Part shown: positions 1 through 64,000 of the stretch, one piece after another
Position numbering within the stretch: the stretch's first letter is position 1
How the letters are laid out: each line of letters opens with the position of its first letter
Source of the DNA: Corynebacterium aquatimens
Lineage (GTDB): Bacteria > Actinomycetota > Actinomycetes > Mycobacteriales > Mycobacteriaceae
Direction: 5' to 3'
Assembly (NCBI RefSeq): GCF_030408395.1
Contig: NZ_CP046980.1
Coordinates: 1,612,001 to 1,676,000 of the forward strand
DNA length: 64,000 nucleotides
The notes under the pieces: model-generated
Told to the model about the DNA's origin: nothing
What the model saw: only the letters and a program-made list of their open reading frames with translations
Databases searched by the model: none
Position numbers and translations under genes: made by a program

Positions 1-558
1 CCCCGCATGGTGGACTACGTTGTCCCCTCCGGTGTTCGTATCGGTGACGCTGATCGCGTTCGCCTTGGCGCACACTTGGCCGACGGCACCACCGTCATGC
101 ACGAGGGTTTTGTGAACTTCAACGCCGGCACCCTGGGCACGTCCATGGTGGAAGGCCGCATCAGCGCCGGCGTCATCGTGGGCGACGGCACAGACATCGG
201 CGGCAGCGCCTCCATCATGGGTACCCTTTCCGGCGGCGGCAAGGAGACCATCACCATCGGCGAACGCTGCCTACTCGGCGCGAACGCCGGAATTGGTATT
301 TCGCTGGGCGATGACTGCACGGTCGAGGCTGGCCTGTATGTCACCGCGGGCACCAAGGTAAAGGTTCTTTCTGACGTGGTCTCCGCGCTTGGACTCGACA
401 CCGCGAACGCGCTTGAGGACGGCAGCGTCACCATCAAGGCACTTGAACTCTCCGGCCGCAACGGACTTCTCTTCCGCCGCAACTCCCTCACCGGCGCCGT
501 TGAAGCAACGCGGGCGAAGGGCATTGAGCTTAACGACGAACTCCACTCGAACAACTAG
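1..558 (+). CDS. dapD: DapD, tetrahydrodipicolinate N-succinyltransferase (3' part)
   Basis: The reading frame is already open at base 1, so the 5' end lies outside the window; about 185 C-terminal residues remain. The sequence shows the hexapeptide-repeat left-handed beta-helix of DapD (runs such as [11 protein letters not shown] and [13 protein letters not shown]) and the family signature around [13 protein letters not shown]. The enzyme transfers succinyl from succinyl-CoA to tetrahydrodipicolinate in the lysine/meso-diaminopimelate pathway in the cytoplasm. It converges on the dapC operon, whose product acts on the next intermediate, so two consecutive pathway steps are neighbours. Identification is by recognised family sequence. 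Confidence 0.95.
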
Positions 559-559
559 C

Positions 560-636
560 GTCGTGAGCCGCTTCAGCGGCTCACGACGATTTAACGGTTG
601 ACGCCGTTTTCCGTGAGCCGCTTCAGCGGCTCACGG
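560..636. repeat. Two near-identical stem-loops between convergent dapD and gtrA-like genes
   Basis: Two palindromes, 560-587 and 611-636, share the arms CGTGAGCCGC / GCGGCTCACG around a TTCA loop. The second contains the stop codon of the leftward gtrA-like gene (631-633). There is no T-run, so if they terminate transcription they do so as bidirectional hairpins without a classical U-tract. Similar CGTGAG...CTCACG palindromes occur inside ligD near 22.4 kb. Confidence 0.8.
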
Positions 637-1251
637 GTGTTCGTCTACCATCACGACCTTCGGGCGCCCGAAGGTCCAAATTTTGTTGATCACGAAGTTC
701 ACGGGCATCGCTACCAACGTTGAGATGGCCGCTGCCCAGTAGACGCGTGTGCGTAAGCCGGAGGAATCATCGAAGATCTCGGGCGGCAGCGCGAGTAGTG
801 AAGTCGGGTTCATTAGCAGGGTGGAGACCGTCAGGGAGACGAGGAACGCCAGAATGCCGGTTGCGAGGAACGGGAAGTAGCCGCTGATCCAAGACCGCTG
901 CGGGAGCTTACGGAACGTCCACGAGCGGTTGAGCTGGTAATTCCACGTGTTGGCCACTACGAACGCGATGGTCATGATCACGTGGTACCAGCGGATATTG
1001 AAGCGTGTACCCGCCAAGCTGGTAAACACGTCGTCGGCCGTGATACCCGACGCATCAAGAAGTTTGGTAACCACGTAGACCGTAGCCAGGTTCACGATCA
1101 CGCCGGAGCCGCCAACGACGCCGAACTTGATGAACTCACGCAGCTGCGGCAGGATACGCACGACCGTGCTTCCCCCGCGTGGTGTGGGAGTGGTGTTAGT
1201 CGGTTTGCTGGTCTCTTTTGCACCAGCTTTCTGTGAATGAGCGGAAGTCAC
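631..1251 (-). CDS. GtrA-family membrane protein
   Basis: This 206-residue protein has a polar N-terminus of about 35 residues followed by four hydrophobic segments. The first carries the GtrA-type opening (REFIKFGVVGGSGVIVNL) and a later one ends in NFVINKIWTFGR, both typical of GtrA/DPM3-like proteins. Members help move or anchor polyprenyl-linked sugars in the cytoplasmic membrane; the substrate here cannot be told. The GTG start lies 6 bases after the dapC stop, so it is probably the last gene of the fdxA-dapC operon. Confidence 0.85.
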   Translation of the reverse strand: MTSAHSQKAGAKETSKPTNTTPTPRGGSTVVRILPQLREFIKFGVVGGSGVIVNLATVYVVTKLLDASGITADDVFTSLAGTRFNIRWYHVIMTIAFVVANTWNYQLNRSWTFRKLPQRSWISGYFPFLATGILAFLVSLTVSTLLMNPTSLLALPPEIFDDSSGLRTRVYWAAAISTLVAMPVNFVINKIWTFGRPKVVMVDEHP

Positions 1252-1257
1252 CGAACC

Positions 1258-2388
1258 CTACTTAGCTAAGCGTGCGGCGGCCGCGGCGATGTTCTCATCC
1301 GTCGCGGTCATGGACAGGCGGGCGTGGTCGTTGCTGGACGGGCCGTAGAAGTGGCCCGGCGCCGCCAGGATTCCGCGTTCAGCGAACCAGTCAATCAGTT
1401 CATCGGCGCTGAAAGCCTTGCCATCGTCTGTGCGTGATACCCAAAGGTAAAGGCCAGCCTCAGAGTGGTCGATGGTGAAACCAGCTTCGATCAGTGCCCG
1501 CATGAGCACCGCGCGGCGCTTGCCGTACACGGCCCGCTGCAGATCCTCATGCGTGTCGTCGTTAAGCGCTGCAGTCATGGCGTGCTGGATGGGACCAGGA
1601 ACCATGAGGCCGGAGTGCTTGCGCACCTCCGTAAGTTCGGTAATGAGGGCGGTATCGCCCGCGAGGAAGCCGGCGCGGTAGGACGCCAGGTTCGAGGTCT
1701 TCGACAAGGAATGAATCGCTAGCAGGTTGGTGAAATCCCCACCGCAGACGTCCGGGTGAAGGATCGAGATCGGCTTCATCTCATCGTCCCAGCCAAGCCC
1801 CAAGTAGCATTCGTCGGACGCAATGATTGCGCCAGTTTCGCGCGAGTACTCGACCCAGGCACGCAGCTGACTCGCAGTACGCACACGGCCGGTGGGGTTC
1901 GACGGCGAGTTCAGGTACACCAGCGCGGCGGGCTCACCGGGCGCCGCCGGGTCGTCGTTACGCACGGGCGTGCACCCCGCGAGCAGGGCTGATACCTCAT
2001 AGGTGGGGTACGCGACCTCCGGGATGATGATGGTTTCACCGCGCAGACCCAACACCGTGGGCAACCACGCGATCGCTTCCTTCGTGCCGATCACCGGAAG
2101 GAGCTGGGAGTCTTTCACCGACGCGGTGATGCCAGGCACGCCGTGGCGGCGCTCCATCGCAGCAGCGATCGCCTCACGCAGAGCGGGCGTGCCCACGGTC
2201 TGCGGGTAACCGGACAGCGTTGCAGCCTCGGACAAAGCGAGCTGGATGCCCGGGTCCACGGGGTCGATCGGCGATCCGACAGTCAGATCGATCACACCGT
2301 CTGGGTGCTTGGCGGCCTTTGCGCGAACGCTGGTCAGCGTGTCCCATGGAAAGTCCGGGAGGATCGATGCAAGCGAAGTGCGCGGCAT
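1258..2388 (-). CDS. dapC: DapC, N-succinyldiaminopimelate aminotransferase
   Basis: A 376-residue fold-type I PLP aminotransferase. The PLP lysine sits in IHSLSKTSNLASYRAGF, with the upstream SDECYLGLGWD and NSPSNPTGR motifs of this class. Its length, and its position directly after fdxA as in mycobacteria and C. glutamicum, point to the actinobacterial DapC that transaminates N-succinyl-2-amino-6-ketopimelate with glutamate. The ATG is preceded by AAGGAG at normal spacing, 19 bases after the ferredoxin stop, so the two are co-transcribed. dapD lies just beyond in convergent orientation. Confidence 0.92.
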   Translation of the reverse strand: MPRTSLASILPDFPWDTLTSVRAKAAKHPDGVIDLTVGSPIDPVDPGIQLALSEAATLSGYPQTVGTPALREAIAAAMERRHGVPGITASVKDSQLLPVIGTKEAIAWLPTVLGLRGETIIIPEVAYPTYEVSALLAGCTPVRNDDPAAPGEPAALVYLNSPSNPTGRVRTASQLRAWVEYSRETGAIIASDECYLGLGWDDEMKPISILHPDVCGGDFTNLLAIHSLSKTSNLASYRAGFLAGDTALITELTEVRKHSGLMVPGPIQHAMTAALNDDTHEDLQRAVYGKRRAVLMRALIEAGFTIDHSEAGLYLWVSRTDDGKAFSADELIDWFAERGILAAPGHFYGPSSNDHARLSMTATDENIAAAAARLAK

Positions 2389-2407
2389 GAAGACTCCTTG
2401 GGTGTAA

Positions 2408-2731
2408 CTAGTCTTGGTTCATCGGTGGGAGGCTGGCAACGAACGGTGCGTCGAAGTCGAGCGGCCCCGTTGCGGCAGCACCACCCGGGGAACCAAGATC
2501 GTCAAAGAACGCGACGTTCGCGTCGTAGTACTTATCCCATTCCTCAGGCAGATCGTCCTCGTAGAAGATTGCCTCCACGGGGCAGGCGGGCTCGCACGCA
2601 CCGCAGTCGACGCATTCGTCTGGGTGAATATAAAGGGACCGTTTCCCCTCGTAGATGCAATCGACCGGGCACTCTTCAACGCACGAGCGGTCCATCACGT
2701 CAACGCACGGTTCGGCGATGATGTAAGTCAT
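2408..2731 (-). CDS. fdxA: Seven-iron ferredoxin FdxA/FdxC
   Basis: A 107-residue ferredoxin beginning [17 protein letters not shown]. Cysteines at 9, 17, 21 and 25, and at 40, 43, 46 and 50 ([16 protein letters not shown]) fit the 7Fe type with one 3Fe-4S and one 4Fe-4S cluster, as in mycobacterial FdxC. An acidic C-terminal tail of about 50 residues follows. It is a small cytoplasmic electron carrier; its partner is not visible here. A strong GGAGGAG ribosome site precedes the ATG. It heads the short fdxA-dapC-gtrA-like group, the conserved order in this lineage. Confidence 0.93.
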
Positions 2732-2798
2732 GAGCGTGTAACACTCCTCCAGAAAGCTGACTTAAAAAATGTTGTCACGAAACAGGCAGTCAATTATC

Positions 2799-3191
2799 TC
2801 ATTTTTTGGCTGCTAAGGGCCAACCGCCACCAGTTAGGCCGGCGATTAACAAAGCCCACGCACGCGCAGGCTCAGACTGCATGATCATTGAAGTGACGTC
2901 CACGGCATAGAAAAAGAGGAAAAAGCCTGCTAGCCACGCCAGGAGCGGGGTTGCTGCGATGAGGAGAGCCGGACTCCACAGGCGGGCCGTTTTAGTAAGA
3001 ACCATCGTGAATCCAAATGCCAACAGATGCGCCAGCGGAACCGGAAACCCTCGGATTTCCAGCGGAAGATAGGACACTTCTACAAGCACCGACATGAGCG
3101 CGAAGACGGAAAGCCACACCAGCGCGGCTCTAATCTCCGAACGCGGGTAGTTCCTGGCCTCGTGCCCCGGCTGCTTGGTATTCGTGTTCAC
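2799..3191 (-). CDS. Small conserved membrane protein next to mshB
   Basis: A 130-residue protein with a charged N-terminus and about four hydrophobic segments. It sits 15 bases downstream of mshB in the same orientation, the position of the uncharacterised membrane gene Rv1171 in M. tuberculosis. No catalytic motif is visible. The context suggests co-expression with the mycothiol gene, but no function can be assigned from sequence. Confidence 0.75.
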   Translation of the reverse strand: MNTNTKQPGHEARNYPRSEIRAALVWLSVFALMSVLVEVSYLPLEIRGFPVPLAHLLAFGFTMVLTKTARLWSPALLIAATPLLAWLAGFFLFFYAVDVTSMIMQSEPARAWALLIAGLTGGGWPLAAKK

Positions 3192-3206
3192 TGTTCTGGT
3201 GGGATT

Positions 3207-4088
3207 TTAAAGAGGGATCCCCGCTAGCAGATCCGCACCGTGGTCAAGTGGTACACCGGCCCCGAAGAGGTAGTGTTCGCGTCGAATGATCGGCTGAGCA
3301 ATCAGGTTGGACAAAGCGTAGATGGTCTCATCCGATGATGCTGCACCGTGGGGTACGCGCGCATCGTGGGGATTCGTGGGACTCACGCGCCCGTCCGCAA
3401 TCCACAGCTGGGTTGCGTGGGCGGCCATGGCCTCCACCTTCGCCGCGTACACCACGGCATCCATCTCCACCCAGGTGTCGCTTGTATCGACCGCGTCGAG
3501 CTCACCCGGCGCGGGTAGGGTCCACCCGTCGGGCGCCTTAGTCGGCAATGCCGCTTCGAGTTCACTGCGCAGTCGGGCTGCCCAGAGGATGCGCGGTACC
3601 CCGACTTTTTCCGCAGCGATGTGGGTGATGCGGTGGGCATGGATGTGATCGGGGTGGCCATACCCCCCGTTGGGGTCGTACGTCAGCACGAGGTGCGGTT
3701 TCGTGCGCGTGAAAATCTCCACGAGTGCGTTGACGCTGCGCTCGCCGGAATTCACAAAGGCCCGCGGGTTCGCGTGTGCAGGAGAGCCAGCCATACCCGA
3801 GTCGCGGAAGGCACCCGGGGCTTTCAGGAACTCGCCCCGTACGCCCAGAATCTGCAAGGCTCGCGAGAGCTCATGGATGCGGTAGCCACCGAGTTGGTCG
3901 GCGTGATCCACCGTCAATTCCTGGTAGGTCTCGCCGATGACCTCGCCTTCTTCACCCAACGTGCACGTCACCACGAGCACGTCGGCGCCGCGCCGCGCCA
4001 GATCGGCTAGTGCTCCTCCTGTAGAAATCGATTCATCATCGGGGTGAGCATGCACAGCGACGACGCGGTAGCCGGTTAGATCTCTCAT
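3207..4088 (-). CDS. mshB: MshB, GlcNAc-Ins deacetylase of mycothiol synthesis
   Basis: A 293-residue PIG-L/LmbE-type zinc deacetylase. The metal-binding AHPDDE motif is near residue 14 and the second motif, YGHPDH, near residue 150. It removes acetate from 1-D-myo-inosityl-2-acetamido-2-deoxyglucopyranoside, the third step of mycothiol synthesis, in the cytoplasm. The start is the ATG whose first bases overlap the lpqW-like stop (ATGA), giving the standard protein length and implying translational coupling. An open frame continues upstream to 4481 but only as a shadow of lpqW. Order matches Rv1166-Rv1170-Rv1171. Confidence 0.93.
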   Translation of the reverse strand: MRDLTGYRVVAVHAHPDDESISTGGALADLARRGADVLVVTCTLGEEGEVIGETYQELTVDHADQLGGYRIHELSRALQILGVRGEFLKAPGAFRDSGMAGSPAHANPRAFVNSGERSVNALVEIFTRTKPHLVLTYDPNGGYGHPDHIHAHRITHIAAEKVGVPRILWAARLRSELEAALPTKAPDGWTLPAPGELDAVDTSDTWVEMDAVVYAAKVEAMAAHATQLWIADGRVSPTNPHDARVPHGAASSDETIYALSNLIAQPIIRREHYLFGAGVPLDHGADLLAGIPL

Positions 4089-5824
4089 CGTTCTCCTTCT
4101 GGTAGCCCCTCTTGCCCCTCTGGTGTTGGTTCCACCGGACCCGAGGGACCTGTTGCAAGGTGCCATTGAGCGGCGCTTTCCAGGCCCTGGTCCCACTGCG
4201 CAAGCTGCGGGGACGGCCCCACGATGGAGGTTCCCAAGGCTTGCACGCGACGCTCCCGCATCAAGGGGATCCACACGGCACGTTGGGTGAGGAACCCGGA
4301 GACGGCATCGCGGGCCTGCTCTGCCGGGAGCGCGCCGGACAACACATCGGCGGCCAACTGGCGAGCCTCGGGCGTGCACCGCTCCCCGCGCGCCGCGGTT
4401 GCGGCAGCGCCAGCAGTCGCCGACGGGGTTGCCGCCCCAGTCGAATCGAAGGCTGGGGTGTTCACGGGAGGTTCCTCGCACGTCAGCATGCTCGCCAGAT
4501 CAATCGGGGAATCCCCGCCCACGCGCCACGCCACAACAGCATCCACGAGGCCTTCGGGCATCCGCCGCCCCACCAAATCCGCATAATCGCTCACCACGGA
4601 CTCAGCCTTGATCCCCTTTTGGTTCAGCGCGTCCACAATCGCCCGGGCTGCCGACATCGCTTGGCCATCGCGGGGGTCAGCGCCGATTCGCAGGGCACGA
4701 TGCTTATCGACGATCCCCTTCAGCGCACTGTCATTTTCAGCGCCAGGGATGAACGTTGCTGCCATCGTCGATGGCAATGCGAGATCGGCACTGCGTCCCG
4801 CGGCGATACTGGCGATCAGCGGGACGTCGATAAGCGAAGCGAGCTCGGCGCGCACAGCAGGATCTTTCAGAATGTCCGAGGTGTCAGAGACGTTGATGCC
4901 CAGTTCTCTCGGGCCGTCCACCATGCGCACCTGGGTTGCGGGAATGAGCTCGTACGTGCGGCGAGTCGTTTCTCCAGGGACGTGATCTAGAAACGCAATC
5001 TGCTTGGAACGGAGCTGATCCGCAGCTTGCTCCGTAGAACGCACATCACTAATACGCACCACATCAATCGCAGCGGGCGCGAAACCCCAGAACCTGTCAT
5101 TGCGGTTCAAGGTAATGGTGCCGCGGCCGCGGTCAACGTCCTGGACCCGGTAGCGGCCGGCGGACGCAGGAATTGTGTCCGACAACGCCGAGGCGAAATC
5201 CGCGCTGTCCGAGGCAAGCAAGTGCGACGGAAGCAAGTGGGTGAAAAGTTCCTGCCAGTGCGCGACCGGTTGGGAAAATAACACGTCTACCGTTTTGCCC
5301 GCCGCACCAGTTACCCGCACGTCAGAAATCGCGTGATAGCCCGCGGCGTTGACCACACCCGGCGTCACGCGCATACCGCGCCACAAGTAGACGAAGTCTT
5401 TGCCCGTAATCGGCGTGCCATCGGACCACTGCGCGGCATCCGCGATGTCGTAGCGCACCGCAAACTGCGTTCCGCTCGGAGCGTCATACGGAACCGGGAT
5501 TTCCCGCACGTCACGGGTCAGGTTGGTGTCCCGTACCCCGTTGTAGAACACGCTCGGTAAAACTAGATCAGCGACGGCTTGTACGGTCGAGTTTTCGTCG
5601 GCAAGCACGTGCGGGTTAAGCCCATTCTTCAGCGGCTGCGAGGCAACCTGGACTTGCGAGCGCTCAGCGGGTGCGGCAGGCGGCTCGTTCTCACGCGCGG
5701 ATGTGGGGTCGTCCGTTTGCTCCACGATCGGTGGCGGACCTGGGTCGGCCGTGCACGCAAAGCTCAGCGCCGCTGGAATCACGACCGCCATGGCGGCGGT
5801 GGTGGTACGGCAGCGGCGCTTCAT
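4085..5824 (-). CDS. lpqW: LpqW-like lipoprotein of the SBP_bac_5 family
   Basis: A 579-residue predicted lipoprotein: arginine-rich n-region, hydrophobic core and lipobox LSFAC with the lipid-bearing Cys at residue 24, then a Pro/Glu-rich spacer and an oligopeptide-binding-type (SBP_bac_5) fold. No permease or ATPase genes adjoin it. Its place between typA and mshB matches Rv1166 (LpqW), which governs the balance of phosphatidylinositol mannosides and lipomannan/lipoarabinomannan at the membrane; that role is inferred from position and fold. The chosen ATG has GGGAGG only two bases upstream, unusually close, but it is the only start giving a proper signal peptide. It lies 11 bases after typA. 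Confidence 0.82.
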   Translation of the reverse strand: MKRRCRTTTAAMAVVIPAALSFACTADPGPPPIVEQTDDPTSARENEPPAAPAERSQVQVASQPLKNGLNPHVLADENSTVQAVADLVLPSVFYNGVRDTNLTRDVREIPVPYDAPSGTQFAVRYDIADAAQWSDGTPITGKDFVYLWRGMRVTPGVVNAAGYHAISDVRVTGAAGKTVDVLFSQPVAHWQELFTHLLPSHLLASDSADFASALSDTIPASAGRYRVQDVDRGRGTITLNRNDRFWGFAPAAIDVVRISDVRSTEQAADQLRSKQIAFLDHVPGETTRRTYELIPATQVRMVDGPRELGINVSDTSDILKDPAVRAELASLIDVPLIASIAAGRSADLALPSTMAATFIPGAENDSALKGIVDKHRALRIGADPRDGQAMSAARAIVDALNQKGIKAESVVSDYADLVGRRMPEGLVDAVVAWRVGGDSPIDLASMLTCEEPPVNTPAFDSTGAATPSATAGAAATAARGERCTPEARQLAADVLSGALPAEQARDAVSGFLTQRAVWIPLMRERRVQALGTSIVGPSPQLAQWDQGLESAAQWHLATGPSGPVEPTPEGQEGLPEGER

Positions 5825-5835
5825 ACCCTCCCAGG

Positions 5836-7752
5836 TTACTTGCTCATTTGCTTTGCGCGTGAACGCGCCCTGCCGCGCTCGGTGGAGTTCAAAATTACCT
5901 TGCGCACGCGCATGGCCTCCGGCGCGACCTCCACGCACTCGTCGTCATCGCAGAACTCGATGGCTTCTTCCAAGGACAGCGACCTCGCCTTGGCCAGGGT
6001 CACCGTCGCGTCCGCCGTGGCAGAGCGCATGTTGGTGAGCTTCTTTTCCTTGGTGATGTTGATGTCCATGTCTTCATCGCGGTTGTTCGCGCCGACGACC
6101 ATACCCTCGTAGGTCTCCGCACCCGGTTCAACGAAGAAATCACCACGGTCTGCCAGCTGGGTCAGCGCGTACGCCGTTACCTGGCCGGAGCGGTCCGCGA
6201 TGAGTGAGCCAGTCGGGCGACCCTTGATTTCGCCAGCCCACGGGCGGTGCTCGATGGAATACGAGTTGGCGATGCCCGAACCACGGGTTTCAGTGAGGAA
6301 GGTTGTGCGGAAACCGATCAGGCCGCGCGATGGAACATCGAACTCCATGCGGACCCAGTCCCCCGAACCGGTGTTGGACATAGACGTCATCTGGCCCTTA
6401 CGGTTGGCCATGAGCTGGGTGACGTTGCCCTGGTACTCAGCCGGGGTGTCAACCACCATGTGGTCGTACGGCTCGTAGGTCGTACCGTCGATCTCTTTGG
6501 TGACCACCTGGGGCTTACCCACGGTGAGCTCAAAGCCTTCACGACGCATGGTCTCGATGAGGACGGTGAGTGCCATTTCGCCGCGGCCTTGGACTTCCCA
6601 CGCATCCGGACGGTCGGTGGGCAGAACCTTGATGGAGACGTTACCGATGAGCTCCTGGTCAAGGCGGGCTTTGACCATTCGTGCGGTGAGCTTGTCGCCG
6701 CCGTTGCGGCCAGCCATCGGCGACGTGTTCACGCCAATCGTCATGGAGATCGCCGGGTCATCGACCTTGATGCGCTCGAGTGGCACGACTGCCTCAACAT
6801 CACACAGGGTGTCACCGATCATGATTTCGTCGATGCCGCTCACGGCCGCGATGTCACCAGCGATCACCTCGCCTTGGGCAGGGACGCGCTCTAGGCCCTC
6901 GGTGACCAAAAGCTCAGCGATCTTGACGTTCTTAACGTGCTGCTGGCCCTCGGAGTCATAGTGAACCCACGCGACGTTCTGGCCCTTCTTCACGCTGCCG
7001 CGGTAGACACGGATCAGAGCAATACGGCCCAGGAAGGACGAGGAGTCTAAGTTGGTGACCTGTGCCTGGAACGGGGCATCGACGTCCGCGGACGGCTCCG
7101 GGAGGACGTCATAAATGACGTCAAAGAGCGGCTGCAGGTTCTCATTGTCCGGCAACTCACCGTTGCCCGGGTTTTCCAGCGACGCGCGGCCCGCACGGCC
7201 AGAGGTGTAGAGCACCGGCAGCTCCAGCAGATTCTCCGCCGCCTCAGCCGCCTCCGGGTCTTCCAAGTTTGCACCGAGTTCAAGCAGGAGGTCTTGTGCT
7301 TCCTCCACCACCTCATCGATACGTGCATCCGGGCGGTCAGTCTTGTTCACGCAGATGATGACCGGTTTCTTCGACTCCAGGGCCTTACCCAAGACAAAGC
7401 GGGTCTGCGGCAGCGGACCTTCCGAAGCATCGATCAGAAGCACGACGCCGTCCACCATGGACAGACCGCGCTCCACCTCACCACCGAAGTCCGCGTGGCC
7501 CGGGGTGTCAATGACGTTGATGACCAAGTCCGAGCCATCTTTGCCTGCACCCTTGCGGCGGATGGCGGTGTTCTTGGCCAGAATCGTGATACCACGCTCT
7601 GACTCCAACTCACCGGAATCCATGACGCGGTCACCGTGTTCGCCGTGGTCGCCGAAGACGCCGGATTGCTCCAGCATCGCATTAACAAGGGTGGTTTTGC
7701 CGTGGTCAACGTGGGCAACGATGGCTACATTACGGAACTCCGGATGGGACAC
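5836..7752 (-). CDS. typA: TypA/BipA, ribosome-associated translational GTPase
   Basis: A 638-residue GTPase with G1 AHVDHGKTT at about residue 13, G3 DTPGHADF and G4 NKTD, then EF-G-like domains III and V and the TypA C-terminal region. It binds ribosomes and is linked to stress adaptation and large-subunit assembly. The start is a GTG (VSHPEFRNVAIV) with AAGGAG six bases upstream; the frame stays open farther upstream into an AT-rich region that looks like promoter. It is the first gene of a leftward run that continues into lpqW and mshB. Confidence 0.95.
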   Translation of the reverse strand: MSHPEFRNVAIVAHVDHGKTTLVNAMLEQSGVFGDHGEHGDRVMDSGELESERGITILAKNTAIRRKGAGKDGSDLVINVIDTPGHADFGGEVERGLSMVDGVVLLIDASEGPLPQTRFVLGKALESKKPVIICVNKTDRPDARIDEVVEEAQDLLLELGANLEDPEAAEAAENLLELPVLYTSGRAGRASLENPGNGELPDNENLQPLFDVIYDVLPEPSADVDAPFQAQVTNLDSSSFLGRIALIRVYRGSVKKGQNVAWVHYDSEGQQHVKNVKIAELLVTEGLERVPAQGEVIAGDIAAVSGIDEIMIGDTLCDVEAVVPLERIKVDDPAISMTIGVNTSPMAGRNGGDKLTARMVKARLDQELIGNVSIKVLPTDRPDAWEVQGRGEMALTVLIETMRREGFELTVGKPQVVTKEIDGTTYEPYDHMVVDTPAEYQGNVTQLMANRKGQMTSMSNTGSGDWVRMEFDVPSRGLIGFRTTFLTETRGSGIANSYSIEHRPWAGEIKGRPTGSLIADRSGQVTAYALTQLADRGDFFVEPGAETYEGMVVGANNRDEDMDINITKEKKLTNMRSATADATVTLAKARSLSLEEAIEFCDDDECVEVAPEAMRVRKVILNSTERGRARSRAKQMSK

Positions 7753-7989
7753 GCGCTTCTCCTTATAGATGTGAGGGTGTTCATTGGCGTGTAGAACGCT
7801 AAAAACCCTACCCCTCTTCGGCGACTCCGACGATCTCGCGGGGCAATTTCCGCAACTTTCCCGACACAAACAAAAATTTTGGGAAATGTGTTGCAAATGT
7901 AACTATTGCTACTAAAGTTGCCTATTGTTGTCTGTGTTTTAGCTGGGACCACGTCAGTGGAGTCGCCAGCTACCCCGAGGAGGAAATCA
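7753..7989. promoter_or_regulatory. Divergent promoter region between typA and a secreted-protein gene
   Basis: This 237-base spacer separates two divergent genes. It includes an AT-rich core at about 7860-7930 that contrasts with the GC-rich surroundings and should hold both promoters. No single -35/-10 pair stands out, and no hairpin or coding signal is seen. Confidence 0.5.
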
Positions 7990-8688
7990 ATGCTGAAGTC
8001 CATCAAGCGCGCGTGCGTAACCGCCGTCGCTGTGATCACGGGGTCCGCACTGATCACCAGTGTTGCTACCGAAACCGCATCAGCCCAGCCGTTACCGGGG
8101 ACATCGGCGCAGGGATCGTCTGCCTACGTGGACCACTTGGGCCGGCCTACGCCTCACACCCAGAAACTCGTGCGTGACTTTGCCAACCAACCCTTCATTC
8201 CCCCTCAGGTACGCGACGCGCTGCTGAGCGGGCTGAACTTCTTGTCGACGAATGACGGCGACGGCGGCGTGGACGTTCCGGCAAATCCACCGCAGTTCCG
8301 TCAGGCGTACTGGCCCACTGTGTCCCGCAACTGCATGGGGCCGGGCCTAAACTCCACCGGCACGCTCATCGCCGTGCCCGGCCCGGCACGTATCCCGAGC
8401 CCAGCGCCAGGCCCCGGGCAAGCGACGTTCGTGTTCACGGCACTGGGCACACCACCCGCTGCACGGGACCAGGGCGGCATGAACGTCTACTGGATAAACC
8501 TGAACACCTTGCGCACGGGTGTAACACCTTTGGGTAACAAAGGGATAAACCCAACAGGACCGACAACATTGTCCGGTGCGGCCACAACCGGACCGGGAAC
8601 CATCCTCGCAGTCGTCGATGGATCAGTCCGAACAACCACGAATACCTGCGGATTTGCGCCCACAGCGATCAGCGTGAGAGTGAACTAA
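7990..8688 (+). CDS. Secreted protein of the Rv1157c family
   Basis: A 232-residue exported protein. The ATG at 7990 follows a purine-rich GAGGAGG and gives a clear signal peptide (LKSIKR, hydrophobic core, cleavage near TASA-QP at about residue 32). The mature part is rich in Pro, Gly and Thr and has two cysteines (RNCMGPG and NTCGFAP) that could form a disulfide. Position next to a DUF402 gene and typA matches Rv1156/Rv1157c of M. tuberculosis. The molecular function is unknown. Confidence 0.8.
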   Translation: MLKSIKRACVTAVAVITGSALITSVATETASAQPLPGTSAQGSSAYVDHLGRPTPHTQKLVRDFANQPFIPPQVRDALLSGLNFLSTNDGDGGVDVPANPPQFRQAYWPTVSRNCMGPGLNSTGTLIAVPGPARIPSPAPGPGQATFVFTALGTPPAARDQGGMNVYWINLNTLRTGVTPLGNKGINPTGPTTLSGAATTGPGTILAVVDGSVRTTTNTCGFAPTAISVRVN

Positions 8689-8703
8689 CGAAGGGAGTAG
8701 AAG

Positions 8704-9255
8704 ATGGACGCAGAAGTGAACACGCCTGACTTGCATCCTGTGAAGCAGGAAACCTTTGACACCGACGCGAAGATCAATACTGACCCGAAGGGCTACTTGC
8801 GCGAGGTGGACAAGTTCGAAGTGACGGACTTTGGCCTGTACATGGCCCGCGGTGCCAACCACCCGAAGTTCGGGTACCTCGAAAGCTGGCTGCTGCCCGA
8901 TCTTGGCCTGCGCGCGAACATCTTCCACTTCCGTGAGGGATATGACACCCAGCAGGACTACTACTTTGACGTCGCATCAATTGACGTTGAGGACGGCGTG
9001 TGGCGCACCCGCGACCTTTACGTGGACTTGGTTTCTTATACCGGCGAACCGATTGATGTCATCGATATTGATGAGTTGGCGGCGGCCACATCCGCTGGTT
9101 TGATCTCTGCGGAAGAAGCAGAGCAGGCGATTGAGGTCACGCTCAACGCCGTTGAGGGCATTACGCGTCACTCCGATGACCCGATGGAATGGCTGCGCAC
9201 CTTGGGCATCGAACTGACATGGGCCGATGAAGTTGAGCTCATGCCGGTGGGCTAA
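8704..9255 (+). CDS. DUF402-domain protein
   Basis: A 183-residue cytoplasmic protein with the DUF402 pattern: a compact beta fold followed by YFDVASIDVEDGVWRTRDLYVDL and an acidic DVIDIDELAAA helix. Some DUF402 proteins in other bacteria hydrolyse nucleoside di- or triphosphates; whether this one does is not shown. It starts 15 bases after the secreted-protein gene behind a GGGAG site, so they are likely co-transcribed, as are Rv1157c/Rv1156 homologues. Confidence 0.85.
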   Translation: MDAEVNTPDLHPVKQETFDTDAKINTDPKGYLREVDKFEVTDFGLYMARGANHPKFGYLESWLLPDLGLRANIFHFREGYDTQQDYYFDVASIDVEDGVWRTRDLYVDLVSYTGEPIDVIDIDELAAATSAGLISAEEAEQAIEVTLNAVEGITRHSDDPMEWLRTLGIELTWADEVELMPVG

Positions 9256-9310
9256 CGCTACACTGGCCACCTGTTAACCCCTTCCCACCGACGGCTGAAA
9301 AGAGGGACCC

Positions 9311-10228
9311 ATGGCCGGTGGCCTACTCGCGGTGCTTGATGACGTGGCGCTGATTGCCCGCACAGCATCCAGCAGCATGGACGACGTTGCTGCAATGGCA
9401 GCAAAAACATCCACGAAGGCTGCAGGCGTGGTCATCGACGACGCGGCGGTGACGCCGCAGTACGTCTCTAACGTGACCCCTGCCCGCGAGCTACCCATGA
9501 TCTGGAAGATCACCAAAGGCTCGCTGCGCAACAAACTAATCTTCATCCTCCCGGTTGCGCTGTTGCTGAACGCCGTCGCACCGTTCCTCCTGGTGCCCAT
9601 CCTCATGGTTGGTGGCGCGTACCTCTGCTTCGAAGGCGCTGAGAAGATCGCGCACAAGCTCTTCCACTCAGGCGAGGACGACCACGACCCGACCGAAAAG
9701 ACTCCCGAGGATGAGGACACGCTGGTCAAGCAGGCCATCACCACGGATCTGATTCTGTCGGCGGAAATCATGATTATCGCGCTTGATGAGGTCGCCGATC
9801 AGCCCCTCTGGATGGAATTCTTCGTGCTGTTGGTCGTTGGAATCGGCATCACCTTTGGTGTCTACGGCGCGGTGGGCTTGCTCGTCAAGATTGACGACAT
9901 CGGCCTGCACATGATTGAAGAAGATCGCGGCGCAGGATTCGGCCGGGTGCTAGTGAAGGGCATGCCCTACGTGCTGCAGGCCATCGGCATCATCGGCACG
10001 ATCGCGATGCTGTGGGTCGGTGGCCACCTGATCATCCGCGGTCTCCATGAGGTCCTCGGGTTCAGCTGGCCGCACGACGTGGCTGAGCACCTCGTCCACG
10101 CCGCTGGCGGGGGCGCGCTCGGCTGGATGGCGGAAACAGCCGTGTCCCTCATCGCTGGGCTAATCACCGGTTTCTTGGTCCTGTTCATCACTAAAGGCGT
10201 GAAGAGGTTGGTTTCTGCCCGCAGCTAG
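9311..10228 (+). CDS. DUF808 (YedI-like) membrane protein
   Basis: A 305-residue inner-membrane protein. It opens with the family signature MAGGLLAVLDDVALIA followed by DDVAAMAAKTSTKAAGVVIDDAAV, then has about six to eight hydrophobic segments separated by an acidic loop near residue 125 (GEDDHDPTEKTPEDEDT). No function is established for DUF808. An AGAGGG site lies just upstream of the ATG. Confidence 0.88.
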   Translation: MAGGLLAVLDDVALIARTASSSMDDVAAMAAKTSTKAAGVVIDDAAVTPQYVSNVTPARELPMIWKITKGSLRNKLIFILPVALLLNAVAPFLLVPILMVGGAYLCFEGAEKIAHKLFHSGEDDHDPTEKTPEDEDTLVKQAITTDLILSAEIMIIALDEVADQPLWMEFFVLLVVGIGITFGVYGAVGLLVKIDDIGLHMIEEDRGAGFGRVLVKGMPYVLQAIGIIGTIAMLWVGGHLIIRGLHEVLGFSWPHDVAEHLVHAAGGGALGWMAETAVSLIAGLITGFLVLFITKGVKRLVSARS

Positions 10229-10249
10229 GGCCGTCGCTAAGCTTGAAGC

Positions 10250-11317
10250 ATGAACCAACTGCCCTACCCGCTCCTGCCCGCCGCTTCCGCGCGAAGCGTC
10301 ACGGTGAGCGCCCGCGCAGTTGTCCAAGCACTGCTTTTTGACGCCTACGCGCCCGCCCTCGCCGCACTGGATACCGGGTTTGACCAGGTGTTCCGCTCAC
10401 GCGTCCTGCTCGAAGCAGATCCCGTAGTGGGCACGTGGCGGCTGCGCTGGCACGACAATGCCGGGTTGCTCGGTGGCGACGGAGCCATCATCGGCGAGGT
10501 CGCGGCCTCCGACCGGGAGTCATTTGCCACGCTCACAACCATCTTTGACGCCGGCTACGCCCCGCTCGTCCACGCCACGTTCACCGTGCGTTCTTCCACC
10601 GGTGTCTTCGAGGTTGATCTCCACCTTCCTCCCGCCGAACTGGCGGTACCGCGCAACAACGTAGCTGCCATGGCCATGGTGGCCTCCCCCGGCGCGAGCG
10701 CCCGAATCAACGTCACGCAGGGCGACTTCACGCCACGCGAACTGGAACGCCTCTCCCCCGGCCACTGGTTTGTCCACCTTTCGCGGGTAGGCAACGCGGT
10801 CGTTGCAACGCTCGACGAGCGCGTACTCGGGCCCGTCATCAAAGACGACGCCGCGGCCATTGCAGCCCTGCTGGATTCAGTCGAATCACTCGGCCCCGAC
10901 GGCGACGCCCACGACGTTGCGGCGCACTGTTTTCTGTTTCCCGCCAGCGACGCTGGCGATAGCTCCCCCACCGAGGCCGTCATCGACGTAGGCGCCGGCC
11001 CCTTTTCCCACGTCCCCCCGCTCGTGGCGGAAGCAATCTCCTCCCGCGCGTGGAGCGTGCAGACGCTTGGCGACGGCTCGTATGCCATCACCGTCGACGG
11101 CAACGCCGCCGTTGACGAGGAAGACTACGCAACCCCCAACCCCGAAGCGCGTCCGGTGTTCCTGCCCGCGAACGAGGTGGTCGCAGATGTCGTCGATAAG
11201 CATGAAGAGCTCGAAGAAAGCCGCTACCTCTCCGAGACCGAGCGAGTTGAGCTTCGCCGTGCCCGCAGAGCCGCGAACCCTGATGCTGGCCGCCACCGCT
11301 ACCGCGATGAGGACTAA
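10250..11317 (+). CDS. Conserved protein of unknown function
   Basis: A 355-residue soluble protein I do not recognise. It is rich in Ala, Val and Asp, with no signal peptide or membrane segment, and ends in a charged tail (RRARRAANPDAGRHRYRDED). A candidate -10 TAAGCT at 10238-10243 stands six bases before the ATG, so the mRNA may be leaderless. It carries one copy of the GTCGATAAGC 10-mer at 11192. Confidence 0.6.
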   Translation: MNQLPYPLLPAASARSVTVSARAVVQALLFDAYAPALAALDTGFDQVFRSRVLLEADPVVGTWRLRWHDNAGLLGGDGAIIGEVAASDRESFATLTTIFDAGYAPLVHATFTVRSSTGVFEVDLHLPPAELAVPRNNVAAMAMVASPGASARINVTQGDFTPRELERLSPGHWFVHLSRVGNAVVATLDERVLGPVIKDDAAAIAALLDSVESLGPDGDAHDVAAHCFLFPASDAGDSSPTEAVIDVGAGPFSHVPPLVAEAISSRAWSVQTLGDGSYAITVDGNAAVDEEDYATPNPEARPVFLPANEVVADVVDKHEELEESRYLSETERVELRRARRAANPDAGRHRYRDED

Positions 11318-11377
11318 CAAACACGCAAACGTCCTGTAATATTTCTCGCGTCGTTATAGAAAAAAGAAGAGGTAGCC

Positions 11378-12808
11378 ATGTTTGTTAGGAAATTCGTCGC
11401 ACCCACCGCTGCAGCCATCGCGCTGGCCGTGGGATCCGCAAGCACCGTAGCTGTCATTCCACCCACGGTTGCGATCGCCCAAGAGGCCGACGGCGTGAAC
11501 GCACCGAGCCCCATCGATGCCGCGCTGAACTCCTCCAAGCAGGTGGAAAGCGCGTTCGGCTCGGCTCAGGACACTTCGAGTGCCTTCGGCCTGAACTTCT
11601 GGGAGATCCTTTACAAGATCCTCGACTTCTTCGGCTTGGCCAAGTACTTCGAGAACTTTCCGTTCTTCGCCCTTCCAGGATGGAAGAACCCTGACCGCGA
11701 AACGCGGTATATCCCTAAGGCAGAGACGGTTTCAGAGGGCCTCGTCGTTACGCTAATTGGTGACTTGTTGGGCCCCGGCGTGAAGTACATCATGGGCCTG
11801 GGCGCGGCTGACCTAGGCATGATGGCACCCCTGAACGACGACGGCGAATTCGCGATCATCTTCGGGGACTCGTTCACCGGCGGCAAGTTCGGCGAAGGCC
11901 AGTGGTTTAGCCCCACCGGCATGGTTGGGGAGAAAGATTCATCCGGCACCATTCGCGTCACACGCCCGCTTAACGACGGCATCCGTGCCCAGCCCCTCAT
12001 TGGCTATTACAGCAACATCGACATGACCACGTTCATCCCATCAGACGTGATCAACCTGGACGGGACCCTGTACATGCAGGGCATGTGGAACAAGGGCCTT
12101 GGCAACGTCACCGGCACCGAAATCTGGAAGTCCACCGACAACGGCAAAACGTGGGAGTCAGTCTGGAAGGGCGACCAGTTCCACCTCAAGGGCATGGGCA
12201 ACCTGTTGAGCTGGGAAAAGGGCCCCGACGGCTACATCTACGTGGTGTCTTCCCAGTTCAAGCGCCAGGATCCGGTGTACCTGTCCCGCTTCCGCCCGTG
12301 GAACATCGACGACCGCGACCTCTGGGAGAGCTACGACCCCAAGACCAAGACCTGGGGCAGCAAAGCCACACCGATTCTGCGCAGCTACGTCAAAGCCGGC
12401 GAGATGAACCTGCGCTACATCCAGGGCCACTGGGTACTGGCTATGTTCAATGAGGGCACCGCGTCTATTGAAGTCCGCGTCTCTAAGGAGATCGCAACCA
12501 ACTGGGACTCCATTAAACCCGCCCACGTGGTTGTCGCGGGACGCGGCGGTTGGTACGCGCCGCAGAACGCGCACAACTTCACGCAGCTCTACGGCGGCTA
12601 CATTGTTCCAGGTTCCACCCTGGACAACCTCGATCTTGTTGTCTCCCAGTGGAACACCGGCGACAACTCGCGCTACATGTCCACGCAGTTCAACGTCAAG
12701 GGCCTAGACAAGTTCTTCGGCATCGAATCCGCCCCGGTCTCCCACACAACGGTGGGCAACCAGGACGTCATCGAGGTTGCGGCAGAGAACGTCACACCGC
12801 GCGACTAG
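11378..12808 (+). CDS. Secreted DUF4185 protein, candidate GH183 endo-D-arabinanase
   Basis: A 476-residue secreted protein with a signal peptide cleaved near AIAQ-EA (about residue 37), then a DUF4185 beta-propeller with repeated blades (GAADLGMMAPLNDDG, IFGDSFTGG, TDNGKTWESV, GRGGWYAPQNAH). From family knowledge, DUF4185 enzymes were reclassified as GH183 endo-D-arabinofuranases acting on mycobacterial arabinan, with Rv3707c as the M. tuberculosis member. A role in trimming the arabinan of the cell envelope is therefore a reasonable inference. It is likely monocistronic, with an AGAAGAGG site before the ATG and a repeat hairpin immediately after the stop. Confidence 0.75.
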   Translation: MFVRKFVAPTAAAIALAVGSASTVAVIPPTVAIAQEADGVNAPSPIDAALNSSKQVESAFGSAQDTSSAFGLNFWEILYKILDFFGLAKYFENFPFFALPGWKNPDRETRYIPKAETVSEGLVVTLIGDLLGPGVKYIMGLGAADLGMMAPLNDDGEFAIIFGDSFTGGKFGEGQWFSPTGMVGEKDSSGTIRVTRPLNDGIRAQPLIGYYSNIDMTTFIPSDVINLDGTLYMQGMWNKGLGNVTGTEIWKSTDNGKTWESVWKGDQFHLKGMGNLLSWEKGPDGYIYVVSSQFKRQDPVYLSRFRPWNIDDRDLWESYDPKTKTWGSKATPILRSYVKAGEMNLRYIQGHWVLAMFNEGTASIEVRVSKEIATNWDSIKPAHVVVAGRGGWYAPQNAHNFTQLYGGYIVPGSTLDNLDLVVSQWNTGDNSRYMSTQFNVKGLDKFFGIESAPVSHTTVGNQDVIEVAAENVTPRD

Positions 12809-12903
12809 CCGCGCGATCGGGGCTTCTCACTAGCCGCACGATCGGGGCTTCTCACTAGCCGCGCGATCGGGGCTTCTCACTAGCCGCACGCGGCTAGTGA
12901 GAA
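12806..12903. repeat. 25-bp tandem repeat ending in a stem-loop between convergent genes
   Basis: Three full copies and part of a fourth of a 25-base unit begin at 12806, 12831, 12856 and 12881. Each starts with TAGCC, the stop codon of the DUF4185 gene plus its next bases, and ends with TTCTCAC, the last codons of the encapsulin gene in opposite sense. The final copy pairs with the encapsulin 3' end in a 13-bp inverted repeat (12874-12886 with 12891-12903, loop CACG). It probably serves as a two-way terminator. Confidence 0.85.
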
Positions 12904-13694
12904 CGGATTGTGACGCTTGCTTCCTCGGTGTACTGCAGCGCAGTGAGCGTTTCTTCGAGGTAGAGGGTGACTGTCTCAGCGTCATGGGACAGGTACCCGA
13001 TGGAGAGGTCGCGGCCGAGGTGCAGCTCGTAGTCACCCCCGCGCAGAGAGAGCAGCACGGCGCAGTCGATCGCTGGCGCCCAGATCACGCTGTCGTTAAC
13101 GATGCGTTCGATGTGCTTGATCACCGGGTAACCGTCGTCGGTTTCCTCGTGGACGTCCTCCCACATGTCGGCTGGCAGGAGTAGCGCGTAGGGGCCGTCG
13201 ATACCTTCCAGCTGCAGCTGTGCAAGAGCATTGGAGACCGCCTGGGGAAGGCGCTCAATGTCATCGTTGATGGTGAGCGCTTCATTTGAGCTGGTGGGAA
13301 TGATGCCCTCGATGCCAGCGTCGCCGTAGCCGTTGAAGATGATGGAGTCTTCTGCCTTCGCGATAGCCACGGCTGCATCCTTCACCGCCTGCCAGTCGGA
13401 GTCCTTGCTGCCGCGGGCTACGTTGTCAATGTCGTCGCGGCGAACGGTGAACGGCACTCGCAGTTCAACGAGTGGTGCTACCTCACGCTGCTTGGCCTGC
13501 ACGCCCTCGATGGGCGCGTCAATGCTGGTTGTGTGGCCGGTCGCCACGGAGGACAGCTCAATGCCTTTAGGTCCAATGACGTCAATGACGCGGCGCCCGG
13601 CGATCCAGCGTTTGAAGGTGCGTGCCGCTTCTTCTTCGATTTCCTCCCATGCAACGGAAGACACGGGTGCTAGGTCGCGATACAGGTTGTACAT
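12894..13694 (-). CDS. Encapsulin shell protein
   Basis: A 266-residue HK97-fold encapsulin (linocin M18/CFP29 family): N-terminus NLYRDLAPVSSVAWEEIEEEA, central EGVQAKQREVAPLVELRVPF and C-terminal YELHLGRDLSIGYLSHDAETVTLYLEE. The length fits a T=1, 60-subunit shell of about 24 nm. It lies directly downstream of a DyP peroxidase bearing an encapsulin-targeting tail, so the particle should enclose that enzyme in the cytoplasm. The 72-base spacer between the genes has no terminator, so they form one operon. Confidence 0.95.
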   Translation of the reverse strand: MYNLYRDLAPVSSVAWEEIEEEAARTFKRWIAGRRVIDVIGPKGIELSSVATGHTTSIDAPIEGVQAKQREVAPLVELRVPFTVRRDDIDNVARGSKDSDWQAVKDAAVAIAKAEDSIIFNGYGDAGIEGIIPTSSNEALTINDDIERLPQAVSNALAQLQLEGIDGPYALLLPADMWEDVHEETDDGYPVIKHIERIVNDSVIWAPAIDCAVLLSLRGGDYELHLGRDLSIGYLSHDAETVTLYLEETLTALQYTEEASVTIRSH

Positions 13695-13766
13695 GGTTAC
13701 TCCTTTTTCCAGTTTCTCTTTAACAGCTTCTTTAATTACGGCGGTTAGTAGCTCTGATCTGAGGTC

Positions 13767-14975
13767 TTAGGCGTTGTCGGTGGTAGTTGTATCCGAACCG
13801 TACATGCCTTTGAGGCTTCCGATTCCCAGCGACCCGTCCCCGCGGGAGGGTTCCGTGGGCGCGGCGGCGGGCTGCGAAGCGGGTGCGGCGGCCGGTTGAG
13901 CGGAACCAACGGAAGCCGTTCCGGCGTCCGCTTCCTCCCAGAGGCCGGTGGCCTGGCTCAACGTGATTGCGGGTTGAATCGGGTTGTCCTGGTCATCCTC
14001 GGCATCGATCTCGGCGATGAATTCGTCGCGGGCAAAGTCGAGGATGTTGTCCAGAAACTCGGCCGGCGGCGCGAAGAACAGGCAGCCGGTCAGCGCCGTG
14101 GAGAAGTCCAAGATCCGATCGTGGTTGCCGGGTGGTTCGCCGATGAACATGCGGCGCAGCATCAACTCGGTAATGCGCACGTCGTTGGCGTAGGAGATGA
14201 AGAAAGTGCCCTGGTCACCGGATGCGGTGCCGAAAGCAAGGTTGTTGCGCACGATTTTAAGTTCGTTGCCCTCTTCGTCCTCAATCGTGTTTAAGGCGAC
14301 GTGGGAATTCAGCGGCTTCTCGTCGTCGTCAAGCTCGATGTCCTCTGCTTTTGTACGCCCCACGACGAGCTCTTGGTCGCGGGTGGACAACGCGTCCCAG
14401 GACCGAAGGTCATGGATGTATTTCTGCTCCACGATGTAGCTGCCGCCGGCCCACGGCCCATCCTGGATCAGACCAACCTCCACGGCTTCTTGGCCTGAGG
14501 GGCTCTCGGTGCCATCGACGAACCCTAGGGGATCGCGGAAGTCCAAATAGCGGAAGGCGTGCACCTCATCCGAGCCAGAGATTGCGTCCCCGAGCTCCTT
14601 GGTGATGCGCCGCGCAAGATCAAAGGCGCGGTCAAACTCATCGGCGCGGATGTGGAAGAACAGGTCCCCTGGAGTCGACGGCGCGTGGTGCTTGCCGCCG
14701 GTAAGCTCAACAAACTCGTGGAGCTGCTCCGGCTTGACCTTCTTCGCAGGATCAAAAACGCGATCCCAGAACAACGAACCGATTCCTACCACGCAATTTA
14801 AGTGCGCAGTCGGGTCCCTAAATCCCACGGCGTGGACCAAGCCGCCGAGCTCCTCAAGAATCTCCAACGTCGCCGCCTCAGCGCCGGTGCGGATCGTCAC
14901 CGTGAGGAAGATTGCCGATTTCGACTGCGGCTGCACCACCGTCTGCGACACGTCAGCTGATAGAAAATTACTCAC
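13767..14975 (-). CDS. DyP-type heme peroxidase, encapsulin cargo
   Basis: A 402-residue dye-decolorising peroxidase. The distal GFVDGTE motif is at residues 151-157, and the heme-ligand histidine is probably in NSHVALN. The C-terminus is an Ala/Pro-rich linker followed by DGSLGIGSLKG (about 380-390), the cargo-loading peptide typical of encapsulated DyPs, then a short Thr-rich end. It uses H2O2 to oxidise aromatic substrates inside the shell. The GTG at 14975 is chosen because TATACT (14983-14988) stands seven bases upstream and no ribosome site exists, so the message is probably leaderless; a TTG two codons upstream is the alternative. Confidence 0.94.
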   Translation of the reverse strand: MSNFLSADVSQTVVQPQSKSAIFLTVTIRTGAEAATLEILEELGGLVHAVGFRDPTAHLNCVVGIGSLFWDRVFDPAKKVKPEQLHEFVELTGGKHHAPSTPGDLFFHIRADEFDRAFDLARRITKELGDAISGSDEVHAFRYLDFRDPLGFVDGTESPSGQEAVEVGLIQDGPWAGGSYIVEQKYIHDLRSWDALSTRDQELVVGRTKAEDIELDDDEKPLNSHVALNTIEDEEGNELKIVRNNLAFGTASGDQGTFFISYANDVRITELMLRRMFIGEPPGNHDRILDFSTALTGCLFFAPPAEFLDNILDFARDEFIAEIDAEDDQDNPIQPAITLSQATGLWEEADAGTASVGSAQPAAAPASQPAAAPTEPSRGDGSLGIGSLKGMYGSDTTTTDNA

Positions 14976-14988
14976 GCACAAAAGTATA
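14976..14988 (-). promoter_or_regulatory. Leaderless-type promoter of the DyP-encapsulin operon
   Basis: On the minus strand TATACT is followed by seven bases and then GTG. No Shine-Dalgarno sequence is present, so transcription probably begins at the start codon. Confidence 0.55.
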
Positions 14989-15075
14989 TGTGTTTAGCAC
15001 CAACGACTACCCCACCTTGTGGTCATCCGGCCGCGGCAGGCTGCCAAAACCTGGCCCTGCCGTACTCTGATGCGC

Positions 15076-16575
15076 ATGCCGCATTCCCCGACCCGCTCGA
15101 CCCACTCGCCCCGTTCAGCGTGGGCTGCTCTGTGGACGATGATGCTTGGGTTCTTCATGATCCTCGTCGACGGGTCCATCGTGTCCGTGGCCATCCCCGC
15201 GATCAGCGAATCCTTGGGCGCGACGTACAACCAGGTGATTTGGGTCAACAGCGCCTATCTTCTGGCGTACGCGGTCCCGCTGCTCATCACCGGGCGGCTC
15301 GGGGATCGATTTGGCCCAAAGACCCTGTATATCCTCGGGCTTACCCTGTTCACGGGTGCGTCGGCGGCGTGTGGGCTGGCGTCGTCGATAAGCATGCTCA
15401 TTGGTGCGCGTGCTCTGCAAGGGATCGGCGGGGCGATGGTCACGCCGCAGACGATGGCGGTGATGATCCGCACCTTCAGCCCGCAGCAGCGCGGCAGCGC
15501 GATGGGCGTGTGGGGTGCGGTCGCGGGCGTGGCAACGATCGTCGGGCCCCTCATGGGCGGCCTGCTTGTCGACGGTTGGGGCTGGGAATGGATCTTCTTC
15601 ATCAACGTGCCCGTTGGAATCGTGGGCGTGGCGCTTGCGGCTGTGTACGTCCCGCGGCTGGAACTTACCGCGCGCCGGCTGGATTGGCTGGGCGTAGCCC
15701 TCTCCGCCGTGGGCATGTTCTGCCTGGTCTTCGGCATTCAGGAAAGCGCGGCGCTGGCGTGGGACATCCGCGCGATTGGCCTCATCGGCGCGGGATGCGC
15801 GTTACTGGCGGTGTTCATCGCGTGGCAACGACGCACCGCGCGTGACCCACTGGTGCCCTTGTCGCTTTTCGACGACCGGAATTTCGCGCTCGCCTCAGTA
15901 GCGATCACGACGGTGGGATTTGGGATCACGGCGATGGTCCCGTGGATGATCTACGTGCAGCGGGTCCAAGGCTTCACCCCCACGGAAGCCGCGCTGCTGG
16001 TCCTGCCCGCGGGTGTGGTCTCAGGCGCCGTGTCACCGTTCGTGGGGCGGCTCACCAACACCCGCGACCCCAAGGCCTTCGCCATCGCAGGCTTATCGAC
16101 GACCGGCGCAAGCATCGCTCTCCTAGCCCTCATCGCGGACCCATCAATCGACCCGACATGGATGCTGGCAATCAGCGTCATCAACGGCCTGGGCAACGCA
16201 ATGATGTGGGGTCCGCTGTCGATGATCGCCACCCGCAACCTTGACCCGCGACTAGCCGGTGCCGGGTCCAGCGTGTACAACACCGTGCGTCAGCTTGGCG
16301 CCGTAATTGGCTCTGCCGCGATCGCCGCAATGATGACCGCGCAGCTCAACCGCCAGTTGGGCGCAACGGGGGGCGCTGGTGCTGGTGGTGGCGCTGGCGC
16401 TGGCGCTGATGCGTCCTCAGGTGTCCTTCCGGAAGCCATCCACGAACCTTTTGCTGCCGCGATGAGCGCCACGCTGTGGTTGCCCGCAGTCGTTTTATTG
16501 GCGGGTGCGGCTGTGGCACTATGTTTTGCGCCAACCAAAGCGTGGGGCGCGCACCAGTCCCCGATGGGGAAATAA
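15076..16575 (+). CDS. MFS drug exporter, 14-TM DHA2 (EmrB/QacA) family
   Basis: A 499-residue transporter with about 14 membrane segments. Motif A appears as GRLGDRFGPK and the DHA2 motif C region as GVWGAVAGVATIVGPLMGGLL. It likely exports hydrophobic or cationic compounds using the proton gradient; the substrate is unknown. Before the last segment lies a Gly/Ala linker coded by a simple GGCGCTGGT-type repeat at about 16365-16415. The ATG at 15076 is preferred because TACTCT (15063-15068) is seven bases upstream; another ATG lies at 15070. Transcribed divergently from dyp. Confidence 0.88.
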   Translation: MPHSPTRSTHSPRSAWAALWTMMLGFFMILVDGSIVSVAIPAISESLGATYNQVIWVNSAYLLAYAVPLLITGRLGDRFGPKTLYILGLTLFTGASAACGLASSISMLIGARALQGIGGAMVTPQTMAVMIRTFSPQQRGSAMGVWGAVAGVATIVGPLMGGLLVDGWGWEWIFFINVPVGIVGVALAAVYVPRLELTARRLDWLGVALSAVGMFCLVFGIQESAALAWDIRAIGLIGAGCALLAVFIAWQRRTARDPLVPLSLFDDRNFALASVAITTVGFGITAMVPWMIYVQRVQGFTPTEAALLVLPAGVVSGAVSPFVGRLTNTRDPKAFAIAGLSTTGASIALLALIADPSIDPTWMLAISVINGLGNAMMWGPLSMIATRNLDPRLAGAGSSVYNTVRQLGAVIGSAAIAAMMTAQLNRQLGATGGAGAGGGAGAGADASSGVLPEAIHEPFAAAMSATLWLPAVVLLAGAAVALCFAPTKAWGAHQSPMGK

Positions 16576-16633
16576 CTAAAATTTTGGTGAGAATCGCTGA
16601 ATTTCTTCCGCTTTCGAAAATAGAATGCTTTGC

Positions 16634-17494
16634 ATGTGGAATCCATTTGCTAAGAAGTTTTCGGAAGATCAAGCTGACCTCGCCTACTCCAAGCCAGACG
16701 ATTTCATCGCCGACCCCACCAAGCGCAAGGCCGCTTTCATCACCGGCGGCGCCGGCGGAATTGGTAAGGCTACCGCCGAGCGGCTTCTCAACTTGGGGTG
16801 GACCGTCGGGGTCTACGACATCATGGACACCACGTGGGACGAAGGCCGCGGTATCCCCGAAGGCCAACTGATCAAGGGCACCCTTGACGTCACCGACCGC
16901 GACCAATGGGACGCAGCCCTCCGCGAATTCACCGACCAAACCGGCGGCCGCCTGGACTTCCTGTTCAACAACGCGGGCATCATTATCGACGGCTTCCTCG
17001 TCGACCAAGACCCCAAAGCCATCCAGAAGCTCGTTGACATCAACTGCGTCGGCGTCGCCTACGGCGCCCAGGCCGCCTACCCATACCTGAAGAAGACCCC
17101 GAAATCCACGCTAATCTCCATGTCTTCTGCATCCGCCGTGGCTGGCCAGCAGGAGATCTCCACCTACTCCGCGTCGAAATTCTTCGTCAACGGCCTCACC
17201 GAAGCCCTGTCCATGGAATGGCGCAAGGACGACATCTACGTCTACGACCTCATGCCACTGTGGGCTAACACCAAAGTCGCCACCGTCAACGCCAAATCGA
17301 TTTCCAACCTAGGCGTGAACCTGACCCCCGGCCAGATCGCCGACCGCGCCGTCGAAGTCCTGCACTACAAGAGCTACTACCACAAGTGCATCCCCCACTA
17401 CGGCGTCAGCCTCTTCGACCGCGGCCTGAAATTCCTGCGCAAGCCCGGCCCCGAGCACCTCGTGCGCTTCTTGAACTGGATGATGACCACGTAG
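16634..17494 (+). CDS. Short-chain dehydrogenase/reductase
   Basis: A 286-residue SDR. The nucleotide-binding TGGAGGIGKA is near residue 38, NNAG near 115, and the catalytic Ser plus YSASK near residues 160-180. After a 25-residue polar N-terminus the Rossmann fold begins with KRKAAFITGG; a basic C-terminal extension may be membrane-associated. The substrate is unknown; mycobacterial relatives act on lipids, but nothing here proves that. TAGAAT at 16621-16626 is seven bases before the ATG, indicating a leaderless start (an ATG at 16625 overlaps that box). Confidence 0.85.
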   Translation: MWNPFAKKFSEDQADLAYSKPDDFIADPTKRKAAFITGGAGGIGKATAERLLNLGWTVGVYDIMDTTWDEGRGIPEGQLIKGTLDVTDRDQWDAALREFTDQTGGRLDFLFNNAGIIIDGFLVDQDPKAIQKLVDINCVGVAYGAQAAYPYLKKTPKSTLISMSSASAVAGQQEISTYSASKFFVNGLTEALSMEWRKDDIYVYDLMPLWANTKVATVNAKSISNLGVNLTPGQIADRAVEVLHYKSYYHKCIPHYGVSLFDRGLKFLRKPGPEHLVRFLNWMMTT

Positions 17495-17506
17495 CGCGTT
17501 CGCATT

Positions 17507-17668
17507 CGCTCACGCGCTACGTGAAGGTGGCTGTCCACGTCGTCTTCGCTCACGCGCTACGTGAAAACCCCGTCGTCTTCGCTCACGCGCTACGAGACAA
17601 CCACGTCGTCTTCGCTCACGCGCTACGTGAAAACCCCGTCGTCTTCGCTCACGCGCGCTACGCGCAGT
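17507..17668. repeat. Five copies of a CGCTCACGCGCTACG repeat between convergent genes
   Basis: CGCTCACGCGCTACG (last copy altered) starts at 17507, 17547, 17580, 17613 and 17646, a 33-base period in the last four. Each unit is partly palindromic (CACGTAGCGCG against CGCTACGTG) and recalls the 3' ends of both flanking genes: the SDR ends CACGTAGCGCG and the hemolysin-type gene ends GCGTAGCGCG in its own sense. Unit spacing and content are not CRISPR-like. It probably forms alternative terminator hairpins. Confidence 0.85.
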
Positions 17669-18401
17669 AGGCGGACCCCGCCTCCACAACTAAAAACCAT
17701 ACGGCTATCAAGTGCAGTACCGCGGCGATGATCGTCAGCGTATGAAAGTGCTCATGGTAGCCGTATAACTTTGCGTTTCGGCCCGGCCACTTCAGGCCGT
17801 ACAGGAGCGCCCCCAACGTGTATAAGGCACCGCCTGCAAAAAGCAGCCACACAACCGCGTGATTCACCGTGCCCCACAAGCGCGGGATCAACGGCAAAAT
17901 GATCCACCCTAAAGCCACGTAGATAACTGGCGCGAGCCACCGCGGGCGGGAAACCCACACGAGGTTGAGAACCAAGTTCGCTATCGCGCCTACCCACGCC
18001 ACACCGAGCATGATCGCCGCCGAGCGCGGCGAGAGAACAACCAGGCACAGCGGTGTGTACGTCGCTGCGATGAAGACACCGATCATCGAGTGGTCAGCGC
18101 GGCGCCACGCCTCCACCCCGGCGGCGGTGCGCCACGGCCAGCGGTGATACACACCAGAGACACCGAACAACGCAACCAGGCCCACACCGTAAATAGTCGC
18201 GCCGAGGGCTTGGTACCACAGCAGCGTCATCCAGGAATAAGTAATAAGGACCGTGGAGGCGATGATCGCTGCCTGTGCAGCGCCCAAATGGAACCACCCA
18301 CGTAAACCCGGGCGTTCACCACGGTCCGCGATCCAACGGACGTGCTGGATCTGCGTTCCGATTGCGTCCGACAGCGTGCGGGTGACGGATTCATAAGACA
18401 T
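17658..18401 (-). CDS. Hemolysin III / PAQR-family membrane protein
   Basis: A 247-residue protein with seven predicted membrane segments and the PAQR histidines: SGVYHRWPW, DHSMIGVFI and the C-terminal HEHFHTLTI. These three His/Asp sites bind zinc in the family. Bacterial members (TrhA/YqfA) affect membrane fluidity or lipid metabolism; the name hemolysin is historical. A GAAGG site lies upstream of the ATG. Flanked by a repeat array on its 3' side. Confidence 0.88.
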   Translation of the reverse strand: MSYESVTRTLSDAIGTQIQHVRWIADRGERPGLRGWFHLGAAQAAIIASTVLITYSWMTLLWYQALGATIYGVGLVALFGVSGVYHRWPWRTAAGVEAWRRADHSMIGVFIAATYTPLCLVVLSPRSAAIMLGVAWVGAIANLVLNLVWVSRPRWLAPVIYVALGWIILPLIPRLWGTVNHAVVWLLFAGGALYTLGALLYGLKWPGRNAKLYGYHEHFHTLTIIAAVLHLIAVWFLVVEAGSAYCA

Positions 18402-18547
18402 TGATGAACAACCTTCAATCGACTAACTTCTAACTACTAACTTCGCGCTTTTAGTGTGCCCTAGATTGCGCAAAAACGAACATCTGCCCATCTGATCTTG
18501 CCGAGCACATCTCAGACGGCGTTATCCCTTCTTACCCGCGAAAGGCA

Positions 18548-18583
18548 AAGGCCCACCAGGGCTGGGAAGCCCTGATGGACCTT
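18548..18583 (-). terminator. Intrinsic terminator of the YhgE/Pip gene
   Basis: On the minus strand an imperfect stem of about 15 bp (AAGGTCCATCAGGGCT with AGCCCTGGTGGGCCTT) and a TCCC-type loop is followed by TTTGCCTTT. It lies 25 bases after the YhgE stop. Confidence 0.7.
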
Positions 18584-18607
18584 GGGGTCGAATGCCGCAT
18601 TCGCGGG

Positions 18608-20800
18608 TTAGACGTAGTGCTCTTCGTACTGGTTGTTGGCCAGGGCGCGCTGCTCAGCCGCGCGCTCGGCACGCAGACGGGCGTTCTCGTTTGGATCTTC
18701 CAAAGCGAGGTTGCGGCGGCGTGCATCGTACACCAAGGTCGAGCCGATCAAAGCCAGCGCAGTGGTGGCCACCAGAACGGCGATGGCGATCCAGAAGGTG
18801 TGGTCCCAGATCCCGTCGGTAGCGCGGACGAACGCGTTACGTGCGTGGCTAATCGGGTGGAGCGGATTCGCGGCAGCCAACGGCGCAGGCAGGGTGGACA
18901 GCGGCCAGACCGCGTTGGCCACAACCAGACCGTAGATGTAGAAGGCCAGGTTGAACACCGAACCAACCAAGCGTCCGAAGGTGATGCGGAAGAACTGGTA
19001 GACGGACGTACCCATCGCGACGTTGAGCAGCAGGACCAGGATCATCGCTGGCCAATTGTCAGGGCGCCAGCCGACGGACGCGGAGATGAACGCAATCAGA
19101 GCAACCAGTGCCAGGTTGATACCAAACGCCGGAGCCCATGCCTTGATCACAGGACCGAAGGCGGTGCGGGAGTGGTCACGGCGACCAACAGCGTGCGGCA
19201 GAAGCATGTTCACAACTGCCATCAGCAGGAAGGAGATCACGATCAAACCCAGCATGGAGAAACCGCTGGAGAGCTCCTGAACCGTGGGGTTCTCCGGGTC
19301 GACGACTTCCTGGGTCGGGTGCAGGTTCGCTTCTTCGAAGACGATCGGCACTGCCATCTGGGTAGTGGATTCGTCCATCCTCTGCACCGTCGGTGCGCGC
19401 TTCGCACCCTCGCCCAGGGCGGTTGCCAGCTGGTTGGAACCATCCTTCAGCTGACCGATACCGTCGGTCAGCTGTACGCCACCTTCACGCAGCTGGCCGG
19501 TACCTTCCTTCAAACGCGTCGTACCATCGTGCAGTTGGAATGCACCGTCAGAAAGCTCACCGGTACCGGCGCGGAGTTCACCAGTACCCGCTTTAAGCTG
19601 CTGAGAACCGTCGATCAACTGGTTCAAACCATTGCGGTACGGCATGTTCGGATCCGCAAGGTTCGCGTGCAGTTCTGCAGTACCAGCCTTGAGGCGCTGG
19701 AGGTCGCTGACGATGTTTTCCGGGTTCGCCGGGTCAAGCTGGCCAACGATGCCCGCAACCTTGTCGGCTTCAGCATGCATGCCGACGGTACGCAGCAGAT
19801 CAATGACCGGCTGCAGCTGGCCAACCGCACCCTGGACGTTCTGCAGAATCGGGATCAGCATACCGGTGAGCTGACCCACACCTTCGTCGATCTGGCGTGC
19901 ACCGTCAGCAAGCTGGTCAGTACCGCCGGAGAGTTCAAGCAGACCGTTGGCAAGCTGGCCCGCACCGTCGTCAAGCTGGCCGGCACCGTCAGAGAGTCGA
20001 ATCACACCGTCTTGCAGCTGCCCAGTACCGTCGTTAAGCTCCCCGGCTCCGTCGTCAAGCTGATTGATGCCATCAACCGCTTGACCCGCGCCCTCCTGGA
20101 GCTGGCCAACACCGTCATCCAGCTGCTTAGAGCCGTCAGCCGCCTGCTTGATACCGTCACCCAGCTCATTCAGGCCGCCGAGGACCTGCTCAGCGTACGT
20201 CTTGGTCACCTCGACCGCGACCTCATTCTGGATCTGCGGGACCAGACCAGAGGTAAGAATCGCACCGTTGGTGCCGTTGTAGTCGTTGAAGTCGAAGAGG
20301 ATCTTTGCTTGCGCCGGATCCTCATCGATCACGGTGACCACGTTTTTAGAGAAGTCCTCCGGGATCGTGATGGTGAACAGGTACTTGCCCTTGAGCAAAC
20401 CGTCAGACGCCTGCTTCGCGTCAACCTCGGTGACGTTGAGGTAATCGCGGCTGGTCAGACCTTCGACGACGTTCTTACCAAAGTTCTCCTCGCCCTCGCC
20501 CTGGTCAACGCCCTTGTCCTCATTCACGATGGCCAGACGCGTGTTGGGCACGGAACCCGTCGGGTCCCACATGGACCACATGTAGATTCCCGTGAACAAC
20601 AGCGGAAGAACCAGCAAAAGAACAATAAGGGTGCGCGCGAACGGCGACAGTGGGCGCCAGTTCAGCGCCTTTGCAATCGGCCCGTGGAAACGCGGTTTCG
20701 TCTGATCATCCGCGTAGTCGTATTGGTACTCCGGATCATAATCGTTGGCTGAAATGCTAGTGCTCAACGCCGACCTCTTTCTGCTGGTGTTTCTGCTCAC
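18608..20800 (-). CDS. YhgE/Pip-family membrane protein with heptad-repeat ectodomain
   Basis: A 730-residue protein: cytoplasmic N-terminus, one membrane segment near residue 60 (TLIVLLLVLPLLFTGIYMW), a large extracytoplasmic domain, and five to six C-terminal membrane segments, as in ABC-2-type YhgE/Pip proteins. Between about residues 210 and 460 the ectodomain carries many DGAGQLDDG-type repeats forming a long helix. Relatives are phage receptors or parts of type VII-like export; the role here is unknown. The GTG at 20800 has no ribosome site; an in-frame TTG at 20767 has AAAGAGG six bases upstream and may be the true start. Confidence 0.85.
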   Translation of the reverse strand: MSRNTSRKRSALSTSISANDYDPEYQYDYADDQTKPRFHGPIAKALNWRPLSPFARTLIVLLLVLPLLFTGIYMWSMWDPTGSVPNTRLAIVNEDKGVDQGEGEENFGKNVVEGLTSRDYLNVTEVDAKQASDGLLKGKYLFTITIPEDFSKNVVTVIDEDPAQAKILFDFNDYNGTNGAILTSGLVPQIQNEVAVEVTKTYAEQVLGGLNELGDGIKQAADGSKQLDDGVGQLQEGAGQAVDGINQLDDGAGELNDGTGQLQDGVIRLSDGAGQLDDGAGQLANGLLELSGGTDQLADGARQIDEGVGQLTGMLIPILQNVQGAVGQLQPVIDLLRTVGMHAEADKVAGIVGQLDPANPENIVSDLQRLKAGTAELHANLADPNMPYRNGLNQLIDGSQQLKAGTGELRAGTGELSDGAFQLHDGTTRLKEGTGQLREGGVQLTDGIGQLKDGSNQLATALGEGAKRAPTVQRMDESTTQMAVPIVFEEANLHPTQEVVDPENPTVQELSSGFSMLGLIVISFLLMAVVNMLLPHAVGRRDHSRTAFGPVIKAWAPAFGINLALVALIAFISASVGWRPDNWPAMILVLLLNVAMGTSVYQFFRITFGRLVGSVFNLAFYIYGLVVANAVWPLSTLPAPLAAANPLHPISHARNAFVRATDGIWDHTFWIAIAVLVATTALALIGSTLVYDARRRNLALEDPNENARLRAERAAEQRALANNQYEEHYV

Positions 20801-20995
20801 GGCAACGCACGCACGTCTTCACGGCATGCGAAAACGATTTGCGAAAACGAATTGCTTTGTACGGAAATATAACCGTTTTTGTCTGGGAAGTCATAAAGTT
20901 GACGCACTTTTTTCCGACTTTTTTAAACTCTTACTCAGGTTTCTGGCATTTCACTGGACACGCGAATCCACCAATGACCCGTTAGGCTTCGCCTT
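20801..20995. promoter_or_regulatory. AT-rich divergent promoter region
   Basis: This spacer between the YhgE gene and a small membrane protein is unusually AT-rich, with several T- and A-runs at 20850-20940. The rightward gene has TAGGCT at 20983-20988, seven bases before its ATG. Confidence 0.5.
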
Positions 20996-21415
20996 ATGGA
21001 TTTCCCCGTCGCGCTTGCGGACTCCCTCCTCACCGTCATCATTGCCACCGTGGTGATCTTGGCTGTTGGATGGTTCGCCTACGCCGGATACGTCATCTAC
21101 CGCGGCAAAGACACCGACACGAACGGCACAAAGCCCAAAAACGGATACGCCGACTACGGCTACAGCTACGGCGTCGCGGATTCATACGACGACATTCCAA
21201 CCGGGGCCGCCTACGCCGGGACCGACAGCTCTTCGAGCACAACCGGCACATACACAGACGCCGACTCCGCAAGCACCGCCAACACCGCCAGCACCGACAC
21301 CAGCGCGGCGCGCGAGCAGGGAACCATCAGCACCAGCGCGATCGTCGGGATTATCGCTGGAGGTTTCGGCCTTCTCGCGACAATCATCGCTGCCATTGTC
21401 ATTGTGGCGCTGTAA
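20996..21415 (+). CDS. Small membrane protein with two terminal TM segments
   Basis: A 139-residue protein with a hydrophobic segment at about residues 8-35 and another at the extreme C-terminus (about 115-139). They are joined by a low-complexity loop rich in Asp, Tyr, Ser, Thr and Ala. No known domain is visible. The leaderless arrangement (TAGGCT, seven bases, ATG) supports the start. Its stop is only three bases from the ligD stop on the other strand, leaving no room for a separate terminator. Confidence 0.65.
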   Translation: MDFPVALADSLLTVIIATVVILAVGWFAYAGYVIYRGKDTDTNGTKPKNGYADYGYSYGVADSYDDIPTGAAYAGTDSSSSTTGTYTDADSASTANTASTDTSAAREQGTISTSAIVGIIAGGFGLLATIIAAIVIVAL

Positions 21416-21418
21416 CTT

Positions 21419-23950
21419 TCACACTTCCCAGCGCACGTCGGAGGGGTCTTTATCTTCGCGCCACCCGCGCCACACTGCGTGTCGGACGCTTCCACCTCTG
21501 GTGCGGCCGGTGACGGCGACTTCTCCCACGAGCTTCGGCGTCACCCACCACGCGTCCGCCGCGTCCGCCGCCGGCACCTCTACCGGTGGGGTTGCGCGTT
21601 TGATTCTGCGAAGACGTTTCTCTATCTCCTCCAGCTGCCGCGCGCTAAAACCCGTCCCTACCCGGCCTGCGTAGATGAGCTCCCCATCGTCGTTAGGCAC
21701 GGCGAGCAGAAGCGAACCGATCCCGCCGCTGCGCCCGCCTTTGCCCTCGCGCGCGCCGATGACCACCACCTCTTGGTGGTGCTGAAACTTCATCTTCAGC
21801 CACGCGCGCCCGCGCTGCCCCGGCAGGTACACCGAATCCGCGCGCTTCGCCACGATGCCTTCGAGTCCCAGCTCACGGCTCACGGTCACCGCGTTGTCTA
21901 ACGCCCCGCTATACGACGGCGGCACCGCAACCACGTCACCACTTTTCAGCACGGAGCCCAACACGTCGCGCCTCTCCGCATAGGGCGTCCGCAGCAGTGA
22001 CCGCACCTGTGCCTCACTCGCCCCCGGCGCGCCAAGCTGCAACACGTCGAAAACCATGTAGCGCAGCTCCGCATCAAAATCCTCACCATCACGGTCGCCC
22101 TTCGCCACCGCCTGCAGCAGCCCAAAGTTCGGCCGCCCGCGTTCATCGAGCGCCACTATCTCGCCGTCGAAAATCGCGCCGCCACGCTCCACCGCCTCCC
22201 CATCCAGAAGGCCCGTCAGCTCCGCGACCTCAGGAAAAACGGCCGTATAATCTTTCCCGTTCCTGCTGGCCAGCGCCACCCCATCCGTGCCAACACCAGC
22301 GAGCATGCGGTAGCCGTCCCACTTCATCTCAAACGCCCACGTCTCCCCCTCCCGCCTGCCGCGCTGAACGTCGGCCTCGGTGCCCGCGCGCGCCAGCATC
22401 GGTTCGGGCAGATGCTCAATGCTTATCGACGACCGTGAGGCGGCCTTCGCCGCCTCACGAGAAGAACCTTCGGCGGGATTCGCCGCCTCACGACGAGGGC
22501 CCGCTTGCGGGGCGTCGCCAGACGCCACGCTCTGGTCTTTCATGAACTTGATCAGCCAGTTCGCGTCGTCTTTTGTGGAGTTGTCCTTATTGGACCGGAT
22601 TAGGGCGAAGCGTCGGGGGATGCCGCCGAGGCCGCCGTCGGCGCGGCCGTGGAGGACGGCGATGACCTCTTTGCCTTCGCGCCACTTCTCGCGGGTGTAG
22701 GTGCCGGAGTCCCAGATCTTTACCTCCCCGGCGCCGTATTCTCCCTTGGCGATGGTGCCTTCGAACTCGGCGTACTCGATGGGGTGGTCTTCGGTTTGTA
22801 CGGCCAGGCGGGTCAGATCAGGGTCAAGCGGCGGGCCTTTCGGGATGGCCCAGGAGACTAAAACGTCGGAGTGTTCTAACCGAAAATCCCAGTGCAGGTG
22901 GGAAGCGTGGTGTTCTTGGATGACAAAGATCGGTGCGCTGCCATGGTTGTCGCGGCTGTCGCGGCGGCCGGGCCGTGACAGTGGTACGGGTTCGGCGGTT
23001 TTGGAGGGATCGCGCATGGAGCGGTACGTCGATAAGCGATCGGGCTCCTCAAAGCCCAGGGATGCGATGGGGTCGCAGCCGTCCTCGACGCGCGCGATGA
23101 CCTCGTCGAAGGTGAGGTGACGCAGGTCAGCAGCAGCGAGCTCCTCCCACGTGCGTGGTGCGGCGACGGTGGGGCGGTCCTTGCCCCGCAGCGAATAGGG
23201 TGCAATCGTGGTCTTTTTGCCGTTGTTCTGGCTCCAGTCAATGAAGACTTTCCCGGCGCGCTCAGACTTTTTCATCACAGACGTGACCTCGTCCGGGTGG
23301 TCGGCTTCCAGCGCTTTGGCCAGTTCGTGGGCGACAGCGGCAACCTGCTCCGCGGTGTGCGAGCCATCGAGCCCGGCATAAAGATGGATCCCCTTCGAAC
23401 CAGAGGTCACGGGCACGCAGGCCATCCCCATGTCTTCGACGATGTCCCGGCACCACCGCGCGACCTTCGCGCAGTCGGTGAGGCTCACTCCCTCACCCGG
23501 GTCGAGGTCAAAAACCATGCGGTCGGGGTTCGCGGGTGTGCCGTCGCTGTTAAAGCGCCACTGCGGGGTGTGCAGTTCTAAGGCTGCGACCTGGGCGAAC
23601 CAGGCCAGCGTGGCGGCGTCGGTGCCAGCTTCGGCGCCGCTGCCGGAAAGCAGCGGGTAGGTGTTGGTGCCGGATTTATGGGAGATGTCGGCGCGCGCGA
23701 TCCACTCCGGCGCGGAGTCCTCCAGATCCTTGCGGAAAAACGGCTCCGAGCCCACTCCGTCGGGCCACCGTTTGCGGGTCACCGGCCGGCCAGCGACCTG
23801 CGGGACCAATATGCCCGCCACCGCAAGGTAGTAGTGCATCACCTCGGCTTTTGTCACCGCGTCATGGCCGTCGGTGGCCGGGTAAATCACCTTGTCCAAG
23901 TTGGAAACAGTAAGCGCGTGCCCGCCGACCTCGAATTTCTTGCCCGCCAT
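21419..23950 (-). CDS. ligD: LigD, multifunctional NHEJ DNA ligase
   Basis: An 843-residue protein with polymerase, phosphoesterase and ligase modules in that order. The primase-like polymerase (residues ~10-290) has the metal motif DLDPGEG; the 3'-phosphoesterase (~315-470) has EHHASHLHWDFRLE; the ATP-dependent ligase (~515-843) has the adenylation motif KWDGYR and EGIVAKRAD. It repairs double-strand breaks with Ku, encoded 1.1 kb away. The linker between phosphoesterase and ligase (~480-512) is coded by a hairpin repeat. TAGTGT (23958-23963) lies seven bases before the ATG; a GTG one codon earlier is possible. Confidence 0.95.
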   Translation of the reverse strand: MAGKKFEVGGHALTVSNLDKVIYPATDGHDAVTKAEVMHYYLAVAGILVPQVAGRPVTRKRWPDGVGSEPFFRKDLEDSAPEWIARADISHKSGTNTYPLLSGSGAEAGTDAATLAWFAQVAALELHTPQWRFNSDGTPANPDRMVFDLDPGEGVSLTDCAKVARWCRDIVEDMGMACVPVTSGSKGIHLYAGLDGSHTAEQVAAVAHELAKALEADHPDEVTSVMKKSERAGKVFIDWSQNNGKKTTIAPYSLRGKDRPTVAAPRTWEELAAADLRHLTFDEVIARVEDGCDPIASLGFEEPDRLSTYRSMRDPSKTAEPVPLSRPGRRDSRDNHGSAPIFVIQEHHASHLHWDFRLEHSDVLVSWAIPKGPPLDPDLTRLAVQTEDHPIEYAEFEGTIAKGEYGAGEVKIWDSGTYTREKWREGKEVIAVLHGRADGGLGGIPRRFALIRSNKDNSTKDDANWLIKFMKDQSVASGDAPQAGPRREAANPAEGSSREAAKAASRSSISIEHLPEPMLARAGTEADVQRGRREGETWAFEMKWDGYRMLAGVGTDGVALASRNGKDYTAVFPEVAELTGLLDGEAVERGGAIFDGEIVALDERGRPNFGLLQAVAKGDRDGEDFDAELRYMVFDVLQLGAPGASEAQVRSLLRTPYAERRDVLGSVLKSGDVVAVPPSYSGALDNAVTVSRELGLEGIVAKRADSVYLPGQRGRAWLKMKFQHHQEVVVIGAREGKGGRSGGIGSLLLAVPNDDGELIYAGRVGTGFSARQLEEIEKRLRRIKRATPPVEVPAADAADAWWVTPKLVGEVAVTGRTRGGSVRHAVWRGWREDKDPSDVRWEV
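22434..22493. repeat. Palindromic repeat inside the ligD linker
   Basis: A 26-base palindrome at 22434-22459 (arms CGTGAGGCGG / CCGCCTCACG) is followed at 22471-22493 by a second, partial one ending CGCCGCCTCACGAC. Read in the gene they give repeated Arg-Glu-Ala-Ala in the interdomain linker. Their outline, CGTGAG...CTCACG, is the same as that of the stem-loops at 560-636. Confidence 0.75.
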
Positions 23951-23957
23951 CACACCA

Positions 23958-23974
23958 ACACTAGGCAGTAGATT
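23958..23974. promoter_or_regulatory. Back-to-back -10 boxes of ligD and alkC-like gene
   Basis: TAGTGT on the minus strand (23958-23963) and TAGATT on the plus strand (23969-23974) are five bases apart. They stand seven and eight bases from the ligD ATG and the alkC-like GTG. The whole divergent spacer is 32 bases, so each promoter's -35 region must lie over the other's -10 or start. Confidence 0.55.
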
Positions 23975-23982
23975 CGTTCTAC

Positions 23983-25074
23983 GTGAAGATGAAGTATTAC
24001 TTCGGGGCGGAAACGGCCCGAAAGCTTGCCGCCCAACTGGGACTGGACGCCGATGAATACGCGGCGTGGGTCGCCCCGCGCGTGGACGACCTAGAAATCA
24101 AGGACCGGGTTGGCGTCTTCGCGGCCGGTCTGCGCGATCGCCTGCCGAAGGATTATGAGGAGGCGGTTGGAGGGATCGTCGATAAGCTTGGCCCTGAGCT
24201 CGCCGAGGGCGAAGGCTACTTCAACCATGCCTTCCACCTGTGGCCCGTCAGCCGCTTCATTGAGGAGTACGGGGTCGAGCACCTCGAGGTCTCGCTGGAC
24301 GCGATCGAGGCGTTGACCCGCGCGTTTACCGGCGAATGGGCCATCCGGCCGTTCCTCGCGCGCTACCCGGAAGCCACGTTGGCGCGCGTGCGTGAATGGT
24401 CACTGTCCCCTAGCCACAATGTGCGCCGCTTATCGACGGAGGGGATTCGACCCCGCCTCCCCTGGGCCGCTGTGCACCGGCCTTTTGTGGAAGACCCCAA
24501 CCCGATCATTCCGGTGTTGGACCGACTTTTTGCTGACCCGTCGCTATACGTGCGTACGTCGGTGGCGAACAACCTCAACGACATCGCAAAAACTCACCCG
24601 GAACTGGCCGTGGCGACGGCTGTGCGGTGGATGGATGCCGATGCGTCGCCGGAAGTGGCATGGGTCGCCCGGCGCGGGCTTCGCGGACTGGTCAAGGCAG
24701 GGGATGCTGCAGCGCTGACCGCGGTGGGTTTCGCGCCAGGCTCGGGCGTTGAGGTGCTTTCCGTGGCGGTGCCGCCACAGGTGCGCGTCGGGGAGAAAAT
24801 GCCAGTGCGCGCAACACTTGTGAACACCGCCGATACAGCGCTGGACGTACTGGTGGACTACCGCGTGTATTTACGGAAAAGCAATGGATCCGCGCGCCCC
24901 ACGACGTTTCGCCTCGGGGTGTTCACGCTGGCACCGGGTGAGGAACGCGAGATCTCCAAGACGCACTCCATGGCCGTGACCAGCACGCGCACCTATTACC
25001 CCGGCGCACACGCCCTGACCGTCATGGTCAACGGTATGGAAACTGTACCGGTGCCGTTTGAGCTGGTGATGTAG
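23983..25074 (+). CDS. AlkC-type DNA glycosylase (HEAT-repeat plus Ig-like domain)
   Basis: A 363-residue protein of the AlkC/AlkD alkylation-repair group. Residues about 1-245 form HEAT-like helical repeats (RPFLARYPEATLARVREWSLSPSHNVRRLSTEG; NNLNDIAKTHPELA), and about 250-363 form an Ig-like beta domain, the addition that separates AlkC from AlkD. Family members excise 3-methyladenine-type lesions without flipping the base. It lies between ligD and ku, suggesting a damage-repair cluster. The start is a GTG (or ATG two codons on) with TAGATT eight bases upstream and no ribosome site. Confidence 0.85.
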   Translation: MKMKYYFGAETARKLAAQLGLDADEYAAWVAPRVDDLEIKDRVGVFAAGLRDRLPKDYEEAVGGIVDKLGPELAEGEGYFNHAFHLWPVSRFIEEYGVEHLEVSLDAIEALTRAFTGEWAIRPFLARYPEATLARVREWSLSPSHNVRRLSTEGIRPRLPWAAVHRPFVEDPNPIIPVLDRLFADPSLYVRTSVANNLNDIAKTHPELAVATAVRWMDADASPEVAWVARRGLRGLVKAGDAAALTAVGFAPGSGVEVLSVAVPPQVRVGEKMPVRATLVNTADTALDVLVDYRVYLRKSNGSARPTTFRLGVFTLAPGEEREISKTHSMAVTSTRTYYPGAHALTVMVNGMETVPVPFELVM

Positions 25075-25117
25075 GTGGGACGGGTCGTCGATAAGCAAAA
25101 TTGCATAGCATGGGCGC

Positions 25118-25978
25118 ATGCGCGCAATCTGGAGTGGAGCGATCACCTTTGGCCTTGTCAACGTGCCCGTCAAAGCGTACGGCGCGACCACTAACCACGA
25201 CATTTCCTTCCATCAGGTGCACGCGAAAGACAACGGGCGGATCCACTACGAACGGCGCTGCGAAGTGTGCGGCGAGATCGTCGAGTACGCCGACATCGCG
25301 AAAGCCTTTGAGGAAGACGGCGACACCGTCGTGCTTAGCGACGATGACTTTGACTCCCTCCCCGAAGCCGACAACGACGAAATCGAAGTCCTGCAGTTCG
25401 TGCCCAGCGACCAAGTCGACCCGGTCATGCTGGACAAAAGCTACTACCTCGAACCGCAAGGCAAAACGCCGAAGAGCTACCTGCTTCTGCGACAAACGCT
25501 TGAGGACACCGACCGCACCGCGATCGTACGCTTTGCCCTACGGCAGAAAACCCGGCTGGGCGCGCTGCGCGTCCGCGGCAAAGTCCTCATACTTCAGTCG
25601 ATGCTGTGGGCCGACGAAATCCGCGACATCGACTATTCCGAAGGCTTCAAAGGCACCAAATCGCGCGCGAAAATCGGCGATAAGGAGCTGAAACTGTCCG
25701 CCGCATTGGTCGAGCAGTACTCCTCCGACTTCACGCCAGAAGAGTACGAGGACGACTACCAAGTCGAGCTACGCAAGCTTATCGACGCCAAATTCGAACA
25801 CGGCGACACCATCGACACCGAAGCGACCTTTGGACGTTCCGGTTCTGGTTCTGAGTCTGGCTCTGACTTTGGCTCTTCCAGCGATTCCGACTCGTCCGGT
25901 GATTCCGACGCGGACGTCGTCGATCTCATGGCCGCACTTCAGGCGTCGCTGGAGAAGAAGCGCGGCAAGAGCGCCTAG
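25118..25978 (+). CDS. ku: Ku, DNA-end-binding protein of NHEJ
   Basis: A 286-residue bacterial Ku: MRAIWSGAITFGLVNVPVKAY at the N-terminus, the zinc-free CxxC-like RRCEVCGEIVEY, and the beta-barrel core to about residue 250. A Ser/Gly/Asp-rich linker and a basic tail (EKKRGKSA) follow. The homodimer threads onto broken DNA ends and recruits LigD. TAGCAT (25106-25111) is six bases before the ATG, indicating a leaderless message separate from the upstream gene. A GTCGATAAGC 10-mer sits in its promoter (25087-25096) and another in the gene (25777). Confidence 0.95.
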   Translation: MRAIWSGAITFGLVNVPVKAYGATTNHDISFHQVHAKDNGRIHYERRCEVCGEIVEYADIAKAFEEDGDTVVLSDDDFDSLPEADNDEIEVLQFVPSDQVDPVMLDKSYYLEPQGKTPKSYLLLRQTLEDTDRTAIVRFALRQKTRLGALRVRGKVLILQSMLWADEIRDIDYSEGFKGTKSRAKIGDKELKLSAALVEQYSSDFTPEEYEDDYQVELRKLIDAKFEHGDTIDTEATFGRSGSGSESGSDFGSSSDSDSSGDSDADVVDLMAALQASLEKKRGKSA

Positions 25979-26090
25979 CGTCTCGCGCGGGCGTCGCGCG
26001 GGTGCCTCGTGCGGGCGTCCCGCGCCCCGTTCCCAACGCTTCGTTTTGCCCTCCGCGTCCCGCGTGCCTCGCGCGGGCGCGCCAGAATAC
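25977..26090. repeat. Degenerate CGCGCGGGCGT repeats after ku
   Basis: Imperfect repeats of CTCGCGCGGGCGTC and GTGCCTCGTGCGGGCGTCCC follow the ku stop codon. They are less regular than other 3' arrays in this window but sit in the same position relative to a stop codon. Confidence 0.5.
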
Positions 26091-26129
26091 AGCCAATCTT
26101 TTGTCTACGCAAATGTAGACCGGACAGTC

Positions 26130-26176
26130 TGTGGATAAGTCGCGTTTTTGATGACGTGACAATACGGTTATCCACA
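26130..26176. promoter_or_regulatory. Inverted pair of perfect DnaA boxes
   Basis: TGTGGATAA (26130-26138) and TTATCCACA (26168-26176) are exact, opposite-facing matches to the consensus DnaA box, 29 bases apart in an AT-richer stretch. They lie about 50 bases upstream of the DUF222-HNH start. They could bind DnaA for gene control or titration; this is not an origin by itself, since dnaA and dnaN are absent here. Confidence 0.6.
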
Positions 26177-26229
26177 GGTTTTTGGGGGTCCCCTTTTCAG
26201 GTTGGGATTCATCGTCTAGCGTGCGAATT

Positions 26230-27444
26230 ATGACGTTCCAAGCCATCCTCGACGCCGAGGTCACCAGCGCGATCGGCAACCTCGCCGACTTTGATCGCGA
26301 TGCTGCCTTGCGCGCCGGCATGGCTGATTCCAGGATCAGGGATCTGGCTGCGGTTCACCGCGCGTACTACGGTCCGACTCGATTTAAAGCAAAGCAGCGT
26401 GAGGCCCGCGCGGCCGCTGATGCGAACAAGGTTTCTTTAGACAAGTTGGTGACCATCGAGAGGCGTCTCAAAGCGGTGTCCGACGACCGCGAGCGGTGGG
26501 CGCTCCGCCTGCGGCTCTTAAGTGTCCGGGGCAAGCACAGTACCCTCACCCGCGTGGCGCGTGAGCTCGTTCCGGCAGAGGTTGCGCCGCGGACACCCGG
26601 CGTGAAATTCACGCGGTCAAAGGACCAGCTGCGGTCAATGATTGTCACCGCCAGCGAGCGGGCGCTCGCCGAGCTTGAACGCTACCTGTCAGAGGGCATC
26701 GATCGGACTGCACCGTCGGGCCCGCAAATGCTGGCGACGTTCCTGCGGCTCATGCGCGGCGGCCACAGCGTAGACGCTGCGGGCCAACCTGACGACGGCG
26801 ACGGCCGACCGTCGGGCGTTCCACATTCCCAGCCAGAGCCGCTGATTCTCATCCCCTTGCCTGAGTGGGTCAAGATCCACAGCGGGGCCGCCGACGAAGT
26901 CACGCTTAGGCTTACCGACGACACCACCATGACCGGCGCCGATTACCTCAACCGATTCCTGGCCAACGAGGACTATTTCCTTCAAGCAGCGCTGTTCCAC
27001 CCCACCGAGGGCCCCGTCAATTTGTATCGCGTGAACCGATTCGCCAACAGCAAGCAACGCACCTTGCTCAGGGCCACCACACCGATGTGCCCCGTCCCTG
27101 GATGCCGCCGCAGCGCAGACCAATGCCAGTACCACCACATTCGCGCGTGGAAGGACGGCGGCGAAACCAATCTGGATAATTTGTCCGTCGCCTGCCACTA
27201 TCACAATGGCGTCAACGACGACGACCCCACGAAACACCGACGCGGCCGCGTGGAAAACTTCGATGGCGACCGCGTATGGGTCTCCCCCACCGGGCATCCA
27301 GTCTCGAACTGCGATTACGGTGCCTTGAGCCAGCTATTCGGCCACGAAACGCGGCACCGAAGACACACCCGACGGCGAAGGTCGAACCAACAGCGAGGCC
27401 CAGACCGCCAACGAGGCCCGGGCCGACAGCGAGTCCCAGACTGA
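26230..27444 (+). CDS. DUF222 / HNH endonuclease domain protein (13E12-type)
   Basis: A 404-residue protein with an N-terminal helical DUF222 region and a C-terminal HNH nuclease motif: CPVPGCRRSADQCQYHHIRAWKDGGETNLDNLSVACHYHN. This combination defines the actinobacterial 13E12/REP13E12-like family, often present in several genomic copies and of unknown role. The last 30 residues are an Arg/Gln-rich tail coded by short repeats and may be non-essential. TAGCGT (26217-26222) is seven bases before the ATG. Two DnaA boxes lie immediately upstream. Confidence 0.88.
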   Translation: MTFQAILDAEVTSAIGNLADFDRDAALRAGMADSRIRDLAAVHRAYYGPTRFKAKQREARAAADANKVSLDKLVTIERRLKAVSDDRERWALRLRLLSVRGKHSTLTRVARELVPAEVAPRTPGVKFTRSKDQLRSMIVTASERALAELERYLSEGIDRTAPSGPQMLATFLRLMRGGHSVDAAGQPDDGDGRPSGVPHSQPEPLILIPLPEWVKIHSGAADEVTLRLTDDTTMTGADYLNRFLANEDYFLQAALFHPTEGPVNLYRVNRFANSKQRTLLRATTPMCPVPGCRRSADQCQYHHIRAWKDGGETNLDNLSVACHYHNGVNDDDPTKHRRGRVENFDGDRVWVSPTGHPVSNCDYGALSQLFGHETRHRRHTRRRRSNQQRGPDRQRGPGRQRVPD

Positions 27445-27571
27445 GTGAACCGCACCGATTGAGCCGTACCGATTGAACCGCACCGCGTGATGCGCTGCGG
27501 TCCATCGGCACGTCGTCGTGTGGTCAGGTGGTTGTGGCGCGGCGGCTGGGCGCGGGGCTGGGGCGCGGGGG
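27445..27571. repeat. Short GAACCGCACCGATT repeats between convergent genes
   Basis: Two and a half imperfect 14-15-base units (GAACCGCACCGATT, GAGCCGTACCGATT, GAACCGCACCGCG) follow the TGA of the DUF222-HNH gene. G-rich simple sequence then runs to the VIT gene stop. No other coding signal was seen. Confidence 0.55.
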
Positions 27572-28345
27572 CTAGGTCACGTTCGTGCCGAACAGGTAGC
27601 CGACCCCGAACGTGACGGCCAGGGCCAACGCGCCGCCGATGACTAGGCGCATGACGGCGCGCGTGGCGTTCGCGCCGCCGAGTTTCGCGGAGATCGCGCC
27701 GGTGATCGCCAGCGCGATGAGCGTTACCACCACCGTCACAATCACGCGCGCAGACGCCGGCGCGGCAACTACCGCGATCATCGGCAGCACAGCGCCGAGA
27801 ACAAAGGCGAAGAACGACGCGATGGCCGCGGACCATGGGCTCACGATGTCTTCCTCGTCGATTCCGTAGTGGATCTCCAAGTGTGCCTTCAGTGGATCGA
27901 TCGCGGTGCGCTCCTTGGCCACGGCGATCGCGGTCTCCTCACTCAACCCAGAGTTGCGGTAGGCCTGCACGAGGTGCTGGATCTCTGCCGCAGGATCGCT
28001 TTCGTGTAGGCCTCGCTCGGTGCGTATCGCAGCTTTTTCCGTATCGCGTTGCGAGGACACCGACACATACTCACCCAGCGCCATCGACACGGCCCCACCA
28101 ATCACGGCGGCGACACCGGCGGTAGTGATCGCGATCAGATCATTGGTCGCACCAGCCACGCCGACGAGGACCGCCGCGACGGACACGATGCCGTCATTAG
28201 CACCAAGCACCGCGGCGCGCAGGCGGTTGAGCCGCTCGCCCATCCCATGGGTCTCGACTTCAACCTCCGGGAACTCATTCGGCATCGGCTTTCCTTCCAC
28301 CAGCTCAACTGGGGCGGCGGAAGCATCGGCGTTCATGTTCGTCAT
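27572..28345 (-). CDS. VIT1/CCC1-family Fe2+/Mn2+ transporter
   Basis: A 257-residue membrane protein of the VIT family. TM1 begins with the signature LRAAVLGANDGIVSVAAVLVGVAGA, a second segment has GGAVSMALGEYVSVSSQRDTE, and an acidic helical loop (about residues 100-165, with metal-binding Glu) precedes three further segments. Such proteins export or sequester ferrous iron and manganese. The ATG at 28345 is chosen (MTNMNADAS); the frame is open for 12 more codons upstream. Confidence 0.9.
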   Translation of the reverse strand: MTNMNADASAAPVELVEGKPMPNEFPEVEVETHGMGERLNRLRAAVLGANDGIVSVAAVLVGVAGATNDLIAITTAGVAAVIGGAVSMALGEYVSVSSQRDTEKAAIRTERGLHESDPAAEIQHLVQAYRNSGLSEETAIAVAKERTAIDPLKAHLEIHYGIDEEDIVSPWSAAIASFFAFVLGAVLPMIAVVAAPASARVIVTVVVTLIALAITGAISAKLGGANATRAVMRLVIGGALALAVTFGVGYLFGTNVT

Positions 28346-28446
28346 AAGCCCCGTTGTACTCACGCTCACCAGGGAAAACAAGGATCCTTAGGCTTACTTC
28401 GCTCACGTTTGCGCACCCTTAGTTGCGCCGTGATAGTTTCACCATC

Positions 28447-29085
28447 ATGAACTTGCGTAAACAATTCACCGTCGCGTTCGCCGCGGGAATCATCGCTTCA
28501 TCTGCGCTCACCGCTTGCGGCAAAGCATCGCTTAACGACGAAAACCAGCCCCCCAACGCTAACACCACCACCGGCGCGTCGGAGGGCGATGGCTCCGATG
28601 AGAATACCAGCGGCGCGGAAGACAGCGACGCGAACGGCAGCGACGCGAACGGCAATGACGCGGACGACGCGGGAGATAGCGACAACGGAAAGGGCGGCTC
28701 AGACGACTCCGACGGCTTCTACGAAGTCGAAACCGGGGAATACGAATTCGCCGGAACCGTTCGCCTACGCACGGTCGGCGAGCTGCTTCAAGGCGCACAG
28801 GCACCAAACGGGGAACCGCTATCGGATACCCGCTACGTCTTGGAGTTTGACCACCCCGTAGAGGTAACGGCGTTCAGAGCGAACAAATCGCACACGCAAA
28901 GCAACGATTTAGCGGCTCTCTACGTCCCCGACGAACCCGACGACGGCGCCGCCACCTTCAACAAGTTCTTAAACAAGCGAGTATCCATCTACGTACCCAA
29001 AGATGGGTTCGTCTACCCCGCGGACACGAGCATCCCGATGGGTGCAATTCGAATTAATAGCTACAACGAAATCGTCGAGCGCTAG
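28447..29085 (+). CDS. Lipoprotein with a C-terminal domain shared with the gene at 31.2 kb
   Basis: A 212-residue lipoprotein: signal peptide with lipobox LTAC (Cys 24), then a linker of about 65 residues made almost only of Asp, Gly, Asn and Ser. A C-terminal domain of about 110 residues starts FAGTVRLRTVGELL and ends FVYPADTSIPMGAIRINSYNEI. The same domain, with APNGEP, FDHPV and PxDxSxPxG motifs in order, ends the lipoprotein at 31169-32359. Function unknown; extracellular surface expected. TAGTTT (28434-28439) is seven bases before the ATG. Confidence 0.75.
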   Translation: MNLRKQFTVAFAAGIIASSALTACGKASLNDENQPPNANTTTGASEGDGSDENTSGAEDSDANGSDANGNDADDAGDSDNGKGGSDDSDGFYEVETGEYEFAGTVRLRTVGELLQGAQAPNGEPLSDTRYVLEFDHPVEVTAFRANKSHTQSNDLAALYVPDEPDDGAATFNKFLNKRVSIYVPKDGFVYPADTSIPMGAIRINSYNEIVER

Positions 29086-29086
29086 C

Positions 29087-29212
29087 CCCAAACACTGGGC
29101 CCAAACACTGGGCCCAAACACTGGGCCCAAACACGAGGCCGAAGCACGCGGCCCAAGCATGAGGCCCAAACGCGAGGCCCAAGGCTAGGCCCAAGCACGA
29201 GGCCCGAGCGCG
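29087..29212. repeat. 13-bp CCCAAACACTGGG tandem array
   Basis: Starting two bases after the lipoprotein stop codon, three exact copies of CCCAAACACTGGG at a 13-base period pass into six or more degenerate copies (CCCAAGCACGAGG and similar). The array fills the space to the convergent ADP-ribosylglycohydrolase stop. Confidence 0.85.
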
Positions 29213-29215
29213 GGG

Positions 29216-30121
29216 TTATGGGGCGGAGATGGGCAAAAGTTCGTCGATAAGCGAAAGTGCCCCCTCCGTGGAGAACTCCGCGGGGCGATGGGCGTCGCTG
29301 GTGCGGTAGGCGTCGATGACGTCGCGCCAGCGCGCGGGAATCCCGTCCTCGCCGTGGATGGCGCCGAGGAACGCGCCCGCGATCGCCGCGTTGGTGTCGG
29401 TGTCGCCGCCCATGCCGACGATTTCCACCAGGGATTCCTCGAAGCTTGCCCCGTGCGCCGCGTGGTAGCAGGTCAGATTGAACGCGTAGCGCACCCAGCC
29501 GATCTTCGAGCTCGCGACGTCTGTCGGACGCGACGCGATGAAATCCTCCACCTGCTCGCGGAGATCACCCGCGGATTCTTTAAGCGCCGCAACGGGATCC
29601 GCCCCGCCGATCACGCGAGCAAGCGCACCCACGTACGCTCCATTGACGGCGACCGTGTAGTCATTCGGGTGCGTCATCAACGCATCCGTGCGCGCGTGCT
29701 CAGCAGCACGATCCGGGTCCGCGAAGTACGCAATCGCCAGCGGGCTCACGCGCATCAAGGCGCCGTTGGACTGGGCCTCCGCGTTCGGCTCATACGGGTA
29801 ACGCAGCGCCATCGCACACGTGTTGCCGATGTCGAACGGGTGCGACGCGGCCCAGCGGCGGTACGACTCGCGTACGTCGTCGGCGTCGAAGCCGCGGTTG
29901 CGCGCAAGGCTCCGCGCGAGGGCGAAGGCGAGCTCCGAGTCATCGGTGGCCTGGCCCGGCGCGACGCCAAACGGCCCGCCGCCGGTGAGCTCCCGCACGC
30001 CGTCCGGGTACATGCGGGCGATCTCATCCGGGTAGCAGAACTCCACCAAGGCCCCGAGATTGTCGCCGATAATCTGGCCGTACATCGCACCGCGCGCACG
30101 CGCACGCACATCGTTTACCAC
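29216..30121 (-). CDS. ADP-ribosylglycohydrolase-family protein
   Basis: A 301-residue ARH/DraG-like protein with the paired metal-site motifs: GQIIGDNLGALVE near the N-terminus, GQATDDSELA in the middle and GMGGDTDTNAAIAGAFLGAIHG near the C-terminus. Family members remove ADP-ribose from proteins or small molecules using two Mg2+. The GTG at 30121 (VVNDVRARARGAMYG) has GAGAAGG upstream; ATG at 30085 is an alternative. No ADP-ribosyltransferase partner is visible in the window. Confidence 0.85.
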   Translation of the reverse strand: MVNDVRARARGAMYGQIIGDNLGALVEFCYPDEIARMYPDGVRELTGGGPFGVAPGQATDDSELAFALARSLARNRGFDADDVRESYRRWAASHPFDIGNTCAMALRYPYEPNAEAQSNGALMRVSPLAIAYFADPDRAAEHARTDALMTHPNDYTVAVNGAYVGALARVIGGADPVAALKESAGDLREQVEDFIASRPTDVASSKIGWVRYAFNLTCYHAAHGASFEESLVEIVGMGGDTDTNAAIAGAFLGAIHGEDGIPARWRDVIDAYRTSDAHRPAEFSTEGALSLIDELLPISAP

Positions 30122-30203
30122 TGGGATCACCTTCTCTTTGTATGGCGCTGCTGCACAAGACACTGTACCGCCGCGGCCGAAAACGGCTGGATATGCTAGG
30201 GAC

Positions 30204-30299
30204 ATGACCCCGATCCTTGACGCGCTGGGCGCGGACTCTGTGACATTCATCGACGGCATGTGGCGCGCCGACGCATGTGACCACGGAGCGCTGGCATGA
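30204..30299 (+). CDS. Possible 31-codon leader ORF coupled to the DUF1275 gene
   Basis: The short frame begins ATG at 30204, six bases after TATGCT (30192-30197), and ends TGA overlapping the ATG of the next gene as ATGA. It encodes 31 residues including DSVTFIDGMWRADACD. The promoter-start spacing and the overlap suggest it is translated and couples ribosomes into DUF1275. It could instead be the 5' remnant of a lost gene: FTFAGGMWHVDA in the protein at 44787 looks distantly similar. Confidence 0.4.
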   Translation: MTPILDALGADSVTFIDGMWRADACDHGALA

Positions 30300-30973
30300 G
30301 GGGATACCGCGGGGGTGAGCACGCGCTTGCGGTGTACCTGTCGTCGATAGCTGGCTTTGTAGACACGATTGGCTTCATGTACCTGGGCGGCTACTTCTTG
30401 TCGTTCATGTCGGGCAACACCACGCGGCTCACTGCCGCGGTCAACGCGGGAAAGTGGGACGTCGTTGTCGTTGCGGGTGGGCTCATGCTGACGTTTCTCG
30501 CAGGCGTAGCGACGGGCGCCCTCATCAGCCGCCTCGGCCACCAACACCTGCCCCCGACGCGCACGCGCGAAGCCGTGTTGCTGTTCGTGTGTGCGATGTC
30601 CCTGGTGGCGTCGCTGCTCGTCGTGGTGGGGGCGGAACGGGTGGCGGTGTACGTGCTGTCCTTCACCGTCGGGGCAATGAACTCCACCTTTGAGCGCGAC
30701 GGCGAAGTGTCCATATCCCTGACGTACATGACGGGCACTCTGGTGAAGATGGCGCAGAACTTCGTGGGCGCGTTCTTCGGGCAGTCGCACGCGCTGTGGC
30801 TCGGGTACTTCGCGTTGTGGGCGTCGTTGGCGTGCGGGGCGTTGCTCGGCGGCTGGGCGTACGTGCAGATTGGGCTCGCTTCGGTGTGGGTTGTCTCCGC
30901 TCTGCTCATTGTTGGGACAGCTGTCGCGTTGGTCAATCGTCACCGCCGCCGCGTCCGTGGCCTTCCTGTCTAG
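30296..30973 (+). CDS. DUF1275 (YoaK) family membrane protein
   Basis: A 225-residue protein with six predicted membrane segments. It bears the DUF1275 signatures AGFVDTIGFMYLGGYFLSFMSGNTTRL near the N-terminus and MTGTLVKMAQNFVGA in the second half. The family is widespread and of unknown function. Its ATG overlaps the stop of a 31-codon upstream frame (ATGA) and no separate ribosome site is evident, suggesting translational coupling. The stop codon opens a 17-base tandem array. Confidence 0.88.
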   Translation: MRGYRGGEHALAVYLSSIAGFVDTIGFMYLGGYFLSFMSGNTTRLTAAVNAGKWDVVVVAGGLMLTFLAGVATGALISRLGHQHLPPTRTREAVLLFVCAMSLVASLLVVVGAERVAVYVLSFTVGAMNSTFERDGEVSISLTYMTGTLVKMAQNFVGAFFGQSHALWLGYFALWASLACGALLGGWAYVQIGLASVWVVSALLIVGTAVALVNRHRRRVRGLPV

Positions 30974-31089
30974 CTTTGCTGCCTGCGTGGCTTCCCTGCC
31001 CGCATAGCTTCCCTGCCCACATAGCTTTCCTGCCCACGTGGCTTCCCTGCCCACGTGGCTTCCCTGCCGGTTTAGCTTGGCTGCCGGCG
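30971..31089. repeat. 17-bp tandem array starting with the DUF1275 stop codon
   Basis: Seven units of 17 bases run from 30971 to 31089, consensus TAGCTTCCCTGCCCACG. The first TAG is the stop codon of the DUF1275 gene, and every other unit begins TAG or TGG. No hairpin is strong; the array would add several in-frame stops. Confidence 0.88.
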
Positions 31090-31168
31090 TAGCTTCCCCA
31101 CTGGCGCACGGTGGGCCGTCGAGACGCAAGGAACTTGACAGGACAAATGATGTTGTAGTCTATCAGCC

Positions 31169-32359
31169 ATGCCAGACCGCATGAGAACCGTTTTCCGAGC
31201 ATCCTCGTTCACCGCTGCAGTAATCCTTACCGCAACAACTTTGAGCGCATGCATCGACAAGGAGATCGAGGAACCAGATCTTTCCGGCTCCCAGTCGAGC
31301 AGTTCTGCGCGAAACGCAGGCAACGGAGACGGCGGCGACAACGCTGGCAACGGCAGCAACAAGTCCACGGCGTGGTACAAGGCATACAGAGACGTCCTGT
31401 CAGACCCCGCGAAATACCCACTGAACGACGCCGTGCGCTTCACACCAACAAACGAGTTTTACTACGCCTTGGTTGAAGCCAACGGCGGCGGAGCCCCGGA
31501 GCTGCTGTTGGCTCACCGGGGTGAGGACTTCTCTCCAGTGATCGTGTTCACGATCTCGCAGCCGGGCGGCACCGTGGCGTCGACGGACAACCTCATCATG
31601 GGTGTCGCGTCTGCGGGTGGAGACAGGATGAGGTTGGAGTCGTCGATAAGCGGTGAGGGGCTCTACCAGATCGACTGGACGTCCACGAGTCACACGGGTT
31701 CTTCCCAAAAGTATAAGCTCGAAGGATCCAACCCCGTCGCGGCTGGCACCGCGGAGCAGTTCCCGAACCTCGACCTTCTGCCCGACCACCAGGTGATCCG
31801 CTGGACGCGTTCCGACGATCTTTCAGCACTCGACGCAGGTATCAAAGGCAGCGTCGCGGATCCTGATCAATTCCCCGGTGGCCGCGGCGGGGTGGAGCTG
31901 ATCGACCGCAACGAACTCGAGGGCGGCTCCGGCTCGGCGGCTGGCAGCCGCGACACAGGCCACGGCGCTGCCCGTTCCGCCGCAGGCGCCGACGGCGTCA
32001 CCGACATGGGATCGGGCCAAGCCGTCGCCATCGGTACCGTCCGCAAAGTCACCGCCGGCGAACTGATGGACAGCGGCGCCACCCCCAACGGCGAGCCCGC
32101 TGACCAGACCCATTACATTCTGCAGTTCGACCACCCAGTGACGGTCACAGCGAAAAAACTCAACGGCGTGTTCACCTACACCCAGGACTATGCAGCGCTC
32201 GGCGAGAAGTCTCAATTCGCTAACGACAGTGGGCGGTGGGAGCGTTTCGTCGGTAAGCGAGTGCGCATTACCTCCAGCGACCTCTGGTACCCCACGGACG
32301 CGAGCCTCCCACTGGGGGTCCTGCGTGTCGGCAACGCGACCAACGTTGAGGTGCTCTAG
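31169..32359 (+). CDS. Large lipoprotein with the same C-terminal domain as at 28.4 kb
   Basis: A 396-residue lipoprotein: lipobox LSAC with Cys 28, a Ser/Gly/Asn linker, then an N-terminal domain of about 180 residues (AWYKAYRDVLSDP to SDDLSALDAG). A Gly/Ala-rich spacer leads to a C-terminal domain (IGTVRKVTAGELM ... WYPTDASLPLGVLRVGNATNV) homologous to that of the lipoprotein at 28447-29085. It is probably surface-exposed; function unknown. TAGTCT (31156-31161) is seven bases before the ATG. Confidence 0.78.
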   Translation: MPDRMRTVFRASSFTAAVILTATTLSACIDKEIEEPDLSGSQSSSSARNAGNGDGGDNAGNGSNKSTAWYKAYRDVLSDPAKYPLNDAVRFTPTNEFYYALVEANGGGAPELLLAHRGEDFSPVIVFTISQPGGTVASTDNLIMGVASAGGDRMRLESSISGEGLYQIDWTSTSHTGSSQKYKLEGSNPVAAGTAEQFPNLDLLPDHQVIRWTRSDDLSALDAGIKGSVADPDQFPGGRGGVELIDRNELEGGSGSAAGSRDTGHGAARSAAGADGVTDMGSGQAVAIGTVRKVTAGELMDSGATPNGEPADQTHYILQFDHPVTVTAKKLNGVFTYTQDYAALGEKSQFANDSGRWERFVGKRVRITSSDLWYPTDASLPLGVLRVGNATNVEVL

Positions 32360-32519
32360 AAGCTGTTTGCCCAGCTCCTTGTGGTGCTCGCGCCCGATGT
32401 GCAGCCGCCCCACGCTCTTTGTTCGCCTGTTCTTGGGTCTCCTTGAGGACGTTGTCCTCATCGACCCTGAATTCCTGCGATGAACGTGTCCGTGCGTCCC
32501 GCAGCGGGGAAAGCGCCAC
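32360..32519. other. Degenerate sequence between a lipoprotein and a GNAT remnant
   Basis: No intact gene is seen. On the minus strand a broken frame reads GREHHKELGKQLLEHL, which looks like the end of a helical protein but has no start. I cannot identify it. Confidence 0.35.
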
Positions 32520-32833
32520 AGCTCACGGATGTAGCACAGCATTCGCCACCCTGCCGCGCCGGCGGCGGTGCCAGCGGTGCTGGCCGCTGGGTTGCCACCA
32601 GTGTTTGTGGCGGGGGTGGCGCCCGAAGTGTCACCGTAGGATTCAAAGTTCGTGAACCCGAGACGCTCATACAACCGAAGCGCGTCCACGTCCGGTTCGT
32701 CGACATTAATGTGGCATTCGGGGGCGCGGTGGTGGCGAAGGTCGTCGATAAGCATGTGCATGAGCGCGGTGCCCTCCCCGCGGGCGCCCGGGGCACGCGG
32801 TCTGCCGGTGTAAGCCGGTCTTGAATAGTTCAT
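32520..32833 (-). pseudogene. Truncated GNAT acetyltransferase
   Basis: On the minus strand the C-terminal half of a GNAT domain is readable: the acetyl-CoA motif GARGEGTALMHMLIDDLRHH, then INVDEPDVDALRLYERLGFTNFESYG and a final MLCYIREL. The N-terminal half is missing: the frame begins inside the promoter of the cmtR-like gene, and no stop follows the expected C-terminus. Arrival of the metal-resistance module probably cut it. Confidence 0.65.
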
Positions 32834-32855
32834 CAGATACTGTATAGTTCAGCAC
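32821..32855 (+). promoter_or_regulatory. Promoter and candidate operator of the cmtR-P1B ATPase operon
   Basis: TTGAAT (32821-32826), a 16-base spacer and TATAGT (32843-32848) precede the ATG by seven bases, a good leaderless promoter. The octamer ATAGTTCA occurs twice, at 32825-32832 and 32844-32851, spanning both promoter elements, and is a plausible binding site for the repressor encoded downstream. Confidence 0.7.
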
Positions 32856-33215
32856 ATGCTGACTATTGCTTCGCGCCTCGACGTCATGAACCGGCTCGGC
32901 CGGGCCATGGCCGATCCGACGCGCTCCCGAATCCTGATGACCCTGCTAGACGGTCCGAGCTACCCGGCCGTGCTCTCGGACAGCTTGGATCTGACGCGCT
33001 CGAACGTCTCGAACCACCTGACCTGCCTGCGCGACTGCGGCATTGTCGTCGCTGAGCCGGAGGGCCGCAAGACCCGCTACGAAATCGCCGATCCGCACCT
33101 CGCGGCAGCGCTCGACGCGCTGGTGGACGCGACGTTGGCTGTCGACGAAAACGCCCCGTGCATCGACCCTGAGTGCTCGGTGCCTGGCTGCGGCGAGAAA
33201 GGAGCGGACGCATGA
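32856..33215 (+). CDS. cmtR: CmtR-like Cd(II)/Pb(II)-sensing ArsR-family repressor
   Basis: A 119-residue winged-helix regulator. Recognition helix TRSNVSNHLTCLRDCG holds Cys57 and Cys61, and the C-terminus has Cys102. These are the same three positions that bind Cd/Pb in M. tuberculosis CmtR, and two more cysteines (107, 112) follow. Binding of metal should release DNA and induce the operon. Its stop overlaps the ATPase ATG (ATGA), so both are co-translated. Promoter and repeat operator lie immediately upstream. Confidence 0.9.
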   Translation: MLTIASRLDVMNRLGRAMADPTRSRILMTLLDGPSYPAVLSDSLDLTRSNVSNHLTCLRDCGIVVAEPEGRKTRYEIADPHLAAALDALVDATLAVDENAPCIDPECSVPGCGEKGADA

Positions 33216-35104
33216 GTTCAGCATGTGGATGCGAGCACGAACCCGCCACGGAGATCGAAGAGCTCGATCGGCCATGGTGGAAGGACCCTGAGCTACTGCT
33301 CCCGATCTTCTCCGGCGTAGCCCTCGGCATAGGCCTGGCACTGGACTGGTCCGGGCTGGAGACACCCGCGACGGTACTGTTCTGGGTCGGCCTGTTGTTG
33401 GGTGCGTACACTTTCGCGCCTGGAGCGATCCGGAACCTTGTCACGAAGGGCAAGCTCGGCATTAGTTTGCTGATGACGATCAGCGCGGTCGGCGCGGTGA
33501 TCCTCGGCTTCGTCGGAGAGGCCGCGGCGCTCGCGTTCCTGTACTCGATCGCCGAGGCGCTGGAGGACAAGGCGATGGACCGGGCCCAAGGCGGACTGCG
33601 AGCACTGTTGAAGTTGGTACCGCAGACCGCGACGGTGCTGCGCGACGGCACGGCGGTCGAGGTCGCTGCGAAGGACCTCGTGGTTGGCGAGCTGATGCTC
33701 GTGCGCCCCGGGGAGCGGATCGCCACGGACGGCATCATTCGGTCTGGGCGCTCCAGCCTGGACACCTCAGCGATCACCGGAGAATCCATTCCAGAAGAGG
33801 TTGCGCCCGGTGACGAGGTGTCCGCGGGAGCGATCAACTCCGCCGGTGTGCTGGAGGTCGAGACGACCGCAGCTGGAACGGACAACTCTCTGACCACAAT
33901 CGTGGACCTGGTCGAGCAGGCGCAGGCGGAAAAGGGCGACCGGGCCCGGATCGCCGACCGGATTGCCCGACCCCTCGTGCCCGGGGTAATGGTCCTGGCG
34001 GTGCTGGTCGGCGTGATCGGTTCATTGCTGGGCGACCCCGAGACGTGGATCACCCGTGCGCTGGTGGTCCTGGTCGCAGCGTCGCCGTGCGCGCTGGCAA
34101 TCTCCGTGCCGCTGACGGTCGTGGCCGCGATCGGCGCGGCCAGCCGGTTCGGAGTGGTCATTAAGTCCGGCGCGGCATTCGAGCGGCTCGGCGGCATCCG
34201 TCACCTGGCGGTGGATAAGACCGGAACCCTCACCCGCAACCAGCCCGAGGTTACCGGCGTGATCCCGGCAGATGGATTCGATTCCGCGCAGGTGCTTGCA
34301 TTCGCGGCGGCAGTTGAGCAGCAATCGACGCACCCCCTCGCCGCGGCGATCGCAGCAGCGGCGCCCGAAGCACCCGCCGCCCTGAACATCAGCGAGGAAG
34401 CCGGGCACGGCATCGGCGGCACCGTCGAAGGCCAACGGGTGCTGGTGGGCAGCCCCCGGTGGATCGACGCCGGGCCACTGAAGGCAGACGTTGAGCGCAT
34501 GGAGTCCGAGGGGCAGACCTGCGTCCTGGTCACCGTCGATGGCGCCCTCGCCGGAGCGATCGGGGTCCGCGATGAGCTGCGGCCCGAGGTACCCGAAGCC
34601 GTGCAGACCCTGCACGCCAACGGCGTGGAAGTGAGTATGCTCACCGGCGACAACATTCGCACCGCCCGGGCGCTGGCTGACATCGCCGGAATCGACGACG
34701 TGCGCGCCCAGCTGCGCCCGGAGGACAAGGCAAGCATCGTCGCCGAACTCTCCTCCACAACGCCGACGGCGATGATCGGCGACGGCATCAACGACGCGCC
34801 GGCACTGGCGGGTGCGACGGTGGGCATAGCGATGGGAGCGACCGGCTCTGACGCCGCTATCGAGTCCGCTGATGTCGCCTTCACCGGCCATGACCTCCGA
34901 CTAATTCCGCAGGCACTGCAGCACGCCCGCCGAGGCAGCAGGATCATCAACCAGAACATCGTGCTGTCTCTGGCCATCATCATCGTGTTGATGCCACTGG
35001 CGATCAGCGGCGTGCTGGGCTTAGCCGCCGTCGTATTGGTTCACGAGGTCGCCGAAGTCATCGTGATCTTGAACGGCCTGCGGGCCGCGCGGACGAATCG
35101 CTGA
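33212..35104 (+). CDS. P1B-type heavy-metal ATPase (Cd/Pb/Zn exporter)
   Basis: A 630-residue P-type ATPase. The metal-selecting SPCALAI motif in TM6 (about residue 291) marks the Zn/Cd/Pb class; phosphorylation motif DKTGTLT is near 335, TGES near 190 and GDGIND near 523. The N-terminus lacks a full HMA domain but has CGCEHE, a possible metal contact. It exports metal from the cytoplasm and is coupled to the CmtR-like regulator. Sequence is uniformly GC-rich and free of the local 10-mer and 3' repeats, consistent with acquisition. Confidence 0.92.
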   Translation: MSSACGCEHEPATEIEELDRPWWKDPELLLPIFSGVALGIGLALDWSGLETPATVLFWVGLLLGAYTFAPGAIRNLVTKGKLGISLLMTISAVGAVILGFVGEAAALAFLYSIAEALEDKAMDRAQGGLRALLKLVPQTATVLRDGTAVEVAAKDLVVGELMLVRPGERIATDGIIRSGRSSLDTSAITGESIPEEVAPGDEVSAGAINSAGVLEVETTAAGTDNSLTTIVDLVEQAQAEKGDRARIADRIARPLVPGVMVLAVLVGVIGSLLGDPETWITRALVVLVAASPCALAISVPLTVVAAIGAASRFGVVIKSGAAFERLGGIRHLAVDKTGTLTRNQPEVTGVIPADGFDSAQVLAFAAAVEQQSTHPLAAAIAAAAPEAPAALNISEEAGHGIGGTVEGQRVLVGSPRWIDAGPLKADVERMESEGQTCVLVTVDGALAGAIGVRDELRPEVPEAVQTLHANGVEVSMLTGDNIRTARALADIAGIDDVRAQLRPEDKASIVAELSSTTPTAMIGDGINDAPALAGATVGIAMGATGSDAAIESADVAFTGHDLRLIPQALQHARRGSRIINQNIVLSLAIIIVLMPLAISGVLGLAAVVLVHEVAEVIVILNGLRAARTNR

Positions 35105-35159
35105 GTCGAGTTACGCGGACCGAGCACTCCGGGTCTCCAACGCGGATCTTGGCGCCATC

Positions 35160-36134
35160 TCAAAACTCTGGCTGCCGAGCTTCATCGACACGGCCCGCGA
35201 CTACCTGGGCAGTGTGTTTGGCAAAGGGCCCCACGCCCATCAGCGTTGCCGAGCCGTCGCCGGTCCAGTTGCCATAACCGACTAGATGCAGATTCTTCAC
35301 CGCGGGTTCGCGGCCGCGCATGAGGTGGCGGAATGGGCCGAGGGCCGGACGGAAACCAGTGCACCAGATCAGGTGGTCGTGGTCGAGCTCGCTCAAGCTA
35401 TCAAAGATGGGGGTAGCGGTGAGCTGACCGGAATCGCGCAGCTCACGGAGATGAGGAAGCGCGACAATGTCCCCGAGGTTCGGGCCGGAATCGCCGCCGA
35501 GAATCCGGCGGCGGCTGCGGAGGAAGAGATCGCGGCCGTCGATGTCGTCGGGCATCCAGCGCGGACGCTCAAGTGTGAACCATGTGACCTCCGACGTTCC
35601 GATGAGGTCCGCGGCGATCTGGGCGCCCGAGTTCGCCCCACCGACCACAGCGACCTTCGCGCCGCGGAATGGTTCTGGACCCGGGTAGGTCGACGAGTGC
35701 CACTGGTGTCCGCGGAAGGTGCCGGGATAGTGGGGCACGAAGGGCGCGGACCACGTGCCTGTGGCCGCGATAACGTGTTCCGCCGTGAATTGACCGGCGG
35801 TCGAATCTAGGAAGAACATCCCTCCGTCATGGGACACACTGCGAACGTTCACTGGGCGCCTCACCGGGAGGTCGTACCGTCGTTCGTAGCTTTCCAGATA
35901 GTCGATGACATGGCGTGCCGGCGGGTACCCCGGGTAGTGCGGCATAGGCCAACCGGGCAGGTTGGAAAACTCCGCGGCGGAGAAAAGCGTCAGTGAAGGC
36001 CACGCATGCAACCACGCTCCGCCGGGTTCTTCTTGGTTGTCCAGGACCAGAAAGTCCACTTGGAAGCGCCGCAGGTAATAGGCCGTGGCCAAACCGGACT
36101 GGCCACCGCCGACGACGATGGCAGTGTGGTTCAT
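35160..36134 (-). CDS. Flavin-dependent monooxygenase, ArsO/CzcO-like
   Basis: A 324-residue two-dinucleotide-fold flavoprotein. The FAD-binding VVGGGQSGLATAYYL is at residues 7-21 and the NADPH-binding VVGGANSGAQIAADL near residue 160; ATGTWSAPFVP fits the FMO-like linker. Proteins called ArsO or CzcO of this type accompany metal or arsenic genes, which fits the neighbouring CmtR/ATPase operon, but no reaction can be fixed from sequence. TACACT is seven bases before the ATG at 36134; the gene is divergent from DUF488. Confidence 0.8.
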   Translation of the reverse strand: MNHTAIVVGGGQSGLATAYYLRRFQVDFLVLDNQEEPGGAWLHAWPSLTLFSAAEFSNLPGWPMPHYPGYPPARHVIDYLESYERRYDLPVRRPVNVRSVSHDGGMFFLDSTAGQFTAEHVIAATGTWSAPFVPHYPGTFRGHQWHSSTYPGPEPFRGAKVAVVGGANSGAQIAADLIGTSEVTWFTLERPRWMPDDIDGRDLFLRSRRRILGGDSGPNLGDIVALPHLRELRDSGQLTATPIFDSLSELDHDHLIWCTGFRPALGPFRHLMRGREPAVKNLHLVGYGNWTGDGSATLMGVGPFAKHTAQVVAGRVDEARQPEF

Positions 36135-36166
36135 GCCCGCGAGTGTAGCGGGGTACGGTGGCACCC

Positions 36167-36709
36167 ATGCGCATCTTCACCGTCGGCCACTCCAACCTCG
36201 AATTCGACGAGTTCGTGCGAATGCTTCAGGCGGCCGGGGTCGCGGCGGTCGTCGACGTGCGCAAGCTGACCGGCTCGCGGAAGTACCCGTGGTTCAACGA
36301 CGACTTCCTCACCCAGCACCTTCCCGAGCACGGCATCGACTACATGAAAAACGAAGGCCTGGCGGGGCGGCGCAACGTATCCAAGACGATCCCGTTCGAG
36401 GTCAACGCCAACTGGCAAAACCGCAGCTTCCACAACTACGCCGACCACGCCCTGGGTGAAGAGTTCGCCACGGCATTGGAGAAACTGCGCCAGCAGGCCG
36501 CTCACACGCCGACGGCCATCATGTGTTCCGAGGCAGTGTGGTGGCGCTGTCACCGCCGCATCATCGCCGATCACCTTCTCGCCCACGGGGACGAGGTGGA
36601 GCACGTGATGGGGTTGGGGGCCGAAGGTGCGTCGATACGCAAAGCAACGCTTAACGACGGCGCCGTGGTCGGCGATGACCTCCTCGTACGCTACCCCGCG
36701 CGGGACTAG
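36167..36709 (+). CDS. DUF488 family protein
   Basis: A 180-residue protein with the DUF488 pattern: RIFTVGHSNLEFDEFVRML at the start, VVDVRKLTGSRKYPWFN, and the cysteine-containing IMCSEAVWWRCHRRIIADHL. The family is common and uncharacterised; it may handle metals or nucleic acids but nothing here proves it. TACGGT (36154-36159) is seven bases before the ATG. The stop is three bases from the convergent SCO1664-type gene. Confidence 0.88.
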   Translation: MRIFTVGHSNLEFDEFVRMLQAAGVAAVVDVRKLTGSRKYPWFNDDFLTQHLPEHGIDYMKNEGLAGRRNVSKTIPFEVNANWQNRSFHNYADHALGEEFATALEKLRQQAAHTPTAIMCSEAVWWRCHRRIIADHLLAHGDEVEHVMGLGAEGASIRKATLNDGAVVGDDLLVRYPARD

Positions 36710-36712
36710 CAC

Positions 36713-37447
36713 CTACACCAGCGGCCAGGGGTACGGAAACTCGGACTGGGGCTCCGGCAGCCACGGCAGGCGCACGATGCGCGAGGCGCGCGATTTGAGC
36801 GCCTCCACCTCTTCCGGCGCCAACAACGCCGCCACCTCCTCCGGCGCCTCCGCCGTGAGCGGCTCGACCGCATCCACCAACTCGGATGGGATCGTCTGGT
36901 GCGCGAAGTCCCAGATCACGGTGCGCAACTTCGGGTCTTGGTGGAAGCACAGTCCCTGGTCGATGCCCCACACGTGGTCAACGCGGTTCGCGTTAGGCGC
37001 ACGCGCGAGCAAAACGTGGCCCGATTTACGGTCCGTGTTATTCACCAATAGGTCGAAAACGGCCATGCGCAGCAACTGGGGATGCAGGTCGGGGCGGGTC
37101 TCGTACAGCGGGAAGTAGTGAGAACCGTCGTTGTCCACGTAGTACTGCAACGACCCGACACCGAGCGGGTCGACCTCGCGCACCACCGTGGGCGGCACTA
37201 TGTCCCAGCCCAGCCACTCGCTGAGCAGGTACGCGGCCCGCTCGCGCCGCCACAGCCCCGCCGGGAAATCGTGGAGGTAGCGCTCCCCCGCCTCGGGCTT
37301 GAAGATGCCCCAGCAGTAGTCCTCGTGGCCGTCGTCGCGAGCAAGCGTGAGGTCCACAAGCACCGTGAGGTTCGAGGACTCCGCGACCTGGCCCACGAAA
37401 CCGACCTCGCCGTGTTGAAGCAGTTCAAGCAGCTCATTCGCGGTCAC
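36713..37447 (-). CDS. SCO1664-family protein (PI3/4-kinase-like fold)
   Basis: A 244-residue protein of the actinobacterial SCO1664 family. The segment MAVFDLLVNNTDRKSGHVLLA and later WGIDQGLCFH resemble the catalytic D..N and activation segments of phosphatidylinositol-kinase-like folds. It starts at a GTG overlapping the upstream stop (GTGA), so it is coupled to the phosphomutase-like gene, an arrangement usual in actinobacteria. Substrate unknown. Confidence 0.85.
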   Translation of the reverse strand: MTANELLELLQHGEVGFVGQVAESSNLTVLVDLTLARDDGHEDYCWGIFKPEAGERYLHDFPAGLWRRERAAYLLSEWLGWDIVPPTVVREVDPLGVGSLQYYVDNDGSHYFPLYETRPDLHPQLLRMAVFDLLVNNTDRKSGHVLLARAPNANRVDHVWGIDQGLCFHQDPKLRTVIWDFAHQTIPSELVDAVEPLTAEAPEEVAALLAPEEVEALKSRASRIVRLPWLPEPQSEFPYPWPLV

Positions 37448-37986
37448 AGCTCAAGCTCCGACACCGAGCACGGTTCCGCCGGGATCTGCTGGAACGCGCC
37501 CCAACCCCGGCCCGTGAAATGCGCCAACGCCGCCTTGATCGGGTCGGCGTGGGTGAAGCAGGCCACCGCCTCGCCTGGGTGCCGCGCCGCGATCGTGCGC
37601 ACGCAACGTACGACGCGGTGTTGCATCTCCACGAACGACTCACCGCCAGGGAAGCGGAACTCCCCGGGCCGCTTCTGCACCACCTGCCACTCGGGCAACC
37701 TGGCAAGGTCGGCCAGGGATTCACCGGTCCATGTGCCGAAATCGGCTTCTAAGAGGCCGTCGTCAAGCATGAGCTCTTTGTGGAACCGTGCGCAGGTGGG
37801 TAAAGCGGTCTCGCGAGCGCGCTCGAGCGGTGAGGAATACACCGCGTCGACGCTGGCGAGTTGCTTGGCCACAGCCGCGGCTTGCATGCGCCCCCTCTCC
37901 GAAAGGTGCAACCCCGGCGTGCGTCCGGGAAGGATTGTGCCGGTCGTCGGGGTCTCGCCGTGGCGAATGAGGTAGATGGTGGCCAT
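37444..37986 (-). CDS. MSMEG_4193-family histidine phosphatase/phosphomutase
   Basis: A 180-residue histidine-phosphatase-superfamily protein with the catalytic LIRHGET at residues 6-12 and the second active-site histidine in ACFTHADPIKAAL. It matches the MSMEG_4193 subgroup usually encoded next to SCO1664-type genes, as here. The physiological substrate is not known. The ATG at 37986 has TACCAT six bases upstream; the open frame extends six codons further. Confidence 0.87.
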   Translation of the reverse strand: MATIYLIRHGETPTTGTILPGRTPGLHLSERGRMQAAAVAKQLASVDAVYSSPLERARETALPTCARFHKELMLDDGLLEADFGTWTGESLADLARLPEWQVVQKRPGEFRFPGGESFVEMQHRVVRCVRTIAARHPGEAVACFTHADPIKAALAHFTGRGWGAFQQIPAEPCSVSELEL

Positions 37987-38044
37987 GAAGTGATGGTAAG
38001 CCATCTTGGATACCTACCCAGGAAACCCGCGTACCCTGGCCGGC

Positions 38045-39439
38045 ATGACTGAAGCGCCCAACTCCCGGCCATCCATCACCACCCTCGGCGAGCTCAAGGC
38101 CGCTGGCTACACCTACAAGACCGTGCGCGAAGAGATGCGTGACAACCTCGTCGCCACACTGCGCGCCGGCGAAAACCCGTGGCCCGGCCTCCACGGCCTC
38201 GAGCACACCGTGTTGCCGCAGGTCGAACGCGCCATCATCGCTGGCCACGACATCGTGTTGCTCGGCGAGCGCGGCCAGGGCAAGACCCGTCTGCTTCGCA
38301 CGCTGCCTTTGCTTCTCGACGCTTTTGTGCCCGCCATCGAAGGATCCGAACTGCGCGAACACCCCCTGAACCCGCTGACGGACGCCGCGAAGCGCCGCGT
38401 CGAGGAGGAAGGAGACGCGCTGCCCATCACCTGGATCCCGCGCGAGGCCCGCTACTCCGAGAAGCTGGCCACCCCGGACACCTCCGTGGCGGATCTGATC
38501 GGCGACGTGGATCCGATGCGCGTGGCCGAGGGCCGCCGCCTGGGCGACCCGGAGACCATCCACTACGGCCTTATCCCGCGCTCCAACCGCGGCATCGTGG
38601 CCATCAACGAGCTGCCAGACCTGGCGGAGCGCATCCAGGTGGCCATGCTCAACGTGATGGAGGAAGCCGACATCCAAATCCGCGGCTACATGCTGCGCCT
38701 GCCGCTGGACGTGCTGGTGGTGGCCTCGGCGAACCCGGAGGACTACACGAACCGCGGGCGCATCATCACCCCGCTCAAGGACCGCTTCGGCGCTGAGATC
38801 CGCACCCACTACCCCATCGAGTTGGACGACGAGATCCGCGTCATCGAGCAGGAATCACGCCTCACGGCCACTGTTCCGCAACCTATCATGGAGGCCCTCG
38901 CCCGGTTCACCCGCGCGCTGCGCGAATCCGACGCGGTGAACCAGCGCGCCGGCGTCTCGGCCCGCTTCGCCATCGCCGGCGCCGAGACAGTCGCAGCCTC
39001 CGCCGCCCGCCGCGCCGCCATTACCGGGGAGGACCCGGTCGCGCGCCTAGTGGACCTGGAGGCCGCCGTCGACGTGCTCGGCGGCAAGGTGGAGTTCGAG
39101 CACGGCGAGGAAGGCCGCGAGTGGGACATCCTCGAGTACCTGTTGCGCAACTCCGTGGCTCAGACTCTGCGCCCCCGGATCAAGGGACTTGACTTCGCCC
39201 CGCTGATCGAGGCGCTCGACGGCTCCACCTTCATCACCACTGGCGAAAACATTACGGCGGCAGAGTTCCTCAACGGCCTGCCCCAGCTCGACGGCACGCT
39301 TTACGGAGATATTGCTTCGACCTTCAACGCCGAGAGCGAGGGCGAGCGCGCTAGTGCCATCGAGCTCGCGGTGGAGGCGCTCTACCTCACCCAAAAGATT
39401 TCGAAGGACTCCGGCGAAGGTGAGACCATCTATGGCTAA
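38045..39439 (+). CDS. MoxR/magnesium-chelatase-like AAA+ ATPase
   Basis: A 464-residue AAA+ protein. Walker A is GERGQGKTRLL near residue 75, Walker B RGIVAINELPDL near 185, followed by a sensor segment VVASANPEDYTNRGRI. It is paired with a downstream VWA-domain gene (overlap of eight bases), the Rv0958/Rv0959 arrangement; such pairs act as MoxR chaperones that insert metals or remodel proteins. TACCCT (38032-38037) is seven bases before the ATG, so the operon is probably leaderless. Confidence 0.9.
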   Translation: MTEAPNSRPSITTLGELKAAGYTYKTVREEMRDNLVATLRAGENPWPGLHGLEHTVLPQVERAIIAGHDIVLLGERGQGKTRLLRTLPLLLDAFVPAIEGSELREHPLNPLTDAAKRRVEEEGDALPITWIPREARYSEKLATPDTSVADLIGDVDPMRVAEGRRLGDPETIHYGLIPRSNRGIVAINELPDLAERIQVAMLNVMEEADIQIRGYMLRLPLDVLVVASANPEDYTNRGRIITPLKDRFGAEIRTHYPIELDDEIRVIEQESRLTATVPQPIMEALARFTRALRESDAVNQRAGVSARFAIAGAETVAASAARRAAITGEDPVARLVDLEAAVDVLGGKVEFEHGEEGREWDILEYLLRNSVAQTLRPRIKGLDFAPLIEALDGSTFITTGENITAAEFLNGLPQLDGTLYGDIASTFNAESEGERASAIELAVEALYLTQKISKDSGEGETIYG

Positions 39440-41351
39440 ACAGCGCAGGTACCGCAGGTACACCCCGGGCCCGGATCCGCTCGCCCCACCGCCCGACCTG
39501 GCCAAGGCGGTGCGCGCCATTGCCGACGAGGTCATGGCCGGCTACTCCGCCGAGTCCGCGCTTCGCGAGTATCTGCGCCGTGAGGGTTACGACGACTTCC
39601 TGCGCCAGATCGCGCAGCGCCGCCAAGAACTGTTGCAGAAGACCAATCTCGGGGGCACGCTCCAGGAAGCACAGAAGCTTCTCGACGAAGCGGTGCTCGC
39701 CGAACGCGGCCAACTCGCCCGCGACGTGGACATGGACGATCTGGACCGCACAATGCGGGAGATGACGCTGGACAACCTGCCCGTCTCCCCGGCGGCGGCG
39801 GTGACCGAACTGAACGGCTACGACTGGGCTTCCTCCGACGCGCGCGAGAAGTACCAGCAGATCAAAGACCTCATCGGCCGCGAACTCTTAGACCAGCGCT
39901 TCGCTGGCATGAAAGAGGCGCTGGAAGGTGCCACCGATGAAGATCGCGCAGCCGTCGCCGAGATGCTTCGCGATCTCAACGTGCTGTTGGGCAAACATCG
40001 CGCCGGCATGGCCACGGAGCAGGACTTTCAGGATTTCATGGCCAAGCACGGGGATCAGTTTCCGGAGAACCCCCGCAACATCGAGGAATTGGTGGAGCTG
40101 CTCGCGCAGCGATCGGCGGCAGCCCAGCGATTGCTCAACTCCATGACACCCGAACAGCGCGCCGAGCTCATGCAGCTCGCGTCCGAAGCCTTCGGCTCGG
40201 AGGAGCTGATGAACCTCGTTGGCGAGCTGGACGCGAACCTGCGCGGCATCCGCCCCGACCTGGACTGGACCGGGTCCGAACCGTTCGACGGTGATGGGAC
40301 ATCGGGCGGCATGGGCCTCGGCGAAGCCACCCGCGCGACGCGCGACCTCGGGCGCCTCGACGAGCTCGCTGCCATCCTCGGAGGCGAACGCCCCGGAGAC
40401 ATTGACTTAGACGACGTCGCCGACCTCTTAGGCGCTGACGCCGCCACCAGGGCTAAGCATCTGCGCGATGTGGAAAAAGCGTTGCGCGACTCCGGATTGC
40501 TGAACAAGGGCGAGTCCGGCTCGCTACAGCTGTCCCCGAAAGCGCTGCGCATGCTGGGCAAGGAGCTGTTGAAGGACGCGACCTCCCAGTTATCCCGCGG
40601 CCAACGCGATTCCCGCCTCGCCGGTCAGCTGGGCGAACCCACCGGCGGCACCCGCCCCTGGGAGTTCGGCGACACTCAGGCTTGGGACACCACCCGGACC
40701 ATCACGAACGCTCTCCAGCGCAGCGCCGCCAGTGGCGAGCCCTTCGCAATCACCGTGAACGACATCGAAGTGGTCGAAACCGAGGCGCGCACGAAAAACG
40801 CCGTCGCACTGCTTGTGGACACCTCCTTCTCCATGGCGATGGAAGGCCGCTGGACGCCGATGAAGCAGACCGCGCTGGCGCTGAACCACCTCATCACCAC
40901 GCAGTTCCGCAGCGACGAGCTCGCGCTAATCGGTTTCGGCCTCTACGCGCAGACGCTGACGATCGAAGAACTCACCGCCCTGCCGCCGATGCCGGAAAAG
41001 GGCACCAACCTGCAGCACGCGCTGCTTCTCGCCAACGAGTTCTTCACCCGCCACGCCGACTACGACCCGACGCTTCTCATCGTCACCGACGGCGAACCGA
41101 CCTCTATCCTGACCGAATGGGGTGAGCCCTACTTCAACTGGCCGACCGACCGCATCACACTCGCGCGCACGGTCGACGCGCTTGACACGGTGACCAAACG
41201 CGGGACGAAGATCACCTTCTTCCGCCTCGGGGATGATCCAGGGCTTGTTTCGCTTATCGACGCCCTCGCCAACCGCTCCGGCGCCAACGTCGTCGCACCC
41301 GACCTCAACGAGCTCGGAGGCGCTGTGGTGGGAGAGTTCCTCCGCTGGTAA
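39432..41351 (+). CDS. VWA-domain partner of the MoxR-like ATPase
   Basis: A 639-residue protein with a long helical N-terminal region and a C-terminal von Willebrand A domain. Its metal site is DTSFSMAME (MIDAS, DxSxS) near residue 460, with TDGEP near 555. It corresponds to Rv0959 in the AAA+/VWA pair and should be the substrate-binding or activating partner. The ATG overlaps the last eight bases of the upstream gene, so translation is coupled. A clear intrinsic terminator follows at 41383. Confidence 0.88.
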   Translation: MAKQRRYRRYTPGPDPLAPPPDLAKAVRAIADEVMAGYSAESALREYLRREGYDDFLRQIAQRRQELLQKTNLGGTLQEAQKLLDEAVLAERGQLARDVDMDDLDRTMREMTLDNLPVSPAAAVTELNGYDWASSDAREKYQQIKDLIGRELLDQRFAGMKEALEGATDEDRAAVAEMLRDLNVLLGKHRAGMATEQDFQDFMAKHGDQFPENPRNIEELVELLAQRSAAAQRLLNSMTPEQRAELMQLASEAFGSEELMNLVGELDANLRGIRPDLDWTGSEPFDGDGTSGGMGLGEATRATRDLGRLDELAAILGGERPGDIDLDDVADLLGADAATRAKHLRDVEKALRDSGLLNKGESGSLQLSPKALRMLGKELLKDATSQLSRGQRDSRLAGQLGEPTGGTRPWEFGDTQAWDTTRTITNALQRSAASGEPFAITVNDIEVVETEARTKNAVALLVDTSFSMAMEGRWTPMKQTALALNHLITTQFRSDELALIGFGLYAQTLTIEELTALPPMPEKGTNLQHALLLANEFFTRHADYDPTLLIVTDGEPTSILTEWGEPYFNWPTDRITLARTVDALDTVTKRGTKITFFRLGDDPGLVSLIDALANRSGANVVAPDLNELGGAVVGEFLRW

Positions 41352-41363
41352 CGACGTTAAACG

Positions 41364-41381
41364 CTAAACGTTGAACTTGAA
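41364..41381. repeat. Copy A of the ychF 3'-end repeat (candidate att site)
   Basis: The 14 bases ACGTTGAACTTGAA (41368-41381) match the 3' end of ychF (codons for EFKFNV and stop, read on the minus strand), and the match extends to 17 of 18 bases from 41364. Copies B and C in the same orientation lie at 47863 and 51080. It marks the left edge of the proposed island. Confidence 0.55.
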
Positions 41382-41382
41382 T

Positions 41383-41417
41383 CCCGCTGGCAGATTCGTT
41401 GGCCAGCGGGTTTTCTT
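41383..41417 (+). terminator. Intrinsic terminator after the AAA/VWA operon
   Basis: A nine-base stem CCCGCTGGC / GCCAGCGGG with a ten-base loop is followed by TTTTCTTTCT. It begins 31 bases after the VWA stop and directly adjoins repeat copy A. Confidence 0.88.
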
Positions 41418-41648
41418 TCTGCGCTGATCAGGGTGCCGTTCGTCGTGTCCATATGCCTCGTGTATAGCTCCCAAGCATGCGCTATTAGGTCTCCTGGGGG
41501 ATTTTTCACGCGGGGATATGGGCCTCAAGGCCTCTCCAAAACATGTGACGTGCTTCATAATTGGTTAAAGCCAAACCAACTTGCGTTACTTAACACGCTA
41601 GGTATTCAATCGCCACCATCCACGCTCGAGCCTCATAGAAAGCCGACC
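41418..41648. other. Non-coding island flank upstream of a lipoprotein gene
   Basis: About 230 bases of lower GC than the core chromosome. I see no gene; TAGAAA at 41636 is seven bases before the next ATG and may be a weak -10. Confidence 0.4.
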
Positions 41649-42551
41649 ATGAAACGCATCCTCGCGATCCTCCTCACCCTCCCTCTCGCGCTCACCGCAT
41701 GCAGCCAAACTGATGAGCCCGAGCCAGCCCCCACAACAATCGCCGCCCCAACCACAACAGAAACTCCTAAAGGAGAAATCGGAAAGCCGTTCGCATTCAC
41801 CGAACAGATCGACCCCACAGCGCCGGCATCATCCGGCACCATGATGATCGATGAGCTATACGTCGGCCCGGCAGCAGCCTGCAAAGGGGCAATCACCGAA
41901 TACGGCCAAAGGCAGACCGCCGACTACCTGCACATCGTGACCACTGTCGACCTGGAAAGCCACAGCACCGACATGTCATTCGTTCTGAGCGGGCCGAAAT
42001 TCCTCCAAGGAAAACGAGTACTGGCAGACGGAGAAGCTGACCACTCGTACCTCTTGTGCGACATCGAGGACGGGATCTTCGACTACCACGAAGGCATGAA
42101 GGCGAACGAAGAACGAGTCTTCTACGGAGCCTTCGAAATCCCCGAAGGAGCCGACAAAATAGAGCTGCATGGGCGAACGTTCAATATGAGCGACGTCGAA
42201 AAAAGGGACAGCACGCCACCAAGCACAAACCCAGCCCCTGGGCAGCGGGCAGAAGCTCCTGAAGCCCCCCACGTCGTAGAGTGCCTCGAAGGGACACCAG
42301 GACCAGCCCTAATGTCGGACGGATCAATCCAAAACTCCGATTACTGCTTCCAACAGCTCGGCGGAGAAGCGTACCTCGAAGAAGAAGGCAGACAGTGCGT
42401 CGGACCAGCATCAGAATGCGGGTACGGCTACGACGAAAATGGCAACCCGAATCCGACATCCGGAGAGATCCAGACCTACCACGGATGCGAAGACGGGTAC
42501 ATCACTGATCCAGAACTTTGCGCCGCTGTCCGGAAGAAGATCGAGGGATAG
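41649..42551 (+). CDS. Island lipoprotein of unknown function
   Basis: A 300-residue lipoprotein: MKRILAILLTLPLALTAC with lipid-anchor Cys 18, then a Pro/Thr linker and a beta-rich domain of about 140 residues (FTEQIDPTAPASSGTMMIDELY to KIELHGRTFNM). A C-terminal part has several cysteines and an ECLEGTPGPALMSDGSIQNSDYC segment. Four or more cysteines suggest disulfides outside the cell. Codon use is more AT-rich than in the neighbouring core genes, in line with transfer. Confidence 0.7.
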   Translation: MKRILAILLTLPLALTACSQTDEPEPAPTTIAAPTTTETPKGEIGKPFAFTEQIDPTAPASSGTMMIDELYVGPAAACKGAITEYGQRQTADYLHIVTTVDLESHSTDMSFVLSGPKFLQGKRVLADGEADHSYLLCDIEDGIFDYHEGMKANEERVFYGAFEIPEGADKIELHGRTFNMSDVEKRDSTPPSTNPAPGQRAEAPEAPHVVECLEGTPGPALMSDGSIQNSDYCFQQLGGEAYLEEEGRQCVGPASECGYGYDENGNPNPTSGEIQTYHGCEDGYITDPELCAAVRKKIEG

Positions 42552-42764
42552 GTGGTCCAGAGCAAACCTGCTAAAGGGAAAGACAAGAACTGCCACGTGA
42601 CCTTCGTCGCACACTGGCGCGACCCAAGAGGCAAATCTTCCTCAAAGTCATTCCCTTCCACGAAGTATGACCAGCCTCAGAAAATGGCTGTCGCCTACGA
42701 GCGCGAGATCTAGGGCGACCTCGACACCGGCTCTTACATCTCCCCGCAGACAGGAAGATGACCG
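42552..42764 (+). pseudogene. N-terminal remnant of a tyrosine integrase
   Basis: Beginning at GTG 42552 the frame reads VTFVAHWRDPRGKSSSKSFPST, then AVAYEREI, a TAG stop at 42708, and GDLDTGSYISPQTGR. This is the usual N-terminal pattern of actinobacterial phage/ICE integrases (RWRDP.G..R.KSF ... E.DL..G.YI.P..G). The catalytic domain is absent. It is the expected relic of the enzyme that put an element at the adjacent att-like repeat. Confidence 0.6.
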
Positions 42765-42842
42765 TTTAGGTCGTGCTGCAGCGGCGTTAGCGCAGGTGCT
42801 TTGCGACGAATTTGCCGCCCGCCAGTACTACAGTTTCTGGAT

Positions 42843-44165
42843 ATGGAGACTTCAAGCAAGGACCTGGCTTTCCTGGCAGATGGAGAGGGTCTGCTGATCC
42901 TTAGCGAGGAAGACCGCTTTCCCGCTACTTCTGCACCCGCGTTTTCGCCTGCGTCACCGCAAGTGCTTTTCCGCGCAAACAATGTGCTGAGCACGATTTC
43001 AAACCGGCAGTTCAAATCCGGCAAATATTACAAAGCTACGGACGAAACTGCGAAGCTGCTCCAGCATCGCACGTCGTCTGGACCGGTTCCTGGAGTCCTA
43101 CGCCGAAGCGATCTTGGGCTCGCTGACAATCCAAGTCGATTCTTCAAACACACCTCGTTTCAAGAGGTCAAGTTTTCGCCCGCCATGACTTCGACCGCCG
43201 CGGGCATCGCAGCTCAGGCTGCAATTGAGGCAGCAATTGCTGAAATCAAGGAGTATCTAGAGGTCATCGATGAGAAGCTCGATACTCTCCTCCGGCAGCG
43301 TAAGGTTGACGCACTAGCGCAGCTTGGGGGTATCCAGTACACGATTGAAGAAGCGGACGAACTTTACCGGCGCAGCAGTAGCGTCTCCTCAACTACTTGG
43401 TCGAAGATCGACCACCTCGGATCAGCGCTCAACGGCATCGAGTCTTACGCCATCGAACAACTCGATGACGCCGTTGATCAGCTCCGGAAGCAGAAGAACA
43501 ACTCCAAGAAACTTGAAACCCTTCTAGCTGGGTTGAAAGGTGATCTGACGCTTTGGCTGGGTGTCGCTGCCCGGAGCATCTACCTCCATGATCGGATGTA
43601 TGTCCTTGAGATCGCCCACGTGAATGAGTTTGAGCCCCGCCAGCTGGATTCTCACCGAGAGGGAATCCACGACGCGCGCAAGGATCGATTGGAATCGACC
43701 ACCCGACGTCTGCTCGAGATGGATACAGCCGTCCGTGAGACAGCCAAGTTGAGCAATCAGGTCTGGGTCACAAACCCGATTCGTGCTCGCCACATCACCG
43801 CGCAAGCGAACGAAATTCACGACATTATTAGTGCGTTTGCGCAGCATTTGCGAATGAGCGTAGAAGACGCAGAGCGTCTTCACGTCCAAGGATGGCGTCA
43901 ATCTGTGGTATCGCTAGCGGGCGACACCGTCGATGCTGCGAACCGCGCCCGCCAATCGGCGGTGGATCAAGCGCAAAAAGCCACTGAGAAAATTCGCGAC
44001 ATGAACGACGACCGGCTACTTGCGAAGGCCGCTGAAATCGAAGCCCGACGGGAGAAGGAAGAGCGAAAAGCACTCGACTCAACCGACGACGAGAATTATT
44101 CTGAGACAGATTCCCGTCCGTCGCGACGCGGTCTTCGTTTCCGCCGAGACAAGAACGACTCGTAG
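42843..44165 (+). CDS. Coiled-coil protein of unknown function (island)
   Basis: A 440-residue protein I do not recognise. The N-terminal ~110 residues look globular. A hydrophobic Ala-rich helix (SPAMTSTAAGIAAQAAIEAAIAEIKEYLEVID) follows, then long amphipathic helices to about residue 390 (VDQLRKQKNNSKKLETL; DAANRARQSAVDQAQKATEKI) and a charged Arg/Asp tail. The pattern recalls helical pore-forming or membrane-remodelling proteins but has no diagnostic motif. TACAGT stands eight bases before the ATG. A copy of its last ~45 codons recurs at 50.5 kb. Confidence 0.65.
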   Translation: METSSKDLAFLADGEGLLILSEEDRFPATSAPAFSPASPQVLFRANNVLSTISNRQFKSGKYYKATDETAKLLQHRTSSGPVPGVLRRSDLGLADNPSRFFKHTSFQEVKFSPAMTSTAAGIAAQAAIEAAIAEIKEYLEVIDEKLDTLLRQRKVDALAQLGGIQYTIEEADELYRRSSSVSSTTWSKIDHLGSALNGIESYAIEQLDDAVDQLRKQKNNSKKLETLLAGLKGDLTLWLGVAARSIYLHDRMYVLEIAHVNEFEPRQLDSHREGIHDARKDRLESTTRRLLEMDTAVRETAKLSNQVWVTNPIRARHITAQANEIHDIISAFAQHLRMSVEDAERLHVQGWRQSVVSLAGDTVDAANRARQSAVDQAQKATEKIRDMNDDRLLAKAAEIEARREKEERKALDSTDDENYSETDSRPSRRGLRFRRDKNDS

Positions 44166-44184
44166 GGCACCTAAACTGGGCTAC

Positions 44185-44628
44185 ATGAATGACCTGACCA
44201 TCGCGCCCGGCCCGGGTATCCCCGGCGGCCTCGTCGTCGCCGCCGCGGACCTGTCGGAGCGGTTTGCGAGGGCGTCGGGGCCGGGCGGCCAGGGCGTCAA
44301 CACCACCGACAGCAAGGTGCAGCTCTCCATCGACATCGCGGCGTGCGCATCGCTTTCCGACGCCCAACGCCGCCGCGCCCTCCACAACCTCGAACACCGC
44401 CTGGATGGCACTGTGCTCACCGTCAGCGCGTCGACGCAGCGCTCGCAGGTCCGCAACCGAGCTGAGGCTCGTCAACGCATGGCCACCCTATTGCGTGAGG
44501 CGCTCGCCCCGCCTCCTCCCCCGCGGCATAAGACGAAGCCGACGCGCGGCTCGGTGCGGCGCCGTCTCGAAGCGAAGAAACGGCGCTCGGAGCTGAAGTC
44601 GACGAGGCGCCGGCCCCGGCTGCCGTAA
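44185..44628 (+). CDS. arfB: ArfB-like peptidyl-tRNA hydrolase (ribosome rescue)
   Basis: A 147-residue class-I release-factor-like protein. The catalytic GGQ sits in ASGPGGQGVNTTDSKVQL, and the C-terminus is the basic tail (TKPTRGSVRRRLEAKKRRSELKSTRRR) that ArfB inserts in the empty mRNA channel of stalled ribosomes. It releases peptides from non-stop complexes. TAAACT (44172-44177) is exactly seven bases before the ATG. A truncated second copy lies at 50687. Confidence 0.92.
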   Translation: MNDLTIAPGPGIPGGLVVAAADLSERFARASGPGGQGVNTTDSKVQLSIDIAACASLSDAQRRRALHNLEHRLDGTVLTVSASTQRSQVRNRAEARQRMATLLREALAPPPPPRHKTKPTRGSVRRRLEAKKRRSELKSTRRRPRLP

Positions 44629-44786
44629 CACCGCTCCTGCAGGCTCATTCGAAAGAACCTCAACAGCCGAAAAGCCGTGTCCCCAGCTCAGATGCCTGAG
44701 GGGAAAACGAGTGGCGGCTCAGGGCATCCCACGAATCCTCGAAGAAGACGAAGCGAGACGTGGTGCCCGGGATGCATAATGTTGCC

Positions 44787-45851
44787 ATGAAAAACCCTTT
44801 CGCGGCCGCCGTGGACGCTGCCGGCGACAGCTACCTGCCTGTCTACGGCAGCACAGTCACCCCGGACGACTTCACCTTCGCAGGCGGCATGTGGCATGTC
44901 GACGCTCTCGGTCCGGACGGAAGGCAGAGGCATTATGAGCTTGATGTGATCGACAAGAATTTCGTCGACGGCAGCGGCGACCTGGAAGTGCTGCGAGCGT
45001 TCATCAATGGCACCCGCGTGATGTTCAAAGACATCCACTCCCTGCGCGAACGGCCGGCGTCCCCGCTGGACTGGTACGACGCCATCACGTACTACGACGC
45101 GAAAGGCCTCGAGCTGCTGCGCCAAGATCCGCGCTGGGCGGGCGAGAGCGTCGAAACCATGATGGAGCGCGTCAAGCACAATGTGGTCAGTATCCACCAG
45201 GAGGTCCTGCGGCTGGGCCACTTCGCCACTGCCGCGGACCTCGCCGCCGCGCTGCGCGAGATCCTCTCCGCCACCCCACTTAAAGTCGAGGTCCGTCCGG
45301 TCGTGTCCTGGCCCGCCGACGCCGAAACCGCACCGGCTGACGGGCAGGGAGACTTCGCCCAGATCATCGCGACCGGTGAGGGGGACAAGTTCACACTCCT
45401 GCGCAACAGCACGGACAACAACCCGCTGCTGTGGTTCGAATCCATGTCGGAGCTCCGGCTCACCCAGCATGCCTTCGCCAGCTTCGACGGAACTCATGTG
45501 CTCCACGCCCAGGCGGCCGTCGCCCAGCGCCTCTCCGAGCTGCCCGATCACGTTGTCTTCGGCGACGAATCCCGAACCGACGACCAGTGGTGGGCGCTGT
45601 GCTTCCCGCAGCTCGACGTGCTGATCATGATCCCGAAAGACACCTCCGCACTCACCGTCACCATCGACGGCGACGGCCAGCAGATCACGGTGATGAGCGA
45701 GTTCGTCGGGCACTTTGCCCGGCGGCGGCGGCTCGAGGACGCGCACGAACGCCGCTGGGCTTGGCTTGCCGACGACACACGCACCCACTCCGAAGAAGAC
45801 ATCCGTAACGCCATCGCCGACGCACTGAACAAGATCGGAGCCCAGCAATGA
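44787..45851 (+). CDS. Conserved protein of unknown function
   Basis: A 354-residue soluble protein with no motif I recognise. N-terminus FTFAGGMWHVDALGPDGRQRHYELDVI and a C-terminal acidic stretch (TRTHSEEDIRNAIADAL) look like a two-domain protein. CATAAT six bases upstream of the ATG is a possible -10. It overlaps the next gene by four bases (ATGA), so the two are co-expressed. Confidence 0.6.
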   Translation: MKNPFAAAVDAAGDSYLPVYGSTVTPDDFTFAGGMWHVDALGPDGRQRHYELDVIDKNFVDGSGDLEVLRAFINGTRVMFKDIHSLRERPASPLDWYDAITYYDAKGLELLRQDPRWAGESVETMMERVKHNVVSIHQEVLRLGHFATAADLAAALREILSATPLKVEVRPVVSWPADAETAPADGQGDFAQIIATGEGDKFTLLRNSTDNNPLLWFESMSELRLTQHAFASFDGTHVLHAQAAVAQRLSELPDHVVFGDESRTDDQWWALCFPQLDVLIMIPKDTSALTVTIDGDGQQITVMSEFVGHFARRRRLEDAHERRWAWLADDTRTHSEEDIRNAIADALNKIGAQQ

Positions 45852-46201
45852 TGCCGGAGACTCAGACCGCCCCGACCCGCACCCGTCTCGTGGCGGGCGT
45901 GATCGAAGAAGCAGACGACGACCAGATCATCATCGACGACGGCGGCGTCCCCGAAGAGGAAGATGGCTGGGGCCACAAAGGCTGCGATTGGGACGAATCG
46001 CCGTGCGGCGAGATGAAAGAGTACTTCATCTCCTACCGTTGCACAGTGCCAGATCACGCCGACCACGCCACCCACACGGAGCAGTTCTGCCCGCGCCATT
46101 ACGCGCTGACGCTGCACTACATCCTCGAGGTCCGCGTCCCGCTAAACAAGAGCACCTTCGACGCCGAGATCTTCAGCCACGGCCCACTAGCAGGAAGCTA
46201 G
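45848..46201 (+). CDS. Small Cys/His-rich protein, possible zinc binder
   Basis: A 117-residue acidic protein with a cluster of potential metal ligands: HKGCDWDESPCGEMKEYFIS, YRC, PDHADHATH and QFCPRHY. The spacing suggests a zinc ribbon-like fold but no known family is recognised. Starts in ATGATG overlapping the previous stop. Partner of the preceding unknown. Confidence 0.6.
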   Translation: MMPETQTAPTRTRLVAGVIEEADDDQIIIDDGGVPEEEDGWGHKGCDWDESPCGEMKEYFISYRCTVPDHADHATHTEQFCPRHYALTLHYILEVRVPLNKSTFDAEIFSHGPLAGS

Positions 46202-46203
46202 AA

Positions 46204-46323
46204 ATGCACGCTTTTCGACGCCCCGTCCACGCCCTCCTCGCCGCCACGACCCTCATGGCTCTCACAGCGTGCAGCGCAAGTGATCTCTTTTCGTCTCTCC
46301 CCAAGCGAAATCTCAAACCTTGA
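46204..46323 (+). pseudogene. Truncated lipoprotein leader
   Basis: The 39-codon frame gives a complete lipoprotein signal (MHAFRRPVHALLAATTLMALTAC, Cys 23) followed by only 16 residues before the stop. From 46280 the DNA codes an antitoxin-like sequence in another frame, so the gene was cut by recombination soon after its lipobox. Confidence 0.55.
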
Positions 46324-46393
46324 TGCGTATGCCGCCTCTCACGGGTGGTCACGTTCGCGTGCGATCCGCGAGGCCCTTAAAAATGCTATCTGA
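46280..46393 (+). pseudogene. RHH-type antitoxin remnant
   Basis: From GTG 46280 the frame reads VISFRLSPSEISNLDAYAA, then SHGWSRSRAIREALKNAI and a TGA at 46391. This matches ribbon-helix-helix antitoxins (a beta strand with F.L...E...LD.YA...G.SRS.AIREAL). The 5' end has been replaced by a lipoprotein leader in another frame. It overlaps a toxin-like fragment. Confidence 0.5.
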
Positions 46394-46475
46394 GATCGAG
46401 GTCCGCCGAAGCGCCGAGAAACACGGCATCGAACCGGAGGACTCAATGAAGACACGTGTGCAGTACCGTTTCTAA
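46383..46475 (+). pseudogene. Truncated toxin-like ORF paired with the antitoxin remnant
   Basis: ATG 46383 lies within the last codons of the antitoxin frame, the usual TA overlap. It reads MLSEIEVRRSAEKHGIEPEDS, then MKTRVQYRF and stops. The EVRRSA.KHGI..ED pattern resembles small DUF4258/BrnT-like toxins, but it is only 30 codons and must be inactive. It ends against the convergent TipA-type regulator. Confidence 0.4.
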
Positions 46476-47245
46476 CCCCACTGCGGGTTGCCCACGTCCA
46501 CACCTTCAGCCGCCGCGTGGGCGGTGACCAGCTCGAGCAGGTAGTCCTGCGCGCCGCCGTAGGCTTCGTGGAAGCGCGCGTCGTCAACGTACATGCGCGC
46601 GAGGATGAGCTGGCGAGCCGGGGTCGCCTCGTACCACTGGGCGATGCTTGCGCGGTGGCGCTCAACCAGTGCTTCGGCTTCCTCGGAGCCGGGTTCCACG
46701 CCGGAATCGCGTGCGGCGATCAGATCCGCGGCGAGCTCGTCCTGTTCTTCCTGCAGGCGCTTGAAGTCGCCTTCGCCCATTTGCGCGAGCTTTTCCTGGG
46801 ACTGCGCCCACTCCGCGGTATCACCCCAGCGCTGCTCAGCCTCCTCCTGGTAGGCGGGCATATCTTCACCGAGGTACTTCTTCATTGCGTCCATGTCGAT
46901 CGATCCTTTCGTCGCGTTATCAATGAGGTGCTGGACAGATGTGAGTTGAGCGTCGAGCGTGCGCCGTCGAGAAGCAAGTGCTTCTTGGTGGTGCTTGAGG
47001 GCGCGGGTGAGGGCGGCTCCGGAAGCGTCGAGAAGCTGCGCGATCTGCGCAAGCGGTACGCCGACTCCGCGGTAGAGGGCGATGGCCGCGCCGCGCTCGA
47101 GGTCAGCCTCCCTGTAAACGCGGTGGTCGGACCACGTGCGCGCGGGTGTGATGAGGCCGAGCGCCTCCCAGTGACGCAGCGCCTTGGTGGAAACGCCGAG
47201 GGCTTCTGCGGCCTCGCTGATTGTGTATTCGATACCATCTGCCAT
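46472..47245 (-). CDS. TipA-type MerR-family regulator (TipAS domain)
   Basis: A 257-residue regulator. The MerR DNA-binding domain is residues 6-75 (YTISEAAEALGVSTKALRHWEALGLITPAR) with a coiled-coil dimer helix to about 115. The rest is a helical TipAS-type ligand domain (YQEEAEQRWGDTAEWAQSQEKLA; YEATPARQLILARMYVDDARFHEAYGG). TipAS domains sense peptides or drugs. Its promoter has the elongated spacer and dyad of MerR targets, indicating autoregulation; it is divergent from the DUF1707 gene. Confidence 0.9.
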   Translation of the reverse strand: MADGIEYTISEAAEALGVSTKALRHWEALGLITPARTWSDHRVYREADLERGAAIALYRGVGVPLAQIAQLLDASGAALTRALKHHQEALASRRRTLDAQLTSVQHLIDNATKGSIDMDAMKKYLGEDMPAYQEEAEQRWGDTAEWAQSQEKLAQMGEGDFKRLQEEQDELAADLIAARDSGVEPGSEEAEALVERHRASIAQWYEATPARQLILARMYVDDARFHEAYGGAQDYLLELVTAHAAAEGVDVGNPQWG

Positions 47246-47252
47246 GGGTGCG

Positions 47253-47283
47253 ATTGAACAGCTTGCCGCAGGGGCAAGCGCAA
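47253..47283 (-). promoter_or_regulatory. MerR-type 19-bp-spacer promoter with dyad
   Basis: On the minus strand TTGCGC (47283-47278), 19 bases, and TTCAAT (47258-47253) frame a dyad CTTGCC / GGCAAG (47262-47267 and 47273-47278). TTCAAT is seven bases from the regulator's ATG. A 19-base spacer with a dyad inside it is the signature of MerR-family control, so the regulator probably controls itself. Confidence 0.7.
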
Positions 47284-47296
47284 GTTGGGAGCGATA

Positions 47297-47791
47297 ATGG
47301 ACGAAATCCGCGTGGGCGACGCCGAGCGTTCGGAAGCACTGGACCGGCTGGGAACGCTGTTCGCGGACGGCTACCTGGACGTGGGAGAGTTCGAAGAACG
47401 CACAGGTCAGGCCGCGGTTGCGCGCACGCGCGGGGAGCTTTCAATGCTTTTCGACGACCTCCCGGCCGAACCGGCCACATTGGAGAAGCGGACGGCGTCC
47501 GAGGTCGAACTGGATGAGAAACTCGCAGCGAAGCGGAAGATGGACACCGCGCTCTACACCACCCTCATTGGCGGCTTGGCGGTCTATTTGGTGCTGGAGA
47601 TTGGGCTGGATCTGGACTACGCCTGGGTAGTGTGGCCGGTGGTGGGCGCACTCGCGGTCGCTTGGTACGCCGTCTTCGACATCTCCGACGAGGAAGACGA
47701 GATCCTCGAGGAACTGTTAGAGAAGGAACGTTCCGATCGCGCCGAGCGACTGAAACTCGCCGCCGAGCGACGCAAGGAGCTTGGGAAATAG
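47297..47791 (+). CDS. DUF1707 protein with two TM segments
   Basis: A 164-residue protein. Residues 1-53 are a DUF1707 domain (IRVGDAERSEALDRLGTLFADGYLDVGEFEERTGQA), followed by a linker, two membrane segments at about 80-120, and a charged C-terminal helix. DUF1707 is an actinobacterial module of unknown function, often on small membrane proteins. A GGGAG site stands seven bases before the ATG. The MerR-type dyad in the divergent spacer may control it as well. Confidence 0.8.
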   Translation: MDEIRVGDAERSEALDRLGTLFADGYLDVGEFEERTGQAAVARTRGELSMLFDDLPAEPATLEKRTASEVELDEKLAAKRKMDTALYTTLIGGLAVYLVLEIGLDLDYAWVVWPVVGALAVAWYAVFDISDEEDEILEELLEKERSDRAERLKLAAERRKELGK

Positions 47792-47827
47792 CCGAGAGTT
47801 TCTGTACGCTCCGATTAGAGTGGGCGC

Positions 47828-47863
47828 ATGCGTTTTCGTCGTGCGTTCGGCTCCGAGGCGTGA
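47828..47863 (+). pseudogene. Possible decapitated leaderless gene start at att copy B
   Basis: TAGAGT (47816-47821), six bases, then ATG CGT TTT CGT CGT... runs only eleven codons before TGA, and the stop falls at the edge of repeat copy B. It may be the promoter and first codons of a gene whose body was removed by integration. Weak evidence. Confidence 0.3.
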
Positions 47864-47885
47864 CTACACGTTGAACTTGAACTCG
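47863..47885. repeat. Copy B of the ychF 3'-end repeat (candidate att site)
   Basis: A 23-base exact match to the ychF 3' end at 51080-51102, in the same orientation. It contains the common core ACGTTGAACTTGAA and lies far from any ychF coding sequence. It separates the first island block from the mer block. Confidence 0.7.
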
Positions 47886-47945
47886 CCGGTACGTCGTCGC
47901 AAAGTTACTCCCTCTCGTTAACACCATCAAAAGGAGTGTTATCCA

Positions 47946-48194
47946 ATGAAAGCGTTCGGCTTCTTAAGCTTCAGGCATTACGCCTTCGGCAGCTAGCGCG
48001 GGCCATCTGCGGAAAAGATCGCCAAGACTCATCTGGAGATCACCCAGGCTGCGGACGAAATCGGCGTGAACAACGCGTCCTTCCGAGTCCACCACTTCGC
48101 GCTGCAGGCCTCCGCCCCGATGCCGCTGCTGTGTGCTGTCGCGGCCACCACCAAAAATATCGAGGTGGGCACCGGCGGCATCGACATGCGCTAG
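47946..48194 (+). pseudogene. Broken luciferase-like monooxygenase fragment
   Basis: An AAGGAG site and ATG 47946 start MKAFGFLSFRHYAFGS, followed by a TAG stop at 47993. The same frame then continues THLEITQAADEIGVNNASFRV, HHFALQASAPMPLL and KNIEVGTGGIDMR to a second stop. This is the N-terminal quarter of an LLM-class flavin-dependent oxidoreductase; the rest is gone. Confidence 0.65.
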
Positions 48195-48237
48195 CGCATA
48201 TCGGGGTTGTAGCGTTTGAGTCATTGACTCCCGTCGT

Positions 48238-48627
48238 CTACAAGTACCTACACACTTGATCGGTGCTGCACGTTTCAGGGTCCGGGTGCGCGGCGTCCTG
48301 TCTGAGGTCTGCGATAGTGTCGCGCAGCACGGAGAGCTGCGCGATCTGCTGCTCGATCTCAGCGAGGCGCACGTCAAGCAGGTCGCGCACGTGCTCGCAG
48401 GGCGCATGGCCGCCGTCGCGGATGTCGAGGATCTGGCGGATCTGGGCGAGGGTGAGGCCCGCGGCCTGGCCGCGGTGGATGAAGTCGATCCGAGCGACCG
48501 TCTCGGGCGCGTAGTCGCGGTATCCGGACGGCGTGCGCTCGGTCGGGGGCAGAAGGCCCTGTTCCTCGTAGAAGCGAAGGGTCTTCGCGGTAGTGCCCGC
48601 CCTCTCGGCGAGTTCTCCGATCCACAT
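48238..48627 (-). CDS. merR: MerR-family heavy-metal regulator of the mer module
   Basis: A 129-residue MerR-family protein: winged-helix IGELAERAGTTAKTLRFYEEQGLL, then GYRDYAPETVARIDFI, dimer helix and a metal loop. Cysteines at 77, 120 and 126 resemble the C-C-C arrangement of MerR/ZntR-type sensors (one in the dimer helix, two in the C-terminal loop). Divergently encoded with merA, and the intergenic dyad is of the MerR-family type. Mercury sensing is inferred from merA; lead or zinc sensing cannot be excluded by sequence. Confidence 0.82.
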   Translation of the reverse strand: MWIGELAERAGTTAKTLRFYEEQGLLPPTERTPSGYRDYAPETVARIDFIHRGQAAGLTLAQIRQILDIRDGGHAPCEHVRDLLDVRLAEIEQQIAQLSVLRDTIADLRQDAAHPDPETCSTDQVCRYL

Positions 48628-48651
48628 TGCTGTCTCCCTCCGTGGCCGCGC

Positions 48652-48683
48652 TTGACCTTCCCCTGCACTGGAAGGTCCAGTAT
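48652..48683 (+). promoter_or_regulatory. MerR-type operator-promoter of merA
   Basis: TTGACC (48652-48657), a 20-base spacer and CAGTAT (48678-48683) enclose the perfect dyad GACCTTCC-8-GGAAGGTC (48654-48661, 48670-48677). The elongated spacer with the dyad between -35 and -10 is diagnostic of MerR-family activation. The arms resemble those of CueR/ZntR-type sites. Confidence 0.8.
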
Positions 48684-48725
48684 GGCTGAGACAGAGCAGA
48701 AAGCCAAGAGTTGACAGGAGCAGCG

Positions 48726-50147
48726 ATGCCTACGAAGTACGATCTCGCCATCATCGGATCGGGAGGCGGCGCGTTCGCCGCTGCGATCCGCGCCAGCACG
48801 CTCGGGAAGTCGGTGGTGATGATCGAGCGCGGGACGCTCGGCGGCACCTGCGTGAACACGGGCTGCGTCCCGTCGAAGGCGCTCATTGCCGCGGCCGGCG
48901 CGCGGCACGTCGCGGTCGACGCCGCATCCCGGTTCCCCGGGATCGCGACGACGGCGGATCCCGTCGACATGCCCGCGCTGATCGCTGGGAAGCAAGCGTT
49001 GGTGGAGTCGCTGCGCGGCGAGAAGTACGCCGACGTCGCCGACTCCTACGGCTGGCAGGTCCTCCGCGGCGACGCCTCGTTCGTGGGCACCCCTGATGCG
49101 CCGGTTCTCGATGTTGCCGGATCCGACGGAAGCGTCGAGACCATCGAGGCCCACCACTACCTGGTCGCGACTGGTTCTCGCCCGTGGGCACCGCCGATCG
49201 ACGGCCTGGAGGAGACCGGATACCTGACCTCGACCACGGCGATGGAGCTGACGGAGGTCCCCGAGTCGCTGCTGGTGCTCGGCGGCGGCTACGTAGCCCT
49301 GGAGCAGGCGCAGCTGTTCGCCCGCCTCGGCTCGCAGGTCACGCTGCTCGTGCGGTCCCGGTTCGCCTCGAAGGAGGAGCCGGAGGTGTCGAAGGCGCTC
49401 CAGGAGGTGTTCGCCGACGAGGGCATCCGCGTCGTCAGCCGCGCAGTGCCCACCCGGGTCTCCCGCGGCACGGGAGGCGAGGCCGTCGTGACCGCCGCCT
49501 TGTCCGGCGGCTCGCAGGAGTTCCGCGCCGACCAGGTCCTGGTCGCCCTCGGACGCTGTCCCGTCACCGATGGCCTGAACCTCGATGCGGTCGGGGTGAA
49601 TACCGGAGACTCCGGCGAGGTGGTCGTCTCCGACCGGCTGCAGTCCTCGAACCCGCGGGTCTGGGCCGCGGGCGACGTGACCGGGCACCCCGAGTTCGTC
49701 TACGTCGCCGCCCACCACGGCACCCTCGTCGCCGAGAACGCGTTCGCCGACGCCGACCGGTCCGTCGACTACGCCCGCCTGCCGCGGGTGACGTTCACCG
49801 AGCCCGCGATCGGCGCGGTCGGGATGACCGAGAAGGACGTCCTCGCCGCGGGGATCCGCTGCGACTGCCGCGTCCTGCCCCTGCACCACGTGCCCCGCGC
49901 CTTGGTGAACCGCGACACCCGCGGGTTCATCAAGATCGTCGTGAACGCCGAGACGAACGAGATCCTCGGCCTGACCGCCGTCGCCAAGGACGCCGGGGAG
50001 CTCGCCGCCGCAGGCGTCCACGTGCTCGGCAGGACCGTCGCCGAGGTCGCCAACGCCTGGGCCCCCTACCTGACCATGGCCGAGGGCATCCGGATCGCCG
50101 CGAAGGCCTTCACCACCGACCCGTCGCTGCTGTCGTGCTGCGCATGA
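48726..50147 (+). CDS. merA: MerA, mercury(II) reductase
   Basis: A 473-residue flavoprotein disulfide oxidoreductase. FAD site IIGSGGGAFAAAI at the N-terminus; redox pair GGTCVNTGCVPSK with Cys 42 and 47; NADPH site LVLGGGYVALEQAQ near residue 180; and the mercuric-reductase hallmark C-terminal vicinal pair SCCA at 471-472. It reduces Hg2+ to Hg0 with NADPH in the cytoplasm. The N-terminal HMA domain of many MerA proteins is absent. AGGAG precedes the ATG. Its stop overlaps the next ATG (ATGA). Confidence 0.96.
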   Translation: MPTKYDLAIIGSGGGAFAAAIRASTLGKSVVMIERGTLGGTCVNTGCVPSKALIAAAGARHVAVDAASRFPGIATTADPVDMPALIAGKQALVESLRGEKYADVADSYGWQVLRGDASFVGTPDAPVLDVAGSDGSVETIEAHHYLVATGSRPWAPPIDGLEETGYLTSTTAMELTEVPESLLVLGGGYVALEQAQLFARLGSQVTLLVRSRFASKEEPEVSKALQEVFADEGIRVVSRAVPTRVSRGTGGEAVVTAALSGGSQEFRADQVLVALGRCPVTDGLNLDAVGVNTGDSGEVVVSDRLQSSNPRVWAAGDVTGHPEFVYVAAHHGTLVAENAFADADRSVDYARLPRVTFTEPAIGAVGMTEKDVLAAGIRCDCRVLPLHHVPRALVNRDTRGFIKIVVNAETNEILGLTAVAKDAGELAAAGVHVLGRTVAEVANAWAPYLTMAEGIRIAAKAFTTDPSLLSCCA

Positions 50148-50494
50148 ACGGCAACGCAGGCAATCGGGGAGATCTCATCCTGAAGCAGACGATGAGCGCC
50201 GATCAGGACCGCGACGAATGGCGCGCCGGTCCCGTCGTCGCTGCAGTGACCGGGCTGCTCTTGCTGGCATGCTGCGCGCTTCCGTCGCTGCTCTGCGGCG
50301 GCCTGCCGTTCATCGCGGCGGGCGGAGCACTCGCAGGCGTCGGTGGGCTCCTCGGTAATCCCTGGATCATCGGTGCCGGGACCGCCGTCGTGATGGCCGT
50401 CATGGCGGGGATGCTCGTCAGGCTACGGCGGCGGCACCGGCGCCGCAGGTCCGGCTGCTGCGAAAATCCTTCGACCGCTGATCGGAACCGGTAG
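50144..50494 (+). CDS. Small MerT/MerF-like mercury transporter
   Basis: A 116-residue membrane protein with two hydrophobic segments. The first carries a vicinal cysteine pair (LLLLACCALPSLLCGG) and the C-terminus another (RSGCCENP). Two CC pairs in a two-TM protein next to merA are the features of MerF/MerT-type Hg2+ importers, though overall similarity cannot be judged here. Its ATG overlaps the merA stop, so they are translated together. Confidence 0.7.
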   Translation: MNGNAGNRGDLILKQTMSADQDRDEWRAGPVVAAVTGLLLLACCALPSLLCGGLPFIAAGGALAGVGGLLGNPWIIGAGTAVVMAVMAGMLVRLRRRHRRRRSGCCENPSTADRNR

Positions 50495-50524
50495 TTCGAG
50501 CGGATCCAGCGATCACTGCCACCT

Positions 50525-50660
50525 GCGGAGGCCGCTGAAATCGAAGCCCGACGGGAGAAGGAGGAGCAAAAAGCGTTCGAATCAACCGGTGACGAGGATA
50601 ATACTGAGGCTGGATCCCGGCCGTCGCGACGCGGTCTCCGCTTCCGCCGAGACGAGAAAG
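50525..50660 (+). pseudogene. 3'-end fragment of a second copy of the coiled-coil gene
   Basis: The DNA aligns with 44022-44165, the end of the coiled-coil gene: EAAEIEARREKEEQKAFESTG, then SRPSRRGLRFRRDEKG. There is no start or upstream part, and no stop codon at the original position, so it is a fragment joined to the end of the mer module. Confidence 0.75.
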
Positions 50661-50686
50661 GGTTGTGGGCACCTAGGCTGGGCGGC

Positions 50687-50946
50687 ATGAACGACATGAC
50701 CATAGCGCCCGGCCCGGGGATCCCCGACGGTGCGGTCATCGCCGCCGATCTCGCGGAGCGTTTCGCGAAATCGTCGACTCCGGGCGGCCAGGGCGTCAAC
50801 ACGACGGACGGCAAAGTCCAGCTTTCCATCGATGTCGCCGAATGCGCATCGCTTACCGACGCCCAGCGTCACCGTATCTCGCGCAACCTCGAGCACCGCC
50901 TAGACGGCTCCGTCTTTACCGTGACTGCGTCGACTCAGCGGTCTGT
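50687..50946 (+). pseudogene. Truncated second arfB
   Basis: ATG 50687 starts a copy of the arfB at 44185, including the GGQ motif (STPGGQGVNTTDGKVQL), with TAGGCT seven bases upstream, so the promoter was duplicated too. Similarity ends after ASTQRS at about 50946; the frame then runs through unrelated sequence to 51091, inside the ychF 3' end. The basic ribosome-binding tail is lost, so it should be inactive as ArfB. Confidence 0.78.
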
Positions 50947-51079
50947 GTTTCGCTCCTGGTCCTCTCGCTTGCACCTGCGACACAGCCTCGTGCCCCCGGG
51001 CCGTAGCGTTCGGGGGGAGCACAATAGCCCCAGTCCTCATCACGTCCCGGGATCAAAGAGTTCATCGCAGTGGTTAAGC

Positions 51080-51102
51080 ACTACACGTTGAACTTGAACT
51101 CG
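51080..51102. repeat. Copy C: ychF 3' end as island attachment site
   Basis: The final codons and stop of ychF (EFKFNV, minus strand) are repeated at 47863 and, less exactly, at 41364. Because the sequence is intact in ychF, insertion there would keep the gene whole, as usual for att sites in gene 3' ends. Confidence 0.7.
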
Positions 51103-52166
51103 ACCACGTCGCCGTCGGCCATGACGTAGTCCTTGCCCTCCTGGCGGACTTTGCCGTGGGCGCGGGCTTCTGCCATGGAACCGAATTCGTCGAGGTCGTC
51201 GAAGGCGACGATTTCAGCCTTGATGAAGCCCTTTTCAAAGTCGGTGTGGATAACGCCGGCGGCCTTCGGTGCGGTGTCGCCCTTGTGGATCGTCCACGCG
51301 CGCGATTCCTTCGGCCCCGCCGTCAGGTAGGTCTGCAGGCCGAGGGTTTCAAAGCCGGCTTTAGCGAGCGTCGATAAGCCAGGTTCTTCTTGCCCCACTG
51401 CCGCGAGGAGCTCCGCGGCGTCTTCCTCCTCGAGCTCAAGGAGCTCTGTCTCCGTCTGCGCGTCGAGAAACACGGCCTCGGCGGGCGCGACGAGGTCGCG
51501 AAGGGTTTGCTTGCGCGCGTCGTCAGTGAGGACGGCCTCGTCGGAGTTGAAGACGTAGAGGAAAGGCTTGGCCGTCATGAGGTGGAGCTCTTTGAGCAGC
51601 GCGAGGTCAATCTCATTGCTTTTCGACGCGGCGAACAGCGTGCGATCGTCCTCTAGAATCGCCTGGGCTTTCTTTGCCTCGGCGGCGGTGGCTGCGATGT
51701 CTTTGTCCTTGCGGCCTTCCTTCTCCAGGCGTGGCAGGGCCTTCTCAATCGTCTGGAGGTCGGCGAGGATCAGCTCGGTGTTGATGACGGAAATGTCATT
51801 CGCCGGGTCCACTTTGCCGTCGACGTGGATGACGTTGTCGTCGCTAAACGCGCGCACGACCTGGCAGATCGCGTCCGCCTCGCGGATGTTGGCCAAGAAC
51901 GCGTTGCCCATGCCCTCGCCCTCAGACGCGCCTTTGACAATGCCCGCGATGTCCACGAAGGACACCGTCGCCGGCAGGATCTGCGCCGAACCGAAAATCT
52001 CCGCGAGACGAGTAAGGCGCGGATCCGGCAGCTCGACGAGACCGACGTTCGGCTCGATCGTGGCGAACGGGTAGTTCGCGGCCAGCACGTCGTTGCGGGT
52101 CAGGGCGTTAAACAAAGTGGACTTGCCCACGTTGGGCAGACCGACGATTCCAAGGGTAAGGCTCAC
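51081..52166 (-). CDS. ychF: YchF, Obg-family ATPase/GTPase
   Basis: A 361-residue protein: G1 GIVGLPNVGKST at residues 6-17, G3 DIAGIVKGA, and the YchF-specific NxxE-type nucleotide site (FNSDEAVL) that favours ATP over GTP. A coiled-coil insertion and TGS-like C-terminal domain end in the conserved VVEFKFNV. It interacts with ribosomes and stress response. GTG start with TAGGAT eight bases upstream suggests a leaderless message. Its 3' end is the apparent integration site for the island to the left. Confidence 0.96.
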   Translation of the reverse strand: MSLTLGIVGLPNVGKSTLFNALTRNDVLAANYPFATIEPNVGLVELPDPRLTRLAEIFGSAQILPATVSFVDIAGIVKGASEGEGMGNAFLANIREADAICQVVRAFSDDNVIHVDGKVDPANDISVINTELILADLQTIEKALPRLEKEGRKDKDIAATAAEAKKAQAILEDDRTLFAASKSNEIDLALLKELHLMTAKPFLYVFNSDEAVLTDDARKQTLRDLVAPAEAVFLDAQTETELLELEEEDAAELLAAVGQEEPGLSTLAKAGFETLGLQTYLTAGPKESRAWTIHKGDTAPKAAGVIHTDFEKGFIKAEIVAFDDLDEFGSMAEARAHGKVRQEGKDYVMADGDVVEFKFNV

Positions 52167-52284
52167 GGTGGCTCATCCTATCGCACTACCCATTGCGCCC
52201 TCATAGGGAGAGGCACGAGGCGCGTTCGACGCACTCATGGGGCAACGACCTTCCAACGCCCTACAGATAGGGCACAATGGTCCC

Positions 52285-53799
52285 GTGACTTCCGAGAAGA
52301 ACGCTGCCAGCGCCTCCGCCAAAGCGCCCAAGAGCAAGCCCAAAAAGGCACTGACGCGCCACCGCGACGACCAAGCTCCTGCACTGACGCAATCTGACAG
52401 CCCCACCGCCATGGAGGACCTGCAAAAGGAAACTGCCAAGAAAGACGCACCGGAGCAGGTCGCCGCTGAGCACGAGCAGCCTGACCGGGTGGATCGCACG
52501 CTAGTGATCAACGCGTGGATGAAAGCAAGCGCGCTGTTTGCCCTGCGCGCTATCGCCATTCTGATCCTGCTGGGCATCGCGTTCTACCTGATCGGGACGT
52601 TCTGGGGCGGCATCATGCCGATCATCATGGCGTTGATCGTCTGCACCGTGCTTGCCCCGCCAACTGGCTGGATGCGTAAACGTGGCGTCCCAGATGGACT
52701 AGCCGCTTTTATTTCCATGCTGTTGTTCTTCGCGGCCGTGGTCACACTGCTGTATCTGATCTTGCCGGAAATCCGCAGTAAGGCACCCGGTATTGCGAGT
52801 AGCCTCGTGCAGGGAATCCTGCGGCTTGGGGTGTACCTCGAAGGGCCTCCGTTCAACATCGATTTCTCCAAGTTCAACGAAGCTGTTGGGGACATCATGA
52901 CGTTCATTCAGGAGCGTGCTGGGGCGATCGCTGGCGGCGTTTTCTCCGGTATCTCCACCGCGACCAGCGTCATGTTTACGCTGTTCACTATCTTGATCTT
53001 GACGTTCTTCTTCCTCAAGGACGGCCCGAAGTTCCTCCCCTGGGTACGCCGCGCCACGGGCGGTCGCGCAGGCCTTCACGCCACGGAGCTTCTCACCCGT
53101 TCGTGGCAGACGCTCGGCGGCTTCATTCGTGCGCAAGCTATCGTTTCGCTTGTCGACGCGGTGTGCATCGGCCTCGGCCTATTCTTCCTGAATGTCCCCA
53201 TGGCGTTCACCCTCGCCGTGATCACGTTCATGGCGGGCTTCATCCCGATCGTCGGCGCGGTGATCGCGGGTGCATTAGCGGTGATCGTTGCCCTAGTGAC
53301 CAATGACTTTACGACGGCCGTTTTCGTGCTCATCTTGGTCTGCGCCGTGCAGCAGTTGGAAGGCAATATCCTCTCGCCGATGCTGCAGTCCAAAGCGATG
53401 GACCTGCACCCGGTCGTGGTGTTGGTGTCCGTCATGGTTGGTGGCGGCCTGTTCGGCCTGATGGGCGGCTTCCTCGCCGTGCCTGTGGCCGCAATGATTG
53501 CCGTTGCACTGCGGTACATGCAAGACATGATCCGACTCCACTCTGGTGAGATCAGCGCCAAGGACCTCACCTTCGCCACGGACGTGGGCAAGGCACTTGC
53601 CGAAGTGGAGGAAAAGGAAAGCGCGCACAAGCGTCGTGAAATGCTCGCAGATCACGCGTGGACCGCGCCGGAAATCGCCGACCCCTACGCCGAAACAAGC
53701 AAACGCAGCACGCAACGGCCGTTGAGCTGGCGTGACGTTTCGCCGCAGCGCGTCGCTAAGTCTTTTAGCCGCCGCCGCGGGTCTGGGGCGGACTCCTAA
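52285..53799 (+). CDS. AI-2E family membrane transporter
   Basis: A 504-residue protein: a charged cytoplasmic N-terminus of about 75 residues, seven to eight membrane segments with the family motifs (FLKDGPKFLPWVRRATGG; GGFIRAQAIVSLVDAV; GFIPIVGAVIAG; QQLEGNILSPMLQ), and a charged C-terminus. The family exports a range of compounds including AI-2 and sodium/protons; the substrate here is unknown. GTG at 52285 is preferred, six bases after CACAAT; an ATG at 52237 would add 16 residues. Confidence 0.88.
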   Translation: MTSEKNAASASAKAPKSKPKKALTRHRDDQAPALTQSDSPTAMEDLQKETAKKDAPEQVAAEHEQPDRVDRTLVINAWMKASALFALRAIAILILLGIAFYLIGTFWGGIMPIIMALIVCTVLAPPTGWMRKRGVPDGLAAFISMLLFFAAVVTLLYLILPEIRSKAPGIASSLVQGILRLGVYLEGPPFNIDFSKFNEAVGDIMTFIQERAGAIAGGVFSGISTATSVMFTLFTILILTFFFLKDGPKFLPWVRRATGGRAGLHATELLTRSWQTLGGFIRAQAIVSLVDAVCIGLGLFFLNVPMAFTLAVITFMAGFIPIVGAVIAGALAVIVALVTNDFTTAVFVLILVCAVQQLEGNILSPMLQSKAMDLHPVVVLVSVMVGGGLFGLMGGFLAVPVAAMIAVALRYMQDMIRLHSGEISAKDLTFATDVGKALAEVEEKESAHKRREMLADHAWTAPEIADPYAETSKRSTQRPLSWRDVSPQRVAKSFSRRRGSGADS

Positions 53800-53861
53800 G
53801 ACCTTCCCCCGGGGCCAGTCAATCACGGTCGAGTGAGGCACAACGGGTAGCATGTGTGATC

Positions 53862-54719
53862 GTGTCACACCTGACGAACCGGAAAAATAGCCAGTCGAAG
53901 GAAACCTTCGACGGTCTCTCCATTGCGTCCGGTGTGGGGATCATCGCCGCCGCATTGATTACCGGCGCGCTGCTGGCGATGCACTTTGGATCCCTCGGCT
54001 GGCCGTTTTTGACGTTGTACATCGTGGCAGTCGTCGCCGTGACCACCCTAGTCAACCCGCGCGGATTGTTCCTGGTGGTGGCCAGCGCCCCGATCATGTA
54101 CTTAATTGCGTTGCTGTCGGCTGGCGTCGTGAACGCCTTGCAACAACGTCCCCCGGGCCAATCGGGCCTGGGCAAGACATCCGCGGTGACGATCCTGTAT
54201 CCACTGGTGCAGTTCTTCCCGGTCTTGATCACCGTCACCGTGGGCAGCGTCATCATCGCCGTGATGCGGTACTGGCTGCTGAAGCGCCACAACGAAGAAA
54301 TCAGTCGCCTGGATGAGCGGCGCCGCCGCCAGATCAGCGAGGACAATGAGCGCACAGTTCGCCAAGCCAGCAGGTCCCGCAACCGAGCTAGTACGCGCGA
54401 TGAAGCCCGCTCTGGCACCAGCGCAGCAACCCGCGCCGGGGCCCGCGCCAGCAACCCGTGCGACCGGATCTCCAGCTCAGGCGGGAGTACTCGCGTGAGC
54501 CGCGATAAACAGGTCACCGTCAAGGAACTTCTCGAGCGCGCACCGCAACGAACGTCCCAGCGCAACGCCGGCCAGACCATTTACCGCTCCAACCGCTCGG
54601 GTCGCGCCGACCGCACCGCCTACAGCAACCGCGATTCTGGCCGCCAGGACTACAGCGACTACAGCCCGCGCGTGCGTCGCTCTCGCGACAGGGCCCCGTA
54701 CTCAGAGTCAGACAACTAA
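53862..54719 (+). CDS. DUF6542-domain membrane protein
   Basis: A 285-residue protein. The first ~130 residues contain four membrane segments with VNPRGLFLVVASAPIMYLIA, typical of the DUF6542 module. A highly basic Arg/Ser/Asp-rich cytoplasmic tail follows. Function unknown. GTG at 53862 is eight bases after TAGCAT; another GTG lies two codons upstream. Confidence 0.75.
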   Translation: MSHLTNRKNSQSKETFDGLSIASGVGIIAAALITGALLAMHFGSLGWPFLTLYIVAVVAVTTLVNPRGLFLVVASAPIMYLIALLSAGVVNALQQRPPGQSGLGKTSAVTILYPLVQFFPVLITVTVGSVIIAVMRYWLLKRHNEEISRLDERRRRQISEDNERTVRQASRSRNRASTRDEARSGTSAATRAGARASNPCDRISSSGGSTRVSRDKQVTVKELLERAPQRTSQRNAGQTIYRSNRSGRADRTAYSNRDSGRQDYSDYSPRVRRSRDRAPYSESDN

Positions 54720-54732
54720 CGCGCTTACGCCC

Positions 54733-54772
54733 GCGCGGTGGGCAGGGACGCGCGCGGTGGGCAGGGACGCGC
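54733..54772. repeat. 19-bp repeat between convergent DUF6542 gene and ispH
   Basis: GCGCGGTGGGCAGGGAC occurs at 54733 and 54752. In ispH sense the repeat follows its stop codon (GCGGTGTAGGGCGCG) and echoes the preceding CGGGCGGTG codons. Confidence 0.7.
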
Positions 54773-54775
54773 GCC

Positions 54776-55789
54776 CTACACCGCCCGCTTGGCGCGGGGA
54801 GGGCGCAGGTCGCGTGGCAGGGCGAAGGTGATCGTCTCTGTGGTCGTGGTGACCTGCTCGACGTCGGTGTAGCCATGATCGGCGAGGTGCTCGAGCACTT
54901 CGCGCACGAGGATCTCCGGCACGGACGCACCGGAGGTGACGCCCACAGTCGTGACACCCTCGAGCCAGGCATCCTCGATCTGACGCGCGTAATCCACCAG
55001 GTGAGCAGCCCCGGCACCGTTCTGGAGCGCGACCTCCACCAGCCGCTTCGAGTTCGATGAGTTCTGTGAACCCACGACGATCATCAAATCAACCTTTTCC
55101 GCGATCGCTTTCACGGCGACTTGGCGGTTCTGGGTGGCGTAGCAAATGTCGTCGCTAGGCGGGTTTTCAAGGTTGGGGTACTTGACGCGCAGCAGTTTGA
55201 CGATGTCCATGGTCTCGTCCACGGACAGGGTTGTCTGCGAAAGCCAGACCAGCTTCTGCTCCGGCGGGAAGTCAGGGGCCTTCTCTACGCCTTCAACGCC
55301 ATCGACCAGATGCACGACATCCGGTGCCTCGCCGGCCGTGCCCTCAACCTCTTCGTGGCCTTCGTGGCCGACCAGCAAGATATGGTACCCGTCGCGAGCG
55401 AATCGCTTGACCTCATTGTGCACCTTGGTCACCAGCGGACACGACGCATCCAGCGTCTTCAGCTGGCGGTTCGCCGCGGCCTCACGCACCGCGGGCGAAA
55501 TACCGTGGGCGGAGAAGACCAAGTGGGAACCTTCGGGTACCTGATCGGTTTCATCAACGAAGATCACGCCGCGCTCAGCGAGCGTTTCCACCACGTACTT
55601 GTTGTGCACAATCTCCTTGCGCACGTACACGGGGGCGCCGTATTTCTCCAAAGCTTTTTCTACTGTCTCCACGGCGCGGTCGACGCCAGCGCAGTAGCCA
55701 CGCGGGGCCGCCAACAGAACGCGTTTGCCTGCGGGAACGTCCGCGGGCGCATCCGCAGAAAAATTTTTCTGAGAAATTTCGTTCGGCAT
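54776..55789 (-). CDS. ispH: IspH (LytB), HMB-PP reductase
   Basis: A 337-residue iron-sulfur enzyme of the MEP isoprenoid pathway. Cluster cysteines are in [18 protein letters not shown] and ICYATQNR. It makes IPP and DMAPP from HMB-PP. TAACGT seven bases before the ATG suggests a leaderless mRNA. It lies next to xseA, as is usual in corynebacteria. Confidence 0.96.
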
Positions 55790-55966
55790 GGAACCTACGT
55801 TATCGAAATTGAGTCTAAAAGGTAAGCTGGCTAGCCATTAGCGGGCGGGAAGAAGAACAAGTTGCTGCACGGGAATTCGTCCCGGAACGCAGACTCATGA
55901 CAACAGCAGGACATCACCAGAACATCACCAGGACTACAGCCAAGACATGAACAGAATGAGGAGCAC

Positions 55967-57205
55967 GTGAGCGAGAAAAGCACACCCGAGTCACCGTGGT
56001 CGGTGGCGAAGGTCAATGAGAATGTTAAGAAGTGGATAGAGCGGTTGGGGTGGCTGTGGATTGAAGGCCAGCTCACCCAGGTCAATATGAAGCCAACGTG
56101 GCGGTTTTCGTACCTCACGTTGCGCGATACGCAACAAGAGGTGAGCGTCGAGCTCACTGCTAACACTGATTTGCTGAGGCGCATGGAGACGCCGCTTCAA
56201 GACGGCGACCGCGTCGTCGTCCGCGGCAAACCAGCGTTTTACGCGGCCCGCGGCAAGTTCTCACTGTGGGTGACCGACATCCGCAGGGTGGGCGAAGGCG
56301 AGCTCCTTGCCCGCATCGAGGGGTTGCGCAAGCAGCTGGCCGCCGAGGGGCTTTTCGACGAATCCCGGAAGAAACCTCTCCCCTACCTCCCGCGCATGAT
56401 CGGCCTGATCACGGGCCGTGGTTCCGCCGCAGAACGCGATGTCATTTCGGTGGCAACGGGCCGGTGGCCGGGAGTGCAATTCCAGGTAATAAACACAGCG
56501 GTCCAAGGCCCCAACACGGTGCCGGAGGTCGTTGAGGCGTTGCGTTCGCTGGACGCCAATCCGCTTGTCGACGTCATCATCATCGCCCGCGGCGGCGGCT
56601 CCGTTGAAGACCTGCTGCCGTTTTCGGAAGAAGCGTTACAGCGCGCGGTTGCCAACGCGCACACGCCGGTTGTCTCCGCGATTGGCCACGAACCGGACAA
56701 CCCCGTGTTGGATAACGTCGCCGACGTGCGCGCCGCTACCCCGACGGATGCCGCCAAGCGCGTCGTCCCTGACGTCGTCGGCGAGTTCGCTCTCATCGCC
56801 GAGGCGCGTGACCGCATGGCCGCGGCGCTGCGCGGCTGGGTTGAGCGCGAACGCACTGGACTGAAAAACGTCCGTTCCCGGCCTGTCATGGCAAACCCGA
56901 TGACGCCAATCACTTTGCGCCGCGAGGAATTAGGTCGCGCGCTCGATGCAATTCGTCGCGACATCGGCCGCATGGTGGCGAATTCGTCGGCCGAGGTTTC
57001 GTCGTTACGCGCACGCGTCTCCGCGTTGGGGCCAGCGCAGACTCTCGCGCGCGGGTACGCCGTGGTGCAGGTTCAACCGCGCGACGGTTCCGAGGCAGAA
57101 GTCGTCACAACCATCGAACAATCACCGCCCGGCGCGCAGCTGCGCATCCGCGTCGCCGACGGTTCCATCACCGCCGCCTCCATGGCGACGCAGCCAGCGC
57201 AGTAA
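55967..57205 (+). CDS. xseA: XseA, exodeoxyribonuclease VII large subunit
   Basis: A 412-residue large subunit: N-terminal OB fold ([24 protein letters not shown]), the catalytic domain with [27 protein letters not shown] and [10 protein letters not shown], and a C-terminal helical region. With XseB it degrades single-stranded DNA. GTG start with GAGGAG upstream; xseB follows 37 bases after the stop. Confidence 0.96.
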
Positions 57206-57242
57206 TTAAGCCCAACCACACCCGAAAACTAAGGAAACAAAC

Positions 57243-57527
57243 ATGTCAGACAACACTTTTGGAACAGGCACCCCGACCACCGACGTGCAGCCAGACCCCG
57301 CCACGCTCACCTACGAGCAGGCCCGCGCGGAGCTCATCGAAACCGTGAAGATCCTCGAGCTCGGCCAAATGAGCCTCGATGAATCCCTGTCCTACTGGGA
57401 GCGCGGCGAGGCGCTCGCGAAACGCTGCGAAGTGCTTCTCGACGGCGCAACCAAACGCGTCGAAGCAGCCCTCAGCCAGGGCCAGCCAAACGACCCCGAA
57501 GATGCACACAGCCCTGCCGGAAACTAG
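57243..57527 (+). CDS. xseB: XseB, exodeoxyribonuclease VII small subunit
   Basis: A 94-residue small subunit with the family core [48 protein letters not shown], which forms helical coats on XseA. AAGGAA precedes the ATG. Its last four bases overlap the convergent DUF4245 gene, so transcription collision or antisense is possible. Confidence 0.96.
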
Positions 57528-58090
57528 TGCGGAAGCGGGGCGGTGGCCAGGGTTTCGTCGATAAGCGACGTGAACTCTGCGTCTTCCCCCGCGCCCGTGA
57601 CGAGCAAGCGGACGTCGGTGGCATCGACGACCCACAGCGGGCGGATCTTCTCATCGTCGGAGAAGTACACGGTGGCGGTGCGGCCCGCGACGTCCACCGT
57701 GCGCTGCTTGTCGCGGAAATTGCCATCGAAATCTCTCGCGGCGCGGTCGGCCTCAACATCCGTCTGAGTGAGCTGAAGATACCCCTCTTGCGGCGTGACC
57801 CAGCCGACGGCTGGCGCGGGCTGACCTGCAACGATCGACCGCCGCGCGGAATTTGTGACCCACCCCTGCGGCATCTGCGGGAAGCGGACCGGGAAATTCA
57901 TCGCGCGCGCCTCAAGATCCATGAAGGTCTTCGCGTCGACCTCTTGGACCGGGCCATTCTCCGGCCGGCCGGGGTTGAATGAGCACAGGCCGGTGAAACC
58001 CACAGCACCCACCATCGCAATGATGATGACGATGATGCTGATCGTCATGTCCCTTCCGTCCTGGAAAATCCGGGGTTTTTCATCTGCCAC
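57524..58090 (-). CDS. DUF4245 membrane-anchored protein
   Basis: A 188-residue protein: short N-terminus, one membrane segment ([21 protein letters not shown]) and an extracytoplasmic domain ([52 protein letters not shown]). This is the actinobacterial DUF4245 protein usually beside glpX and fumC (Rv1100 in M. tuberculosis). Function unknown. GTG at 58090 has TACTGA nearby; the frame remains open upstream. Confidence 0.82.
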
Positions 58091-58256
58091 GCGGTTCAGT
58101 ATCGCACGAGTGCTTATCGACGGTCGGGGCCACCCTCCAAGGACCCCGTATGAGGGGAGGTATAGCCCACAAAACGGGCATGCTTCCAGTTGCAGTTGAC
58201 CTAAAAGTGACACAATGGGGGGAAACGTTCGACACCACCCAGGAGGGTAACTGTTT

Positions 58257-59264
58257 ATGTCTCAGAATCCAGAAGCGCCGGATCGCAACCTAGCCATGGA
58301 ACTCGTTCGCGTGACCGAGGCGGCGGCGCTCGCGTCGGGCCGCTGGGTGGGTCGCGGCAAGAAGAACGAAGGCGACGGTGCCGCGGTGGACGCGATGCGC
58401 CAGATGATCAACTCCGTGAACATGTCCGGCGTCATCGTCATCGGCGAGGGCGAAAAGGACGAGGCCCCGATGCTCTACAACGGCGAGCAGGTGGGCAACG
58501 GCACCGGCGCTGAGCTGGACATTGCGGTCGACCCGGTGGACGGCACGCGCCTGATGGCTGAGGGTCGCCCGAACTCGATTTCTGTGATCGCTGCTGCTGA
58601 ACGTGGCACGATGTACGACCCGACTGATGCGTTCTACATGAACAAGATCGCCGTGGGCCCTGAGGCTGCTGGCTACATCGACATCACGGCTCCGGTGGCC
58701 CACAACATCCAGCAAGTTGCTAAGGCAAAGGGCATCGAGCCGCGCGACGTGACCGTGGTCGTGCTTGACCGCCCGCGCCACTCGCAGCTCGTGGCCGATA
58801 TCCGTGAGGCGGGCGCGAAGGTGCGCTTCATCATGGACGGTGACGTTGCGGGCGGCATCGCTGCGGCGCGCGACAACAACTCCATCGACATCGCGATGGG
58901 CGTAGGCGGCACGCCGGAAGGCGTCATCACCGCGTGCGCACTGAAGTGCCTCGAAGGTGAAATCCAGGGCATGCTCGCACCGCAGTCCGACGAAGAGCGC
59001 GAAAAGGTCCTGGCAGCCGGCCACGACTTGACCCAGGTCCTGGGCATCAATGACTTGGTCAGCTCCGACGACTGCTACTTCTCCGCCACCGGTGTGACCA
59101 ACGGCGACATGCTGCGCGGCGTGTCCTACCGCAAGGACGGCGCAACCACCCGATCGCTGGTCATGCGCAGCAAGTCCGGCACCGTCCGCCACGTCGAGTC
59201 GCTGCACAAGCTGGCGAAACTGCGCGAGTACGCGGTCGTCGACTACGGCGGCCCGCACGACTAG
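58257..59264 (+). CDS. glpX: GlpX, class II fructose-1,6-bisphosphatase
   Basis: A 335-residue class II FBPase: [18 protein letters not shown] (metal-binding Glu/Asp), [23 protein letters not shown], and the C-terminal [11 protein letters not shown]. It hydrolyses fructose-1,6-bisphosphate in gluconeogenesis. A strong AGGAGG precedes the ATG. fumC follows 88 bases downstream with no terminator between, consistent with a glpX-fumC operon. Confidence 0.96.
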
Positions 59265-59352
59265 AGCCTGCGCCTAGAGCCAGCCGCGCACGCGACTAGT
59301 CCCAACCACCACCACATCCCGCACTTCCACTAATTTTCTACAAGGAGTTTTC

Positions 59353-60753
59353 ATGACCGAGCAGGAATTCCGCATCGAACACGACACCATGGGCGAAGTA
59401 AAGGTGCCCGTCAACGCCCTATGGCGCGCACAGACTCAGCGCGCTGTGGAGAACTTCCCCATCTCCGGCCGTGGCCTCGAGGCCCAGCAGATCCGCGCAC
59501 TCGGCCTGCTCAAGGCAGCCTGCGCGCAGGTGAACAAGGACATGGGCAACCTGGACGCCGAGAAGGCTGATGCCATCATCGCGGCGGCGAAGGAGATCGC
59601 GGACGGCAAGCACAACAACGAGTTCCCCATCGACGTGTTCCAGACCGGTTCCGGCACCTCGTCCAACATGAACACCAACGAGGTCATCGCGTCCATTGCC
59701 AAGGCGAACGGCGTTGAGGTTCACCCGAACGACCACGTGAACATGGGCCAGTCCTCCAACGACACCTTCCCGACCGCCACCCACGTGGCCGCAACCGAGG
59801 CCGCCGCAAACGACCTGATCCCGGCCCTGCAACAGCTGCAGCAGTCGCTGGCCGCAAAGGCACAGGCTTGGCACGACGTGGTCAAGTCCGGCCGCACCCA
59901 CCTCATGGACGCCACCCCGATCACCCTTGGCCAGGAGTTCTCCGGCTACGCCCGCCAGATCGAGCTGGGCATCGAGCGCGTGCAGAACACCCTGAACCAC
60001 CTGGGTGAGCTGGCTATCGGCGGCACCGCGGTGGGCACGGGCATCAACACCCCGGCTGAGTTCGGCGGCAAGGTGACCGCTGAGCTGGTGAAACTCACCG
60101 GCGTCGAGCAGCTTTCTGAAGCGAAGAACCACTTCGAGGCACAAGCTAACCGCGACGGCCTCGTGGAGTTCTCAGGCGCAATGCGCTCCGTGGCAGTATC
60201 TCTGTACAAGATCGCCAACGACATCCGCCTGATGGGCTCCGGCCCGCTCGCCGGCCTCGCCGAGATCCACCTGCCGGACCTGCAGCCGGGTTCCTCCATC
60301 ATGCCGGGCAAGGTCAACCCCGTCCTGTGCGAGACCGCCACGCAGGTCTCGGCGCAGGTCATCGGTAACGACGCCGCGGTTGCCTTCGCCGGCACCCAAG
60401 GCCAGTTCGAGCTCAACGTGTTCATCCCAGTCATGGCCCGCAATGTGCTCGAGTCCGCTCGCCTGCTGGCCAATACGGCACGCCAGTTTGCTACCCGCCT
60501 TGTCGACGGCATCGAGCCGAACGAGGAGCGCATGCGCACCCTGGCCGAGTCCTCGCCGTCCATCGTGACTCCGCTGAACTCCGCGATCGGCTACGAGAAC
60601 GCCGCCAAGATTGCCAAGCACGCGGTCAAGGAGGGCATCACGATTCGCCAGGCAACCATCGACTTGGGCTTCGTCGACGGTGACAAGCTCACCGAGGAAG
60701 AGCTGGACCGCCGCCTCAACGTCCTGGACATGGCGAACACCGACCGCAACTAG
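59353..60753 (+). CDS. fumC: FumC, class II fumarate hydratase
   Basis: A 466-residue fumarase with the superfamily signature [11 protein letters not shown], the substrate motifs [13 protein letters not shown] and SSNDTFPTA, and [16 protein letters not shown]. It interconverts fumarate and malate in the TCA cycle. An AAGGAG site precedes the ATG. A strong terminator ends the operon at 60835. Confidence 0.97.
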
Positions 60754-60754
60754 G

Positions 60755-60834
60755 CCGCCCGCGCGGCCCCGGCTCTGCCACCACCCGCGCTGCGCCCCCG
60801 GCGCTGCGCGGCCCGCGGCGCTGCGCGGCCACCA
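60755..60834. repeat. GC-rich short repeats after fumC
   Basis: GGCGCTGCGCGGCC occurs twice within a string of CGCGGCC-rich imperfect repeats that start at the fumC stop codon (TAGGCCGCCCGCGCGG). They end at the intrinsic terminator. Confidence 0.6.
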
Positions 60835-60869
60835 CCCCCGCCCGAGCTCTCGGGCGGGGGTTCTTTTTT
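60835..60869 (+). terminator. Strong intrinsic terminator of glpX-fumC
   Basis: A 12-bp perfect stem CCCCCGCCCGAG / CTCGGGCGGGGG is followed by TTCTTTTTT. Confidence 0.93.
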
Positions 60870-60962
60870 ACCTTGCTATCGACGGGTTCTAGGAGCCGGT
60901 CGCCTGATAGGAGTAGGCTTGTGCAAGATTCGGCATAGCTGCAGCGTCAACGAAAATCGCCG

Positions 60963-61000
60963 TGCCTGTGACCTGGGGTTTTTGCCAGGCAGCATTTTTT
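60963..61000 (+). promoter_or_regulatory. Candidate attenuator in the leader of the MFS pump
   Basis: Two alternative stems share the same 3' arm: TGCCTG (60963-60968) with CAGGCA (60986-60991), and CCTGG (60972-60976) with CCAGG (60985-60989). Each is followed by GCATTTTTT (to 61000), 56 bases before the transporter start. TAGGCT at 60914-60919 could be the -10. This resembles a conditional terminator, but the stems are short. Confidence 0.4.
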
Positions 61001-61056
61001 AGGGTCCGAATTTCGCGTATCCGGCAGCACGGCACCTAGATCGGCAGGAGCAACTC

Positions 61057-62721
61057 ATGGCAGAACGCGTGAATCGCGCTGACGGACACGACGAAACCGA
61101 GCTTCGGCGCGGTGAAGACGCTCGGGAGGATGTGGACCGCGCGGGTGGCGCCGAGCGCGGCGGCTCCCACGTGGTCAGCCCTGATGAAGCCGCGCCGCAC
61201 GTGGGTTTGGTGTTCAGCGCGTTGCTGATCACGATGTTGATGAGCTCGCTGGGCCAAATGATTTTCTCCACCGCGTTGCCCACCATCGTGGGTGAGCTCG
61301 GCGGCGTGGACCACATGAGCTGGGTGATGTCCGCGTTCATGGTGACCATGACCATTGCTCTGCCGATATTCGGCAAGCTTGGCGACGGCCTAGGCCGCAA
61401 GTGGCTCTACATCACCGGTATCGGATTCTTTGTCATCGGTTCCACGGTGGGTGGATTCGCGGACACGATGGTGGGTCTGATCGTCGGCCGCGCGATCCAG
61501 GGCTTCGGCGCTGGCGGGATGATGGTCAACTCCCAGGCAATCATCGCCGAGGTGGTCCCGGCCCGTGAACGCGGCAAGTACATGGGCGTCATGGGCGCGG
61601 TGTTCGGAATCTCCTCGGTGCTCGGCCCCGTCCTCGGTGGATGGTTCACGGATGGTCCCGGATGGCGCTGGGGGCTGTGGATGAATATTCCGCTCGGGTT
61701 GCTGGCGATGGGGGCGTCGATAAGCGTCTTGCACTTGCGACGCGGTTCGGCGAAGGACCTCCACTTCGATTGGCTGGGCGCGGGTCTTTTGGCGGTGTTC
61801 ACGTCGTGTCTGATCCTGCTGACCACCTGGGCTGGCACCATGTACGACTGGGATTCACCGACGATCATTGGCTTAGGCATCGCCGCGGCGGTGACGGGCG
61901 TCGCCTTCATTTTCGTGGAACTGCGCGCCACAAACCCGCTGATCCCGATGTCGCTTTTCACCAACCGCAACATGGTTCTGACCACCCTGGCCAGCATCGT
62001 GATTGGTCTCGCCATGGTGGGCGTGATGGCGTACCTGCCGACCTACCTGCAGATGGTTCACGCCATGAGCCCCACGAAGGCCGGCCTGATGATGGTGCCG
62101 ATGGTGGCGGGCATCATGTTGACGTCGATAGGCGTGGGCCTGCTCATCGCGCGCACGGGCCACTACAAGATCTACCCGCCGATCGGAATGGCAGTCGTCG
62201 CGCTGGCGACGTGGCTGCTCACGGGGCTCACGCCGGAGACGTCGTTGACGCGGATTGGCGTAGACATCTTCATCTTCGGTTTCGGGCTTGGGCTTGTGTT
62301 CCAGGTTCTGATTCTTATCGTGCAGAACTCGTTCCCGGTGGCCATCGTGGGTACCGCGACGGCAACGAACAACTTCTTCCGCCAGATCGGAATGGCGCTT
62401 GGTGCGTCGCTGGTGGGCACGATCTTCATCAACAACATGCGTTCCCTCATGGAGGAGCGGCTGCCGTCAGCGATCAAATCCATCGGCCCGGACGGCGCGA
62501 AATATGCCGAAGCATTTTCGCCTGACGACGGAGGGTCCGCCGCGAACTCCCTCACCCCTGAACTGGTCGCCGGGCTGCCCGATCCGATTCGGGAGGCGAT
62601 CGTTTCCTCCTACAACGACGGCCTGACGCCGGTGTTCACGGCGATGATCCCGCTGATGATCCTCGCGCTGGTGATCTGCCTGCCGATTCAGCAGGTGAAA
62701 CTGAAGGAAACGGTAGCGTAA
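61057..62721 (+). CDS. MFS drug exporter, 14-TM EmrB/QacA family
   Basis: A 554-residue transporter. A hydrophilic 50-residue N-terminus is followed by 14 predicted segments, with [12 protein letters not shown] (motif A), [20 protein letters not shown] and [28 protein letters not shown] loop rich in Asp/Gly before the last segment is probably extracytoplasmic. Exports lipophilic drugs or metabolites; no substrate can be named. AGGAGC precedes the ATG. Its long leader may include an attenuator. Confidence 0.9.
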
Positions 62722-62736
62722 GGGCCTATCGGCAAG

Positions 62737-63306
62737 CTAGGCGTGGTTGTTGCCTTTCTTCGGCAAGAGGAGCTCGTAGATATCCACGTCGCGCCAGCTG
62801 CCGGCCAGCTCACCGTAGGTCATCTTGGCCATGTGGTGGTAGGTGCCCACCTTGGTGAAGCCGCGGGAGACGTGCAACCCAGCTGAGCCAGTGTTCTCGG
62901 GAAAAATCCAGGCGTGGATGGACCATTTATTCAGCTTGATGCACGTGGCGATAAGCGTATCGAGGAGAGCCTTGGAAATACCCCTCCCCCGCGCGTCCGG
63001 GTGGGTGTAGATGGAGTCTTCTACGACGCCGTAGAAAACAGAACGAGTTGACGCCTGTGCTGCTGCGACCCATCCGAGCACTTTGTCGTCGTCGTTAGCC
63101 TCGACCGCGACAAAGACTGTTTCCGTGATTTTGGAGGAGATGAACTTCTCCCACGTTGGGCCGTATTGTTCGTAGGAGGCATGGCCGGTAATAAGGCCAT
63201 CTTCGTAGATCGCCCGGACCTGCGGGTAATCCTCGGGGCGGATCGGGCGAATCACGAAGTCCGCGGTGTCTGCGCCGTCGGTGCGGCCATCACGTGTTTC
63301 AGGCAT
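62737..63306 (-). CDS. GNAT acetyltransferase, phosphinothricin-acetyltransferase-like
   Basis: A 189-residue GNAT protein: FVIRPIRPEDYPQVRAIYEDGLITGHASYE at the start, acetyl-CoA motif HPDARGRGISKALLDTL, and NTGSAGLHVSRGFTKVGTYHHMAKM at the end. This is the pattern of phosphinothricin/methionine-sulfoximine N-acetyltransferases; the actual amine substrate is unknown. TACGAT is seven bases before ATG 63306, favouring this start over upstream ATGs in the repeat. Confidence 0.87.
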   Translation of the reverse strand: MPETRDGRTDGADTADFVIRPIRPEDYPQVRAIYEDGLITGHASYEQYGPTWEKFISSKITETVFVAVEANDDDKVLGWVAAAQASTRSVFYGVVEDSIYTHPDARGRGISKALLDTLIATCIKLNKWSIHAWIFPENTGSAGLHVSRGFTKVGTYHHMAKMTYGELAGSWRDVDIYELLLPKKGNNHA

Positions 63307-63323
63307 GCGTGTCATCGTACGCC

Positions 63324-63472
63324 GTGGGGCACGAATGTGCCCCACGCGTGTTTCTCCGACAGGTCCGTAGGGCACGGCTGTGGTCGCGTGGGGCACGAAT
63401 GTGCCCCACGCGTGTTTCGCCGACAGGTCCGTAGGGCACAGCTTTGGTCCGTAGGGCACGAATGTGCCCTAC
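63324..63472. repeat. 64-bp repeat built from the 3' end of the phoH-type gene
   Basis: Stem-loops with arms GTGGGGCAC / GTGCCCCAC (third: GTAGGGCAC / GTGCCCTAC) start at 63324, 63388 and 63451, a 63-64-base period. The last is at the stop codon of the phoH-type gene. Between the hairpins lie diverged copies of its final codons (DLLEEHA), so each unit is a copy of the gene's 3' end plus its hairpin. Confidence 0.88.
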
Positions 63473-64000
63473 GCGTGTTCCTCCAGCAGGTCCGTCACCA
63501 GCTCGGCGATCTGCGAGCGCTCGGAGCGCTGCAGGGTGATGTGCGCGAAGAGGTCTTGGCCTTTGAGTTTCTCGATTACGGCTTGGACACCGTCGTGGCG
63601 GCCGACGCGCAGGTTGTCGCGCTGGGCGACGTCGTGGGTGAGCACAACGCGGGAGCCGCGGCCGAGGCGGGACAGGACGGTGAGCAAAACGTTGCGCTCC
63701 AGCGACTGGGCTTCGTCCACGATCACGAAGGCGTCGTGGAGGCTGCGGCCGCGGATGTGCGTGAGCGGTAGTACCTCGAGCAGGTCACGGGCTGCGACTT
63801 CCTCCATGACGTTGTCGGACACAACGCCTTCGAGGGTGTCGTAGACGGCCTGAGACCAGGGGTTCATCTTTTCCATTTCGTCGCCAGGCAGGTAGCCCAG
63901 GTTTTGGCCACCCACGGCATACAGCGGGCGGAAGACGATGATGCGCTTGTGCTGTCCGCGCTCAAGCACGCTTTCCAGCCCCGCGCACAACGCCAAGGCA
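63469..64000 (-). CDS. PhoH-family ATPase (C-terminal part)
   Basis: The frame is open to base 64000, so the N-terminal part lies outside the window; 177 residues remain. PhoH-type motifs are present: [25 protein letters not shown] and Walker B-like [34 protein letters not shown]. Such proteins (PhoH2/YlaK), often with an N-terminal PIN domain, act as RNA helicase/ribonucleases. Whether a PIN domain is present cannot be seen. Confidence 0.88.

Follow-up and report, generated by a model that had tools for sequence, protein, structure and literature searches.

To our knowledge, known uptake sequences are confined to Neisseriaceae and Pasteurellaceae. In Neisseria, the receptor of the DNA uptake sequence (DUS) is ComP and close inverted pairs of the sequence are common, lying at terminators. 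The DUS of Neisseriaceae are about 10-12 bp long, non-palindromic and present in hundreds to thousands of copies, and they form eight dialects that follow clades; in the part of the family survey cited here, five genomes are devoid of any dialect and one has two dialects (PMC3630211). In parallel, the uptake sequences (USS) of Pasteurellaceae constitute a genome-wide self tag with dialects, for which the portion of the source drawn upon predicts a minor pilin as receptor (PMC12616744). Finally, a graded over-representation of mismatched forms is described, in the section of the article used, for H. influenzae and gonococcal uptake sequences (PMC1939737).

The motif CRTCGNNAAGC of Corynebacterium shares with the DUS its length, its lack of palindromy, its copy number, its clade dialects and the existence of related genomes without it. 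It differs in the phylum and cell envelope of its bearers, in an internal two-base spacer, in a Tad/Flp pilus instead of a type IVa pilus, and in that its uptake function is putative and its receptor a candidate; its counts also lie below those of most neisserial genomes listed in the part of the survey cited (PMC3630211). Like the USS it is genome-wide and has dialects, but it is unrelated to them in sequence and no flanking AT tracts were seen around it.

The window, namely the whole stretch of 64 kb of Corynebacterium aquatimens DNA that was analysed, was said in the original prediction to hold 19 copies of the 10-mer GTCGATAAGC, and all 19 were recovered with their positions and strands. 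The chance expectation of about 0.1 per window was equally sound (0.08 by 100 dinucleotide shuffles, with a largest count of 1). The base preceding the 10-mer is C in 19/19 window copies, and TC precedes it in 11/19. The true unit is longer and looser than this 10-mer: it is CGTCGNNAAGC, with a two-base spacer and about 0.6 copies per kb of the genome. There are 53 copies in the window, among which the 19 exact 10-mers represent the NN=AT class. Ten exact copies had been placed between 22.4 and 32.8 kb, where the count gives nine, while the reported absence of the motif from the metal-ATPase island agrees with the lack of any site from 32,753 to 36,649 (the ArsR/metal-ATPase stretch). In the following list, "exact" denotes CGTCGATAAGC sites that hold one of the 19 exact 10-mers, and the other sites come from the window motif scan.

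528..538, minus strand, CGTCGTTAAGC
1557..1567, plus strand, CGTCGTTAAGC
4702..4712, minus strand, CGTCGATAAGC exact
4825..4835, plus strand, CGTCGATAAGC exact
5596..5606, plus strand, CGTCGGCAAGC
10232..10242, plus strand, CGTCGCTAAGC
11065..11075, minus strand, CGTCGCCAAGC
11191..11201, plus strand, CGTCGATAAGC exact
11968..11978, minus strand, CGTCGTTAAGC
14324..14334, plus strand, CGTCGTCAAGC
15383..15393, plus strand, CGTCGATAAGC exact
15564..15574, minus strand, CGTCGACAAGC
15864..15874, minus strand, CGTCGAAAAGC
16091..16101, minus strand, CGTCGATAAGC exact
19966..19976, plus strand, CGTCGTCAAGC
20029..20039, plus strand, CGTCGTTAAGC
20050..20060, plus strand, CGTCGTCAAGC
22421..22431, minus strand, CGTCGATAAGC exact
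23027..23037, plus strand, CGTCGATAAGC exact
24177..24187, plus strand, CGTCGATAAGC exact
24428..24438, minus strand, CGTCGATAAGC exact
25086..25096, plus strand, CGTCGATAAGC exact
25333..25343, minus strand, CGTCGCTAAGC
25777..25787, minus strand, CGTCGATAAGC exact
26910..26920, minus strand, CGTCGGTAAGC
28530..28540, minus strand, CGTCGTTAAGC
29242..29252, plus strand, CGTCGATAAGC exact
31641..31651, plus strand, CGTCGATAAGC exact
32248..32258, plus strand, CGTCGGTAAGC
32743..32753, plus strand, CGTCGATAAGC exact
36649..36659, minus strand, CGTCGTTAAGC
37758..37768, plus strand, CGTCGTCAAGC
38311..38321, minus strand, CGTCGAGAAGC
39677..39687, minus strand, CGTCGAGAAGC
41252..41262, minus strand, CGTCGATAAGC exact
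42798..42808, minus strand, CGTCGCAAAGC
44352..44362, minus strand, CGTCGGAAAGC
45764..45774, minus strand, CGTCGGCAAGC
46210..46220, minus strand, CGTCGAAAAGC
46965..46975, plus strand, CGTCGAGAAGC
47026..47036, plus strand, CGTCGAGAAGC
47446..47456, minus strand, CGTCGAAAAGC
50851..50861, minus strand, CGTCGGTAAGC
51369..51379, plus strand, CGTCGATAAGC exact
51618..51628, minus strand, CGTCGAAAAGC
53148..53158, minus strand, CGTCGACAAGC
56350..56360, minus strand, CGTCGAAAAGC
56563..56573, minus strand, CGTCGACAAGC
57434..57444, minus strand, CGTCGAGAAGC
57556..57566, plus strand, CGTCGATAAGC exact
58112..58122, minus strand, CGTCGATAAGC exact
61377..61387, minus strand, CGTCGCCAAGC
61715..61725, plus strand, CGTCGATAAGC exact

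The enrichment is not restricted to this window. Over the 2,524,396 bases of the genome, the exact 10-mer occurs 518 times (257 forward and 261 reverse, against 1+1 for the reversed control) and the fuller motif, written CRTCGNNAAGC, 1,473 times against 73 for its reversed control. In a 464-kb sample, 285 sites were observed where an order-5 model expects 15, which corresponds to 0.61 per kb, and the layout is a clean 5+2+4 pattern with nine fixed positions, flanked outside the 11-mer by only weak base preferences. Among the one-mismatch forms of this sample, the one with C at position 9 is strongly raised (54 versus 12) and those with G at position 9, A at position 5 and T at position 11 are raised about twofold; the others stay near or below a background whose expectation is inflated by the motif's own words. 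The graded mismatch series described for the H. influenzae USS (PMC1939737, same section) appears nearly absent here. Unlike in the neisserial DUS, no excess of close inverted pairs of the hairpin or terminator-like kind was found.

The reverse complement of CGTCGNNAAGC is GCTTNNCGACG and the motif is therefore not palindromic, a property that bears on the suggestion of a methylation target. A motif linked to DNA methylation or restriction, either HIP1-like or BREX/type III-like, appears very improbable. Its layout is unlike that of type I sites, and genomes normally avoid restriction sites instead of accumulating them. This reading draws on HIP1 of cyanobacteria, which is also highly iterated and lineage-restricted, and on the observation that orphan methyltransferases can accompany highly iterated short motifs; nevertheless, HIP1 is palindromic and has methyltransferases that correspond to it, as presented in the part of the source referred to (PMC4390886), so that the palindromic, HIP1-like form of the suggestion does not fit and is disfavoured.

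Synonymous shuffling bears out the view that codon preference is not the cause. The 307 predicted genes of the 464-kb sample contain 81 coding copies, whereas 100 within-gene and 100 pooled shuffles gave means of 3.3 and 2.6 with a maximum of 7; the count is far above the codon-aware expectation, which rules out codon or amino-acid bias. The copies had also been said to lie in different frames and on both strands. Several frames and both orientations are indeed used, but two registers dominate with 182 of the 233 in-gene sites, namely L-x-D in antisense (123) and V-x-K in sense (59). The AT form cannot use one of the sense frames, in which it would create an in-frame TAA. This dominance is what a protein or codon-usage artefact, a mobile repeat or an assembly effect could still call upon. 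Such an origin is hardly credible in view of the shuffles, of the weak flank preferences, of the 27/107 exact sites that lie outside predicted genes or at gene edges and of the recurrence of the motif in many species that were sequenced independently. In the same way, chance or an assembly effect in the window is ruled out by the whole-genome and genus counts.

The two orientations are balanced. In the 464-kb sample of the C. aquatimens genome, leading and lagging strands carry 136 and 149 sites (47 and 60 for exact sites), and forward/reverse counts are 53/68 and 81/83 on the two replichores. Pooling the 147 motif-rich genomes described below gives 85,153 forward and 85,054 reverse copies (0.500), counted by strand and not by replichore. 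The KOPS of FtsK are likewise short oriented genomic motifs, and the Corynebacterium motif is short, non-palindromic and genome-wide, but KOPS are polarised towards the terminus. The balance contradicts the proposed FtsK-orienting site and rules out a replichore-polarised motif for this genome, so that a KOPS-like role can practically be dismissed.

Across 201 Corynebacterium genomes, the motif reaches at least 5 times control in 147 and stays under 2 times in 42. Food or soil species such as C. flavescens, C. lubricantis and C. pollutisoli are among the motif-rich ones. Most examined species hold from hundreds to about two thousand copies, in related dialects. For instance, the second dialect CATCGRCAAGC has 294-508 copies in 11/201 genomes and never exceeds 66 in the remaining 190, a CGTCG[TG]CAA[GT]C form was seen in one sampled genome, and spacer preferences vary between sampled genomes. 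In 199 genomes of other genera the motif attains at most about twice control; it is restricted to the genus within the order. A bimodal presence across genomes was rejected since it rested on the AT-spacer form only, and counting with a free spacer turns the apparent negatives G113, G163 and G174 into motif-rich genomes. An unsupervised codon-aware search for other dialects in motif-poor genomes (samples of G148, G162, G014, G039, G133 and the pooled G041/G062/G120 clade) yielded no signal comparable with that of G000 (top z 6-8, against 21); the same search returned a weak TGACGCCAC in G054 (13 versus 1.9, z 7). The palindromic word ATGCACGTGCAT of G133 was discarded as a dialect for being local only, with 16 occurrences over both strands, corresponding to about 8 places, within the first 80 kb and none in an additional 60 kb. 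On a ComEC tree of 40/41 rows (G194 being omitted for its split frame), motif state requires 4 changes against 13.4 when shuffled, the 22 "null" rows including G132, G062, G041 and G120, which are all at 2-3 times control. The trait is clustered, and the order of gains and losses is unsure because of long branches. Three Corynebacterium genomes figure in a published study of spaced motifs, where the part referred to lists none but CRISPR-derived pairs for these three (PMC5217627).

Sister species keep 88-98% of sites versus 67-73% of composition-matched windows, in pairs that share genomes and whose counts are not independent; the comparison relied on more closely related pairs from other parts of the genus because the kilobase-scale matches of the C. 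aquatimens genome are only 67-79% identical. Five plasmids from three motif-rich species (123.7 kb) contain 4 copies, where about 53 would be expected from the motif density of conspecific assemblies, and the motif is scarce on the phage examined too. The motif resembles the Chi sites of RecBCD/AddAB in being non-palindromic, chromosome-wide and scarce on the foreign DNA examined, and its conservation also fits such a site. The main rival explanation, which we judge rather unlikely, is a Chi-like site, a single-stranded motif that an AdnAB/RecBCD-type helicase-nuclease would read during end resection and that would switch it to recombination, selection then spreading the motif. PDDEXK_1 nucleases are found in 201/201 genomes, including frames of about 1,000-1,200 residues read as AdnA/B-like. 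On the contrary, known Chi sites comprise 5-8 mostly contiguous bases and that of E. coli has a strong leading-strand bias, whereas the Corynebacterium motif has nine fixed bases split around a two-base spacer and no such bias in the genome tested. Moreover, the 42 genomes under 2 times control retain the nuclease family, and it is difficult to see why the enzyme would persist once its site is gone, even if retained PDDEXK_1 is not proof of retained AdnAB because the family is broad (it matches 12/14 control genomes). Chi sites have been characterised in only five species according to the part of the source cited (PMC8022716).

Sites are spread evenly, with near-random spacing (CV 0.92) and a mean of 3.07 and variance of 2.91 over 92 windows of 5 kb. 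Together with the use of both strands, the conservation of sites and the clustering on the ComEC tree, this is consistent with the binding site of a nucleoid or chromosome-organising protein that would be abundant and confined to motif-rich clades. Chromosome organisers usually concentrate their sites near the origin or terminus, and no such concentration was apparent in 21 sampled stretches. About 1,500 exact 9-base sites inside and outside genes with few near-misses would be atypical, and the scarcity on plasmids would be left without explanation. We consider such a protein improbable, more so than a Chi-like reader.

The genome of C. aquatimens contains a tad cluster with Flp/TadE/TadF-like pilins as well as comEA-comEC, which by their sequences are both halves of the actinobacterial competence apparatus. 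TadA is matched at E<=0.001 in 198/201 genomes, 192 of which exceed the family cut-off, with a model that also matches 13/14 unrelated control genomes at a loose threshold, and ComEC is found in 200/201, motif-poor species included. The tad and comEA-comEC genes are likewise present in most of the motif-poor genomes examined. TadA and ComEC are near-universal, so that they do not co-vary with the motif and do not prove the link; the presence of TadA, ComEC or PDDEXK_1 was rejected as a discriminator of motif state on the same ground. Among motif-rich genomes, G075 is without a TadA match and G021, G101, G112, G113 and G119 have one below the cut-off (by E-value reading); all of these six except G112 are drafts of 30-380 contigs. 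Over 21 loci, neither the charge nor the presence of Flp/TadE/TadF-like proteins was seen to follow the dialects in a way that would signal a receptor; most soluble parts of the TadE/TadF-like ones are neutral or acidic, and the dialects are not set apart by them. Some competence genes are incomplete. A TadE match is absent in 2/7 motif-poor loci (G039 and G054), motif-poor G171 has no ComEA within 5 kb of ComEC, the ComEC frame of motif-poor G194 is interrupted by TGA, and low-motif G200 is without a ComEC match. These cases are too few to serve as evidence, and G043 is motif-rich yet without a match to the ComEA helix-hairpin-helix end. In Micrococcus luteus, transformation needs the tad genes and depends on the Tad/Flp pilus, a requirement that its authors expect to extend to other actinobacteria (PMC4322843, in part); the term "uptake sequence" is absent from the texts of PMC4322843 and PMC6667448. 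No published case of natural transformation in Corynebacterium emerged from our literature searches.

The idea of a chromosome-wide recognition sequence is upheld by a motif that is genome-wide and genus-wide, conserved at orthologous sites and not driven by codons. As to what it is recognised by, FtsK and palindromic methylation fall away, and Chi-like or nucleoid-protein readings are possible and fit less well than a DNA uptake sequence, which was absent from the original prediction. We lean towards CRTCGNNAAGC being such a sequence: it would act as a "self" tag, specific to a species or a clade, and favour DNA of the own kind in natural transformation. That Corynebacterium cells import DNA, with help from the motif, is our inference from the genomes, as is the reader of the motif, and the best explanation is a predicted Tad-pilus/ComEA/ComEC competence system. 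A surface receptor, for which a minor Tad/Flp pilin and ComEA are candidates, would bind free tagged DNA, the pilus would draw it across the mycomembrane and wall, and the DNA would pass ComEC as a single strand before recombining into the chromosome. Tags would accumulate chromosome-wide because tagged fragments would enter more often, tags born by mutation thereby spreading through recombination in both orientations wherever coding allows, but plasmids and recently gained islands would not gather them. An altered receptor specificity would give rise to a new dialect, and a loss of specificity or of transformation would lead to tag decay.

The full proposal, which seems to us evenly poised, is that corynebacteria perform sequence-specific transformation with the first uptake-sequence code in Actinobacteria, in which a Tad/Flp pilus would cross the mycomembrane and select CRTCGNNAAGC DNA, and shifts of dialect would determine where gene exchange between species of the genus stops. 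Even if another protein were the reader, the motif is a very strong genome signature in need of an explanation, and that reader could be traced directly through the dialects of the motif. If the proposal is true, uptake sequences would have evolved outside the two proteobacterial families in which they are known, plausibly by reason of an outer permeability barrier, which corynebacteria also have. Gene flow would meet a species barrier that can be put to the test, and the right tag may help DNA to enter cells that are hard to transform. Self-selective gene exchange would have gone unrecognised in a genus whose members are common on skin and in the nose, gut and soil, some of them being of medical and industrial use, the system having been found only by its genomic imprint.

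All 19 copies of the 10-mer GTCGATAAGC that the original prediction had counted in the window were found. Its over-representation extends to the whole genome, a single 2,524,396-base contig in which the window occupies 1,612,001-1,676,000; there, 257 forward and 261 reverse copies were counted versus 1 + 1 for the reversed pattern. The longer motif CRTCGNNAAGC occurs 1,473 times in this genome (reversed control 73). In a 464-kb sample composed of the window and twenty 20-kb stretches, the bases CGTCG..AAGC are almost invariant and the middle two variable, with A then T preferred; CGTCGNNAAGC was counted 285 times versus 15 expected under an order-5 model, that is 0.61 per kb. Among single-mismatch forms, for which the motif's own words inflate the expected counts, the most clearly raised was CGTCGNNACGC, with C at position 9 (54 versus 12; window and L031-L050), which is possibly a weakly accepted variant. 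Position-9 G, position-5 A and position-11 T forms were raised about twofold under the same model, and the remaining ones were near or under expectation. An AT spacer is present in 26 of 52 sites outside predicted genes versus 81 of 233 inside, so coding constraint probably accounts for part of the spacer freedom.

Codon preference, already discounted in the original prediction, is ruled out as the cause of the motif. The exact 11-mer was found 81 times in 307 genes predicted by a simple purpose-made gene finder (79% of the sample covered), versus means of 3.3 and 2.6 for synonymous-codon shuffles within genes and pooled, respectively (maximum 7; 100 shuffles each). Within genes, the majority of sites use one of two registers, L-x-D in antisense or V-x-K in sense. 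When seven own-genome stretches (89 genes) were searched for words without supervision, against a comparable codon-aware null, GCTTnnCGACG (the motif's reverse complement) ranked first (60 versus 6.0, z 21) and 16 of the 16 words in the output were fragments of the motif.

The contig begins at dnaA, identified by eye, and the sign of its GC skew flips somewhere between the 1.26-Mb and 1.39-Mb stretches. A strand skew relative to origin and terminus, for which the original prediction suggested a test, was not observed in the 464-kb sample of this one genome, 136 motifs lying with the leading strand and 149 against it (47 and 60 for the exact form, summed by hand). A Chi-like site, the reading ranked second, leaves this absent bias unexplained, in the one genome. 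Inter-motif spacing is near random (264 gaps, mean 1,502, CV 0.92), without excess of close pairs in these gaps. The metal-ATPase island is indeed devoid of sites, with 0 motifs between 32,753 and 36,649 of the window. Its content, named by eye from translations, is:

Window 32754-36648: ArsR-like regulator, metal P-type ATPase and FAD-oxidoreductase-like frame

This segment looks like an acquired island. At its start it shows 81-91% identity over about 160-175 bases to plasmid genes from Paenarthrobacter, Cryobacterium and three species of Corynebacterium.

The motif is scarce on plasmids. Five plasmids of C. aurimucosum, C. striatum and C. tuberculostearicum, mostly of one shared replicon type and hence not independent, contain 4 motifs in 123.7 kb versus about 53 expected from the 0.42-0.45 per kb of same-named-species assemblies, not always of the same strains. 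A C. kefirresidentii plasmid stretch has 2 in 50 kb. Phage BFK20 has 1 in 43 kb; this count covers the phage only, not its host, and is weak evidence. Reversed controls on plasmids were chromosome-like (5 in 173.7 kb), which rules out base composition as the cause of the scarcity. The Chi-like reading accounts for this scarcity.

Across the genus, CRTCGNNAAGC reached at least 5 times the reversed control in 147 of 201 drawn Corynebacterium genomes (320 to 2,032 copies, median 1,153); the ratio was 3-5 in 6 others, 2-3 in another 6 and below 2 in 42. The 147 rich genomes hold 85,153 forward and 85,054 reverse copies, which is not itself a replichore test, and none of them was imbalanced at p<0.01. 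Named-species counts, covering 33 of 39 Corynebacterium loci (among 49) with six metagenome-assembled ones left out, were high in C. pollutisoli (1,637), C. senegalense (1,504), C. lubricantis (1,333), C. striatum (1,262), C. aurimucosum (1,259), C. minutissimum (1,206) and C. tuberculostearicum (1,009), and low in C. mastitidis (242, control 22) and C. uropygiale (172, control 55). Outside Corynebacterium, in 199 genomes representing 60 further genera of its order, the highest enrichment is about 2.1-fold over control (185 versus 89 in G321 and 530 versus 301 in G360 are examples), and many are at control level or lower.

Dialects were also found. CATCGRCAAGC is present in 294-508 copies in 11 of the 201 genomes and in at most 66 in the other 190; G143 combines 307 copies with 54 of GTCGATAAGC, and G048 carries a third form, CGTCG[TG]CAA[GT]C. 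In motif-poor genomes the dialect search covered samples of 80-180 kb, which a rarer dialect could escape. Several other words were observed. In G111 (L076-L080), ATCGGTGGCAT-type words (7-11 versus 0.2-0.8 expected) accompany the CATCG dialect. The palindromic ATGCACGTGCAT of G133 (L113-L116), at about 8 places in 80 kb and 0 in a further 60 kb, is probably a local repeat family. Raised words GGTGGCGTCA, GGCGTCACTA and AATGTCGTTAGA in motif-poor G054 (L219, L222-L226) are perhaps small intergenic repeats, and sampled stretches of G151 (L117-L120) contain a CRISPR-like repeat array with words counted about 51 times.

Sites are conserved between close relatives. Three sister genomes, with 80-93 kb aligned at about 95-96% identity, keep 88.0-98.0% of each other's sites intact versus 67-73% of composition-matched windows, and a fourth pair (15 kb) keeps 11 of 12 in each direction versus 73% of windows; the pairs share genomes and were counted in both directions, so these samples are not independent. 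The nine fixed positions diverge by 1.0%, peaking at 3.0% for position 2, at which the dialects differ; the spacer diverges by 1.6% (11 of 11 changes at position 7), the flanks by 3.6% and the background by 4.6%. Such chromosome-wide conservation would be accounted for by a Chi-like site, a reading that leaves unexplained the loss of the motif in genomes retaining the nuclease family.

The own genome carries complete-looking tad and com loci, both nearly universal across Corynebacterium, in which TadA and ComEC were named by family-model match and the others by position and translation reading:

L121 (G000:C1:203,001-223,000), at 8570-15406: tad cluster with CpaE-like, TadA, TadB, TadC, Flp, TadE-like and TadF-like genes, adjoining a helicase gene
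L122: comEA-comEC-holA, with comEA-comEC at 7742-9922

TadA was matched in 198 of 201 genomes (192 of them above the family cut-off) and 200 had a ComEC match; their presence therefore cannot account for which genomes carry the motif. Below the TadA cut-off, on E-values read by the author, are motif-poor G010 and G024, G092 (328 versus 88) and motif-rich G021, G075, G101, G112, G113 and G119, of which only G010 (1) and G112 (2) are nearly closed. Motif state clusters on the ComEC tree (4 changes versus 13.4 shuffled), one motif-poor group comprising 11 sampled genomes. The ComEC frame spans 654-810 residues stop to stop in 11 of 20 motif-poor loci (L200, L202-L204, L206, L212-L217), and mostly about 480-640 in motif-rich ones (exceptions L089, 697, and L098, 741), a difference that may be phylogeny only. 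In low-motif G194 (161 versus 69 control), ComEC (L208) is broken by an in-frame TGA.

Of the known genomic motifs considered, the uptake sequences of Neisseriaceae and Pasteurellaceae are the best match to these traits as a set: the motif is short, split, non-palindromic, sharply defined, chromosome-wide, dialect-forming and conserved, and also orientation-neutral in the genome tested, genus-restricted within the order and all but missing from the plasmids examined. Neisseriaceae uptake sequences likewise have dialects, and dialect-free genomes as well, according to Frye et al. (PMC3630211). Among the matches listed in open-access literature, on titles and abstract starts, there was no report of CRTCGNNAAGC or of natural transformation in Corynebacterium. 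In a study on Micrococcus luteus, transformation proceeds through Tad pili, and its authors propose that this may extend to other actinobacteria (PMC4322843). For an uptake sequence in Corynebacterium, we infer that the mycomembrane would be the reason for a selective gate.
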